The notes under the pieces: model-generated
What the model was told of the DNA's origin: nothing
Database searches by the model: none
What the model saw: the letters and a program-made list of their open reading frames with translations, nothing else
Shown here: positions 1 to 64,000 of the stretch, piece after piece
Numbering within the stretch: the first letter of the stretch is position 1
How the letters are laid out: every line of letters starts with the position of its first letter
Source of the DNA: Laburnicola sp. R22_1
Lineage: Eukaryota; Ascomycota; Dothideomycetes; Pleosporales; Didymosphaeriaceae
Assembly (NCBI GenBank): GCA_014281115.1
Contig: JACONQ010000006.1
Span: 248,001-312,000, forward strand
Direction: 5' to 3'
Length of the DNA: 64,000 nt
Position numbers and translations under genes: made by a program

Positions 1-2348
1 CAAGTGGACCAAAGCAGCACTCACCACAACCCTTCCATGTATCGCCCGCTGGCAGAGGCACCGAGTGCGTTTCTCCGCCCACTTGCGCCATCATCGCTTA
101 TCAACCAGGGGAGCACATTGCATCCCGAGTTTTCTTCCAACACACCGTCGGAACAGCAACCCACACCCATTACTCGCAGGCGGACTCGTGCCCAATGCCT
201 CAAAGCCTGACATCCGGTGTAGCCCCACAGTGAACATTCGACATGAGCTTGTTTCTGTGAGCGTTGCTGCGTACGTATTACCCCGCACAACTTGGAATAC
301 GTATGCCCATTCCCCTCCTCGTGTCTCGCACGGAAGATGTAGCGTCAGCTTGATATGCGTACATATATGACGGCTCCGATATAGTGGGTTGTACAAGGGA
401 GTAGCATGCATCGGATCCTCCCAGGGCTATGTTGTCGCCCCGTGCGTGCACGCTCAGGTCATTCCGGTGTCCTAGGCTGGACTGCACATCTCCATTGCAC
501 CTCCACCCTACACGGGAGAAGGCGCCTGCCGAATCCTTCCAACTCGGTAGCGAGATGTGCTACCATACACTAGCACTCTTGCCAGGGCTCACGGATTGCT
601 GAACATCCAAGGTCTACACGACTATGAACTTATGAAGGCGCGTCCGTACGACTGACTAACCAGCAAGCAACCAAGGCTGTCTCGGCCCGCCTTCACAGAT
701 GCTGAGCATGGCCTCGCCCATGCTCACCGCCTTTCCCCACCTCGAAGAAGCTTCACTGGGAACTTGCCAACGTGGCGTCTGCAGGCATGAGGCAATTCGT
801 GCATCAATAGTCGATGATTCTGTGCAGGACGTTAAAGCTTGATCCAGGGACGGGCAAATTACATCTCCAGGCTGATTACACGGCAGAACGTATCCTTGTA
901 TCTGTTATCGGGACCTTAATATTCTCTAATGCGCAAATGCCACTATAGAATCGACCATCTCGATTTCGCTACACCAGCTGGCACGGTGTGTAAAGCAGCA
1001 GACCGGACGTCTTCGGTGACTCCCAGAGACTTTAGGATACGACCGGGATAGGGACTGTTCGGCAGTGATAGAATGAGCCAGGAAAGTAGGCACGGCGTCT
1101 TCGATAGCAGCCTAGCTCGCGGGGAGTGGTAGTACGCCTTGTTACCGCATGTGCGTTTCTTCCTCTCTGGACGAATCGCACCGTCCAGGACTGTCTACAC
1201 CCTCAACTTTGGCTCCAACAAGCCTCACAGTTCTGAAACCAGATTCAAGGCTGCGGGAGTCTGGTGATCAAATCAGCTGGGTCCCCCCCCTATCCTATAC
1301 AGTGTGCCCTGTTTCTATCTACACAGACAGCTTTAAGCAACTTTTGGTAGACATTTTTTTCGCCGAGGTTGATGTTGATGAACAACCCATCCTGGGTGTC
1401 TGAGACGAGCTCGACAGGCACATAGAAAGCATCTCGGCTTACCATCAGCCTGTGTTCCCCTTGCGCTGTGCGTTCCGGCGTGGTTTCCGATAGCTGGGAA
1501 TTGCCACGGTCCCGAGACGGCAGAGCAATGAATCCTGCTATCCTACGAGCCTGCCTCTCCTAGTCGACTGTTTCTTATCATCCTCCTGTCGTAAGGAGCT
1601 AGGTAGGTAGATGGTCACACCACTCCACCCTATATTCGACTCCATGTAAAAAAAAAAGCTCCCCCATCTCAAACATGACGAACACGTACGAGGCGACGAA
1701 TCAAGTATGGTGCAGCTTCGCCCAAGAATCCGATCCGTCAGTTGGTCACGCCCAGCTGCGGCGTAGCCTTGTTTATTCGTCGTCTGGACAACTTTGTCTT
1801 TTGCGAGGGAAAACGAGCCCGTACCGCGGTCCCGCACACCTACTCTACTTGACGTGATGGTCTCACGCGGATATATACCACCATGGTCAGCTGGTAGAGC
1901 AGAGAATCTGGATTGGTGAGTATGTGATGAGCATGTCCCTGTGGGTCGGTGGGATAGCCGGCTCCACCTTGGACAGCAGAGACGAGGAGGAATGGTGAGG
2001 CTGACGAGATGACTTGCCGGGAGCGGGGCTGGCTGCGGACGTGCTGTTTCGGCAGAGATAGCCCTACGCCACGGAGATGCATACATCTACACATTGACCA
2101 AAGAAGCAATAGGATGACAGGCAGAAGGAGTCACGATACTGTTGTGCTCTCCATGGATGGATGGGCAGTGGGCACTGCTTTGAGAGAAGACCGGGCCGGG
2201 GCTCTCTGAACCTCGCCAGGTCGGCAAAAAAAAAAAAAAAAGACAACGCCTTCTCTCAAACTTCCAACGCGACGAGCCAAGAGCCAATCTCGAAAGAGAT
2301 AGATAGATAGATAGTCAGAGTCGACCTTGCCCCCCCCCCCCTTCCTTT
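1..2348. other. Gene-free stretch
   Basis: I see no supportable gene here. The open frames are short, overlap each other on both strands and show no recognisable domain or splice structure. Low-complexity tracts lie at its right side: a 16-base A run at 2226-2241, a short GATA microsatellite near 2298-2314 and a 12-base C run at 2330-2341. A D-arm-like motif near 1885-1905 was considered as a tRNA and rejected. Confidence 0.5.
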
Positions 2349-3481
2349 TCAAACCCTCTTCCGATACACCAAACTCCCCACCCACTCCCCCTTGCACTCC
2401 ACCGCCCTCTCCGTCACCCCCACCTGCTCAAACCCCAACCTCTCCGCCATCCTCCAACTCCCCCTATTCCTCGGATCACACTCAATCTCCAGCTCCCACG
2501 GCGCCCCCAACAACGCAACCAACGCCTCCATGGCCTCGGTAGCAAGCCCCTTCCCCTGCCACTCGGGCACAAACGAAAACCACAAATCCGCATGCGGCGG
2601 GTTGCTTTCGCGCCTCAGCTTCGCGCCCACGCGCCCAGCGCCCCCTCCGCGCCCGACGCGCCCAATCCGAAGGCGCCCCCTCGTCTTGTGCGCGCGCCTC
2701 GCGCGTGCGCGCCGCCCATGACAGCGTCTCGGCTCTCGAGGTGGGAGCTCGTCCGCGGCTACAACCGTCCGCGCGCCCGGAGAAGCAGGCGCGCCGTGTG
2801 TACGGGAGGTTCGATTCTCGCGATGATGATATTCTCCTTTTTCTCTTCCTTCTTCTTCTTCTGAGTCTCCTCCTCCTCCTCCTTCTTCTGAGCCTCCTCC
2901 TTCGGATTCGGACTCTCAACCCTCCTCCTCCTCCTATTCGCCCTCTCCACGCCCCGCATCTCCTCCTCACTCAAACACGCCGCAACCCCCAAAATCTTCA
3001 TCAACACCCCACTCTTCGCCTCGACGTACGCATCCATGTCTATCCCTTTCCTCGGCGCCGCAAGTTCCCACTTGAGCGCCGCATACTCGGCCCTCAGCTC
3101 GGGGACGCGCCTCAACACATCCCGTACAGCGAGATGGTTCCGCGTCGCGGCCGCGCCGTCGACGCACACGTACACGTTGCGCGGCGGGTCCTGCTCGGGA
3201 TCCACGACGCACCACCGGTCGGGGATGCCGCGCTCGCCTCGGTTGGTGAAGTTGCCTTTCGCAACTAGCGTGGCGATGGTGCGGTGGAGGTATGCGCGGG
3301 GCACGACGATGGAGATGTCGATGGTGGGTTTGGCGGCGAGGGTGGGGACCGACGTGCTGCCTATGTGGTGGATGGTGAGGGTCGGGGAGGGAGGGGGCGT
3401 GAGGAGGGAGTCTAGGCGGTGTTTTATGGTTTCGAAGGCGAGGGGCCAGGTGGGGTTGTAGGGGACTATGGTGATGGGCAT
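2349..3481 (-). CDS. GrpB (UPF0157) domain - GNAT acetyltransferase fusion, frame interrupted
   Basis: The start is the Met at 3481; an upstream in-frame GTG would translate the adjacent poly-T tract as poly-Lys and is unlikely. Residues 1 to about 170 match the GrpB/UPF0157 fold, a nucleotidyltransferase-like family of uncertain activity, with HHIGSTSVP followed by KPTIDISI. A Lys/Glu-rich linker follows, then HTARLLLRA, the usual opening of a RimJ/RimL-type GNAT domain. The frame stops at TAG 2759-2761. Downstream, another frame (2349 to about 2650) carries the GNAT core: WQGKGLATEA, the acetyl-CoA loop, then NRGSWRMAERLGFE. The segment between has GNAT-like residues in the first frame after the stop, so either a small indel plus nonsense change broke the gene or an unusual GC-rich intron bridges it. 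Two fused enzymes in one fungal gene is what I infer; the substrate is unknown. Confidence 0.6.
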
Positions 3482-3507
3482 GGTTGGGTGACTTGGGGTG
3501 GGGTTTC

Positions 3508-3532
3508 TTTTTTTTTTTTTTTTTTTTTTTTT
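3508..3532. repeat. 25-base poly-T tract
   Basis: An uninterrupted run of 25 T lies 27 bases upstream of the GrpB-GNAT start codon, so it would fall in that gene's promoter or 5' leader. Runs of this length vary in copy number and are often miscounted in assemblies. Confidence 0.95.
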
Positions 3533-3889
3533 CACACTGAATAGTTAGTTGTGGACTTGTCGATTGGGTGAAGAGGGGTGAGCTGGAGAAGAGGTGTGAC
3601 CTAGGTAAGGAGGAGGTAAGGGGAGATTCTTGGTGCTAACTTTGCGTTCTAGGTGGTTTGCAAGAGGGTGCGTGTAAGAAATGGTGAGTCATGGTGGGAA
3701 CATGGGTTCGTTCGTATTCCCTCTGGCGAAACGTTCAGCTCATCAACTAGCTGGCGTAATCCGCACGTGAGAACACGAGAGCGAACCATTATCTGGGGAA
3801 ACCGAGTTTCTGCTCGTTTGGCGCTGCGGCAACTGACGCACAAAAGTTAGATCGAGGCGCTCTACAGTTCTACAGGCTGCGAACGACGT

Positions 3890-5062
3890 TCATGCTTTCT
3901 CCTCGACCTTTTCTGGGAGCTCAGGAACATCGTCGTACACTGGAGGAGCATCTTCGTGCTCGGCGCCCAAGAGCGCAGCCTCAGCGTCGTTGTCAGCGGG
4001 AGCAGCTAGCTGTTGTCGCCTCCTGATCACGCGGCTGGAGAGGGCGACCAAGAGGGTCACGGCAGCCACAACGACGAAGAGGATGCCACCAATGCCAAAG
4101 AAGAAATCCCCCGCCTTCCACAACAGCATGTGGAACGACCGCGTCCACGTCCCAAACTGGCCGTAGTAATCCCACTCCATGGGGTTGAACTTTGTCTGAG
4201 CCATAGCCAGCCTGCCACATTCCATGACATACGGCTGCACGCGGTCTTTGCGATCAATCACCTGCACCTCCTCCATGAACATTTCACGCGTATCGAGACT
4301 TTGGCTCAGCAGAATCTGCACCATCTTCTGCCCTTCAGCGCGAAGCTGGTAGTACCCATGTCCATCACGTTCCTGGTACGGGTAAATAATGGCCGCAATG
4401 TCGAACTGGATCCACGTCTTGCCGGGCTCGCGGGAGCCGACGACCGTGTGCTCGTACTGCAGCTGGAAGCGGCCGTACTTTGTGCCAAGATTGCAGCTCT
4501 CGTCCAGCATCTGGAGGCTTGTCATCTTGTCCATGTGGTCCTGCGATAGGTTGCCGTTGACTTGGAAGGCGCGGATGTGCAGCGGCATCGGGGCGAGGGG
4601 GGCGATGGGTTCGCCGTTGAGCAGGAGCGTAGACTGCTCGGCTGCTGAGTCGATGGTGAAGTTGAGAAGCTTTTTGCCATTGCGTCAGCATCAGCATCAG
4701 TGGTGACACGGATGGGTCGGGTGTCCGCAAGCTTGCCGCGTCGCGCTGGCTCGCAGCGAATTCAGACATCTACTCACCATGGCATTGACCTGCGGCGGCT
4801 CCTGCCATGATTCCGGGGCTCGGTGCAGCTCTCGCACTCGAAACGGACAGCCTACACACTCCAATTTCACGACCGACGACTTGTTCGCGACGACCGTGGT
4901 AATGGCCGGCGCCAGCGCAGGGAGCTGCCCGTCGGAATGCTCCTCGTACCATGCTGCTGTCTTGTCCGGGTGCGTAGCCCAGGCGGTATCGATGCCTGTC
5001 CAGTCTCGGTAGGCTGCTGCTACGGAGACGAAGGCGGCCGTCGCAAGAGCGAGAGAGCGCAT
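3890..5062 (-). CDS. Secreted/type-I membrane protein of unknown function
   Basis: Two exons are supported: 5062-4778 (95 codons, phase 0; donor GTGAGT) and 4669-3890, giving 354 residues. The N-terminus MRSLALATAAFVSVAAA is a signal peptide. The lumenal part has a paired cysteine motif, ECVGC, near residue 70, further single cysteines and an N-glycosylation site (NFT at the start of exon 2). One hydrophobic segment, FFFGIGGILFVVVAAVTLLVAL, lies at about residues 282-305. The cytosolic tail is short and acidic, with an RRRQQ stop-transfer patch and proline-containing PPVYDD and PELPEK motifs that could bind WW or similar adaptors. The layout is a conserved-looking single-pass ascomycete surface or ER protein. 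I do not recognise a named family with confidence and assign no function. Confidence 0.75.
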
Positions 5063-5613
5063 GGCTTTCGTCGCTGAGAGAGAGGCGCGGAGTGGTAGTA
5101 TTGCCGCAGGGCGGATGACGATGATGATTGTTTGATGATGGCCGGTCAGGAGGAAGGGTTCGGGCGTGCTGATCTTCGTTCGGGCTGTCTGCCTGGGCGC
5201 TAATGCAGGGACGCTGTTAGGTCCGAACCGAACGGACTTCTATTTTGGGGGCATGAGTTTTAACTTTTGGCTTCTGTCTTGGATAGGATAGACCTTAAGC
5301 AGTCGGACACCAAGTTTGTCGTTCTTTTCGCCTTCATGGTGAGGATTTGGCTCCATCATTCATATCGCTCATATCATTCATGCCGTCGCTGCGCTTACTA
5401 GGTACTGGTATGGCCCATGCTACGCCTCCAAGTCACGCCTCGGCCCCTACCGACGACTCTGTGGTCATTGGCGCCACCGCCGTCCGTCAGGCTGAGAAGA
5501 CGAAATTACCCCGTTTGTTATTGGCAGAAGCCTTCGTCCATCATGCCGTGTGCTACATCCCGCTGCACAGCGAAGCACAACAGCGACCCGCGTCCTTCCT
5601 GCAAGCACCCCAT

Positions 5614-5677
5614 ATACCTGCCGTGTCACCTTGGTTAGAATCTTAACACGACGAACATCTTCAATACCTGCCGTGTC
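5614..5677 (+). repeat. Short retroposed repeat, family A, copy 1, with 14-bp direct repeats
   Basis: The 14-mer ATACCTGCCGTGTC occurs at 5614-5627 and again at 5664-5677. Between them lies a 36-base segment (5628-5663), starting ACCTTGGTTAG and ending GAACATCTTCA. The same segment recurs at 30.9 kb and, with one mismatch and on the other strand, at 19.7 kb, each time between its own direct repeats. This pattern is what an inserted sequence with a target-site duplication leaves. Confidence 0.8.
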
Positions 5678-6119
5678 TATTGGTGCACGCTGACTTCATC
5701 TCCCAAGGACCACCACTGGCCCAGCACTAGTACTCGAATCGGCAATGGTCATCCTCTCAGGCCTTCTCCGCCCCAACCGCGCCCCATGTTTCCAATTTCG
5801 AGCAGGATGCCTCGCCTGCGGCGCGACTGCCAGCAGTGACAACTGGGACTTATAAACTGCAATGGCGACCGTCCTGCCATGTGTGTGCCTTCCACCTGTC
5901 CCGTGTCCAAGTACTTCACTTACTCCTTCGTCTTTTTTTCTTCCAAAGGATTGCCGCAACCGGACCAGTCTTGTCCACCGCCCGTCGCTTCGACCTCTAA
6001 TAAGCTTATTATTACTCGAGCCCCCCTGCATACATATTGTACCTCAGCCGCCGCCCCCACGGTTCCGTCCAAGCGCAATACGGAGTTCCGGTCAGACTGT
6101 TTCATTGCCAAACACGGCA

Positions 6120-6125
6120 TATATA
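6120..6125 (+). promoter_or_regulatory. TATA box candidate for the PLAC8 gene
   Basis: TATATA sits about 97 bases upstream of the PLAC8 start codon, followed by a pyrimidine-rich leader. Position and sequence fit a TATA box; no other evidence is available. Confidence 0.4.
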
Positions 6126-6221
6126 GTCTGACTCCGAAGCCTCGCCCATTCCTTTGAGAAATCCCTCGATTTTTTTCATAGATCCTCTCTCACAAAGCAA
6201 CAACAACACAAGGAAGCAAAC

Positions 6222-6791
6222 ATGACGACCATCCAGAAAGAAGAGTGGCATCACTCGGGCTCGGGGTGCTGCAGTCCGATAGGCACTTGTACGTTTTTTT
6301 CCCGCATCCATGCACAACTTTGGGGAGAATCCAGCACTGACGATCAAAACAACAGGCTGCCTCTCCTGGTGGTGCCCATGCATCATGTACGGCAAGACGC
6401 GCCACCGCAAGAAGAACGACGGCAACATGCAAGGCTACTCGTGCTGCAACTCCTCCGTACGATTCAACCCCCAACCCCCCCCCCTCAACCCAGCCCACCC
6501 CACTAACACGTCCAACATCCACAGTGCATGGCCTTCTGCGGCCTCGTCTGCCTGGGCATCCCCTTCATCCTCCCGATGCTGAACCGCGGCGACATGCGCG
6601 CAAAGTACCACCTCAAAGGCAACGCGTGCGGCGACTGCCTGTGCGCATGCTGCTGCTCGCCGTGCGACTTGACGCAGCAGGATAAAGAGGTCGTGTATCG
6701 CGAGGAGGCGAAGCATTTGCTGCAGCAGCAGCCGGGCAAGGTCGAGGGCATGTATTATTCGCAGCAGCAGCAGCCGCAGTTTCATCATTAG
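6222..6791 (+). CDS. PLAC8 family cysteine-rich membrane protein
   Basis: Three exons, 6222-6288, 6356-6456 and 6525-6791, join in frame to 144 residues. The conserved PLAC8 layout is clear: CCSPIGTC at the end of exon 1 and start of exon 2, then WWCPCIMYGKTRH, a hydrophobic stretch CGLVCLGIPFILPML, and a distal Cys cluster, GDCLCACCCSPCDLTQQDKE. The tail is Gln-rich (QQQQPQ). Known fungal and plant members sit in the plasma membrane and are linked to cell size, calcium or metal tolerance; which of these applies cannot be told from sequence. Both introns have GTACGT/GTACGA donors and CAG acceptors. The family call is firm; the physiological role is inference. Confidence 0.9.
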
Positions 6792-7387
6792 GGGTTGGAG
6801 GGTGGTGATGTGGTGTTGGATGTTTGTTTTTTAATAGGGGATAACCGGTTTCGGTCTGCTTTTGTTGGGGTGGTTTGGGTGCATGGTGGTTGGATGGCAT
6901 GGCATGTACGTTGGGGGTTTGGGAGTTGCGCTTCCTGCTTGCTGGGTTGGTTGTTGTATCGAGATACCAAAATTGTTCTGTTCTCTTCACGTTTTCTTTT
7001 CTTTTCTGGTTGGGTCGTCTTTGTGAGATTGTTGTCCTTTCTGTTTCTCATAGGGAATAATAGGTAAATTCTTTCGCCGTGTTCGGGCGCTCATCGTGGT
7101 ACGAATTCAGATGCCATAAGGCGAAGATGGCTCCTCCGACTGGTAAGTCTCTCCTTACACGCACTCTTTCCGCGTCGTTATTCTACTCAGGCCCCTCTTT
7201 TCGTATTGCTATACTGTTCCATCTTTCTCGGGTCCTCGGTACAAATGCCAGACCATGTCCACAACACGCACGTACTTTTCGTTTTAAAGAGTAAACAACT
7301 GCAGACTGAAAGGGGTCTAAAGACTAACATACAATACCAATACTATAACAGAAACTCCGCTAACCCTTTTTGTCAACACCTTGAAAC

Positions 7388-7468
7388 GCTTTTCTGTGTC
7401 CACAACAGCAGGAGGGATTACTGCTATTATTGTTATCTTTTTATTAGAAACCTCTTAGTCGCAAAAAA
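7388..7468 (+). repeat. Short repeat, family B, copy 1
   Basis: This 81-base segment starts GCTTTTCTGTGTCC and ends CTTAGTCGC plus six A. It matches 11560-11640 with only two substitutions over about 75 bases. Flanks of the two copies are unrelated. Copy 1 shows no clear target duplication and its A run is short, so it is either the source locus or an older insertion. Confidence 0.8.
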
Positions 7469-8479
7469 GAAACCCCCCAAACCATAAGAAACTCACTATA
7501 TCCTACAAGAAAGCCAACAAGCAAACCCACTTCTCACCCGCCAGACTCCCCACCACCCCCCAAATTATCAGCACAACACTTCCCCAACACCCACTAATAC
7601 ACCCCCTAATCCTGACAACATCTCCCCATATACAACATCCCAAACCACAACACAACCCCCCATCACCACTTAGTACCGCATCCTCGCGACCCTCATTATC
7701 AACCGCGCAGCCCCTTCACACAGCACAGCAGCGCCATACACTCGCTCTACATAGGCGCGCATCTGCCCCTCATCAAGCATCAGTGAAAAGCTCGTGCCAT
7801 TGTAATAGTGAATCCAGCGGGGGCGAACGCGAACACATCATACATCTATCCCATCGTCGCTGGTAAAGCCCTCGTTATAGTCAGAGTCAGAGTCAGAGGC
7901 AGAGTCCAAGTCGACCGACCTAGGGAAGATGATTGTATAGGAAAAACTCAATCCATTTTCGTTCGTAGGAGGAGGAGGAGGAGGAGGAGTCGTTGCTGGC
8001 GAAGAAGAGCTCAACCAGCCGCGGCAGAGTGGGCCTGTGTGCCCCGTGGTGAGCCATTTTAGGAGGCAGGTTGGTTGTGCTAAAGGTGTGGGGTGCAGGT
8101 GGGTATGTCGCTGGTGTGTGTGTGTGATTGATTAGCTTGAGATTCGCAGAGGGATTGTACTAAGGATGGACGCTTCGGGGTGCTGTTTGTGTGCTGAGAT
8201 GAGATTCGTACCGTAGGTCTTTGGATATCACACTGCATTTATGCTTCTCTGTGGTGCGCTAGAGCAAATTTGGTACATTATCAAATTGTTTTCTTGCATC
8301 TGTGGTTATGCTCGGTTCGCAACGCAGGGGATAACGGTACCACAGCTTGGGTTAGTTTTAGCTTTCCCAAAGAAAGAACATCGCCACACGGTCTGATAAA
8401 AGCACAACCTGTAATTTTCTTGTATGAACATTATAAGCTATTCTGAAACAAAAGCAACAATACAGGCTAAGCCGGGATA

Positions 8480-8634
8480 AGCGTTACAACCAACATGTTT
8501 TTGTCAGTAGAGGCGCCGAAATTTTTTTATTATTTTTTTACCGGGCGATATGTGACTCACAAGGAGCCGAACTAAAGTTCAACGCAACTATACTTCCATC
8601 ACATGCGACTCTATCTTATACTTTGCCGGCTAAG
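8480..8634 (+). repeat. Dispersed repeat relic, copy 1
   Basis: Two blocks, 8480-8517 (starting AGCGTTACAACCAACATG) and 8608-8634 (starting ACTCTATCTTATACTTTG), match 27077-27114 and 27223-27247 in the same order and orientation. Several differences are C-to-T in the 27-kb copy. No coding capacity is visible; it is the remnant of an unidentified repeat. Confidence 0.6.
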
Positions 8635-9364
8635 CTGGGATGCCTCCTTCCACTGGGGTTGTCAGTGGCTGATGATATACGTGACTGCATCCCGTTACGA
8701 GCATAAGTAGTAATGGCACATGCTAGTTATCTGTCAGCCAAAGTACGTAGGTACAGCTAGCTCATAGCAGCATAGCCAGCATTGCATATACATTCACATG
8801 TGGGTAGTTGAGTTACGAGGAGGGAATATCAACATGGGTAGATGGTATAACTATTTTAGAAATGGAGTCGGTGGAATGTGGCATGCTCACTTCGAATTCG
8901 CCGTTCTTCGAAGAAAGTCGGCATGTACAGGCAGCCGCACGACGATAGTCAGGGTACGTTTGGTCTGTGCATTATCCAGCACGGGGTCACACAGTGTTTG
9001 CCTTTTTTTTCCAGCACTGTATAACGTCTAACACAACATCAAGCCACATCTTTCATAACGCCGTCTGCGGCTCCATCGCCGTACCTTGGGTACTTGACTG
9101 CACCCATGGTACAGATCGCCTAGCCGACACAATACCTTGGTTCGACAACTAGAGTGAAAGAGAATCACAATACACTCCACAAAATTGCCCATGGTTCCAT
9201 CAACAAATCGCGCAGTGAAAGCCCCCGCGTCACTCACCACATCTTCCCGCATCAACCTCTCACCTCCCACCCGCCTTCTTTATAAACCTCTCCCCTCCAT
9301 CCGCACCCCATCTCCACCCCCGAACTCCCAGGTCCAGGCCGCATCAACCCCTCCCTCCCTCCCA

Positions 9365-10705
9365 ATGGCGGACCAACAAACCCCCCAAGACCGCGCAACC
9401 ACCTTCCTGCAAGACCACACATCGACCGTCCCCGCCACCGACCTCCCCCTCCACGACGAATGCCCCATCTGCCTCGACACGTACACGCTCGAGCACAGCG
9501 TGCGCGTCAACATCCCAGGTTGCGGCCACGTCTTCGGGCACGAATGTCTCACCGTGATCCTGACCGACAACCCGAATCTGGTCAAGAAGTGTCCGCTCTG
9601 TCGCACCGTGTGGGTCCCGGGTGCTGAGAATGACCGTTCCGCCATTCTGGACGACTTTGCGCGCTGGCCGGATCGTCGTAGCATGCTGCAGTTTCTCCGC
9701 CCTACGGCGCATGTTGAGCGCCCGCATCCGAGACAGGGCTTTGCGGTGCCTAGGGTGGCGAGGTCGCGTCCCGCTGCTGGTGAGAGGCAGATGCGGAACG
9801 GGGACGTCATCAATCTTGTTGACAGCGATGAAGATGGCAACGTACGTATTGTCCGAGTCTTGGCTATTGTTTTTCTTGTCTAATTCTCAGCGTAGGTCAC
9901 AATGGAGAGCTTCAACCAGTACAGTCGCGACATAGCCGATATCCGCTCGCGCGCTCGCAACACCCAACTCTCGCGCAAGCAGCGTAAAGATGAGGAAAAC
10001 GCCCGCAAGCAGAACCAGAGCCAGAACGCTGAAGGAAGTCGCAGCGGACTCGCGAGGGCGAACTCCCAACATGCAAATGCAGACGCTGACCAGCCCACAC
10101 CGCGACGCTTCGAGGGCCTAGCCTGCCTCAACGACCCGCCTATCCCCCGCTATCCACACATCGAGAACATGATCCGGCGAAACTGGTACACGGCGTCTTC
10201 TCAGAACGGCAATGGAAATGGACATGCCAACGGAGAACCACCGCCAGCCCGCGCTGCCGACATCCCCACTGGCGCCCCACGACGCGTCACTCCCCTCTCA
10301 GCCGACTTCCTCAACCTGCAGCGTTCCAACGCTCAGCGGGCCTTTGTGTCGCCCGCTCCGTTGTTTCTCCGCCATGCACCGCCGCCGCCGCCGTCGCCGG
10401 GTGCCTTCGTCCTGTCGCCGAGCCCCATGCTCGCGTCGCCCAGCCCGGATAGCAGCGACGCAGAGGCGAATCGTGTGCAGAAGGCTCGACTTGACCGGCG
10501 CGAGAAGGAGCTCAATGAGTCGGAGAAGCGGCTGGGCGAGCGGGAGCGGGGGCTAGATGAGCGGGATAGGGCGTTGTTCCAGCGGGAGCAGCGTGTTGCG
10601 CAGCGGGAGCAGGGCGAGACGCGGGCGGCGCAGATGAGGCAGAGGCAGTTGCACGAGATGGAGACGATGTTTGCGAAGCACCGCGACGAGATGCGGAAGA
10701 TGTAG
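9365..10705 (+). CDS. RING-finger protein with C-terminal coiled coil (putative E3 ubiquitin ligase)
   Basis: Exon 1 is 9365-9841 and exon 2 is 9896-10705; the 54-base intron has a GTACGT donor and a TAG acceptor, and the product has 428 residues. The Met at 9365 (MADQQTP) is preferred to the upstream 9185 Met because it lies just before the domain and 79 bases after a TATAAA. The RING is C33-x2-C36, C53-G-H55, H59, C61, C76-P-L-C79; spacing around H55/H59 is slightly off canonical, as in many fungal RING variants. The middle is disordered and Pro-rich (HAPPPPPPSPG). Residues of about 330-425 form a strongly charged coiled coil (REKELNESEKRLGERERGL). E3 ligase activity is inferred from the RING; the substrate is unknown. 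Confidence 0.85.
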
Positions 10706-11358
10706 GGGTGGGACGGCGACGAGCGTGTGAGCGTGTGAGCGTACGAGGAAGGTTTGCAGCAGTGCGTGGTTCCTGCTATAGTGTAGCACCTACCCTGTGA
10801 ATGCACGTAGAGAGTGTTAGATGCTCCATAACATAACAAAGGGTATGATACCTTCACCTCTTTCTTCTCACCTTGCCATGAGTCTCATGCCACACCTCAC
10901 TGCCACGCCCACGTCCTCCATCCAAAAAACCATCCCATACACCCAAGCTCTTCTCACCCCCTCCACTCCAACCCCCGATCTCGCTCTCGTTCTCGCTCTC
11001 GCTCCCAATCCCCCATGCCGGCGACAAAATCCCACACCGTCCCCCGTCCCAACACGCAAAAAAAGATCGGCAACCCCGGTCGCCCCCATACCCCATAGGG
11101 TATCGCGCCATCTGCAACATGGCTTCCACGTGGCCTGTCAGAATTATGGGCCGTGCGAAGCTAGCCAGTAAGCGAGCTTACACACTAGCATACATACATA
11201 GACTAGTGTAGCGTCCTGCATCGGTGCATGACAAGGCTGAACGGAAAATGGGAGAAAGAGCGGTGGGGTGGATATGACCCGAGCACAGGAGGGGAGGGGA
11301 CGAGATGTAGTAGTTGCTCTTTCAGCGGATGGAATGTAGATGCATGTAGGCGGTGGAG

Positions 11359-11486
11359 GAAGTAGGGAAGGGAGGAAGTAGGGAAGGGAGGAAGTAGGGA
11401 AGGGAGGAAGTAGGGAAGGGAGGAAGTAGGGAAGGGAGGAAGTAGGGAAGGGAGGAAGTAGGGAAGGGAGGAAGTAGGGAAGGGAG
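11359..11486. repeat. Tandem repeat, eight 16-bp units
   Basis: Eight near-identical copies of GAAGTAGGGAAGGGAG follow one another without spacers, then degrade at 11487. The purine strand is entirely A/G apart from one T per unit. There are no spacers, so this is a minisatellite and not a CRISPR-type array. Confidence 0.95.
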
Positions 11487-11543
11487 GAAGGAAGGGACGG
11501 CTGACTGACACAGACAGGATTCCTCACTTTCACACCCACCGCT

Positions 11544-11663
11544 ATACCTTATTCACAACGCTTTTCTGTGTCCACAACAGCAGGAGGGATAACTGCTATT
11601 ATTGTAATCTTTTTATTAGAAACCTCTTAGTCGCAAAAAAAAAAACCATACCTTATTCACAAC
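11544..11663 (+). mobile_element. Retroposed short element (family B) with perfect 16-bp target duplication
   Basis: ATACCTTATTCACAAC occurs at 11544-11559 and 11648-11663. Exactly between the two copies lies an 88-base insert (11560-11647): a body nearly identical to 7388-7463, then an 11-base A run, then CC. A terminal A tail, a long perfect target duplication and a shared body are the established hallmarks of LINE-driven retroposition of an RNA. The body has no open frame. The source RNA is not identified; TTTTT inside it argues against a simple RNA polymerase III transcript. Confidence 0.85.
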
Positions 11664-12784
11664 CACAGACAGCAGCGCTACCATTCCATTCTATTCATGC
11701 TGTAGAAAACATATCTTCTCTCAACGTGCACGCATAGAAACCCCGCCCAACCAGCTGCCTCGCACATACCCAACCTACTGTACCTCTCCTCTCCTCTCCT
11801 CTCAGCTCTACACTCCCCCCCCGTACACCCAACCCAAGCCCATCCAAGCTGAAATCCACACCCATACGCATGGTACCTAACCTAAACCACCTACGCCCAC
11901 CCACCCCACATATTTCCTTCGTTCGCTTACACGACTTACACGCCTAGAACAATGCTTACATACTTAGTACATGTATCTATCTATCTAGTCATGCAACTAC
12001 ACATGTACATGCCCACTCATGGCATGGCTAACACCATAGCCTAGGGAATGCGATTCCTGCTTTGGACATGGCTAGTTGGGTAGATATGGGTGGCCGTGAT
12101 GTAGATAGATAAGCGAGATGCATGCGTGTAAAAGCGTGTTTAGTAATAGATGGATGAATGGATAGATAGATAGATAGATAGAGGTATGATATATGTCTAT
12201 AGTTGTGTGTATGCATGTATGACGGTGTATATACAACTGAAGTCAAGAATCCATCTATACCCTAGGAAACAACAAGAAAACATATTCCCAATCACAGTCC
12301 AATCTCCAAAAGAAAAAGAAAAACCTGCCAACGAACAGACACAGACACACACCAGTCCATGTCCGCACGTCCACACATCGCTTATACGACCACCCAATCC
12401 CACCGTAGAAAAAAGACGCCAACGCCTTAGTACAAAACACCAACGCCAACGCCAACGCTAAACAAACACACCATGCTATATCGCCGTCGGTACCAAAGAA
12501 AGGTACGAAAGAACCCAAACTAATAAGGCTTATACTTTTGATCCCAGGGGGATAGCTTGACCAGCACGCAGAACCCACAAGCAAGCAAGCCAGGAAAGAA
12601 ACCAGACGGCAAAACCCGACGGAAAGTGTGCGAAGCGGAAAGGACATGTATTTACGATAACGAAGGCGGTGGCGAGAAAGACAGCGCAAGAGGAAGCGAG
12701 TGGGGTATCGTTGAAGGAAAGACTTTTACTCCATGTCGAAAAGGGATGATGAAGCGCCGGCGTGCTACCGTTCGGGAAATGCAA

Positions 12785-13663
12785 TTATCGGCTCATCAGC
12801 TTGTGTTGGATCTGAGTCAGAGACGGGTCTTCGGCGAGCCATTTGCCCTGTGAGGCATCCTGAGCGCGTAGCGTGTTGTCGACGTGTGTGTCGGTGATGG
12901 CGAGGAGTTCCTGAGGGACTGCATTAGTAGAGGATTCTCAATGGCTATGGACGCTGAAATGTAACGGGGAGAGGACAGAGTAGAAGTCTGGATTGACGTA
13001 CTAAGCGCAGGGTGCTGTCGACTGCCTGGAGGGCCGTCAAATGGCTCGCGTTCGGCCGTTGTCCTCGCAAGATGCTGTTTCGCGCCGTCATCCACCTCTG
13101 CCCTGCATGAGCTCGCAGATATGCTCTTTGGCATTGGAAGCGGCGAACTGCAGCATCGGTGATGATCCTATCTCGGACATCAGCCTCGCACTTTGTTGCC
13201 TTCCATCACGTAATCTGTCCATCCATTCTTTCCAGATCATGTACTCAGACAGGGCACCAAGACAGGACAGATTGACAGAGGAGGAGTGCACTCACGCCTT
13301 CAATTGTTGTTTCTCGCGCTCCGGGTCACCACCGGGTGCCCCGCTGCTGGCGGCGAAAGGCGTTGCGAGGATGGTCTGGGCTTCGCTTGTGCATTGACGG
13401 AGCAGTGAATAGCCCTCGAGATAGTATTCCTCTGCCGCAGGGGAGGCGCGTAGTTGGCTGAGGTAGTACTGGAGATTGCGGAAGTCGCCCATGATCTCCG
13501 TGATGCGAATGGCGCGCGCATCGTTTACTGTGAGGCAATTGATTTAGTAAGCATGCTCAATTGGGAGTGCGTTTGATGATCTAGTAGGAATGGATGGAAG
13601 TATGGAACGGAACTTGAATGAAAGTAGGCTGGAGTAGGGGGTAGGCTTACGACCGTCTGACAT
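12785..13663 (-). CDS. Small four-exon protein, function unknown
   Basis: Four exons keep frame: 13663-13651, 13527-13296, 13125-13002 and 12910-12785, giving 164 residues beginning MSDGLNDARAIRITEIMG. The donors are GTAAGC, GTGAGT and GTACGT; the third exon uses a CAAAG acceptor, the weakest boundary, chosen because it alone joins QQLKA to AYLRAHAGQRWMTARN in frame. The protein looks helical throughout, with conserved-looking patches FRNLQYYLSQLR near the start and DTHVDNTLRAQDASQGKW near the end. Its layout suggests a small subunit of a larger complex, but I do not recognise the family and assign no function. The first exon codes for just four residues and one base. Confidence 0.65.
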
Positions 13664-14650
13664 GGTGGAGTGAATTGAAGATGGCGAAAGGTTGAAAAGA
13701 GTGGTATAAGGAAAGAATGAAAGTGAGGATGCTGATATGAGGCTTGACTGGTGTAGATGTCTAGTCGAAGGCAGCGTGGCGACCGTTATATAACGAAGCT
13801 CAACGGTGGTTCAAGTGTAGTCGCAAGGCACGTAGGCTGCTCCCGCCGCCAGTGCTTGCCGAGCGATCCACATTGAGACCTGAGCAATGCTCCAGCTGGC
13901 TGTGCTGCAACCATTCAGCATCGCAAGGGACTGAAAGGCGTTACGATAAGGTCTAAGAGTAGCATCCAGGGAAGGAGTTGGAGAGATCCGACAGCTAGGC
14001 GTCGGCTTCAAGCAAAACGACACGACACCGACGTCGACTCCAGCTGTCATGGTACACTTGCAAACAGTTAGCTGGACCTGCCCGTGGTATTCAGCGCTGC
14101 CTGAGGCGCCACATCGCCGGGACAGGACTAGCGGCGCTGCTTATTCGGCAAGGCTCAAAAGCCAAGCTGTGCGTTGCAGCCGCATCGGAGGCGGCGATTG
14201 GCTTGCATCCTAAATTAGGCGGTGCGGCTTTGGCGGACTCGATGCTGAGTGTGAACCGAACGGCGAGGCTTGGGAACTCCGGCAGAGCCTCTGCCGAAGC
14301 GTTCATCCATCGTCGAGTGTCAGCCACACGCGGCTGTGCTGGCCCTGCCGGCCACTGAGATGACGTCGCGCCATGTGTTCCTGCGTGGGAGCAGCTGGAG
14401 TGAGAATGAAGGCTGTCATTGACGTGAGGCTAGTAGATACACACCGCACAAAGTCACGGCTGAAGAGCCCACCTCATCCCGCCCCGCCACATTACAGGCG
14501 CGCAGCACATGCAGACTGAGTCGTCTGGTGCTTGATACTGCGCGCTCCGGCTCGCCGACTGGCGTATCAGAAATCCTCCGTGTTTCCGTGCTACCTGCTG
14601 GCTCGCCGCCATCGGTTCCGCCCATCGACCCAAGTCCCCGGTGACGGGTC
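13664..14650. other. Gene-free stretch
   Basis: Just under 1 kb separates this small gene from the proteasome gene's stop codon. Nothing with coding character, no RNA gene and no repeat longer than a few bases was seen. GTTATATAACG near 13789 is palindromic and could serve as the TATA element of the minus-strand gene. Confidence 0.5.
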
Positions 14651-15639
14651 TCAGTCCTTATCCGCAATCGACTGCAGACGTTCATCGATTTCTTCCTCGG
14701 TCAAGGCCCTGAATTGGGGCTCCGAGCCCTCCTCGCCGTTGGCTTTGGGACCCCCGACGATGCCCACCTCGAGCTCGCCCATTTTGAAGTCAACTGAAAG
14801 CACTGAGCTCAGTGCCGTGATACCAAGCTCGACCACTTCCTCCCAGCTACCCTCAGCATGGTCCTTGTTCTTGAGCTTCTTCTCCAGGAAATTGAGTGCC
14901 TCCTGCGTCTTCGGCCCTGACGCCGTGGCCTTGTAGCCGACATAATAGCCCGCGGGGTCGCACTTGTACAACTGGGGGCCAAATTCCGAGTCCAGCGAGA
15001 TGAGCGTGGTGGCTACGCCTAATGGTCGCATGTACGCCTGTCATCGTGTCAGTGCCGCCAGGTCTCCGTCTTCCGCTCTGTCGCAGCCCGACTTACCCGC
15101 TGGGTGTAGACCTGGCTGATGTTGGCTATCCGCTTGGCCAGCACATCGCAGGGCATCTCGTATCCAAACTTGTAGCGGAACTCAGCAGCCTCGCCGCGCG
15201 CCCGGCTCACAGAGGCTCTAGCGTCCGCTATCGACCCCGTCATGACGCAGCCCACCGACGGCGACAGCTTGAAGATGTGCGAGACGGACGTGGGCTCGAT
15301 CAGCTTGTCCTGTATAGAGCGTCAACCACTGTCCAAGACCCGGGCTAGGGTTGCAGAACATACGGGCACCTTCTTCTGCGAGATGACTACCGCGCAGCTC
15401 TTGCCCCGCACGCCCACCGATGTGATGTTCGCCGCCGTGATTGCCTTGAATGCATATTCTGGAGATGTCAGCAAGCCGAAGGGAGGCCGGAGGTGGGAGG
15501 CACCGCACCGACTTGGTATAGGCGGCCCTGGTCAGAGAAGATGGTGATGTGTCTGTCGTAGCCTGCGCTTCCTGGATGCAGAGAGCGCTGTTAGCAACGT
15601 CTATGCCGCAGCTGCTGGAGCTCACAACGCACCAGACAT
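14651..15639 (-). CDS. SCL1: 20S proteasome subunit alpha type 1 (Scl1/PSMA6 class)
   Basis: Five exons, 15639-15633, 15571-15509, 15458-15364, 15309-15097 and 15037-14651, join without frame error to 254 residues, the usual length. The alpha-subunit N-terminal signature is present ([19 protein letters not shown]), then [54 protein letters not shown] and [13 protein letters not shown]. These are diagnostic of alpha-1 (yeast Scl1) rather than other alpha subunits. It is a structural, non-catalytic subunit of the outer ring of the 20S core and part of the gated entry channel. The first exon is only seven bases long. It is divergent from the WKF gene, sharing a promoter region of about 390 bases. 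Confidence 0.96.
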
Positions 15640-16028
15640 GACGGCGGCGGCGGCGGGTCTTTTGTATTTAGGTGCCGGGGGTTGTTACTGCGTAGCTGGC
15701 GGGCAGGTCGAGGAAATTGGACGTAAGCAGCGGGCGGGAGCGGGCGAGCGTGTCGATGATGCCGGTCGTCCTGGTGCTGTTCTTACGCGTTGCGGAAGCC
15801 TGGAGCTGTCTCTGTCGCGGCCACGGCGATCGCCGGCTGTGGCAGGTGCGATTGGCCCGCGCCACACTAGCGCCACCTTGGCATCGTCCAAAAAATTCTG
15901 TCTGTCGCCTCTCATTTGGCCTGTCGATACATGACAACAGCTACACCGGCACGACGAGCTGATTCGGGCGTGAGCGATGGAAAGACGCCGAGGCATACTG
16001 TAGAAATCTCGCCTTTTTCTCTTCCAAC

Positions 16029-17850
16029 ATGGTACAACCTGGCGTGCGGATTCCCGCATGGAAGCGGCTGGGCCTGAAGCTCAAAGATGCCGGCCAATCT
16101 GCAGAGCCTGCCTCCAGCGGGCATCAAGTCGACCAACTTCACCATGTCCAGCCCTCTGTTGAGCCGGACAGCACCTGGGAGAAGACCCATGGTTCTACTC
16201 AAATTACGCCAGACAGGACCCAGCTTGGCAAGCGCAAACACCAAGCTGATGCAGCTGAAGCAGAGGGTGAATCTGTCAAAAAGACCAAGCACTTCCTGGG
16301 ACATAGTGATCCCGACGGACACGCCGTAGCTGCTCTGCAAGGAGCCAATGGGTCGATAGAATCTGCACCCAGTAAAGTTCCTCCGTCTGATCAATCTCAG
16401 CCAAAAGGGGATCCAAACTACCGGAAGAAAAAAGGCGACCCAAACTACAGGAACAAGAAAGGATCGAAAAAGGATCGAAATGGCCGAAAGGCGCCACACG
16501 CAAGCAGCGCTCAGGAAACTGGCCAGGTGCCGCCCGTACCAAGTCAGGCTACTTTAAGCAGCGCTCGAACGCCATCTCTCTCACCTGGAGAGGCAGACTC
16601 GGGCTCGAACAGAGCAACTTTACTTGTTTCTGCCGAGACCGACATCCCCTCCTCGCCCTCGTTTGCAACACCACAGAAGCTGGTCAAGGAGAGTAGCAGC
16701 ATTACTCCAAGCTTATCCCCACCAAAGACCGACCGACGCAAATCAGTAACATTCACACCCGATACCAAAACAAAAGACGGGAACAGTGCCTCCAGTCTGT
16801 TCAAAAAGTGGGTAGCAGAGCAGAAGGGGCCAAGTGTCGACTTCTCTTCCGCTGAGGTTGCACAGTTCGCGGCACCTCCGAAGGTCCATATTGCAAATAG
16901 TAATCCTTCTTCCAATAACACGGTTAGTAACCTTTTCCACTCCCACTTGTCTACACGTCAGGGTGCTAGCAAAGACGGTCGATCTCCTGCCCCTGCAGAT
17001 CAGTGAAGCAACACGGTTTCTGTCTTGATACAATACTTGCCAACGACTGCAGGACATGCTGAACACAGACTGACACGCATTCCAGGATTCCGTCGACAAG
17101 ACTCCGCCTAAGGGCAAGAAGAAGGACCCATCGCGGTACCTCAACTACCTCACCCAATACCACAAGGACCGAGCAGATTGGAAGTTCAACAAAGCAATAC
17201 AGAACGACGTTCTAGAAAACTCGCTTAACATCTTCCGAATTCCAGAAGAACATTCAGAGGCACTTCTAGAGTACGTGCGAGGCCTGAAGGGTGCCGGGGT
17301 CATCGATAGATTGAGGGAACGGTGCACGAATGTTATCACAGAAATCGACCAGGCAGGCGAAAACGAAGACGATACTATGGACGCGCCCGAGGAGCGCCAG
17401 GCAATACAAGATGCAGCTCTTCAAGAACGACTAGCCAAAGAACGGAAAAGGAGACGGGTGGAAGGCGATGTTGAAAACATGCTGGGCCATCCTTATACGG
17501 AAGGATACATTCGACGCTTAAAGCGACACCGTGCAGAAGCGTTACTGACCGCCTTGAAGCTTGCCGCGCCTGTATCGACCCCACAAACCGGACTTGGTGG
17601 TGCCAAGAAAAACGGATCATCCGAATCTGCAAAATCTCTGCTTTCCCAGAGCAACCCCCGTGTACACAAGAGCAGGACGGATATTTCGAGCGACGAAAGC
17701 AGCGATAGCAGCGATAGCAGTAGCGAGGACAGCCCCAGCTCGGAGGAAGACAGCAGCGGGAACAGCTCAGATTCGCGAACCAGCAGCGACAGCTCAGATT
17801 CTGAAGAGAGCGGTGACGAGAGTTCCAGCAGTGATAGTGAGAGCGATTGA
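16029..17850 (+). CDS. WKF-domain protein (C7orf50-like), probably nucleolar
   Basis: Exons 16029-16922 and 17086-17850 give 552 residues. The first two-thirds are low complexity, with a duplicated GDPNYR-KKK motif, basic runs typical of nucleolar targeting and SP/TP sites. The conserved part begins in exon 2: YLNYLTQYHKDRADWKFNKAIQN continues to SLNIFRIPEE and EYVRGLKG, the WKF domain named after its Trp-Lys-Phe. A basic ERKRRR stretch follows, and the tail is a Ser/Asp/Glu repeat ending at SESD. Human C7orf50 and its fungal relatives are associated with ribosome biogenesis; that role is inferred from the family, not from this sequence. The intron is 163 bases (donor GTTAGT, acceptor CAG). 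Confidence 0.88.
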
Positions 17851-18065
17851 AATCACCCACACGTCGCCACCGCTGGGCAGTTGATACCAGCCTACGTGTT
17901 ACTCCTTATCTAGCTAGACTTGCGGACTTCGGACTCTCGCGTTTTGGACGAGCGAAGATTTCTCATCAAGAAGCACCAGAGCTCGTGTGTCTCCAGGATC
18001 GTAGAAGCGAAGAGCAGCTTTCCGATTTTACCTTAGTGCGATCGTCATCGGCTACCCCGTGACCA

Positions 18066-18102
18066 TTTCTCCACCTCGTAACCGTTTCTCCACCTCGTAA
18101 CC
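18066..18102. repeat. Two-copy 18-bp tandem repeat
   Basis: TTTCTCCACCTCGTAACC is present at 18066-18083 and 18085-18102, one base apart, in the leader of the F-box gene about 105 bases before its start codon. Confidence 0.9.
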
Positions 18103-18206
18103 TTGGACAAATGCACCCCGCTCACTATTTACATGCACGCGCTCCTGCCTTTGCCGCTCCTGTCTCTGCTCTCAGTCTGTCCCAAGTCAGTTTTTATTCC
18201 GAAACA

Positions 18207-19469
18207 ATGCTGCTATTGTTGCCTACCGAGCTTGTTGAACACATTACTGACCATCTTGACGTTGACTCCTTCCGCTCTTTTCGGTTAGTCGCCTCTTCGC
18301 TTACACAGCAGTCGCTCCACCAGTTTAACCACCGCTTCTTCCGCACGCAGACAGTTGCTTGGACGTCCGAGAGCCTAGACAAACTGACCCGGCTTACCTC
18401 CCACCCCTACTTCGGACGAAGCCTTCGGTATTTAGTGGTTGATGCTACCCCACGTTTCGCGATCCGGTTGTGGGAGTTGGAGAAGGGAATCATCGAGGCC
18501 GATTTGCAACAAGACCAGGAAAGACGAAATGAGGTACAGGCACTCTACAGCGAGGTCGAATCTCGGTTCGAAAAGATCACAAAGTTCTGGAATGAAAGCC
18601 GGTATGACCGCAAGACGCTCGTCTCGGCATTTGAGCACTTGGGAAGACTACAGTCCATTAATTTTGCTTACGAAGGCATGAAGAAGAACTTTCTTCTTTT
18701 TGCACGTCGATACTGCGAGAGCAGTCAGAATGAGATGAGCAGACCTGTCATTTCCACCTTGGCGGCCGTTGCAATGTCCAAGCTTATCGTTCAGACCATC
18801 ACCATCGATTCGCAAAGGCGATATGGTGCAGTGAGCGTTGGCCGTCTGGAGGGATTGTCGCCGCTACTCTCGAGATTCGACGATCTCTTTCTGGGCTTGA
18901 AGGTCCTGAAACTCAACATTCGTGACTGGAGATCTCCAGACGACGGATTCGAGATGCCGGCTGGAAAAGCCCCCTTCCTGGTTCGATTCCTCTCCAAGAT
19001 GAGAAATCTCAAATCACTGGACCTGTCGTGCTTCAGCAGCTTGGAAGAAAACATCCTTGCGGACATGGCAGTATACTGCAAATACCCACGTTTGGAATAC
19101 TGCAAACTGCACCTCTTCCAAATCACTGACGTGGATGCACTGTTCCGTTTTCTTGAAACCGCCCACGGCTCGCTCAAATATCTAGCAGTCAGCCAATCTG
19201 TACTCAGAGATCGGAATGCGGACTGGAGCCAGGTCATGCTCCGCATTGCCACCGAGCTTCGCTTGGAGTATTTGGAGCTCGGCGATTTATTTACGAGGTT
19301 TGGAGCGAGAGTCGGTTTCGATGGGACTATGCGACGGACGCTCGTGCTTGAGGAACCGGATTTGCAAGATGAATTGAGGAGGAGGGCTGACAGTCTCACC
19401 AGTGGCAATTGGGGCCCAGCCTGGCACTTAGCTGCAGTTGCCTATCCGTTCATTGGGTTGCACACGTGA
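18207..19469 (+). CDS. F-box protein with leucine-rich C-terminal region
   Basis: This is a single-exon gene of 421 residues. I chose the Met at 18207 because MLLLLPTELVEHITDHLD is the canonical start of a fungal F-box; the open frame extends 32 codons further upstream without motif. The F-box covers about residues 5-45 (DSFRSFRLVASSL). The rest contains leucine-spaced segments such as LKVLKLNIRD, MRNLKSLDLSCFSS and RLEYCKLHLFQITD, compatible with degenerate leucine-rich repeats that would bind a substrate. As an F-box protein it would link a target to the SCF ubiquitin ligase through Skp1; the target is unknown. Confidence 0.88.
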   Translation: MLLLLPTELVEHITDHLDVDSFRSFRLVASSLTQQSLHQFNHRFFRTQTVAWTSESLDKLTRLTSHPYFGRSLRYLVVDATPRFAIRLWELEKGIIEADLQQDQERRNEVQALYSEVESRFEKITKFWNESRYDRKTLVSAFEHLGRLQSINFAYEGMKKNFLLFARRYCESSQNEMSRPVISTLAAVAMSKLIVQTITIDSQRRYGAVSVGRLEGLSPLLSRFDDLFLGLKVLKLNIRDWRSPDDGFEMPAGKAPFLVRFLSKMRNLKSLDLSCFSSLEENILADMAVYCKYPRLEYCKLHLFQITDVDALFRFLETAHGSLKYLAVSQSVLRDRNADWSQVMLRIATELRLEYLELGDLFTRFGARVGFDGTMRRTLVLEEPDLQDELRRRADSLTSGNWGPAWHLAAVAYPFIGLHT

Positions 19470-21001
19470 CCCCATGGTCAGAGTTGCGATTGTGGGGTGT
19501 GATGTGCGAGCTGCCCCGCATTATCAGCCAAACAGCAAGATGGTGACGGAGAATTCTCAAGGAAGCTAGTGCGTGTGCTGTCAGTACCACAGACTCCGGC
19601 GACCGGTCCACGAAAGTAAGGCTTATTGCCCAGCTGTCGACCAAGCCGCCTTGCCTTACTGTATTACTCAGATGATAGGAACGCCAAGGAGTTCATGGAT
19701 CGAATGTGACGGTGTATTGAAGATCTTCGTCGTGTTAAGATTCTAACCAAGGTCGAATCCGCACCATACACAGAGAGGAGTAAAACAGGAGGCACTAAAA
19801 CCCAGTACCTAGCACACAGTGTTGTGACGGTGTATATTATGAGGATTATGCAGGTGTAAGAATCCGAGGAATTTGATTGGGCGCGCGGAAGCTTTAACGC
19901 AACGATTTTCATTCCACTTCAATAACAGTCTTGAACTTGAGCTTCCGGCTCTTTGTTGAGGAGCACTATGCGGGCTTTTGCGCTTAAGAGAAAGATCAAG
20001 GAGTGCTTTTAGGATTGGCGTCAAGGGGATAGCATAGTAAGCATACACAATCGCCTCCTATGGCGGGTTTAAATTCGCAGCGAACTGGCAGTGCTTCTGT
20101 AGCGTCAGGAGAGCAGGATTCTCCCCACACGGAATCCATCGATGTGCTAGCTTACAAGCAAAAGCGCTGATCACACCCGGGCTAGGGACTACAATGGTCA
20201 CGGGGTGATATCGAATGTGCGATGCTAGTAAGGTACGGAAGATTGACAACTGTGGAGAAGATAGACTAATAACGCTCCATAAATATATACGAGACCCAAG
20301 CAGACTGATTCACTTTGTCTACCTATAGGCATCACGATTCCCATTTCCCCGGATTTTCTACGGAAGATATTTCGACCGCTTCGCCGGAGAAATTGTGCAA
20401 CACTGACCACCAAGCAACTTGACAGGCCCTGCATATTACACCACCGACTCTCAAGCGTACAATAACACCGCATGCTCGCTCTGGACCGCGCTGCAATCCC
20501 TGCTAACGACGTTGTCGAAAAGTGGATTTCTGAGTGGTGGAGCTCGGTCCTTCCGCCGAAGATCGAAACGAAACATGGAAATCCGCCCAACGGCGAGGCA
20601 AGGCCAAGCCGCTAAGCCCTATTCCTGTGAGGTGTTGCTTGCCTCTTTCAGGTCCTTTTTTATATCCAGGGTGGAGCTAAGTGTTTGAGCCAAGATGATT
20701 GTATTATCTGGCTAGGTGAGAATTGGTCTTCTTGGGGGAAACGGGTGGCCAATCCTCGAAAGTGTCTTGGCTGTGGGAGTGGGGGAGACGGGGATCAGAC
20801 GATTGGGGAGTGGTTCCGTCAGTGGGAGTATGGCTTGGTGGAGCGCGGTCTTGGAGGTGTGTTGTTATGGGAAAGAGGGGAGCTCATGATGCGTATAAAG
20901 AGTTGGTTCATTTCCCCCCACCGCTCTGCTTCTTCACCATCGCTTTGACGGACTTGTCCTACTGCACATTCAATACATCATAGCCTAGGTCGCACGCAAC
21001 A
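19470..21001. other. Intergenic, contains family A repeat copy 3
   Basis: No gene is supported across 1.5 kb. The family A short element is at 19705-19835. TATAAA at 20894-20899, about 105 bases before the pectate lyase start codon, is a likely TATA box and is followed by a CT-rich leader, a common fungal promoter arrangement. Confidence 0.5.
19705..19835 (-). repeat. Short retroposed repeat, family A, copy 3, with 13-bp direct repeats
   Basis: TGTGACGGTGTAT is at 19705-19717 and 19823-19835, enclosing a 105-base insert (19718-19822). Read on the minus strand, the insert ends with the same 36-base segment as copy 1 apart from one substitution, and extends a further 69 bases upstream. It is the longest copy. 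All three copies share exactly the same end, next to a direct repeat beginning AT, and differ in length at the other end. Confidence 0.8.
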
Positions 21002-21770
21002 ATGAAGGCAGCTACTCAGCTTCTTGGCCTGTTGGCTCTGCTCCCTGCCGCGCTGGCTTGCAACGCTTATACAGGCGGTGTTCCCAAAGCCACAACCACC
21101 AAGACGAACCCCAGGGTCATCGAAGTCAAGGCGGGTCAGGTGTACGACGGAGGATGGGCGAGGTTTGACCGCGGTTCCGGCGCATGCAAGGAACAGCAGG
21201 AGGGTGGCACGTACCCTATCCCATTATTGAAAGACAACGTGAAGCAATACTTACACACCTACAGGCGATGCCGACGCAGTATTCCTCCTCCGTTCCGGCG
21301 CGACGCTCCGCAACGCCATCATCGGCAAGAACCAAGCCGAAGGCGTGCACTGCGACGGACCCTGCACGCTCGAATTTGTATGGTTCGAAGACGTCTGCGA
21401 AGACGCCATCACCGTCAAGAACGACCGACCGGGACAACAGACGTGGATCATCGGCGGCGGCGCGTACCACGCCAGCGACAAGGTGGTGCAGCACAACGGG
21501 TGCGGCACCGTCAACATTATCAACTTCTACGTTCAGAACTACGGCAAGCTGTACAGGAGTTGTGGAAATTGCCGTTCCCAGTGCAAGCGGAACGTGTATA
21601 TTGAGGGTGTGGATGCGCGCAATGGAGGCGAGTTGGCGGGGATTAATAGGAACTATGGGGATACGGCGACGATTAGGAACGCGTGCTATACGACTAAGAC
21701 GCCCTGCCAGATGTACAATGGGTGCGCTGGTGGGTGTGAGCCCAAGAAGGCGGGGACGTGCAGCGGGTAG
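21002..21770 (+). CDS. Secreted pectate lyase, polysaccharide lyase family 3
   Basis: Exons 21002-21203 and 21265-21770 give 235 residues. The donor is the GTGGCA that splits the Gly codon after KEQQE, because only this choice yields [37 protein letters not shown] is a signal peptide. The PL3 fold is indicated by [31 protein letters not shown], the right-handed beta-helix Asn/Gly ladder ([19 protein letters not shown]) and many cysteines, including [13 protein letters not shown]3 enzymes cleave de-esterified polygalacturonate by calcium-dependent beta-elimination outside the cell. The length matches single-domain family members, with no cellulose-binding module. It implies a lifestyle involving plant cell walls. 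Confidence 0.93.
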
Positions 21771-22804
21771 GTGGTAGTATGGGTTGGATATTTTGTGTGC
21801 TGTTTCTTGATGAGTATGAGTTTGGCTTTGGGTTATGTGGTATATACTTTACCTACGTCACTATCAAATCGATCAACGATGACTGTCTCGAAAACATGCT
21901 CTTCGCGTTCGTTTTTTTTTCGTACTTTGGCTATTGAATCTTGGTTGTGCTGTTAAGTCTCATAATCTGTAAAAGGTTGAGTTGACTATCCGCGGATATG
22001 AATGAATGAAAACATTCTCTGCGATGCATTAGGGTTTGTTACACATAACGAAGTGGGAAAGCACTCACCTAGACCGACAGAATTGTTTAATATGTAATGC
22101 CCAGTCAGTCTCTGATGCAATTCAGAGTGGGGGTATCGCATTTTTCTCTGCCTGTCGAGAATATCTGCACGCTGGTCTAAAGGCGGGAGGCTTTTAAAAT
22201 ACTACAGCAGACTGCGAGATGGAACTATTAGCCGATGCACAGGAGCAGGAGCACCTGTTGTGTCTTCTCAAGCGCGCCGCTAGGCCTGAAGCGGACCTCG
22301 GCATCCCCCCTGCCAATTATTGATACGATGCGTCCCAACCGCCACCAAGCTGCATTGCAACTATATTTGCTTTCTTCTTCACTCTTTGTTTCACACTTAT
22401 TCGCGCTGCCCATTCTTCTGCATTGCTATTTACGTTTGTTGAACGTTCAGAAGACGATTGCGCATTCGCCTGGCAAACTGCGGCAGCCAAAAGACCTGGC
22501 GTGACATCCTGGCTACATAGCCACGCTACACTCTCCATCGCCTGTTTTCATCGCCTCGCTTTCATCGCCCTCTGCTTTTGACAGTTCCTGAAACGCGCCG
22601 CAAATTTTCTCATACGAGCACGACGTCTGCGAGTGGCGGGGGCTCTAGTGTAGCGATCCGGTCGAACGCCTTCGTGCGCATCGGTTCGCGCAACCATTGT
22701 CGTCGTGTTATATAGTCGACCTGGCCGCTTGTTCCCCCTCCCTGATTTCATCCTTTCAGCACGAGTGGGCTCGGGCGCTACCACAATAGCTTGCCGTGAG
22801 TATC
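21771..22804. other. Gene-free stretch
   Basis: About 1 kb between the pectate lyase stop and the next start. No gene, RNA or repeat is evident. Terminator-like T-rich sequence follows the lyase stop within 150 bases (TTTTTTTT near 21911). Confidence 0.45.
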
Positions 22805-25800
22805 ATGGCAGAATGGGGAAGGAAAGACCAATTCGAATTACGAGACTCGGAGATTGTCCTGCTCCAGAAGCTCAGAAAGCTGGAGGCTGGATCAGATGGG
22901 GATTTCAAAGAACAGGCCAGCAGATTGTTTGGTCATCCTGCGCCAAACTGCACGTAAAGTTGCGCTAATAGTCTGATAGGAAACACACTATAACCTTGCA
23001 TTGTTCTGTTAATGATCGTCTTCTCGACATTCATCCTGTTGACGCGGACAACGCTGTCTTCGACTGCGCTGAAGTGGGACGCGAATTACAGAAAAAGCTA
23101 CTCTCGGACGAATGGGCCGAGGAAGCAGGAGCATCTCTAAAAGACGATGGGGCGGGTGAAGGGCAGGACCTAAGGGTTGAAAGCGCAGCACTGCAGTCTA
23201 ATAAAACTGAGGTCGACGAAGAGCCTGAGCTTGCCGGTGCCTGGGAAGAAGTCTCTTCAGACGTGATCCCTGACTACGTCTCAAATGTTACATTCAGCAT
23301 ACCTGCGGAAGAATTAACACCCAAACGTCAAAAAGAGCTAGAAGAGCAGTTCCCCGGCGTCCTGATCCAGATCTGTCCTTCAAAGGAGTGTGGTTCCCAT
23401 GCTGCTATGGTCGAAAACCCCAACGGAGTAGACACAGCAGGATTGGAGCTCCACAAAGGCTTGCATTCAACGCTGCCCATTCAAACTACTATCGAGGCAC
23501 CCCGAGCTCCGAGGGCATTTCGGATAGCACGACAAGCGAATGATGAGATAGAAAGTCATCTGCTAGAGTTCGCAGAGTTCATGACCCAGTACCCGCCCAT
23601 TGGAGCATTCGAAGCCGATTATGATGATTCGGTACCCTGGTCTGAATTGTCCTCGCACAGGAAGTTCGATATTGCGCACGCTCGACTAATACAAAGCGGT
23701 CGCTATGGGGAGACGCGCGATCCCAGCAAACGTTGTACGAGGTGTCAAAAACGCGGTTACACTTGCAAGGTTTATCAACCTCGCTTTATTGAAAAGAGCA
23801 GGTACAGGGGATTGATAGTACTTGGCGGCGGGTGTCAAAATTGTAGGCTGCTTGGCGAGGCGTGCGAAATCCCACCAGGTTACGAAAGACTTGGCTCAGG
23901 AACAACCAGAAACTGTTCGAGCTTTGCTAAGCGTTTCGGTGCTACGAGAGAGTTCTCGGTGGATCGGTCGAGCGAGGCCACCGTTACAACACCAGAGCCG
24001 CCCAGACGAACGCCTACTTTAGCCACTCGGATGACCAAGGATGATACCCTGTCATATGCAGATATCGAAAACATCAATGACGATCTCCGCCTCGGCATGA
24101 ATCGCGTCGATGTGATTCATTCGATTTACGACAGTTGGTGTGTGCGTGGCAAAGGGAACAACATCCGTCGCTTCGATCCGCATCAGCATCATGAATTAAA
24201 GTATTACTATATCAATCTCGTGGATCTATACATCATCGCCCGCGAGAAGCAGCTCGCCGATTTGGAGTACGCAACCTTGCTCCAGTTCCAGGTTACCACC
24301 ATCAAGGAGGAATCGCCTAATATCGATGTATGCGTGATGAAGGCATTTCGCTATCTTCCAGAGCACTCTCCACTGTGTCGTTGGATGTCCATCTTCTTCT
24401 CCTCCGTTTGGGACATTCCAAGAAATGGCGATTACAGTCACCTCTGGGGAGAAAGCAAGAGTGCAGATCGGTTCCCTGTTGCTCTGGGCAAGTTCCTAGC
24501 CGGTGTTGAATCTGCACGGGACCCGTATAGATCTGAAGTGGGTAGTGAAGAGACGGTAATCGAGCGATTTTGTGAAGTCCATGAGCACGCCGTGGCCTCA
24601 GACAAGGAAGTCAGATGTAAACAAATGAGGAATCGCCATCTAGCATACAAATCACCAAAGTGGGTGTCGGGGGGAACGGTGGAGTACCACATCAGCAAGA
24701 AAAGAAAGATGAGCGAACTGGTTCGCCGCGGTAGGTGATTGAGCTTTCGGTAGTTGTTTTGTCTTACGCGTTCTTTAACAACTTGTCGTTGCGCGCTCAA
24801 TGTGTCTTCTTTCCATCTCACAGTCGCGACCACACCAGCGAGATACAGCACTATATATCGCTTTTAACCGAAGGAATTACGATACTCAACAACAGGCTCT
24901 CCGCAGATCACGCCGACTCCCATTGGCTCCATTCCTTTGGTTCTAACTGACCGCACTGAGATGTCGCTAATTGTTTAGATTCGTCTTCTAGCCCGAAAGT
25001 CACTCTCATATCAGTAATCCAATTTTCCACGTCACCACTAGAGGAAGAAGATGCAGAGCCTGTGAACCCCGTCAGCCCAGAGAGTGATGCTATTCAGTCG
25101 CTAGAGTTAGACGCAGCACCCCACGCGCAGCTGGACCATGCCCAGTCTCTTGAACGTGTCTCGTGGCGTTACACCCCATCAGCCCGCGTACAAAGCATGC
25201 ACAGCACCTGGGGTAAAACGGGTAGAATCCCGCCATCGACTCAACATGATCTGCCTCGACAAATTTCGACAGCATTCCCTCAACCTGGGCAAGGCAAAAC
25301 TGACGTCAGGTACGAGGATCTGTTAGACCTGTTCATCTATGCGAAGGAGCGACGTCCTAGTCCTAAGTTTAAAGATGCACTGTTGCGAGAGTGGAAAGAT
25401 GTTGGTGGTACTGTGGCAGCCGCGTTGCGTCGCAAGGCAGCTAGAGAACTGCCCGCAGAGCACGATCTGGTGCAGTACCTGGATAGTGGGCCAGAGCTTG
25501 AGGCTGTCGAGTTGGGAGCGGATTTGAGCGCTAGTGTGAACGGCGGGGCTAATGATGATAGTGACAACGACGACGACGACGACGACGACGACGATGATGA
25601 TGATGATGATGGAAATGACGATCCTGACTACAATAACGATAGTGACGACGAGGACGATGACGACGACAACAACACCCTCTATAGAGACCCAACACCAGAC
25701 CCCGAACGAATGTCGAGAAGGACTGCTTCGACATCCATGGCCGGTGCTACTCCCAGCGCGCCCCTCACCAACGCGAATCTCACAGACTCAAACACACCAC

Positions 25801-26189
25801 AACCCAGTGCAGTCTACAGCTCCAAATCGACAGACACCACTACTCGATCTTCCCTACTACGGGGGGGCACAAAGAGACAACAATCCCAACCAGATACCCC
25901 TACCCCATCAACCCCACGGGACAAACGCGCCTGCGCCACCACCACTACCAGACTTGCCCCTAGCGACGCCAGTATGAGACAGCCCAGCATGCCCCTCTCG
26001 TCTCGCCGTGCGGCATCCCACACGACGGCAGGGGGAGCAGGGACACCACGACGTCACAACAATGGCGAGCACGGCACGCCAGGACGGCGCAGCGCTCGGG
26101 CGAAAGCTGCGCCGCCGGGGTTTTTTAACGAGAAGCCTGCGAGGAGGAACTTTGGGGCGACGATGTGGGGTGGGTTTCCGACGGGGTGA
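22805..26189 (+). CDS. Large protein with split Cys6 zinc-cluster-like motif, BTB-tail-like segments and acidic tract
   Basis: The core exon is 22980-24730. A second intron, 24731-24978 (donor GTAGGT, branch-like CTAACTGAC and GCTAAT, acceptor TTTAG), joins it in frame to 24979-26189. A short first exon, 22805-22953, starts MAEWGRKDQ and also fits the frame, but its intron would be only 26 bases, so the 5' end is uncertain. The full model is 1,036 residues. Near the middle are C-x2-C-x6-C (RCTRCQKRGYTC) and, 25 residues on, CQNCRLLGEAC, resembling a Zn2Cys6 cluster with a long loop. After it, YYINLVDLYIIAREKQLADLEYA and AFRYLPEHSPLCRW resemble the region after the BTB core in fungal BTB proteins; YEDLLDLFIYAKERRPSP repeats that theme later. 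A run of 15 Asp follows. A nuclear or adaptor role is inference only. Confidence 0.6.
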
Positions 26190-27353
26190 ATGTTTGGGGT
26201 AGGGAGGCGTTGGGTGGCTGGATGTGGTTTTGGGGGGGCTGGATTGCGTAGGTGGGTTTGATGGGTGGTGGTGGTGGTGGATATTAAGGTACTTTTTTTA
26301 GGTTGGGAGGTTGGATGCTGGGGATTGTTGTTGAGTGGAGGAAGATATTTAACATTACGGCCTTGTTGCTATTAGGTACTAACTATAATATGTATTCTTA
26401 GCATTTCGTCGTCTTCTAATGCCGCTATATACCTCCCTCCTGGTCTAGGTATGCTGTGTATAGTATAAGTAAACTTTATATTAGGGCTAAGAGCTTATAG
26501 GTATTAGAGGTGTAAGTAAATTTAAACTATTATTATATTGTTAGGTAGTATTTAGGGTTAGTTTTTAATTAGAATTAGGTGCTGTACAATATACATAATA
26601 ACCTTCTATCTTAATCTACTTTAACCTTAAAGAAAAAAAGGGGTTAAAAAAGGTATTTGGCAAGCCGACCACTATTTTATATAGCCTAGGCTACCCCTAA
26701 GAAAGCAGGGTTTTTCATTAGCTACCTTAGCAATAGTCCTGTAGAATGGTCCTGTCCCAAGACGTCGCGGCAATGTTATAGGCAACTACGTCGGCATTCG
26801 CCATGGCCGCTTCGAAATATAGAAGAGAGATAGGAGATGTTTGGGGAAATAGATGCTGCAAGGCCAAGATATGTGTTTTTAAGCGTTTTTGGCCAGATTA
26901 CTCGGCCCCTTGCGGTCGTCGATTTTACTGCGTAAAAGGCCGTGCTACACACAGCCCACTTAGCTTAACAATTTCCCTTTCCTATCACAGCTGCTTTTCT
27001 TCGAGAACTCGACGATTTCGAATTACGTCACATACAATCAGACTGCGATCCTCAACGACTAAAACGTGCTTCAGCTAGCGTTACAACCAATATGTTATTG
27101 TTAGTGGAGGGGCCAAAAAAAATTTCGCGCGATATGGGGGCTCTGCTTTTTTGGTTATGTTATTTGGGATGAAAGCCTTTTTCGTTCTACCCCTAGGTAG
27201 ATAATTTAACAACACATATATAACTCTATATTATACTTTACTAGTAAGAGGAGCTATAGTAATATTAAAAGCTGCTTATAGTGTGCGCTAGCATGCCTCG
27301 AACAGACAACTACTATTTAGATAGCAACCTATCTAGTTTATTATAGTAAGTTC
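26190..27353. other. AT-rich gene-free block
   Basis: From about 26350 the sequence becomes AT-rich with frequent TA dinucleotides, unlike the flanking genes, then recovers near 26750. This composition is the usual mark of RIP in ascomycetes. It holds the second copy of the dispersed relic repeat (27077-27247). No gene is visible. Confidence 0.55.
27077..27247 (+). repeat. Dispersed repeat relic, copy 2
   Basis: Blocks 27077-27114 and 27223-27247 correspond to 8480-8517 and 8608-8634. This copy has T where the 8.5-kb copy has C in several places (AACATG versus AATATG, GTCAG versus GTTAG), as expected if it was exposed to RIP. It lies just upstream of the OPT transporter pseudogene. Confidence 0.6.
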
Positions 27354-28694
27354 TTGACTTTGCTATACTTATCAACGCTCACACACAATATAGATGGATT
27401 CGAAATCGATGTGCTTCAGCCAGAAGCGCTCAAGGAGCAAGGCATCCCGTATTTTGCTAAAACCTACGCGACCTTTCTCCTTACTAATAATCTTGCAATT
27501 ACGTTAACTATATCGCACCTACTTCTCTGGAATTGGGACGATATAAAGACTAGGTATGCTTTTCTCTACCTAAGCAACTTGCGAAAGATCTTTAATCCCA
27601 ACTCTTGGAAACCGGACTCCCACAAATCTCAGCCAAATTCTAATCTAAAAAACAATAGTAAGACTAACCCACACTATCAGCTTATACGCTGTTAACCAGA
27701 ATGTCTAAGTTGGTGGTACATTACCGTCTTAGGCGTTTCCGTTATAGTCGGCCTTTTTAGCATTTACGCCGCTAATTCGACCCTCCCATAGTATGGCTTC
27801 CTCATTAGCGTTGCCGTATCTGGCACCTTCATCCTCTTTTTCAGCGCTCAAGCGGCACTTACGGGCTATCAAGGGAACGTGCAGCCGCTAGTGCAGATGT
27901 TGGGGGGATATCTACACCCTAGTCAACCGCTAGCTAACATATACTTTACTCTTTTCGGGTACAACCCAGTCATCCAAGGCATCAGTCTAGTGTAAGATTT
28001 AAAATTCGGACAATATGCCAAAGCTCCGCCTCGCATAACCTTCACAGCACAAGTAGTTGGGACATTACTTAGTGCTGTTAACTACATAATGATGGTTCAG
28101 ATTACGACCAATCAGCGGGAAATCCTGTTTTCGATCCAAGGCACAAATATCTGGTCTGGACAGAATATCCAGCAATTTAACCCTCAGGTAAGCTCGCTCT
28201 ACTGCTATCTTTCAAAAGGCTAAACATATACACGAAAGGCTATCGCCTGGGGGGCCCTCGCAAAAGAAATGTTCTCTCCCGGCTCCCGGTACGTCGTCGT
28301 CCGCTTCGGGCTCCTTGCCGGCTTTCTTGTTCCTATCCCGCTCTTCTGCCTCCACCGGAGATTTCCCAGCCTCCGCATCTTCTCTAAGATCAACACCCCC
28401 ATCATACTCGCTTACGCCGGCTTCCTATCTGTCGGTATATCCAGCTCCATGCTTTCCTATTTCCTCATCGGCTTTGCCAGTCAATTCGGGCTACGCCGCT
28501 ACAAGCCAGGGTGGTTCGTCAAGTACAATTACGTGCTGGCAGCGGCGCTCGATAGAGGAACCCAGGTCCTAGTATTCCTTCTTACATATACCGTACCAAA
28601 ATATTGGGGCAATAACGCGGATGGAAACTTCGATTACTGTAGGAGAGACCCAGGTACTGCTGCGAATGCAGCGGGTCCGGTGGACACCGACTGA
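27354..28694 (+). pseudogene. Oligopeptide transporter (OPT family) pseudogene, 5'-truncated
   Basis: A long stretch of one frame is clearly OPT: FAKTYATFLLTNNLAITLTI, LWNWDDIK, SWWYITVLGVSVIVGLFSIY, QAALTGYQGNVQPLVQMLGG, FGYNPVIQGI, then ITTNQREILFSIQGTNIWSG. An intron (donor GTAAGC near 28189, acceptor AAAG before 28239) leads to AIAWGALAKEMF, NTPIILAYAGFLSVGIS and RRYKPGWFVKYNYVLAAALD. Three in-frame stops break it: TAA 27693-27695, TAG 27789-27791 (where the family has Trp) and TAA 27993-27995. The N-terminal third or more of a family of about 750-800 residues is absent. OPT proteins are proton-coupled importers of small peptides, siderophore-like or glutathione-type substrates. The TGG-to-TAG change fits RIP, and the gene sits next to AT-rich DNA. 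Confidence 0.88.
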
Positions 28695-29131
28695 GTCTTA
28701 TGCAGTCACACTATAGATAGCTTTGTGCACCCCGTTGTCACTCTAGGAGGGAGCAGTAGGCAAGCCCTGAAAATATACAAAGTACTGTTGCATCCAAGGA
28801 TATCACCATCATTGATGTTGTTCTCTAATCGATTAAGAAATATCGCTGGACATATACTGGCGCTGTGAGGCGCAACTAGCCAATTGACATTAAGCCATAA
28901 AGCTCAACCCTATTATTGGTTGGAGCCGAGCACAAACCGTGTTTCTTGGAGGCTATACCCAGAATACACGTCACCAAGAGGGCTCAAACTCGTGGGTGAT
29001 ATGGCACGCCTGATCGGTGTTCACTTGCGACCAGAATCAAGGAACAGTAACTCCATATATTGCAATTTTCCAATGCTAGCAGAGGCTAGGTATGCAAAGG
29101 CAGGCACGTGGTAAAACGGTGCTCTACCATA
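28695..29131. other. Intergenic gap
   Basis: Between the OPT pseudogene stop and the 3' end of the minus-strand secreted-protein gene; no feature seen. Confidence 0.45.
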
Positions 29132-29786
29132 TTAAAAGACGTAAAACATTCCCATGCCAGAGACCAATGCTAGTAGAGTTATACTGAACGCTCCAACACC
29201 TGACACGTCCGTCCGGGCTCCCAAACCTGGGCTTCCAGCTGCTTCCGTTGCTTGGCCCTGGGACGTCGCTGTAGCTGACACCGTCACTGGTTTCGTTGCT
29301 GACACGGTGATTTGCGAAACGAGAGCGGTGGCGGAGGGAGAGTAGGATGTGCTAGAAAAGGAGCAGGCCGACATGATATTGTCCATATCTACTCATTGGA
29401 GAACTTAGGGTTAGCCGTCATCGGCCCGTAACGTATCTAGAGTCACAAAGGGGAAATCACTTACCGTCCGTGGTCCCCTCTCCATTTTGTTGTATGCAAC
29501 TGGCGCAAAGCGCTGCGATAGAAGCTACGTCGAAGCTCTTGTTCTTGCAAATGCATTGAGCTTCGATGGCCTCATCCGGTTCTTCGCCGAGATCATCGGC
29601 GTCGTCATCCTCGTCGTTCTCGAGTTTGCCTGGATCGACGTCACAAGTGTTTGACAACTAAACAATCGGCTGGCAAATGGTTGTACAGGCGCTTGGTACA
29701 TAGGCAGCAGCAAGTTCTTCGGCAAAAGACGTAGAGACGAAGAGAATGCTCTGGAGGAGCGTAACTGATAAAGCGGAGAAGTGCAT
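29132..29786 (-). pseudogene. GPI-type secreted Cys-rich protein interrupted by a single stop codon
   Basis: The coding exons are 29786-29465 and 29388-29132 (donor GTAAGT, acceptor TAG), about 191 residues if read through. MHFSALSVTLLQSILFVSTSFA is a signal peptide. The mature part has CTTIC, then SNTCDVDPG, an acidic Asp/Glu tract, QCICKNKSFDVASIAALCASC, a Ser/Thr-rich stretch and a hydrophobic C-terminus (GVGAFSITLLALVSGMGMFYVF) typical of a GPI-anchor signal. The frame is identical on both sides of TAG 29658-29660 at codon 43, so the simplest reading is a nonsense change from CAG (Gln), a C-to-T in a CpA context. A TATAAATA-like element lies about 80 bases upstream. It could be a recent loss, a natural polymorphism or a read-through product. 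Confidence 0.7.
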
Positions 29787-30615
29787 GGCTTGAAAATTTG
29801 TATGATCCGGAGCTGGTAACAGGAGTTTCTTGATGAGAAGTACGTGGAAAAACATTGAACGCAGCCTTATTTATACATTCTTTCTGTTCCCCGGTTTGGA
29901 AACGTTTTTTGGGCAGTACGTTTGATGTCATGAAATCAAACTGATATGCTACAGTGGCGTCAAAATTCACGAACTCTGCCCAGAATATGCTAAGTCTTGC
30001 CGAGACCTGTCACGTCGTCTCCGCCAGTTCTGACCTCCTTAGCCAATGCGGTGCCCAATGGCTTGAGGCTATAAACCCATAGCGTCGCGACAACGTTTCT
30101 CCACCGTTGGGGGAGATTCCTAGTGGTGTCTCATGATTGGACGTTTCGCTGCACGCATGTATTAACCGAGCAAACGATTAAAGTTTAACAACCTGTTAAT
30201 AACTCGGTTTACATTTTTCTCCACACTTCCGGCCAAAGCGCACATGAAAATGCGCCAAAGCCGCTTGATAAGCTATTTTTGTTCCATGGTCGGAACTGTT
30301 TGATGAAGCGAGATATGTACGTACCTAGGTACCCTTGTTGTTTACTATACAGGTACATTGTATATTGAAGTCACAGGAGGAGGGGGCCTAACAACCAGCC
30401 TAGGCCTAGCGCAGGATGTGGAGTGGAGACCCAACCCCGCCCCCACCCTAGGTCGTCAGAAAGTTGGTTGTACGAGGGGTATGTTTAGGTACCGGCACGG
30501 CACAGTCACACGTGATGGGCACAGCATGCATATTCCTAACGCTATAGAGTAAAGCTTTGGAGAGGGAGTTGGTAGGCGTGTTGAAGATGGATAGTTCGAT
30601 TACTGATATACATAT

Positions 30616-30662
30616 CTCCGGGGCTAGCTCATATACCTAGGTACATACCTCCGGGGCTAGCT
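30616..30662. repeat. 14-bp direct repeat
   Basis: CTCCGGGGCTAGCT is at 30616-30629 and 30649-30662, separated by 19 bases that are themselves rich in TACCTAGGTAC-type sequence. It could be a local duplication or a small insertion footprint. Confidence 0.8.
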
Positions 30663-30873
30663 ACCTCGGTACATGTGGTATAGCAGTACGAGGGATCGTG
30701 CAGTCTACGGGGGCCTACAGCCCACATGGGTATAAAGTACATATACCTCTGCATCTCCCTGACCCGCCATGATGTCCACGCCTCGCAAAACATCGAACGA
30801 AGCTTAAAAAACAACATCGTTTGACCATACGTCACGTCACGCCACGCCACGAAACAACACACCACCCACCCTC

Positions 30874-30933
30874 ATTCATCCCATATTCGACCTTGGTTAG
30901 AATCTTAACACGACGAACATCTTCAATTCATCC
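30874..30933 (+). repeat. Short retroposed repeat, family A, copy 2, with 8-bp direct repeats
   Basis: ATTCATCC at 30874-30881 and 30926-30933 encloses a 44-base insert (30882-30925). The last 36 bases of the insert are identical to copy 1, and the eight before them (CATATTCG) share ATTCG with copy 3. The direct repeat is shorter than at the other two sites but again begins with AT at the constant end. Confidence 0.75.
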
Positions 30934-30955
30934 ATCCACCAACACGAACATCCAG

Positions 30956-31853
30956 ATGTCCCAACCGCCCACCCACCCACCCAAAATGCCCACCAACCCC
31001 AAACCCACCATCGTCCTCGTCCCAGGCTCCTTCGCCACCCCCGACCTCTACTCCCCCATCGTCACGCTCCTCCGCCAAAAAGGCCACCCAGCCCTCGCCA
31101 TCGGCCTCCCCTCGACGCAAAAACGCGCCGGCCTCCCGCCCGCCACCATGCAAGAAGACGCCACGCACATCCGCGCCGTAGCCGAGACGTTGCTCGCGCA
31201 GGGCAAAGACGTCGTCGTCGTGTGCCATAGCTACGGCGGGGTGCCGACGACGGAGGCGCTGGCGGGTGTGCCGGTGAAGCGGATTGTGTATTTGACGGCT
31301 GTGGCGCCGAGGGTGGGGGAGGCGCAGATGGATACGTTTGAGGGGGGTTTGGTGAGGGAGTTGGTGGAGGGTGCGGTTGTGAGTTTGATTTTTTTTTCTC
31401 TCTTTCCTCTCTTTCTTCGTCTTTTGCTTCGAGCAGGAAGGATTCCGTTACGCGTGAGGGAGTGAATGGTTGAGAGGACAAAGCTGACATGTGACGGAAA
31501 AGAATGGCTACATGCACATTACAGACGCTGCCGCGCTCGCCGGCGCCATCGGAAACGACCTCGCGTCATGGGAATATGCGTACGAGTGCGCGCTCAAGTT
31601 ATCGCATCACTCGGCTGTTTCCTTCACTGAGCCTTTGACAAAGGCAGGGTATAAAGACGTGCCTGTGAGCTATCTTCTCACGGAGAAGGATCTCATTATC
31701 CCGCCGTCGCTGCAGCAAAAGTATATCGACAATATAGAGGAGGCGCAGGGGAAGAAGATTGATGTGGTGAGGCAGAAGGACTGGGGGCATTGCCCGACTT
31801 GGAGTTTTCCGGAGGAGTTGGTCGAGGTTTTGGTGGGCGAGGCAGAGAAGTAG
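30956..31853 (+). CDS. Alpha/beta-hydrolase fold protein
   Basis: Exons 30956-31378 and 31503-31853 give 257 residues; the Met at 30986 is an alternative start. TIVLVPGSFATP is the oxyanion-hole strand, VVVVCHSYGGVP carries the nucleophile Ser92, SYLLTEKDLIIPPSLQ the acid Asp and DWGHCPTW the His, so the catalytic triad is complete. The overall pattern matches the small AB_hydrolase_6-type esterases common in fungi. The substrate cannot be predicted; there is no signal peptide. The intron is 124 bases with a GTGAGT donor. Family A copy 2 lies immediately upstream in the presumed leader. Confidence 0.85.
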
Positions 31854-33815
31854 ATGGGGGTGGGGATGGGGAGTGGTGGTGGGTTGGTACTTGTGATGAT
31901 GAGATATGAATGGTGGAGTAAATTGAGGCAAAGATTACTGCTTTGACGTGAGCTATCGTTTCAAAACAGAGGAATCGATGTTATTAGGCCAGGGAAATCG
32001 CTACTTAGTCACTGTAGAGCCTTGCTTCTTAGGTGATCACACTGTGTGGCTGGAAACTTTTGGTTCCTTGATCAATATAAGCACATGCTTGATTGAACCC
32101 TAAGGAAAATTACCCCAAGATACGAAATACTCGTGCAATGCACGACTGTGCGATAGCCCAAGGTGGGTCAGGCATGACTGATAGGTCCTCTGAAGTCGTT
32201 GAGTCGCCTGTGTTTCGAGATGGTAGGATAGACATCACGTCTACCAGACGCGCCATAAGTTGAAAGCAGAGACATTGCCTAAAGCAACCGTCGAGAGAGT
32301 CAAGAAGAGCGAAGAGAGAGCACAGCATTTGGGGACGGTAAACAGGCCCCAAACATGGTGTTGTTCAAACACGATGCTTGGCCTCCGTTAGTACCCGCCC
32401 TATACGGGTATCTCACCAGTAGGTGACGCAACCTCTGTAAGAATACGAGGCGGGAGCTGATCCTTCAACGTACAGTTACCGGTACCGCGCAGGCGGATCG
32501 CAGCAGCTAATAACAAGGAGACCATATCCTACATGTCCACACGACCTGCCGCCCAGGCACTTTATTCGGCAATTAACGAGAGTGATGAAGGCAAAAGACA
32601 TGGCAAGTGAGGGAGAAAGAACGAAATGGCTGTAGACGATCCACCTACCACGTGGTGTATCGATCGGAGGCCTTTCTAGAGGGTGTGACGTCGGACAGAC
32701 TGTTGAAGCCTCCCATCTCAGTCAGATACGCTGTCACGAGTAGCCTGGCGTCCGACCGCGTGCGATTGGCGCTTGGCTACTAGTATCTATTCGCAATACT
32801 AACCCATTAAACGAAAAGCCTTACTCTGTAGCTAGTTTTCGTGACCCTTTCGACATGCAAAGAATAATGGGGCAGCCGGCTAAGGCTTGGGCTGGGGTCA
32901 TCAGAGTGCCACAAACTCGCTAAGATGTTAGCTGCCCGCACCGTTTTCCGTAGTTTACTGTTTTCCAAATTGCGGTTCATGCGGCCGGTGGGAAGCGTCC
33001 AGGAGAGGGCTCTCGAGAACAATAACGAGCACATGCGCGTGGAGCCAGGTGGTCGTATGTGGCGCCATGCGTCCTCGACCCCGGCAATTCGGGTTCCCGG
33101 CCTTGCAGCAAGTCCACTCCTCGAGCTCCCGTCGACGCTGACACTGTAGTCTAGCACCCAGGTCTGTGGTTGTTGGGGCTAGGCCCTCGGCGCTTCGGCG
33201 TCCCCAGCCCCAGCCCCAGCGACGACCTTGACACGTACCGGCACCATGCTGAGCTCCGGTGTGAGTGGTGCTGGCAGTCTTCATCCAGGGAGCATTCGGG
33301 CCGAGGCTTCATTCAGTACGGCAGCGCGGGACGACTGGAGGCTGGGGTGCATGGCCTCATATATGGCGGGAAAAGTGCCGGGTGAAAGTGAGGGCGGGCA
33401 ACGCGGCGAGGCAGCTTTGGTGGTATCGCTGCAGACAGCGCGAACAGTATACAGTAGGGGTTCCCGCGCTCGGGTGAGGGTGTAGCAGTGAGCTTGACGT
33501 GAGTGCGGCTATTCGCGACGGCTGAGGGCTGCGACGACCGACTTCGTTAGCACAACAGTGCCACACACTGCAATATCCGCTGCTAGTGCCATGGCTCATC
33601 ATCAGGCACATCCCGGTCGCAATCTGGGTCAAGACCACAGACCACAGCGCAACTCCTCACGTTGCCTGCGCCGCCGGCTCTGCTCCTTTCCTCCTCCCCC
33701 TTCCTACTACTGTCGAGCTCTGCGGCAGCGCCATGAGGAGCGGTGATGCTCGCCGTCGTCGTCGTGGCTGAGAGGCTCTTGTATCGCCACTCGCGCCGCT
33801 TAGTAAACACCCTCG
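31854..33815. other. Gene-free stretch
   Basis: Nearly 2 kb without a supportable gene. Several frames are open for 70-115 codons on both strands at 32.8-33.8 kb, but none has a domain or plausible splice partner. CG-rich sequence just before 33816 is probably the promoter and leader of the next gene. Confidence 0.45.
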
Positions 33816-35964
33816 ATGGCCCTCCCGCGGGCAAGGCGCGTCTCTCGTTGCGCCTGGCTCCTCTGCTTTGCCATCACGACGCTCCTGCACGCATGCCTCG
33901 CCTTCGATAGCAAGAGCCGGCCCTCTCCGGTCTCGGTCGCGCCTGATCAGAACTGGGAGGGCATCGACGGCAAATGGAACACGTTCAGCCTGCGCATCGG
34001 CACCCCCTACCAGCCCGTCCGCGTCTTCGTCTCGACCGCCAGCCAGCAAACGTGGGCCGTCGACAAGCTCGCCTGCCTCTACGACGACACCGACGAGGCG
34101 ACCAACACGACCGTGCAGAAGCAGGATACCGACTGCTACGACGGCCGCGGGTGGACCTTCAACTCGTCCGCCTCCTCGACATGGCACGCCAACGGCTTCT
34201 ACCAGCTGTGGCTGGGCAAGAACCTCGGCCTGCTGGGCAACGGCCAGTACGGTTGGGATACGGTGGGCTTGGGCCTGCCCGGCGAAGAGGGCCCCACGCT
34301 GCGCAACACGACCGTGGGCACCATCATCTCGAGCGACTTCTGGCTCGGCCACTTTGGCGTAAACCCGAAACCCACCAACTTTACCAACTTTACGGATCCG
34401 TCGCCAAGCTACATGTCACTTCTCTTTGAGCAGAATCACATACCAAGCCTGTCCTTTGGCTATACCGCCGGCGCCCAATACCGTATGTCCTCCCATCGCT
34501 CCACCTCTGACTGCGCTGACTCTGTTAGGTGGGTCCGCTGTTCTTGCAAGTCTTACGCTGGGTGGCTACGACAGCTCGCGTTTCGTCGAAAATGACATCA
34601 CTTGGACGTTTGCGCCGGACAACGAGAGAGACATCGTAGTCGGCATCGTTGGTATAACAGGAAGCAGCTCCACCAAGTCGGATATCAATCTCCTCAACCG
34701 TGAGCCTTTCCCAATGTACATTGATTCGACCATAGCCGAATTGTGGCTGCCTGTGGAGGTCTGTCAAGCGTTTGAAGACGCTTTTGGCCTGCAATACGAC
34801 AACGGCACCGGCCTTTATCTGGTAGACGATCAGCTCCACGACAGACTCATAGCAGAGAACCCTTCCGTCACCTTCCTCCTCGGCCAGAAGTATTCGACCA
34901 ATTCGACCGTCAACATCACGCTTCCATACAACGCGTTTGATCTGCAAGCTAGTCCGCCTTATAAAAACCTGGAGAATGCGACAAACTATTTCCCCATCAG
35001 GCGTGCTACGAGGCAGGATCAATATGTGCTCGGACGGACATTTCTGCAGGAGGCCTATCTGACTGTGGATTGGGAACGTCAGAATTTCTCCGTCTCTGCA
35101 TGCAACTGGAATTCAGTTGAGGGCAAAAGCATCGTCCCAATTCTTTCGCCCCAGTACACGGGCGAACGCGATAAAGCAGGCCATCTTTCAAAAGGAGCCA
35201 TTATCGGTATTGCGCTCGGTGCAGGCTTTGGTCTTCTGATCATGGCTGTATGTGTATTCTTTTGGTGTTACCGGCGTCGGCGACAGAAGCAAAAGCAAAG
35301 GAGCGAGGAAGAGCACGCAGCACAGGCTGCGGTCACTGCGAAAAAGTCGTCAAGCGAGAGATTGGAGGAGCCTCCCAATTCACCCAAGAAGGATTCTGAC
35401 GAGGGCAACGTGTTTCCCAAGGCTGAATTGCCGGCAGATTTCAAGCATCCATTGTTAGGAGTGGGTGCAGGGAGAAAAGCGGAGGATGCGGACTATCCTA
35501 CTACATTAGGAATGCCGAATCCTCTAGTCGAAGCGGAGAATACGGAGCGACTCGTTTTTGAAATGGAAGGCGATACGCCAGACCCGGCGGAGGCTGGTGG
35601 ACGCCAGCTCTCAGAGAAAGAAACGATGATGGTGCGCGAGAGGAGATACAATGGTGTTGATCCAAATGGTACCCCAGACGTATCGCCCGGGTCAGAGGAA
35701 GGGCCGCGCAGACTTGCGCCAGTGTCTCCATCCGAAGTGGCCATGGTGAACAGAAGGCTTCCCGTGTCTCCAATAACGCCCTTGGCACCACGGCCTCGAG
35801 ATGGAGCGAGCCTAGAAGCCAACGACACGTTCTTCCAGCCGCTGCCGCGCCGCACACCGCACGAGGGCAGATCGCGGGAAGCCGAAGAAACGCTGGTCTG
35901 CCCCGTTTCTCCGCTAGATGGGTCGACGGCCAGGACGCTGCGACGTTTCTCTTACGAATCATGA
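33816..35964 (+). CDS. Membrane-anchored pepsin-like (A1) protein lacking the first catalytic Asp
   Basis: Exons 33816-34482 and 34529-35964 give 700 residues. A signal peptide (WLLCFAITTLLHACLA) precedes a pepsin-like domain: FSLRIGTPYQPVRVFVSTASQQTW, in which the expected DTGS is STAS; DFWLGHFGV; SLTLGGYDSSRF; MYIDSTIAELWLP, the second active-site region, with the Asp kept but the following Gly replaced; and DQYVLGRTFLQEAYL. Several N-glycosylation sites are present. One transmembrane helix (GAIIGIALGAGFGLLIMAVCVFFW) is followed by RRRRQKQK and a disordered cytosolic tail of about 230 residues with VSP/TP sites. Loss of Asp-1 should abolish proteolysis. A receptor-like or wall-sensor role is inferred from the architecture only. 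Confidence 0.85.
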
Positions 35965-36263
35965 GCAAAAGGCATTGCATTGGGTCGGTGTTTGGGTACT
36001 TCGGCACTGGGCAAAGATGCAGCCCCGGAATGCGGGATGACGGATGTGTTGTACACGGTAGCGATGCGGCGTTCAAGGGTGATACCAGGGATGGATTGAC
36101 TCGTTCGAGGCTGATAATGTATTTCTGTCATCGTAGCACATTCACCACAGCTATAAAGGCAAGCCGTTAGTTCCTCGTGTTGCGTGCTGCGTGCATACCA
36201 TGATACGCACGGTACTCGACGGAGCTGAGCACCGGCTATCCTATCTACAGACAGCATGAAGAC

Positions 36264-36322
36264 GGCACAAGATAATAGGCAGGCCTCTAAATAATAGTGG
36301 GCAGGCCTATAAGCTATATATA
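36264..36322 (+). repeat. Left terminal inverted repeat of the 5.4-kb element
   Basis: It begins GGCACAAGATAATAGGCAGG and contains two copies of a GGCAGGCCT core 26 bases apart. Its differences from the right end all read as C-to-T or G-to-A here, matching the heavier RIP on this side. Confidence 0.8.
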
Positions 36323-36422
36323 GGATAATTACTTAATAAAATATATATAGTAGTAGTACTAATAAATTAGTAAGTAGAGCTACTTAAAATAAATATTAAC
36401 TTTATTTTATAATACTATTATA

Positions 36423-38293
36423 ACGTACTTTGCACTTGAGTCGGACACTCCATCGAGTTGGACACTTTGCCAAGACCCCACCAAAACGTACTATTAGTAA
36501 TAGTATAACGCGATGCCTTAACCACACAATAAACTACTAGCGTTAAAAGAAGCGCGTATACAGCTTGCGATCTAGGCTATTAAATAAGATACAATACTCT
36601 CTTAGCGACGCGCTGTAGCTATCTACAACGTCTCTTAAAGTACACTTAACAACTAACGCGCTAGAAAGACGTTTAGACGCAACTGCGTACCTAATAAAAT
36701 AAGACTTACTATAAGAGAGGAGTAGGCGATTGTAAAGCATATACTTAATCTAAACGCGCGAGAATTTTCGCCTTGGCTTAATACTATAAAAGATATGGCT
36801 AATTCTTTACTGGCTATACGCTACTATAAGCTAGTTAGCTAGAGGTAGCCTTATAACTTTGTTAAGCGCTAGCTAGAGCTTAAAGTTAAGTTTAATCGAA
36901 AGTACGACTATAAGAGAGCTCTCTAGGAGAATCCTAAGGTAATATAAGACTAGTTCTAGCTTGTAGAGAATATAAAGGCCAAACATAGTATTCTAAATAA
37001 GGACACCTACAATTTTAATAAAGTAGGCTTTATAATAGGCATAATATTAACTAGAGTAGTAGTTATAGGCTCTAAGTATTAAGAACAGCTAAAGTAGGTA
37101 CAGCAGGGCAATAGAGAGTGGACAATAGTTATCCAAGGCATTAATGCGATAGGGTGGTGAATCTCACCCTTTATTATCTTTATGGGCAAGCACTACCTCT
37201 CCGCCTAGTATAAGGAGAAGGATCTATCTTATAATTAGGTTATTGCAGTCTCTAAGAATGGCTAGACAACAAATAAGCTTAGTCTATAGTGGCTAAAGCA
37301 CTTTAATAAGCATACAAAGAGGTGTGTTATTAGCACAATATATTTGCTTATTCTTAATAGCTATAAAAGTTATAACTTATTTAAATTCAAACAGTATTAT
37401 AAGAAGAGCAATATTATTACTCTCTATATGCCCTCGTATTTGTCGCACCTCTTGCAGCTACTTAATGTGGGCTGTTTCGCGCCTTTAAAAAAGGCGTATG
37501 GGCGCTAAGCTAAGGATTTAATGCGCAACCACATCACGCACATTACTAAAATCAAGTTCCTACCTTGCTTTATTACTGCTTTTAAGGCTTTGTTTACTAA
37601 AAGTAATATTAAAGGAGGCTTTTAAGGTGCTGGCCTAGTGCCCTACAACCTAGAAGCTATAATATCGCAGCTTAACATCCGCCTACGTACGCCTCCACTT
37701 TGTACTATTCGCGATAGTATATAGAAGTTACAAACTCCGCGAAATAGTATAGAACTTAGGTCGCAATTAACGCTAGTTAAGCAGAGAATTTAAAGGTATG
37801 TGGATAGTTCCCTAACTTATATAGTTAAGACGATAGAAAAGCTCGTTAAAGGCGCTAAGATAATAGGGTATTCTTTGGTATTAATAACTAAACGCAACGC
37901 TAAACTTTAAGCTACTAATAAGGCCGCCACACAACATAAATTATATAAAAGAAAGCGATTGCAATAAGAAGGAGTCCTTATAGTTAAAGAGGGCCAGCGA
38001 CTAGCTACTCTAAAGGACTTTGGGGTGCGTAGTGATAGCAAGAAGGCAAAGAAGAGGATGCGCACTAATAGAGACGAATTCGCTTAATAGCGCTGTAGAC
38101 GCTGCAGTAAGCCTAGGCACAATAAAAAAACCTATAAATAGCTTATAAAAGTAGATTCTAAATAGTTTAGTCTATTTAGACTATTAAAAATAGTTTATAT
38201 TAACTCTATACTATTGTGAATAGTATAGAGCTTAGTAGGGTCTTGGTAAAGTGTTCGACTTAATAGAGTGTCCGACTCGAGTGCAAAGTACGT
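36423..38293 (+). mobile_element. RIP-degenerate Fot1/pogo-type DNA transposon nested in the larger element
   Basis: The ends are inverted repeats beginning ACGTACTTTGCACT, flanked by TA on both sides (36421-36422, 38294-38295), the Tc1/mariner/pogo target site. The left terminal repeat also matches 63667 onwards. Internally, translated remnants of a DDE transposase are visible in the plus direction around 37250-37650 (NGWTTNK, then YMPSYLSHLLQLLNVGCFAPLKKAYG), but TAG/TAA codons are everywhere and the catalytic DGHGSH block reads as NSYKSY. Compared with the relative at the right edge of the window, almost every difference is C-to-T or G-to-A here. It is dead; the density of transitions is the RIP signature. 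Confidence 0.9.
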
Positions 38294-38320
38294 TATATAG
38301 TGTTAATTAAATCTATCTAA

Positions 38321-38557
38321 AAGTAGAATAATAAAGACTTTTATCTTAAATAATATAATAAAAAAGTAGAGTCCCTTACTTAGTAATTAAAAAGAGTGTA
38401 AAAGGAAATTATATAATAGTCTATATATTATTAAATTATCTACCTAGGGGTAGTCCTAAGTAGAATAATAAAGGCTTTTATTTTAAATAATATAATAAAA
38501 AGGCAAAGCCTCTTACTTAGTAATTAAAAAGAGTATAAAAAGATATAATAGTCTATA
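38321..38557. repeat. AT-rich direct duplication
   Basis: A segment starting AAGTAGAATAATAAAG at about 38321 recurs at about 38458 with roughly 100 similar bases, both ending TAATAGTCTATA. Differences are mostly A/G and C/T transitions. It lies between the dead Fot1-type element and the APH-like gene. Confidence 0.7.
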
Positions 38558-39443
38558 ACGTCTTAATATATAGCTATTATAGTATAATTAATTATAAAAA
38601 AATTGCCTTCTAAAAGTTTATAGCTTAAAGAATTCTATTATCGGGCCTCTTATACTTTATAGAAATTAAAGTGGTAAACCTAGTTATAAGCCTATAACGT
38701 TAATATGCGCAGACGTTTAAGAGGTAATATCTAGATATTTAGGCTCTAGCGCTGTAGGAACTCTTAGGGGAGTGGGTAAAGGAATGTTATATGCCTTAGC
38801 TGCAGCGCGCTGGCTTAGATAAAGACATGCATTAAAATTACTAATAGCTAATTGTATAACTAGCTTACGGGCGTCTATATTAATGAGCGTTATAGAGAGA
38901 TATTACGTGTTGTGTGCAGGTGGCGTGTTTTGGGATGGTGACTTGCTTGCATATACGCTAGCTTAATTTGTTCTAGAAAGAGGTCCCCGCCTTGGCGCTG
39001 CAATAGGCCCGATAAGCACGTGAATCAAGGCTTACCTTACGGTTCTTGGCCCCTGCCAGAACGCCTGTTACGCCCTCAAAGCTCTTGCCTTCCTATTAGA
39101 ATAACCTTAATACACCTTCTATACTTTATAAATAACGGCGAATAAAAATGTAAGTGTAAATGCTTACTTAACTTTTTCTCTGTACAATATTAACTGCGCA
39201 TTTTGGGATCGCATAACCCCCATAAGGTACAGCCTGGGAGTGGGATTACGATAATCCGCGTAATGACTCAGATTGTGGAGCAGCCTGCACCTATCTCACC
39301 GTGTGTTAGCACCCTCAAAGCTCTAGTGCCCCTTGCAAGTTCCGTTCTATTACGGTAAGATGATGGGCCATAGTCTCAAAATAATTGCTGAACTTTGTTC
39401 TCCAGAGCATCAACAATACACCCACCCACACACCACAATCACA

Positions 39444-40556
39444 ATGGAGGATGTCGAAGAGCTGCGACGGCTGCTCCGAGAAGAGCGACTGCCGATGGAT
39501 ATCTCGCGATATGCAGTGAGTGCGGACGATATTGACGCATTAACCACATATCAGATCACCAATTTTTTCCGCCGACACCAGTCCATCACAAAGGATGACT
39601 GCAATCGCACTGCCGCAGAAATTACGGGGAGTCCAGTCTCCCCCACACCAGTACAGGGTGAGACCACTACACCGTTGCAGCAAACACCAATCAGCAGGCG
39701 AAAGTCGTCCAATTCCGCCACTCATCCTTGAACCTCAAACTCATGTACCAGGCACAACAAACTTACGGGGAGTTCGTTCCCAACTGCGAGCCCTACGGCA
39801 TGTTGGCCGATGTCCAGGTATACCAGATGGATTTTGTCCCAGGAGTCGCTTTCTCTCGAGCCCGGCGTCAGCTCCTCGCCCCCAGGATGGAAGAGCGTCT
39901 GCTTCGAACTGTGCAAGACTTCGCAAGGTTTGTTGGTGTGTCCCTCCATTCACATCAAGCTCCTTCCTAATTAGAAGATTAAATTCATCGCTTCAGCGTG
40001 GAATAGCAGGCCAGCCTCAAAACAGCCACCAGACACTGCCCGCGAGTTGTTCGCCCACTATTCCCGAATCCTCGACCAACTTTCCCAAGCCTTGCCCGAG
40101 CGCTTTCAACCGAAATTAAACGAAGTACGCCAAGGGCTGCCGTTGCTCTTTCGGCCGGACTATCCAATGGTACTCAACCACGACGACCTCTTGGAGATGA
40201 ACATCCACGTGCACATGGGAACTGGTCCCATCACTGGTATTGTTGACTGGGCCGACGCTAAGATTGCCCCGTTCGGCACGTCGCTCGGAGGTGTCGAAAC
40301 CATTCTTGGCGTCCAGACTTCGTCGTGCTGGCTCTTCCATCCTTACCATGATTACCTTCGGACACAGTTCTGGAAGACTTTCTATGGGATCATTGGAGAA
40401 CTTTCGGATACTGATCGGCGGGCAATCGAAATTGGGAGGATATTTGGCCTGTTCCGAACCTACGGCTTTGATCGTCTGCCTGAGAAGGATAACGCGGCAC
40501 CGCTGGAAGAGGGAGACCAGGAATTCGTGTGTCTCGAGGCATTCTGCCTTCTTTAG
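39444..40556 (+). pseudogene. Aminoglycoside-phosphotransferase-like (APH) kinase gene with a frameshift
   Basis: The first part starts MEDVEELRRLLREERLP and runs to about 39660. The continuation (YTVAANTNQQAKVVQFRH) is in the next frame, so one base appears lost in GAGACCACTACACC near 39660-39670; the only intron that could bridge it would be 23 bases. Coding continues to 39935, then a good 61-base intron (39936-39996) leads to WNSRPASKQPPD and the end at 40556. The kinase core is recognisable: VLNHDDLLEMNIHV replaces the usual HGDLHPGN-type catalytic loop, and GIVDWADAKIAPFGTSLGG supplies the metal-binding Asp. Fungal APH-like proteins are a large family with mostly unknown substrates. Unlike its surroundings the gene shows little RIP-like decay, suggesting later arrival or escape. 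Confidence 0.75.
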
Positions 40557-40949
40557 GCCAGTCCACTGTCAGTCACACTCAACTTATCACAGCCATTGCA
40601 TTGCACGAAAAATCGCGCTGATTTCAACGAGGCGATCCCGATCCGAAGTCCCCTCCGTAACAGCGTATCAACTGTATTGCTCCCAGTTTATCTCGCTCTC
40701 TCTCCTACCCACAGCCATATGCACACTTAGAGAAGGCACACAAATAGGACATGAGAATGCAGGGCAAAAAGATGTGTATTTTTTTTTTCGCTGCCTAAAA
40801 GGAGTGCTGTAACTGGTAAGGACTGCTGGGACAGAAGCGGGAGAAATGACGGTAAGAAGGCTACAGACTACGAGACTAACCGACTCTCAGGCGGATGCAA
40901 AATCTGTCCAATGTTTCTTGCAGCTGGTGGCCGAGTTGTCTGGTATACC

Positions 40950-41246
40950 TCAGACGTTAATGATCCCCTGGCGGACCAACTCATCGACTAACTCTCCTCC
41001 GGCGGCGATGGGCTTGTTGATGAACACCTTATGGGACTCATCAACCTTCTTGGCCCACGTTTGGCCTGGCGGGGGCTCGCTATCGCCAAGCTGGAATGGA
41101 CCGGGCCACCCTATAGGAAGGAAATCCTTGGCATTCACTATAGACTTCGGCAAGACGACGGTACTGAGCTTGTCTATCTCGATCTCTGCGGTGCATTTAT
41201 TAGGCTGATCCCCTTTGGCAGGATAAACAACCTTAAGCGCGAACAT
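40950..41246 (-). CDS. Candidate small protein, unknown
   Basis: An uninterrupted minus-strand frame of 98 codons begins MFALKVVYPAKGDQP and ends ELVDELVRQGIINV. Its composition is protein-like (balanced, few runs), with PIGWPGPFQLGD in the middle. The opposite frame is also open, and no upstream exon could be established, so this may be the last exon of a decayed gene carried in the 5.4-kb element. I do not recognise it. Confidence 0.35.
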   Translation of the reverse strand: MFALKVVYPAKGDQPNKCTAEIEIDKLSTVVLPKSIVNAKDFLPIGWPGPFQLGDSEPPPGQTWAKKVDESHKVFINKPIAAGGELVDELVRQGIINV

Positions 41247-41573
41247 GTTGGTCAGATTGTTCTTGGTAAGGCAGCTGGTAAATTCCTAAACGAATTTATT
41301 GTTTACGTCGCTTGCGGAGACTAGTGATAGGCCCTCGCCGAATTTGAATGGAATAAGCCGATTTTGTTTAGAGACGAACTTGAAGATGACTTTATGGATG
41401 TTGCAGAGATCAAGGGAGTTAATGAAAGTAGCTTTGTTCTATTTGCCGGGCACGATTCTAAGGCCCAACTTAAGTCTGACTGTGTCATTTGCGATAGCCA
41501 CTAACTTACAACTGCGTTAAAGACTTAGTTATAATCTATATATAGTTTAAGCTTATAGAAAAGATGTGTTAGT

Positions 41574-41632
41574 TATATATAGCTTATAGGCCTGCCCGCT
41601 ATTATTTAGAGGCCTGCCCGTTATCTCGTGCC
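41574..41632 (-). repeat. Right terminal inverted repeat of the 5.4-kb element
   Basis: This is the inverted match of 36264-36322. It keeps the C and G residues that are T and A at the left end, so it is closer to the original end sequence. It is followed by TATGACGAC, the imperfect target duplication. Confidence 0.8.
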
Positions 41633-42093
41633 TATGACGACCCGCCACAACTGCGTTTTAGAGGCCCCTAGGCGCCCCTCGATTGCGCTACATGCTAGCG
41701 CGCACTGGACATGTGTGCCCCGCCCTCAGCATTCACAACCGCATCAGCACTGAGCATCGCCTTTTGTCCACCCCCGCCGCCAGTGTCCGGTCGTGTCGAT
41801 CGCTTGTTCCGCATCTCGTTCTTCGCCGCCTTTGTCATTTGCGCCCCATCCTGCCCGGCCCGTTTCCGGTTTCGACAGCCGCTGGAGCCCTGTCATTCTA
41901 CCGCCTGGTGCGCCAGTCATTGCAGTCATCACCTTCGCCGCGCGCCTAGAACAACCGAGCCTTATATCTCACCAGCTGGCCGGTTGCGCCTGTCCGTCTC
42001 TCAGCCTGCCCCTCCGCCCGCTGTCCATTCTCCCCCCTTCGTCCCTTTGACCCCTTCCACGACCTGTCCGCGCTCCCCGTTGCCGCAGCCACC

Positions 42094-43683
42094 ATGTCAG
42101 ACCTCGCAGGCCGGAAGGTCTTCAAGGTCTTCAACCAAGAGTTTGTTGTCGACGAGCGCTACAATGTCACCAAAGAGTTGGGCCAGGGAGCCTACGGCAT
42201 AGTCTGGTGCGAGTGAAGCCCACGGCCGCCTACTACATGCTAACAACACTCCAGCGCGGCCACCAACAACCAGACCGGCGAAGGCGTCGCCATCAAAAAG
42301 GTGACGAATGTCTTCAGCAAGAAGATCTTAGCGAAGCGCGCCCTGCGCGAGATCAAGTTGCTGCAGCACTTCAGAGGCAAGTTCCGTTTTGAAAGCCGCT
42401 GTTAGACCATACTTGCTAACGCGTTCCAGGGCACCGCAACGTATGACACCCCCGCCACCGCACTTCTCCCTCATCCGTACCGCATACTGAGTGCTTGCTG
42501 CAGATAACGTGTCTCTATGACATGGATATTCCACGACCGGACAACTTCAACGAGTGCTATCTTTATGAGGGTACAATCCGCCCCGTCACACACCCTGACG
42601 CAATGCTGACGAGGCTTAGAGCTTATGGAGTGTGATTTGGCGGCCATCATCCGGTCTGGTCAGCCGCTCACGGATGCCCACTTTCAGTCATTTATCTACC
42701 AAATCCTGTGCGGTCTCAAGTACATCCACTCGGCGAATGTGCTGCATCGAGACCTTAAACCCGGTAATTTGCTGGTCAATGCCGATTGCGAGCTCAAGAT
42801 CTGTGATTTTGGACTTGCCAGGGGCTTCTCGATGGACCCTGAGGAGAACGCAGGGTACATGACCGAATATGTAGCCACGAGGTGGTACAGAGCCCCAGAA
42901 ATCATGTTGAGCTTTCAAAGCTACACCAAAGCCAGTATGTCGCTTCCGTCTCATAACTGTAAACGAGTCTTCACCATTACTCCTCCAAACCTGCAGCCAA
43001 CCTCGTTGCTCGTCCCATGCCCACTGTTTGCTAACTCATCATGCGCAGTTGACGTCTGGTCTGTGGGCTGTATCCTCGCTGAGCTGTTGGGTGGCAAGCC
43101 TTTCTTCAAAGGCCGAGACTACGTCGACCAGCTAAACCAGATCCTCCACTATCTTGGAACGCCAAACGAGGAAACGCTCTCCCGCATCGGCTCGCCCCGT
43201 GCCCAGGATTATGTACGCAACTTGCCATATATGCAGAAGGTGTCTTTCCAATCGTTGTTCCGCCAAGCGAACCCCGATGCCCTCGACCTTCTGGATCGCA
43301 TGCTGGCATTTGATCCGTCGAGTCGTATCTCAGTCGAGGAGGCGCTGGAGCACCGATACCTGCACATCTGGCATGACGCATCCGACGAGCCAAACTGCCC
43401 GACGACTTTCGACTTCCAGTTCGAGGTTGTCGAGGATATTGGCGAAATGAAGCAGATGATTCTCCAGGAAGTCAACCGCTTCCGCCAGCAGGTGCGTGTG
43501 CAGCCTGGTGGGCAAGGCGGCGCAGGGCAGCAGCAACCCGGACAAGCCGTGCCGATACCGAACAACTACGACCGTAGCGGGTACGAGGATCCTAGACCGC
43601 ACGAAGCCATGATTCAGGGTGGTGGGTGGCAAGGCAATGATCTGGAGAGAGATTTGCAGGGCTTAGATGCGCGTATGCGATAG
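42094..43683 (+). CDS. SLT2: Cell-wall-integrity MAP kinase, Slt2/Mps1 class
   Basis: Six exons, 42094-42206, 42255-42376, 42430-42440, 42504-42570, 42620-42934 and 43049-43683, give 420 residues, the expected size. The motifs are complete: GQGAYGIV (P-loop), AIKK (ATP Lys), HRDLKPGN (catalytic loop), DFG, activation loop TEY within [15 protein letters not shown], and a C-terminal Gln/Gly-rich tail. It is the terminal kinase of the Pkc1-Bck1-Mkk1 cascade that responds to wall damage. Two features are unusual. The second intron starts with GC (GCAAGT at 42377) instead of GT, and the third exon is only 11 bases, encoding part of RGHRN. The last intron is 114 bases with no in-frame stop, so its retention would add 38 residues just after the activation loop. 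Confidence 0.97.
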
Positions 43684-44413
43684 AATCTTTCGCGATTCAA
43701 ACTCTGCAAAAGAAGATGGGAGAAGAGCAATAGTAATCTTTTGAGGTGGGCCTGAGGATGGGTGATTTTGTTGGGGTCGGTGTTGTATCGTCGCCGTGAC
43801 GTCTGGGACGTGTCAGTAGAGCTATTTTTCCCCAATCTACTTTCATTATTGTGGGAATGGTGATGTGAAAAAATATACATGGTTGATGTGTTTGCGTCAC
43901 TTGGGCTTGGCTTTTGGAAAGTGATGCTCCTATGAGCTGGGTGCAGACCATTTTTAGCGCGAGGTCTCGGAGCATTCGCTGCCGCAGACGTAGATGTACT
44001 AAATCTGGGTAGTTTAGGAATATGCCTGACAGACGGCGTTGCTCACATCGCTGTGTGGTTGCACTTGAAGTATGGGTCTATCTAGCGCCGCTCCTTCGCG
44101 CGGGCTATCTCCTTTAAAAAGACCACGACATGGCTTTGCGACTCAACTCACACGGCGCTAGAGACCCGTACTTGCTGCTATTTTTTAGTTGACTGTACTT
44201 TTAAGGTACTATCTAGTACCTATGCATCTGGTTACTAATCACTATGATTACCAATCGAGTCAGCATGCTCTATTATTTGATGCGGTTGTGGTTGTGTGCT
44301 TTTATATAGGGCAGGAGGAGTTTTCCATCTAGTTGTTACGCTTACGACCTATTTCCAGAGGCTGACCTGATATCTCATCCATTCTTCTGATAGATCTCCG
44401 AGCAATACAATAC
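43684..44413. other. Intergenic
   Basis: 730 bases between SLT2 and the epimerase pseudogene; TA-rich toward the right, no gene or repeat identified. Confidence 0.45.
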
Positions 44414-45624
44414 GATGGCTCCTCCCAAGATATTCCTGTTCGTCTCTACTACCCATGGGTATCCCACATGCACAAAACCTTCCCCTTACTAATTAATTCG
44501 CGTCCTTCAGAACAGGAGGAACGGGATACATTGGCGGTTCGGTGCTGCATACCATCGCAACCGCTCACCCAGAATACGACATCACTGTTATCCTGCGTCG
44601 CATCCCAGGCACGTTCCGCTCGACGTATCCCAACATCCGGATCGTGCCGGGCGACTACGACAGCGCTGATATTCTGGCCCAAGAGGCGGCGAAAGCGGAT
44701 GTCGTCGTGCGTACGTTCCCCCACTCTCTACCTACCTACACTATATATGAATGTGTTTTACAAGCCCCAAAGACAACGGCGACTCCGACCACTTACCCTC
44801 CCTCCGCGCCCTCATCACCGGCCTCCTAACCCGCCCCACGACAAGCCCCACCCCACCCCCTACCTCATCCACCTCTCCGGCACCGCCATAATCAGCGACT
44901 GGCAACCCCTCCCCCGGCAAAACCTCGGCACACTCTCCCCCAAAATCTGGTCCGACGAGCGCGACGTGCCCGCCATCGCCTCGCTGCCTGACACCGCGCT
45001 GCACCGCGGCACGGAGAAACTGCTCTTCGAGACGATGGCTGCGCACGCGGGGAGGATTAACATCGCTATTGTGTGTCCGCCTGATATTTATGGGAGGGGG
45101 GTTCGGGCTGGGGAAAACGAAGAGCGTGTTTGTGCCTATGTTTGTGGGGGATATTTTGAAGATGGGAAGTGCGAAGGGGAAGGGACGGGCGTTTTATTAC
45201 AATGAGGGGACGAACACGAGGAGTTGGGTGCATATTGGTGACCTGGCAGGCTTGTATCTCCGGATTGTGGAAGCGGGTGTTGGTGGGGGCGGGGGGATGG
45301 AGTGGAATGAAAAGGGGTATTATTTTGCGGGAACGCAGGAGCATTCGCAGATGGAGGTTGCGAGGGGGGTGGGGGGCGGTGCTGAAGAAGCTGGGGGTTG
45401 TTGAGGAGGAGGAGCCGGTGCGGGTGGGGTTGGAGGAGGTTGATGGGATGGTGGTGCATCCGTAGAGTAGGTATTTGGGGAGGTATTTGTATGCGGCGAA
45501 TGCGAGGTCGAAGGCGGAGAGGGCGGGGAGGTTGGTGTGGTATGGGGAATGGAAGGGGAGGCCGGGGTTGTTGGAGTGTTTGGAGGGGGATGTGTTGGAG
45601 GCTTTGGGGAGGGTGAGTGAGTGA
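44414..45624 (+). pseudogene. NAD(P)-binding epimerase/reductase-like pseudogene
   Basis: Exon 1 (44414-44436, MAPPKIFL) splices to FLTGGTGYIGGSVLHT, the Rossmann dinucleotide-binding motif, and VVVxR-type VILRR. After a second intron the order is SLRALITGLL, YLIHLSGTAIISDWQ, GTEKLLFETMAAHAGRINIA, IVCPPDIYG, then KTKSVFVPMFVGDILKMG, YYNEGTNTRSWVHIGDL, KGYYFAGTQEHSQMEVAR and YLYAANARSKAERAGRL. These lie in changing frames: shifts occur near 44835 (C run), 45094-45102 (six G) and 45361-45376 (G runs), and a TAG follows VVHP at 45464-45466. The family is fungal short extended-type dehydrogenases acting on sugar nucleotides or aldehydes. The G/C-run shifts could be sequencing errors, but the stop codon also argues for decay. 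Confidence 0.75.
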
Positions 45625-46247
45625 GTGGGTGGGTTAGTAGATTGTTTGGTGGGTGGAATGGGATAGGGAAGGTGCGTGGATGTGGTTGATATAGGGGTAC
45701 TGGTGTGGGTTTTGGATTGTGAGGACGGAGCAGGTAGTAAGTCCCTATGGGATGTGCTGTATGAAGACGACACCGCTATGGCGTAAGGTTTTCGGGTTGC
45801 AAGTGGTAGTAACCTCCTGCATAGGCAAATTCGACATATCAGGGATATGTTAGTGCAATCCAGACTGACCATATGGTTTCTTGCTAGTATATTTGAGTCC
45901 TTCAATGGTACGTTGAAGAAACAGTGAATCATAGCAGCCGGCAGAAGAGGTTGAAGGCCCAGAGCATGGGGGTGGGTGGCTTCGAGAACTATCGTCGAAA
46001 ACTAGTAATTTGATTGTATTTAGGAGATGACACATATGGATGGTGCAGGGCAATGTAGACTGAAAAGTACAATGTAGCAGTGTGTCCACAGGTGGTGCAC
46101 CAGTGGGGAAGGTGGGCACTAAACGCGCTAGCCAAATACGCTTAGTGATGTTGGCGAACTTCTCACTCAGACATTTTTTTTGACGCTCACCAACCTTGAA
46201 CCCTCACACGCCGCACCCCGCTCGCCGCACCGAATATACCATACACA
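45625..46247. other. Intergenic
   Basis: Region upstream of HAS1; no gene or repeat seen. Confidence 0.45.
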
Positions 46248-48226
46248 ATGGCCACCCAAGGAATCGAGAACAAGAAGCGCAAGCGCAAACACAAGAGCAA
46301 AAGTCACGAGGAGGTCGCTGCTGTAGAGCCTGCCAGCAATGTTGTCGCAGAACCAAAGCCCCGCAAGAAGGCGAAGAAGGAGCATACACCAGAGCCTGAG
46401 ATAGAGGAGGCTGATGCTGCGAGCGGTGCTAGCGAAGAAGAAGACGAGGAGGAGCTCAATGCGGAGCTGAAGAAGATTGCTACAGAGGCAAAGGTCGCCG
46501 AAGTCGAAGCAGACGCGCAATCCGACGACGAGGCGGATGGCGAAGAGAATGGCGCCATCTCTACCGCAGATCTACCGTCCGGCACCTCGATACCCACCGT
46601 CGACGACCCAGTCAAGTTCTCCGACCTCAAGCTCAGCGACCGAACGATGCAGGCTATTAAGAGCATGGGGTTTGAAGATATGACGGAGATTCAGCGGCGC
46701 GCTATACCGCCTCTGCTGGCTGGGAGAGATGTTCTCGGCGCCGCGAAGACAGGCTCTGGCAAGACGCTTGCGTTCCTGATCCCCGCGATCGAAATGCTCT
46801 CTGCAATGAAGTTCAAACCACGAAACGGAGCCGGAGCTATCGTTGTCGCGCCGACTCGAGAACTCGCACTGCAAATCTTTGGCGTTGCGCGCGAGCTTCT
46901 TGAGAACCACTCTCAAACGTATGGAATCTTTATGGGCGGCGCCAATCGAAGCGCCGAGGCATCAAAGCTTGCCAAAGGTGTCAATCTGATGATTGCAACA
47001 CCTGGAAGATTGCTTGATCATCTGAAGAATACGCAAGGCTTTGCCTTTAAGAATTTGAAAACTTTGGTCATCGACGAGGCAGATCGCATCCTGGAAGTCG
47101 GGTTCGAAGACGAAATGAAGGCCATCATCAAGATACTCCCGAGAGATCGACAAACAATGCTGTTCTCCGCGACGCAGACCACGAAAGTTGAGGATCTGGC
47201 AAGAATCTCCCTCAAACCAGGACCTCTGTACATAAATGTCGACTACCACAAGGAGCACTCTACTGTGGAGGGACTAGAGCAGGGCTATGTTCTCTGTGAC
47301 AGCTCTACGAGATTCCGCCTTCTTTTTTCGTTCCTCAAGAAGCACCGGAAGCAGAAGATAATCGTCTTCTTCAGCAGCTGCTTAGCGGTGAAATATTTTG
47401 CGGAACTGTTAAACTACATCGACCTCCCCGTACTGGAATTGCATGGGAAACTTAAGCAACAAGCTCGCACCAATCGCTTCTTCGAGTAGGTGCCCAGTCT
47501 GACCTTTTCGGTCTTGTTTGTTTCCTCTACGCCCTGAGAACACTAACGCTAATTTTATATGCGGTAGATTTTGTAATGCGCCCTCGGGTACTTTGATAGC
47601 TACGGACGTAGCTGCTCGTGGCCTTGATATTCCATCTGTTGACTGGGTGATTCAGTTCGAGTAGGTTACTTCGCGGTTTTCAGCGTAGCAGAGTTAACAT
47701 TTCGTAGTCCTCCTGACGACCCTAGAGATTACATTCACCGTGTTGGACGTACTGCCAGGGGCGCCAACGGCAAGGGTCGCTCACTGCTGTTTCTGCTGCC
47801 GTCGGAGGTTGGGTTTCTGAAGTTGCTGAAAGAAGAGGTATATGGCATTCCTGCTTCTCATAGAAATATGCTAACTGTTCCAAGCGTGTACCTCTCGTCG
47901 AGTTCGAACTGCCCGCCAACAAGATTCTGAATATCCAGTCGCAGCTGGAATCCCTCATCGGAAAGAACTATTATCTCAACAAATCCGCCAAGGAAGGCTA
48001 CCGGAGTTACCTGTATTCGTACGCGTCCCACTCGTTACGGTCGGTCTTCGACGTGCATAAGCTCGACCTTGTCCAGGTCGCAAAGAGCTTTGGCTTCTCC
48101 ACACCCCCACGCGTGGATATCACACTTGGTGCGAGTCTGGGAAGAGACAAGAAAATTGAGGGCAGAAGAGATTATGGCAGTCAACCGAAGCAGGGGAGGA
48201 GGCCTATGAAATCGAAGCGATTCTAG
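46248..48226 (+). CDS. HAS1: ATP-dependent RNA helicase Has1 (DEAD-box)
   Basis: Exons 46248-47485, 47568-47660, 47708-47837 and 47885-48226 give 600 residues. An N-terminal charged, low-complexity region ([14 protein letters not shown], then acidic) precedes the helicase core: FSDLKLSD, Q motif [17 protein letters not shown] (Walker A), [20 protein letters not shown] box [29 protein letters not shown] and [32 protein letters not shown] and [21 protein letters not shown] with AKSFGF are characteristic of Has1 among DEAD proteins. Has1 acts in the nucleolus in 60S and 40S ribosome assembly, unwinding U14 snoRNA and pre-rRNA. The last three exons use TAG or AAG acceptors and introns of 47-82 bases. 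Confidence 0.95.
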
Positions 48227-49967
48227 ATGTTTGCGTTTGCTGGTACGGGCATGAAAATTGGCGTTGGGCGATGTCTAGAGATTTCATGTCGTCATGCTAT
48301 GAGTGAAGTGCTTTCAAATGTTAGCGGTGCTAATGCGTACCCAGCTGGTGGTCAGACGGGAACACATGATTGGTATCTAACTCAAAGCTCTGGCAATCAA
48401 GTATGATGAAAAAAGGAACTTTGCACCAAGTAAGACCTAGCGGAGTGCTTCGTATGTGACAACTCGTTTGGAGTATGTGATATTGTAAGCGTCTGCATGC
48501 AACACCAAGCTTCTGGGACGACTTTGCCACCAGCCCAGCCCATCTGCCACGGTGGCACAAGAACCGGTGAAGGAATATCTAGCTCTGGAGAGAGTAGCCA
48601 GTCAAACGTCTGCATGGCACCACTCCCCCTCCACCCCCAACTGCCACTTCAGAGCTCCCTCCGCCCCATGGCGCGACGCGAAAGTCCGTTGGTAACAGAA
48701 GGAATATCAGCATAGTGATTCGATGATAGTGGTATGCGGGTCACGGTACCGGCAGACAGGGTTGGCTGCGAACATGAGAAAAGGTGGTTGTGTGGATTGA
48801 TGCGTTGGCAAGTGTAGCAAGGCGCGGCCAATCAGGGGGCTGCGTTGGTGGTTGGGCGGACCGCGGGTTTCCCGAGCGACGGGGCACGGTTGTCCGGGGC
48901 TAGGGCGGGATGAGGACATGACGTTGGGTGGGGATGGTGGAGTGAATGGAATGGCGGTGAGGGTAGTGAGGCAGTGAGAGGGTAGTTGTTAGGAGAGGAA
49001 TGGGCAATGGGGTTGAATGCTGGAGTAGGGGATGGCAGCTGGCAGCGTGGGTGCATGGCTGTGTGATGGCGAATGGTCTCTTTTGCGGGTACCAGCCACT
49101 TCTTTTCCGAGGTGCAGCTGGCAAGCTACTAGATACGGACTATCATTATGTACCTGTGAAAGTGCAGCGTGTGCATGAGGAGCTGCATGTCGAGGCCACG
49201 AGGCGCGTGGCACAGCGTCTCGTCTCAAGCAAAGGTGGCTGGAATGCAGGGAACGTGGCCGGCCATGGGCCTCGAAACTTGGAATTCAAAGCCCCCTCAC
49301 TGCTGCCTCGGTCGACGTTCTCTCTAATAAAGGTACATGTGGCAGTTCATCGTGTGGGGAGCTGTGGGTAACCCAGGAGGCCAATTCGCTAAATGTGACA
49401 GGGTTGCTTTTCCCTACCTCGTACCTACTACCACCTACCTTGCCCGACGCTGCTCTCCGCTACCCACCAGCCCACCTCGCCCACCTCGGGCTGTTTTATT
49501 CCTCCCTCACCACCTGCGACAGCCTGCCATCTGCCGGTACGCCTGTCGCCCGAGGTTGCTGCCCGCCGCAATTGCAGCGCCTGCCTGTGCCTGACGCCGT
49601 CACCTCGTAGCTGGCCTCGCTCACAACACGTGCAGCCAGCTCGCCGCTCGCCGCTCGCCGCTCGACAGCGCACTGCCAGCTCGTCGTTGCCTGCCCCCGT
49701 GCCGACGTCCTGCAGACTCCAGCACTCTCGCTCCCCTTCGGCGGCCATGCACTGAGCGCTGCTCTCACCTTCGCTTCGACATCCCTCCGTGAGTGTGTCG
49801 GGCTGCCCAACGGCGTTGCCGCATCACGCCCTTCAGTTGCGCAGAGGAACGCCCACGCAACCGTGATACCGCGCAATTTTACTCCGCCTCTGTCCCATCC
49901 CACATAGTGCCCGCTAATCCCAATCGCCCTCATGTCGTCCGCCTACGACACCATCTGCTAGTCCAAC
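48227..49967. other. Gene-free stretch, long leader of the next gene
   Basis: 1.7 kb with no gene. The part from about 49400 is C/T-rich and has repeated GCTCGCCGCTCGCCGCTCG-type sequence, a usual feature of long 5' leaders in fungal regulatory or scaffold genes. Confidence 0.45.
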
Positions 49968-52900
49968 ATGGGCGTGGATTTCCAACGACCTCCCCTCCCC
50001 GCACCCACTGAACCCTCGACTCTCAGCTCCGGAGACAACGATACCAGTCTCCACGACGACGTAGACACCACCGTCTCCACGCGTACCGACAAAACATCCT
50101 ATTCCATTCCCGAAGACGGCACCCCCATCACCGTCAACACCGTCAAGCGCGAGGGCGGAGTGCACAAGAAATACCCCTCGCAAACCTCGCTGCTCATTGA
50201 GTACTTCGAAGGCGGCAAGTCAGAAGGCAAGCTCAACTCACGCCCTAGCGTGCGCGTCCGAGTTACGCCATCTTCCCGCAAAAACAAAGCGTCGACTGCG
50301 AACGACCACGTGCAAATCACGCAGACCAGCCGCAATACACGGAAGCCATCATATACCCGGCGCATCTCACTAGGCAGCAAGCCGCGCGACGAACTTGCGC
50401 ACCACACCAACCCCGCCGAGGCTGCTTACTCGGAAGGCTCCAACGTCTCCTCACTCCCACCCGTCGAGATTGAAGTTCTCCAGAACAGCAGCGAGCTTTC
50501 TGATAACGGCGGGCGATTTATTCCAATGCCCTCAGACATTTCTTCTATGCCGCCGGACAGCATGCTCGAAGGCGAGCCGATTATCAAAACTTCAGGACGG
50601 CGGCGTAGCCGTAGCTTGGAGCGCGACGAGGTCCTGGAGTCAAAAGAGGTTTCGGATACCTTGAAAGCGCCTACGCGACAACGCAGCCGCAGCTTGAGCA
50701 AAGAAAGAATAACTGCGCGTGTCATGGAGAAATTGCAGCAGAAGCCAGCCGAAAGCGTGCCCTCCAAGACCAAAGAAAAGAAGACAAGCCGCGAGGAGCT
50801 TACACCGAGTCGCAAGTCGCACCGCAAACTCAGCAAGATCCCGCGCGAAGAGGAGACAAGTGGCATCAGCGGGACTGAGTCCAGCCTCTTGTCTTCCAAT
50901 GTTCACCGTCGTTCCGGCGATACCCACTCTATGCGCTCAGGCGTATCAGGAACCTCGTCGATTAATAATCCCAAACTTCTAGCCACGGTTGAAGACGCTA
51001 TCAAGCGCCTCATATTGCCCGAATTAACTGCGCTGAAGGAGGAACAGCGCACACAGCAGAATCGCAACAAGTTCGAGCATGTGCCCCGTGACAGCACTCG
51101 CGAGACGGCAGAAACATCAAGCTCCCGCGATGGGTCTCGCCGACGAGTTTCCAAGTCCTCAAGTGCTCCGCACATGCACGGTAACAAACCCAAGGTGGTT
51201 CTCAACCGGGACGAACATGATCCCGGCACGGTGCTCTCCGGAGGTTCGAGCCGTAAAGAGCGACGGTCAAGCCGCGGCTCAGTATCGGAGCGCAGCCATG
51301 CTGAATCAGTTGAAGAAAAGTCTCGCCACAAGAAGAGCAGAGATAGTAGTCAGCATTCTACTCGCGATGCGGCTCTAGCTGGACTTGCTGGAGCTGGTCT
51401 GACTGCTGCGGCTCTGAAAGGCCACAATGCACGTGAAGAGAAGGAGGAACGCAAATCGGAGAGGAGAAAACGACACTCAAAAGGCAGCCGAAGTAGAACT
51501 GCCAGTATCTCCGAAAGCGTAGATGAGAAATACACGGAGCCGTCGGTCCCTCCGCTTCCAATCATACGGAGCGAATTGCAGGGCTCGGAACTGACCCGTG
51601 ATTCTATATTATCTGCGGAGACAGAGACACGCGAGCGCCCAGACTCGAGCTCTTCAAGAAATACAGGCCCAGAAACCCCCATCCGAGAAGTAGCTCGAGG
51701 CTACGCATCACCATCTTCACGCACTCCCGCACTGACGCCTGTTGCGCTGCAGCGGGGCCTCGATGCATCCCAGAGCAACCGTTCTCTGGGTAATATGAGC
51801 GCAGGCACACCGAAGAGTGACCGGAGCTACTTCTCTCGGTCCAAAGAAACCTCGACGGCTGCCATGGAAGCAGCGGCTGCGGCTAAGGCGCGGGCGCTCG
51901 AGAAGTCGGCACCGCAAAGTCCTCAATATGAGATCGCCGAGTCGACCCCCACTCGTGGTCTCAGCCCTGTTCAGAGCGAGGCCAGCTATCGAGATGGGGT
52001 GCATATGTCTGGATCTCCACGTCAACTGCGCTCTGCGCATAGCGGAGCTTCTGTCTCTACTTCGGGGCGGAAGGCGGAACGGCAACCGTCCAATTTATCT
52101 ATCCAGTCTTTCGAATCTTCGCCCAGCACCAAAGCTGCACGAACACGGAAGCGCCCGCAAGGTGTTAGCCTCGAGCGGCCGAAAGAAGTTCTTGGTGAGC
52201 CAGAGACTCCACGCGACGCCGATGATTTCTTTGAGAAGAATCATGAGCAGAATGAAATGTATCGGAGGGAGTATGAAGCTAGCCAACAAGGCTCTCCAAT
52301 TGTTGACCAGCAACGTTTGACCAACTACACAGATGACAGTGCAGAGGGACAGTTCCCCGAACGCGAAGAAAGACTATCCATGAGCCAAGACATTCGCAAG
52401 GTTGGTTCTAACCCAGAATACGTCCACACGCCGGTTGCCGTAGAATCAGCGGTCGCCTCTCTCCACGAACCCTCCAGCATCAGCGTTCAATCGTCCCTCT
52501 CTAGTCCCGTGAAGAAGAGTCGGTTGTCGCGTGTCAGCCCTGGGCCAGAATACCAGTACGTTTCTGAAGAGCCTGACCTGCACGAACACCCTAGTGGTGA
52601 GAGATGGAATGCAATCCGCGGTCAAGCGCAGACTCTAGCCGAGCAATCAGGAGCAGCAAACTCACCAAGACAAAGCCGCTCGATATCATTACATGATGAG
52701 CCGAAGATGCATGCTAGCGCAATACCGACTGGGCATGTTGAGCCTGAGTTTGGATATGGGTTCAACGACGAAGAATCCGAAGTCATCACAAATCCGTCTA
52801 TCATCAAGGGTCCTCTCGGTGGTGACGATTATGATGACCGAACGGAGGAGCTTCTGAGCCGACAAGAAGAACGTGAGCGAACACCCTCTCGTTCTTACGG

Positions 52901-55268
52901 AAAAGCGGCAGCTGTTGGTGGTGCCGCCACTGCTGCTGCTGCGATCGCCGCGGCGGCAGCTGCCAAATCGCGGAACCGTACTCCCACAGGTTATGACGGT
53001 CAACGCGAGAGCATGGCAGACGACGATTACGACCAATACGACGAACGAGAACTTCTTCCCCCGGATGCGGCTCATAAACACGATCGTACACCATCGAGGA
53101 GTCCTGCTCTTTGGAAGGACGAGGGATACCAGTCTGCTCACCAGCCTGGAGGTGTCACGCCGGACTTGCGGAACCACTCGAGGCCTCTGGACGATGAGTT
53201 TGATGATTACGATGAGACGCCAATGAGAGGTGCGAACCCCTTCAGTGTTGCCGACGGTAAACACACTCGTCATTTTAGCGGCAACTCTCATGGTATGGCC
53301 TCGCCACTTTACGATTCAGCCACAGGACGTGGGCTCGACAGAATCGAATCCAAAGATATTGTGGCTTTGATGGATCATCTGACAGTTCGTGACGCACAAC
53401 GCAATGCGCGCGATACCGAGATCCTGGTTACTCTAGTACGAAGTGCCGCCGAGATGCGCAATACGTTTGAAGAGTTGAAGCAGTTTATCCGTGTCCAGGA
53501 TAATATGGTCATGAATAACACCGATAAGCGTCTCGACTTGGCCGAACAGCGCATCATTGGTGGTCCTCGTCCGCAGCCCATTGGCTCTCCGCGGGCTCCT
53601 CGGTCGTCTGCTGAAGACCTCGATTTTGAGACGAAGAAGAAGAATGTCTTCAAACGTGCTCTCAAGGGGTTGGGGTCGAAGGGTGATAAAGACATCAAGA
53701 ACATCGAAGGCATGCTTATCCAGCTGCTTGGAGAGGTCGAAGGCCTGAAGCAGATTCAGCAATTGACAATGGACCAACAAAACCGCACGAACAGCCTCAC
53801 ATCTTATGAGAACTTGAGGGCTAGCGGAGGTCCTGAATCCGGTTATGAGCCGGAGGGTCGAGCAAACACTGCTTCGTCGCCGAATCAATCTGGTTATCTT
53901 TCTAACCCATCTTCACGTCGCATACAAGATTTGCATTCCGGATACGATGTTGCCCAAACCCACCGTATCAGTACCGTCCAGGAAGACGACGAGGAATACG
54001 CTGAGGAGGAGGGGCAATACGAGAACACGGAGCGCATGACAACACCGACACAAGAGGCTCGTCGTAACAACAGCCTCTCACACGACACCCCGCCACAGGC
54101 CCCTAGACCGTTCCGTGAATCACAGAGCCAGGAGAACACGCCGAAGAAAAAGCACAAATCGACCTCGTCGTCCATCTTTGGCATCCCTAAGATCTCGAGA
54201 TGGTCAAAGACAACCGCCTCGACGAACCCAGAAAGCCTTCCTCGCAACAGTGGTTCGGGAGAAAGACGTCCGTACTCTACAGCATCGCGGTCCGGATCTC
54301 AAATCAACGTCGCTTATGCCGATGGGCAGTATGAGCTGCAAGATGACGACCGAATTCGCTCCACTACGTCTCTTCCTAGGGACGGGCGAGACTCTATCCG
54401 ATCTCCTTCGCCGCTTATCCCAGAGGACGCCGAGCAATATACTCTAGAAGATCCCAAATACCAGGCGCATCGGAACTCTCTGAATCTGCAGCATCCCCAG
54501 CCGCGGCCTGGCCCGACAGGCCGTCACCAAAACCATCTGGAGTCACAGGCTAGAATCTTCGACCCGGTCTCTTCTCCAGATTATGATCAGTGGGGAAGCA
54601 ACCCTTCATTAGCACGCAATCGGATGTCTGGAGGTGGTGCTAGCTACAACGCTGGCAACTTGTCGCCGATATCATCGGAGGGCGGATACAGCCAACACTC
54701 GGCCTCGGAGCAGCAGGCGCCTCCACCTCGACCTCCCAAGATTACGGACGATGGTCCTTTGATCCCCTCGCAACCGCCGCTTGCGGGCCACGGACAGGCG
54801 AGGCAGATGTACAGCTCGCCCAACGAGTACGGTGGTCAGGGGACGCTAACACCGTTGGCGCCTATTCAGGAGGTGCGCTACTCGCTTGAGACGGACAGAG
54901 GTCATCGCGCAAGCATGCCTACATTTCGTATATTACGAGTCTAGCTAACGTCTAGTAGATGACACCCACGCCTTCGCCTCGGCCGAGCCACGGGAATCTT
55001 AACCCTGCCTCTGCCGGTATGGCCAGCCCGCAGCGCAAGATCACGGGTCCTCGACCGATGGGAAGCAGGAGCCCCAGCGGTCAGCGGGGGTTGAATGGCG
55101 AGTCGCAGCTGCAACATTCTGACACAGTCATTAGAAGAAAACCTGTCGCTGGTATGTAATCCCATGTGCAGGCGTGGATGTGCGCGCGTGAGCCGTAGCT
55201 AACTCTAATCAGCCGATACGGAGAGCTTGGAGAGCTACCGCAGCAGCAATGACTCTGAGACCTTCTAG
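49968..55268 (+). CDS. Very large, mostly disordered scaffold-like protein (1,717 residues)
   Basis: Exon 1 is 49968-54872, exon 2 is 54959-55151 and exon 3 is 55213-55268. The first donor (GTGCGC) was chosen because it keeps phase; the closer GTATAT at 54928 would leave a 31-base intron and the wrong frame. The sequence is low complexity, basic and Ser/Arg/Glu-rich, with many SP/TP sites. Islands of order are YPSQTSLLIEYFEGGK near residue 65, a Gly/Ala hydrophobic stretch AALAGLAGAGLTAAALKG, a second poly-Ala stretch AAAVGGAATAAAAIAAAAAAK, and a predicted coiled coil from about 1120 (DRIESKDIVALMDHLTVRDA) to EQRIIG. The end has PPPRPPKI, an SH3-ligand-like motif. This design suggests a cortical, septal or cytoskeletal organiser, which is inference; I do not recognise a named homologue. 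Confidence 0.85.
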
Positions 55269-56709
55269 GTCTAGTTTTCCCCCGAACCGTGGTTGGTGAA
55301 TGGTGTTTTATTTCCGGAGCCGTGAAATAGGGTTTTGTGAGAATTCAGCGAGGGCGTGGTTTGGTAGAAGAGAAGAGAAGGCCACTGATGACTTTTCTTG
55401 GTTGATACCTTTCGTGGTAATGGTGCATAAAAACTTTTTCTGTTCGCAGCCCATGATGGATGTATGTTAGTCATGTCATGTCATGTCATGTCATGACGTC
55501 GGAGTATTATGGGTTTTACGAATTCTTTTTTTTTCTGTTCTGTGTTGTTGGTCCTGTGGGGTGTATATCGAGGTGAGAGCGGGTGCGGTAGTGAGGTGTA
55601 GATTACGATGTTTTTGTGCGCAGGGCTATCTATCTATGGGGTATGAAGGTATGAAAAGGATTATTTTTTGGGTATTGCGATTGTAGTGCTGTCGTGGTGA
55701 TTGGGTTTGCTGGGTTTGCTGGTGCGAAGCTCTATTGCATTGGGCGCGTATCGTGACTCGTGGCTTGTGATCTCGTGATGGGTAGTCTGGGTACCTACTC
55801 AGCTGAAATGCAGGGCTGGGCTACCTAACTCGGCTGTGGCTGTGGCTGGGTTAATTAATCTAGATTCTAGGCCAGAGCATAGGCTATGGCTGTGCCCATG
55901 TCGTTAACAGCAATGCACTCGATGTATCGCGCCGGGAGTCGGCTTGTATCCCTGCCACGAAGGACGCAGCAAGTGGTGGAGGGTGGAGGGTTGTGGCTGT
56001 GCGTCGTGGGTTTCCCTGTTTTTTTTTTTTTTTTTTTTTGAGTTTGGAAAATTTGATGCGTGTGTTGTTCTTCGCACACTTGCACACTCGCACACTCGCA
56101 CACTATTTTATTGACGTGATGATGTAGCCTCGCGAATGTGTGTGTGATGGGCCGTGGGCACAGAGGATGGCCGCGAGGGGGGAGATGGTAACAAAAATTG
56201 AAAAGGGTGTGGCTGAGAGTCCCTGACGCAAGTCATTGAGATGGGAGGGGCGCGCACGGATGCGGCTATCTCGCGATGCGCCGCAGGGATGCGGAGGCGA
56301 AAGCCCTGGACCCTCTCACCCGCCCTGACCATGGCATTTCTCGCATCTTTGCTCCGAGCTTCTCATGCAAGTTGAAACACGGCGTCTCCTATTTGCAGAC
56401 TCTTCGGATTTCGGCTTCATAGCAACGCGCGGTGATGAGGGCACGCGTGCCAATGGCGGCGGCGGCGGCCCAATGGCGGCGGGCAGTCCCTCTAGCGCAC
56501 GCCAGAAACTCGTGCTTCATGGCGCTTTGCTGTTGTCGGCCCCTTGGCAAATGCAATGACGTGCCGTCTGTCCCCTGCGAGCAGAAGTCGACCTTTGTGG
56601 ACGCGAGCCTGTTTCATTGCCATGCCCGCCTTCTCTCCCAGACTCCCACCGACGTCTCTCCTTCCTCACACGGACCTGAGGAGCCGCACTGCGCACGCGA
56701 CTGCCCATC
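55269..56709. other. Intergenic with simple repeats
   Basis: No gene seen. It contains (TCATG)5 at 55471-55495, a 21-base T run at 56019-56039, CACACTCG-type repeats near 56080-56105 and a GGCGGC-rich patch near 56455. Confidence 0.5.
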
Positions 56710-59448
56710 ATGTCCACCGCGAACCTCTTCGCCCGTGTAAGTGCTTCGTAAACAAACAGCGGCACCGTGACGCTAACACCCGCCGAGGACGAAGCCGTTG
56801 CGGGCTCCAACCGCGACCAGTCCGAGGACAACTCGCTATCCAGCTTGGTGTCGACCCTCGTCCCCACCTTGCTGATCGCCGTCGTCTTCTTCGCCCTCTT
56901 CTTGATCTTCCGCCGCCATTTCCGCAGACTATACGCCCCGCGAACCTACATTGACAGCCTGGGCGACCACCGCAAGACGCCCGCTCCGAGCAATGGCCTG
57001 TTGGCCTGGATCAAGGACTTCCACAGCATCAAGGATGCCTACATCCTGGACCACCAGTCCATCGACGGCTACCTGTTTGTGCGCTTCTTCAAGCTGCTCG
57101 TCATCATCTGCTTTCTGGGCTGCCTCGTCACATGGCCCATTCTCTTCCCCATCAATGCGAAGGGCGGCGGCGGCAAGGAGCAGCTCAACTTGCTCTCCAT
57201 GGGCAATGTCGACAATGTGAACCGCTACTACGCTCACGCCCTGGTCTCGTGCCTCTTTTTGGGCATGGTCATGATCATCCTCGCGCGCGAGTCCTTCCAC
57301 ACGGTCAACCTCCGCCAGGCCTATCGACGCTCCCCCTGGGGCGCCAGCCGCCTTTCCTCCAAGACCATTCTCTTCACCAATGTGCCCAAGAAGCTCAGTC
57401 AGACCGCTCTGTTTGCCATGTTCCCGGGTGTCAAGCACGCATGGATCGCCTCCAACTGCAAAAAGCTGCAGGAGCTAGTTGATGATCGGGATGAAACGGC
57501 CATGAAGCTCGAAGCCGGTGAAATCCAGCTCTCGCGCGATGCTAACCAGAACCGCATCAAGACGGAACAGGGCAAGAAAGCATACAATGCTGGAGAAGGC
57601 GTGGATCGTTTCTGCAACCCCAAGGACCGACCGACCCACCGTCTCAAGTTCCTCATTGGCAAGAAAGTCGACACCATCACCTATGGCCGTCAACACTTGG
57701 CTGAGCTCATCCCCAAGATCGAGGCCGAGCAGAACAGGCACTGGCAGGGCAAGGGCGACCTGGTCGGTGCCGCCTTCCTGGAATTCCATACCCAGAAGCA
57801 AGCTCAGGATGCCTGGCAGATGATGCAGAACCGGAAGACCAAGCCCAACTCGAAGCTCTCTGCACGCCAGCTTGGTGTCCTCCCTCGGGAGGTTGTCTGG
57901 AACAACTTGCGCATTGGAACGGCCGAGCATTGGATCCGTTGGATACTCGCAACCACCTTCGTTAGCGCCATGATCATCTTCTTTGCCATCCCTGGTAAGT
58001 CCTTTGCTTGGAGACATGGATACCTTTCTGACATGTTATAGTGACTATCGTTGGTGTTATCTCGCAGATCAACTACCTGACCGAGACCTTCCCCTGGCTT
58101 GAGTGGATCAATCAGATTCCTGATGCGATCCTCGGTGTCATCACAGGTCTACTCCCTGTCGTCATGCTTGCAATACTAATGGCACTTGTGCCCATCGTCT
58201 GCCGACGTGAGTCTTGCCTGCCTAGTCTCTTCAGATTGACCCGAGCTAACGTATGCAGTCATGGCTAAGCAGGCTGGTTGGGTCACGGCTAGCCAGATCG
58301 AGCTGCAGACGCAATCTTGGTACTTTGCTTTCCAGGTCATTCAGGTCTTCCTCGTCACTACGTGTGCTGGTGCCGTCACCGCCGTTATCCAAGAAATCCG
58401 CAAGCACCCTGAAAAGGTCCTCACCCTTCTTTCCAACAACCTACCCAAGGCGTCCAACTTCTACATCAGCTACTTTATTGTTTTAGGTCTGTCGGCCGCC
58501 TCCGGCACGCTGCTTAACATTGGTGGCTTCATTGGCGTTGTAGTACTCGGTCGCATCCTTCCTGTCAAGACCCCCCGCAAGATCTGGCAGAAAATCGTCA
58601 ACTTCGCTGCGCCCAAGTGGGGCTCGGAGTTTCCCAAGTGGACCAATTTGGGTGTCATCGCGCTCAGCTACTCTGTCATTGCTCCGCTCGTCTTGGGCTT
58701 CGCTACCGTCGGCTTCTCTCTGATCTACGTCGCCTTCCGCTACAACTTTCTGTACTGCTACGAGACGCTCATCGACACCCAAGGTCAGGCGTACCAGCGT
58801 GCGATCCGCCAGCTTTTTACTGGTGTGTACCTCGCCGAGGGCTGCCTGATTGGTCTATTCGCCATTGCTGCCGCAGACAGCTACGCCGCCGCCGGTCCGC
58901 TCGCCATCGAATGCATTCTCTTGGGCTGCACGATCCTGTTCCACCTAACGCTCCGCAAAGCACTCGCCCGCCACGAAGCCCGCGTCGCATACACGAACCC
59001 CGTACCGCTCACCGCACGGCTCGAAGACGGCGTCGCCGCCGAAAAGAACCCCACCACTGCCGACAGCCCCTCCAACTTCGCCCCCCGCCCGTCCCGGATC
59101 CCCGCCTTCGTCCAGAAGATCATCAACCCGGAGCGCAACTCTACGGCTGCCCTCACCGCCAAGCTTGACCGCTTCTACCACGAGCCGCAGGAGCCGCTCC
59201 CCGTGGCAATCCAGAAGAGAGCCTACTTCCACCCGGCGGTGACGAGCCCGACGCCTGTCCTGTGGATTGTGCGAGACGAAATGGGCATTTCTGCGCGGGA
59301 AGTAAGGGATACGAAGAGGGAGGTTCCGGGGCTGGAGATTACGGATGAGCAGGCTACGTTTGATGAGAAGAATAAGGTGGTTTGGCATGGGCAGGAGGAG
59401 GGGAGGGTGAGGGAGGCGCCGGTTTGGGAGGAGAGGGTTGTTTATTAG
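56710..59448 (+). CDS. CSC1/RSN1-like calcium-permeable osmosensitive channel (DUF221 family)
   Basis: Four exons, 56710-56736 (MSTANLFAR), 56788-57994, 58042-58206 and 58259-59448, give 862 residues. The 51-base first intron has GTAAGT and a CTAAC branch site. The order is as in the OSCA/TMEM63/CSC1 family: an N-terminal membrane helix (LVPTLLIAVVFFALFLIF), two more helices with RESFHTVNLRQAYRRSPWG, the cytosolic PHM7-type domain (SSKTILFTNVPKK, then GAAFLEFHTQKQAQDA), then the 7-helix RSN1 core (WNNLRIGTAEHWIRW, FFLVTTCAGAV-like helix, YFIVLGLSAASGTLLNIGG, RYNFLYCYETLIDTQGQAY). The tail is cytosolic. The family forms mechanosensitive, calcium-permeable cation channels of the plasma membrane or other membranes, opened by hyperosmotic stress. 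Confidence 0.95.
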
Positions 59449-60466
59449 CATTTAGGAGGGGGGGGGGGAAGAGTGCTTGGACTGTGGCTGGATTGTGGGG
59501 AAAAGGAAAGTTGTGGTGGGAGAGATGGAGATAAAATGGTTAGATGGTAATGTGGATAGAGGACGGTTACGGTTACGGTTACGGTTTATCATACCCCTTG
59601 TCGTGTCTCTTTTTTGGGTTTTTAGATTTTGTGTAGTGGATAGAAGTGGGAGAGGTTTTTGAGTGTGTGATGGAGTGAGGGAGCGTGAGTGTGATGTGTG
59701 TGTTTTCATTAATCGTGATACCAATTATTGTTTATGAGCGCGTTGTTTTATTTCGTCATGGACTCTTGGTATTGTTTATGAATTTTTTTTTGGTTGGTTG
59801 GTCCTCATGCGTTCTTATTTATTTATTTTTTGATGGGGATGGTTTGGAGAATTTGGATTTGGATTTGGATGGATTGGCATGGTATGGTATGGTATGGTGT
59901 AGTTTGTGGGATGTGGGATGTTTCCCTTTTTTTAATTAATTAATTAAAGGATAGATGGAGGATGGAGGGTGGAGGGAGGGAGGGTAGGCGGGATAGATGG
60001 ATGGATGGATGGATAGGGAAATGGATAATAAAGGGAGGGAGGGAGGAAGGAAAGATAGATAGGATAAGAATAAGAAAGCCTGAGGGTACGTCACTCTTGG
60101 ATGGGTAGATGTGGGTGTGTATGTGGATGTGGATGGAGTAGTACGTGCTGTATGTATGTATGTGTATGTATGTATAGTATTTGGAAGTGAGAATGGAATC
60201 TAAAATGGGGAGACTGGTTGGGTGTGGATGGGTGGATGGGTAGAAGGACGCTTGGATAGGCTGATAGGTTGGGGTTGGGGGAGGGGAGGGGAGGGGAGGG
60301 TAGGGTGTAAGATACGTGAGTTAGTTTGGGTGTGTGGTGTGATGGTTGTATTCTGGTGCTAGCCACCGTCATACCATCGCAAGTTCTTCCATTGACATCT
60401 ACAATGCCACACAGTCATTCATTAAGCCGTCTTAATATACATGTGTTCGCACCTTCGTCCATCATA
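59449..60466. other. Intergenic, simple-repeat rich
   Basis: No gene is supported. (CGGTTA)3 occurs at 59564-59587; the region then has ATGGT, TTAATTAA, GGATGGAT, GGGAGGGA, TGTATGTA and GGGGA tracts in turn. Open frames here follow the repeats. Confidence 0.55.
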
Positions 60467-60851
60467 CTATCTATGTCGAGACGTCGTCCATGCTCCTTCT
60501 GAAGGAGGTATCTCGCCGTTGTTGCCTGCGCCCGAACCCGCCGAGCCGTATGTGACTTGTGCGCCGGGGAACTTTCCCTCGACGGCACCGACGTCCACGC
60601 CGGATTCGGTTGCTGTTGGTTGTAGGGCAGTCTGTTAGCCATATTACTCTTTTTTGCTGTGGATTCTATCGCACCCGAAAGAGACCCGTTGGCGAGGGGT
60701 TGGAGTGGAAATGCTTGTGAGAAGAAGTGGAACGTGCCCGAGTCTGAGACTGCGTGGCCCTTCTTCGCGGCGTCGGTCGGAGTTGAGGTCGCGCTCAGCT
60801 TGCTTTGCGAGCTCGAGAGGGTCGGTCGGTGTTCTTGTATTCTGCGGACAT
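60467..60851 (-). pseudogene. Small stress-type hydrophilic protein gene, decayed
   Basis: ATG 60851 opens MSAEYKNTD; the expected continuation PLELAKQAERDLNSD and then AAKKGHAVSDSG lie in successive other frames. Each shift is a net +1 and falls at a GACCGAC sequence (near 60825 and 60777). An intron (GTGCGA donor, GCTAAC branch, CAACAG acceptor) leads to ATESGVDVGAVEGKFPGAQV and YGSAGSGAGNNGEIPPSEG, ending at 60467. Similar short, Gly/Ala-rich, very soluble proteins are common in filamentous ascomycetes and respond to stress or conidiation; that is from memory of the family type, not a named gene. The C-terminus also looks shortened. The two shifts make this a probable pseudogene. Confidence 0.5.
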
Positions 60852-61410
60852 GGTGGTTGGCGTGGTTGTTGTTTGTATGTGATTTGAATTGTTGGGATGC
60901 AAAGAGGCTCTATGTGTAGGTTTGCAATTGATCAAACTGGTGGGCGTGTGTGAGGTGTCGTGGGAGAAAAAAGCAGGAGGGTTTCGGAGGGTTTTGATCT
61001 ATGTATGACGATGAAAGAGTGGACCCTGAGGCTTGACGTCACGTTAACCTCATAGCGGACCCCACTCGAGTTTGGCGCAAGGGGAAGGAGCGGGGTGGGA
61101 TGTTCGAATCGAGCATAAATTACGGCATAAATATTCGGGTTGTTGTGGTCGCGTGCTTGCGTAGCGGCTGTGGTGGAGGGGGAAATTGGTTGGTTTGGCG
61201 GGCGTGGTAATGGACCTGGTCTTGCTTATTCTTCTACCCCTCAACTCACCAAGGCACACTTAAATCACGGGCTCCAACTTTAAAATGGTCATATTGAAAA
61301 AAAAGTACGAGCAGGATTCCGTGCTCTTTATCTGTGATAATAGAATAGCGCCAAAGCCCGCGTGTAGCGAATAGAACAGCCCCTTAAGAGTATACACAGC
61401 ACTTACTATA
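60852..61410. other. Intergenic
   Basis: No feature seen between the decayed small gene and the transposon's left end. Confidence 0.4.
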
Positions 61411-61455
61411 CCGTGTTTCATCACCCGACGATCGGCCCCACCTGACGATCGATTT
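61411..61455 (+). repeat. Left TIR of the pogo/Fot1-type element
   Basis: Inverted match of 63464-63508; mismatches at the sixteenth base and near the middle only. Immediately preceded by TA. Confidence 0.9.
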
Positions 61456-61722
61456 GGCAGGGTCCGTGCGTACAACTTTTGAAGCTGTACAACGCAATAC
61501 AAATTGTATACAGGCCAGATTTTTTGGTGGAGAGCTTTTGAGAGGCATAGGAGACGATCGCGATACTTTATTAGGTGCGATAACGCTCAGGGAGCCGTAA
61601 AGAGCGACCCCGGCGTGTACGCGCTGGCGTAGGCGCCACATCTACAACAGATGAAAAGTTGTACTCTACATCCTCCTCATCAATTAAAGGAGGCGTAATA
61701 ACCTTCTCCTTGCCCTTGCGCG

Positions 61723-63410
61723 TCACCTTGGAGGTGTTTTGGAGTGGGAGAGGAGCTTCTTGGATGCCTTTGGGGGCCTTGCTTTTGGTGCCCGAAGCGC
61801 CTGGGTTGACGCCAGGGCCTGGGCGCGCTCCTCCTCTTGTATAGCCTTTGTACGCCTCTGCTCCTCCTGGATAGCCTTCCTCTGCTCCTTCTCTTGCTCC
61901 TTAGCCTTTGCCTCCTGATCTTTTTGTGCCTGGCGTTGGCGAGCTTCCTTGACCTTTGCGGGGGACCAAAATATTGCGCCGCCAGCGTAATCTGCAGGTG
62001 GTTCAAGCAGTAGAGGCTTTCCTTGCGTAGGGCGCTTCTTCTGGGCTAGCGCTTCTCGTAAACGCGTATTTTCATGGTTCAGGAGGGTGTTGCGCACTGA
62101 AATTGAGTGCATAGTGCGGGAGAGCTGCCGGGACCCCTCAGCGTAAGTATCAGAGACAACCTGGCGCAAGAGTCTCTCAATTTTACGCCAATCTGAAGCG
62201 CTAAGTACAGAAGAGCTGCTGTCGCTTGAGGATGGCCGCTCTAGGTCTATATTATTAAAGCGCTGAAGGATTACTTGGGGGTTGAAAGGCACTACGCCAG
62301 TGGCCTTAAAGGCGCTGCAGATCGTGTTTTCTTGAAAGGAGCACTGCCAGGCCCTCTCAAACATAGCGAAGAAGTCGCGCTTTGTGACTCTTGAGAGGCC
62401 CTGGCACTTATCTAAGTACTCAGTAAGTTCAGCGGAGTAGGCAGTGCTGAGAGGCTTGAATAGCGCGACGTCGAGCGGCTGGAGCGTATGGGTTGAATGA
62501 GGTGGATAGATAGCCAGGAGGATCTTATTTTGATCGCAGTAGTCAATAAACTCCATTGTAACATGCGATCCATGGCCGTCAAGGAGTAGTAGACGATAAT
62601 CGCGGCGCGCCTTTGCCTTAGTCTCCCTGTCAAACACCTGTTTGACCCATGCTAGGCCTAAATCGTTGTTCGTCCATCCACTTGGTGATACCGCAAAGAA
62701 AGCTTTGTGTAAGGAATCGTCAAAATCTTGTAACCAGGTGTCTTGTATATTGTTTGACTGCGCTTGATAAATCAAGCAAGGCGTAAGAGAGCTTCCATCA
62801 GCGCAAATACATGCTAGCGTTGTAATCCACTCGCGATTGCCGTCCTGGAGCATTTGTTTAATGCCGCCGCTCTCATAGCGCTGTCGGGAGAAGACACGCT
62901 TCATTTTTGACAGCACCCCAATTAGGAAACCCTTCTCATCCATATTGTACATGTGGCGCTTGTCGACGTTATACTGCTCAATCTTTTACGTAGGAGCTCG
63001 AAATATAGGGCGTACTTGAAGGCAGAGTCGGCGCGTTTACGTGAGGCGTCTATACCAGAGGTCCAGTGGGAAAGTAGGTCGACTTTGTGGCGTCGTATAA
63101 ATCGGTCAACCCAGTTTTTGCCAGCAGGCTTCCCAGCTATTTCTGATGCGAAATTTCGTATCATCTCCTTTGTAGGGGGTAATCCTCGTTCGCAAAGGCC
63201 ATTAATATATTGTAGAAGCTCAGTTTCCTGTTGGGTGTTGAGGAGGCGCTGGCTGTCGGCCAGCGCGTCGCGCGTGCCCTGCACCCTGCGATGCCGGCGC
63301 GACAACGTATTGCGATCGCAGCCATATTTTTGAGCGACTTTGGTGTAATTAGGCTTCTCAGAGATGCTCAGCGAGCTCAAATAGTCAAGAGCAGCACTTA
63401 ATTCGGCCAT
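61723..63410 (-). pseudogene. Pogo/Fot1-type DDE transposase with a one-base frameshift
   Basis: The start is the Met at 63410 (MAELSAALDYLSSL). The N-terminal part has a Psq-type HTH (NYTKVAQKYGCDRNTLSRRHR) and a CENP-B-type HTH (LLQYINGLCERGLPPTKEMIRNF, GKNWVDRFIRRHK). The frame then breaks: after YFELLRK the partner frame continues IEQYNVDKRHMYNMDEKGF, so one A seems missing from the run at 62984-62987. The DDE core is otherwise intact: MDEKG, then LLLDGHGSHVT and, 30 residues later, LQPLDVALFKPL, giving the DD-around-30-D spacing of the pogo clade. The C-terminus is a Lys/Glu/Gln-rich coiled coil. The single A-run indel could be an assembly error, in which case the element would be coding-complete. 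Confidence 0.9.
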
Positions 63411-63463
63411 ATTCGTTGTATAGAGCGTTGCAAAAGGTGCCGAAGTTGGGCTGTTGAGGCGGA

Positions 63464-63508
63464 AAATCGATCGTCCGGTGGGGCCGATCGTCAGGTGATG
63501 AAACACGG
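63464..63508 (-). repeat. Right TIR of the pogo/Fot1-type element
   Basis: Inverted match of 61411-61455, followed by TA at 63509-63510. Confidence 0.9.
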
Positions 63509-63514
63509 TAGTAT

Positions 63515-63556
63515 ATTAAAATATCCTAGCTTCTATACTGTATAGGATATTTTAAT
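63515..63556. repeat. Perfect palindrome with 14-bp arms
   Basis: ATTAAAATATCCTA (63515-63528) pairs with TAGGATATTTTAAT (63543-63556) around a 14-base loop. It lies seven bases outside the TA flanking the pogo-type element and could form a hairpin or mark a small fold-back insertion. Confidence 0.8.
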
Positions 63557-63666
63557 TAAGATACTTTATTACTAGACTATAGTCTTTTATATATTCTAAT
63601 CCAAACTAGCATTATAATAGCGTATAGCTAAAGGTAGGTTCTTAAGCACTAAACTATTTACTTTTA

Positions 63667-64000
63667 ACGTACTTTGCACTCGAGTCGGACACTCCATCGA
63701 GTCGGACACTTTGCCAAGACCCCACCAAGTTCTGTACTATTCACGATAGTATAGAGTCAACATGAACTATTTTCAATAGTCTAAATAGGCTAAACTATTC
63801 AGAATCTACTTCTATAAGCTGCCTACAGGTTTTTTTATTGTGCCCAGGCTTGCCGCAGCGTCCACAGCGCTGTTGAGCGGATTCGCCTCCATCAGTGCGC
63901 ACCCTCTTCTTTGCCTTCTTGCCATCACTACGCACCCCAAAGTCCTTTAGAGTAGCCAGTCGCTGGCCCTCTTCAACTGTAAGGACTCCTTCTTGCTGCA
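63667..64000 (-). mobile_element. Fot1/pogo-type transposon, cut off by the window edge
   Basis: It begins ACGTACTTTGCACTCGAGTC after TA (63665-63666) and carries the same terminal repeat as the dead element at 36423-38293. The 300 bases visible align with 37965-38293 of that element almost throughout, but keep C and G where the other has T and A. It is therefore the better-preserved relative. The window ends inside its transposase gene. Confidence 0.92.
63795..64000 (-). CDS. Transposase C-terminus with CCHC zinc knuckle, partial
   Basis: Reading from the window edge, the frame is open for 68 codons to TAG 63795-63797. It contains LATLKDFGVRSDGKKAKKR and then CGRCGKPGHNKKTC, a C-x2-C-x4-H-x4-C zinc knuckle, followed by RQLIEVDSE. 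A C-terminal knuckle of this kind occurs on some fungal Fot1-type transposases and may help bind nucleic acid. The N-terminal and DDE parts lie beyond the window. Confidence 0.85.
   Translation of the reverse strand, partial: QQEGVLTVEEGQRLATLKDFGVRSDGKKAKKRVRTDGGESAQQRCGRCGKPGHNKKTCRQLIEVDSE

Follow-up and report, generated by a model that had tools for sequence, protein, structure and literature searches.

Short inserts with target duplications in Laburnicola sp. R22_1 as probable 5'-truncated copies of a non-autonomous, LINE-mobilised retroposon

The three short inserts of 36, 44 and 105 bases found in the window, the 64,000-nucleotide stretch of Laburnicola sp. R22_1 DNA analyzed here, are probably 5'-truncated copies of a single non-autonomous, LINE-mobilised retroposon of about 1,230 bases, with pausing or jumping of the enzyme at a predicted RNA fold. 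All three share one common 3' end, CTTCA, while the direct repeats around them differ from site to site, and they match the 3' end of the 1,230-base element and no other part of it. The initial annotation had reported a 36-base segment in three places, each between site-specific direct repeats, and both the segment and its coordinates were confirmed on the sequence, as were the constant 3' end and the unequal 5' reach of the inserts. The features of the window, with element positions numbered on the reference copy el24, are as follows:

5614..5627, unstranded: target duplication on the 5' side of insert 1, 14 bp, ATACCTGCCGTGTC
5628..5663, plus strand: insert 1, 36 bases, el24 1195-1230, rare GAAC variant
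5664..5677, unstranded: target duplication on the 3' side of insert 1, 14 bp, ATACCTGCCGTGTC
8534..8633, plus strand: empty paralogous site of copy L008, 93/100 identical, ungapped, with a single target repeat
19705..19717, unstranded: target duplication at the 3' end of minus-strand insert 3, 13 bp, ATACACCGTCACA
19718..19822, minus strand: insert 3, 105 bases, el24 1127-1230 plus one base, belonging to the recurrent 104-nt truncation class
19823..19835, unstranded: target duplication at the 5' end of insert 3, 13 bp, ATACACCGTCACA
30874..30881, unstranded: target duplication on the 5' side of insert 2, 8 bp, ATTCATCC
30882..30925, plus strand: insert 2, 44 bases, of which 30887-30925 is el24 1192-1230 (BLAST), rare GAAC variant
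30926..30933, unstranded: target duplication on the 3' side of insert 2, 8 bp, ATTCATCC

The 36-mer of the minus-strand insert 3 has one mismatch, GAAGATC for GAACATC. Read by eye, the family match in insert 2 spans 30885-30925, leaving its first three bases, CAT, unmatched; the BLAST match begins at 30887, two bases inside this limit.

With up to 3 mismatches allowed, a 31-base pattern from the 3' end occurs 438 times in the genome and its reversed control not at all, which excludes a chance origin of the repeats. The family is thus genome-wide, and it includes much longer members, both observations going beyond the initial annotation. Through these, an element of 1,230 bases lacking a reverse transcriptase was recovered, for which the natural copy L024/L061 on contig C10 serves as the reference, el24. 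It is full length, lies between 15-bp target repeats, begins precisely at TTCTCCCCC and ends in ...GATCTTCA with no tail. Full-length, 5'-truncated and internally deleted copies all occur in the family, and substitutions are mainly C>T/G>A (1266/1954 in 15 copies). Pattern counts along the element (438, 339 and 273) were dropped as a measure of copy loss from 3' to 5', given that the patterns differ in their sensitivity to mutation. The possibility of an introner was discarded, the ends not being GT...AG. An open frame of 252 codons lies antisense at el24 269-1024; one protein search with its 174-residue, ATG-started part recovered no homologue, and the differences between L024 and L062 by codon position number 5, 4 and 7, with no third-position excess, so that there is no evidence for this frame as a gene.

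That the three repeats are real insertions made by target-primed reverse transcription with a LINE-type machine is well supported by the target duplications, the tailless constant 3' end, the 5' truncation, the empty paralogous sites and a preference for T^ATA. In a set of 30 copies chosen irrespective of length, 18 show a flanking repeat with a score of at least 11, one of them (L036) lying within a simple repeat where placement of the target repeat is unsure, as against 1 of 90 control pairings in which the flank of a copy was set against that of another copy; the other 12 show no clear target repeat. Over all 80 copies examined, repeats scoring at least 11 were found in 38, of which 31 have a repeat of 14-15 bp, 35 a repeat beginning with ATA and 35 a preceding T, which defines the preferred target T^ATA, and 36 of these copies terminate in CTTCA. 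The length of the target repeat is variable, with 12-19 bp reported for the family and 8 bp in insert 2. A search of this genome with 41 joined queries gave three empty paralogous sites, one of which is that of L008 inside the window; the others are those of L011, found in L065 (115/122 identical), and of L060, found in L080 (54/62 identical), both ungapped and with a single target repeat. Insertion by a LINE-like enzyme, as initially proposed, is supported by all these marks, and it survives the search for duplications and empty sites among this genome's copies, the lack of which was to have spoken against it. The other part of that proposal, namely a short RNA source yielding some of the smallest retroposed units, is not supported: what the inserts match is the 3' end of an element 1,230 bases long, and several haplotypes of the longer copies are represented among those of 104 nt.

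The folding prediction, made on the youngest copy, yields a stem of 41-45 pairs joining el24 68-122 with 1051-1104. The predicted energy of the arm duplex is -51.5 kcal/mol, compared to -28.9 in 500 shuffles (sd 4.2, minimum -43.0), and folding of the whole RNA assigns a probability above 0.9 to most pairs of 73-119, but 0.5-0.6 to the outer 68-71. In 6 of 20 copies tested (L080, L082, L083, L086, L089 and L090) the arm duplex is within one sd of the shuffles or weaker, and the stem is without covariation support because mutation in the family is mainly C>T/G>A. Ten internally deleted copies, with ten different junctions, skip the loop near the inner edges of both predicted arms: their 5' parts, for which recovery with a 5'-end query introduces a bias, end at 101-148, and their 3' parts begin between 971 and 1079, in nine cases no earlier than 1022. 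The junctions show an overlap of 0-2 nt or one extra base, and a clear target repeat is kept in 8 of the 10 and absent in 2. L084 was recognized by eye as an eleventh such copy, while the deletion of L077, from 667 to 1019, does not fit the stem pattern.

Ordinary 5'-truncated LINE copies have a constant 3' end, a variable 5' end and target repeats; the el24 family differs from these in its few exact recurrent 5' ends and in lacking a reverse transcriptase. Truncation recurs at el24 1127, giving the 104-nt copies, and clusters near 1192, 1146 and 1049; several of the stops and skips lie near the predicted stem. With start positions entered by hand, 8 of 28 truncated copies begin inside one 3-nt window, whereas uniform sampling of 900-1199, repeated 20,000 times, gave at most 6. 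There are 26 copies starting at 1121-1127, and 11 of these have exactly the el24 1127-1230 sequence of a longer copy (that of L011/L024 in 7, of L053 in 3 and of L002 in 1). The 1127-1157 pattern occurs exactly at 46 places, and 15 of these have the next upstream pattern adjoining with 0-1 mismatches, consistent with a strong stop separating the two. Stop 1127 falls 22 nt short of the stem and away from any helix edge in the predicted fold, and stop 1146 is likewise poorly explained; simple hairpin stops at these two points are unsupported by the prediction, and the commonest stop, 1127, is not accounted for by the fold as modelled.

We read these patterns as reverse transcription that halts at, or jumps across, the putative folds of the RNA itself. 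An enzyme supplied by a LINE of the same genome would nick the DNA at T^ATA and copy the element RNA from its 3' end, ...GATCTTCA, with duplications of mostly 14-15 bp as the result. Pausing at set places would give the recurrent short classes of 104 and about 38 bases, whereas near the end of the 3' arm the enzyme may jump to the inner 5' arm and continue to the 5' end of the RNA, leaving hairpin-like copies of 253-385 bases. We consider it plausible, though short of probable, that the element RNA in this way steers its own reverse transcription, the end-joining stem forcing a stop or a leap across its base and so repeatedly yielding the short classes and minimal hairpin-like copies. Confidence in both the retroposon and the steering is tempered by the deleted copies with no clear target repeat and by those copies in which the stem is not strong.

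The precision of the start at C1127, which the predicted fold fails to explain, could point to a true SINE, in which a short RNA in its own right, produced by separate transcription or excision, is retroposed with its own precise 5' end at 1127, the other lengths being by-products. In a sample biased by its choice for similarity to the 105-base window copy, 20 of 30 copies start at 1121-1130 as judged by eye. We regard a SINE as unlikely, given that the 104-nt copies form no single lineage and carry several longer-copy haplotypes (although an internal promoter in every copy could mimic this), that L020, L009, L008 and L025 (starts 1121, 1122, 1125 and 1125) retain upstream sequence of the long element, and that stops other than 1127 recur. 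A search of the element against Rfam with E up to 5 gave no tRNA, 5S, 7SL or snRNA; no head derived from a Pol III RNA was found over the whole element, the two matches to microRNA models both being far below gathering. Deletion at the DNA level in resident copies, rather than template jumps during insertion, would be compatible with the heavy mutation of the copies and with junctions such as end joining could give; however, both element ends are retained, and the cut points on both sides are concentrated near where the predicted stem borders its loop, although no two of the 10 junctions are alike, making this origin quite improbable. A miniature DNA transposon, which would likewise keep both ends in its internally deleted copies, is highly improbable, as are chance repeats, for which the empty reversed control leaves little room. 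TTCTCCCCC and GATCTTCA are not mutual inverted repeats, 5'-truncated copies keep their target repeats, these vary in length, and empty sites exist; the family shows neither of the miniature-transposon hallmarks, terminal inverted repeats and a target repeat of fixed length.

It is also possible, if somewhat doubtful, that the element is a short internally deleted derivative (SIDE) of an autonomous LINE having the same two ends and since lost or mutated beyond recognition here. SIDEs with the 5' and 3' ends of a LINE and mobilised by it are described (PMC3414825), and the precise 5' end TTCTCCCCC and the LINE-like insertion marks would suit such a descent. Against this, the element's own 3' part lies downstream in 27 of the 30 best 5'-end loci (BLAST); other insertions break up L081 and L084, and a different LINE is nested in L076/L091. 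Of 43 5'-end places, just this same L076/L091 has one of the 95 LINE-like reverse-transcriptase places in the 9 kb downstream on the same strand, and among the 100 3'-end places listed of 438 none has one in the 9 kb upstream. No LINE sharing the 3' or 5' end of the element was thus found at the 30 best 5'-end loci or near the 95 reverse-transcriptase places, and no LINE genes were recognized on reading beyond the 5' end of L081, L084 and L064. Candidate open frames of LINE families in this genome lie at C4:763519, C13:279710, C22:1361115 and C23:1282461. L091, seemingly a full LINE sharing the first 118 bases of the element, was considered as evidence for LINE-A as the parent and rejected: the LINE-A copy L104 begins at GAAAAAACACC, and element 103-118 flanks LINE-A on both sides in L091, showing it to be nested rather than parental. 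LINE-A ends in CCAA/CAAT repeats at its 3' end, and the 15-base repeats around it at two sites, as identified by eye (AAAAGCCTCAGCTCC and AACAACGACGACGAC), mark targets that differ from T^ATA.

Among known systems, the MINE elements of Magnaporthe grisea, chimeras of the WEIRD RNA and the MGL LINE, resemble the present family, retained here as a LINE-mobilised retroposon: they too are fungal products of LINE-type reverse transcription, have target repeats of 10-20 bp, combine a complete 5' part with a 3' part truncated at its 5' end, and show recurrent junction sites with hairpins predicted upstream (PMC2104539). This likeness, taken from the published description, is in architecture alone. 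MINE fuses two different RNAs at GCC*A/U sites (PMC2104539), whereas in the el24 family a single element provides both parts, the junctions lie near the inner edges of the two arms of a long predicted stem, and the element contains no recognized LINE sequence. The SIDEs R2 and R2/R1 of Drosophila (PMC3414825) and Persaeus/Zenon of Lepidoptera (PMC6740152) are similarly non-autonomous, retain 5' and 3' ends, are served by a LINE in trans and have internal deletions of several origins; they differ in that an autonomous LINE with the same two ends is known for them, whereas none was found for the el24 family. The Zenon breakpoints are bordered by short direct repeats (PMC6740152), and those of the el24 deletions by predicted complementary arms. 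The fungal Mg-SINE (PMC2104539) and AfuSINE2 (PMC5063351), as outlined in these sources, are likewise short non-autonomous retroposons with target repeats, but the el24 unit is 1.2 kb, has no small-RNA head (Rfam), and its short copies look truncated. Our literature search returned no paper linking panhandles or template switching to internal deletion in non-LTR retrotransposons with inverted repeats and, as judged from the listing, nothing relevant on preferred truncation besides the MINE paper (PMC2104539).

The 5' truncation of retroposons is often taken as random loss of the enzyme, whereas this element, with its hundreds of copies, shows exact stops that recur. Together with the ten or eleven separate skips near the inner edges of the predicted stem, they offer a testable case for RNA structure setting the ends and jumps of target-primed reverse transcription. 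The family also cautions against taking every very short repeat with a target duplication for a family of its own. If true, such RNA-steered copying would be the counterpart among retroposons to defective genomes whose form is set by RNA structure.

The three inserts of the window, for which the initial annotation had proposed a common 3' end and flanking repeats specific to each site, were borne out as follows, with lengths measured from the flanking repeats and start classes given as positions in el24, the natural copy on contig C10 used as reference.

Inserts in the window
5628-5663, plus strand: 36 bases, start at about 1192-1195
30882-30925, plus strand: 44 bases, start at about 1192-1195
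19718-19822, minus strand: 105 bases, start at 1127

A 31-base pattern of the 3' end, allowing up to 3 mismatches, recovered 438 copies from the genome (63.9 Mb, 26 contigs), and the reversed control pattern recovered none. A GAAC variant of this end, searched as an exact 21-base pattern, occurs at three genomic places: window 5628-5663 and 30887-30925, which belong to copies of 36 and 44 bases on the same strand 25 kb apart, and C1:2797213 (locus L037), where the match begins at el24 1192 and lacks a clear target repeat. No longer copies bearing this variant were seen.

The upstream reach differs from copy to copy, and the longest copy is el24 itself (1,230 bases; L024/L061), which starts with CTCCCCC, or with TTCTCCCCC as judged from the target repeat, terminates in GATCTTCA and is flanked on both sides by the target repeat ATACTTATTTATTAC. 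No reverse transcriptase was recognised on reading its open frames of at least 60 codons. The longest of these frames (269-1024, 252 codons) is antisense to the retroposon RNA, and its 174-residue ATG-started part found no homologue in one protein search. Elsewhere in the window, a 409-aa ORF at 61723-62952 (minus strand) with a DDE_1 superfamily endonuclease domain is likely a DNA transposase; another ORF shows 80% identity to a Kalmusia protein, its other named matches, at 73-75%, being from Didymosphaeria, Paraconiothyrium, Paraphaeosphaeria and Bimuria. This one protein would place the fungus in the Pleosporales.

Copies were drawn in three samples: the best matches to a 141-base query that encloses the 105-base insert of the window (L001-L030), biased toward long, similar copies; the 30 exact 3'-pattern matches at the head of the list (L031-L060), free of length bias but skewed to young copies and contigs C1-C5; and the 30 best of 40 scored 5'-end matches from 181 candidates (L061-L090). 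In the length-unselected sample a flanking repeat scoring at least 11 accompanies 18 of 30 copies, against 1 of 90 control pairings with another copy's flank. Repeats of at least 11 bases were present in 38 of the 80 copies examined; 31 of these are 14-15 bp long, 35 start with ATA, and 35 are preceded by T. Joining the flanks of copies yielded three ungapped empty sites among 41.

Paralogous, ungapped empty sites with a single target repeat
site of L008: window 8534-8633
site of L011: within L065
site of L060: within L080

L016 likewise holds the L060 site in uninterrupted form. L007 was not counted, its host repeat having many gapped relatives, nor were L012 and L028, which are self-matches in simple repeats. 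Dispersed repeats matching flanks of other element copies lie at window 8534-8633, 27136-27218 and 38293-38545. At the empty sites the element ends in CTTCA and the AT belongs to the target. The last nine element bases are doubled at the 3' junction at C1:1189463 (L033), C13:1274175 (L079) and C21:595653, which looks like a slip when copying begins. The element inserts with target duplication and 5' truncation.

The truncation ends recur. The length-unselected sample comprises 28 simple truncations and two internally deleted copies (L045, L047); eight of the 28 start within the 3-nt window 1126-1128 and seven at 1191-1199, with two starts each at 1146 and 1048-1049; 20,000 draws of uniform starts over 900-1199 placed a maximum of 6 in any 3-nt window. 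L004 and L011, from the biased sample, likewise start at 1049.

Such recurrence could reflect a separate short family, and the initial annotation had regarded the inserts as a tiny retroposon-like family copied from a short RNA. Haplotypes over el24 1127-1230 were compared between 26 copies starting at 1121-1127 and 38 longer copies. The short copies show the alternative bases of the longer ones (for instance, 1211-1212 is CC in 14 and TA in 12), and 11 of the 26 match a longer copy exactly across this interval. This sharing of variants suggests either that the same truncation arose from several templates or that a start site lies inside several copies, and the sequences indicate that the short copies are probably not a separate family, even if they could act as sources themselves. 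The LINE-like insertion stands, given the target repeats and empty sites; the best reading of the tiny units is that they are products of truncation.

Among candidate LINE partners, LINE-A (L091, C1:2555550-2562800), the only one read nearly in full, encodes endonuclease, reverse transcriptase and RNase H in interrupted frames. It sits as a nested insertion within one copy of the element, and its 3' end, with CCAA tail repeats, differs from that of the element; 9 of 15 matches to its 3'-end query span nearly the whole query. LINE-like reverse transcriptases occur at 95 places, eight with 82-100% and 87 with 23-42% identity to LINE-A. Of 43 5'-end places, only L091 falls within 9 kb upstream of any, and none of the 100 3'-end places listed (of 438) falls within 9 kb downstream.

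Folding of the whole RNA predicts pairing of 68-122 with 1051-1104, strongest over 73-119. The el24 arms give a duplex energy of -51.5 kcal/mol, whereas 500 shuffled versions gave -28.9 (sd 4.2); among 20 copies tested, L024, L062, L067 and L072 lie at least 4 sd beyond their shuffles and six lie within one sd or are weaker. Covariation lends the stem no support, since C>T/G>A changes predominate, at 1266 of the 1954 substitutions counted across 15 copies. Ten internally deleted copies of the 5'-end set join a 5' part ending at 101-148 to a 3' part beginning at 971-1079 through ten different junctions with 0-2 nt of overlap or one extra base, the acceptor side being biased by the 5'-end query and the donor side free of such bias. 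Eight have clear target repeats. By eye, L084 makes an eleventh, with a further insertion breaking up its tail, and L077 has a different deletion, from 667 to 1019. Most cut points, like the 1049 stop, fall near the inner edge of the predicted stem (122 and 1051). The commonest stop, 1127, lies 22 nt 3' of it, and the predicted stem does not account for it in detail.

We infer that reverse transcription may pause, and may also jump, at RNA structure. The nearest precedent found for this reading is in Magnaporthe, where one study (PMC2104539) describes template switching at sites that recur and that have hairpins predicted upstream of them. The interest of the element lies in the exact recurrence of its ends, together with jumps near a predicted stem.
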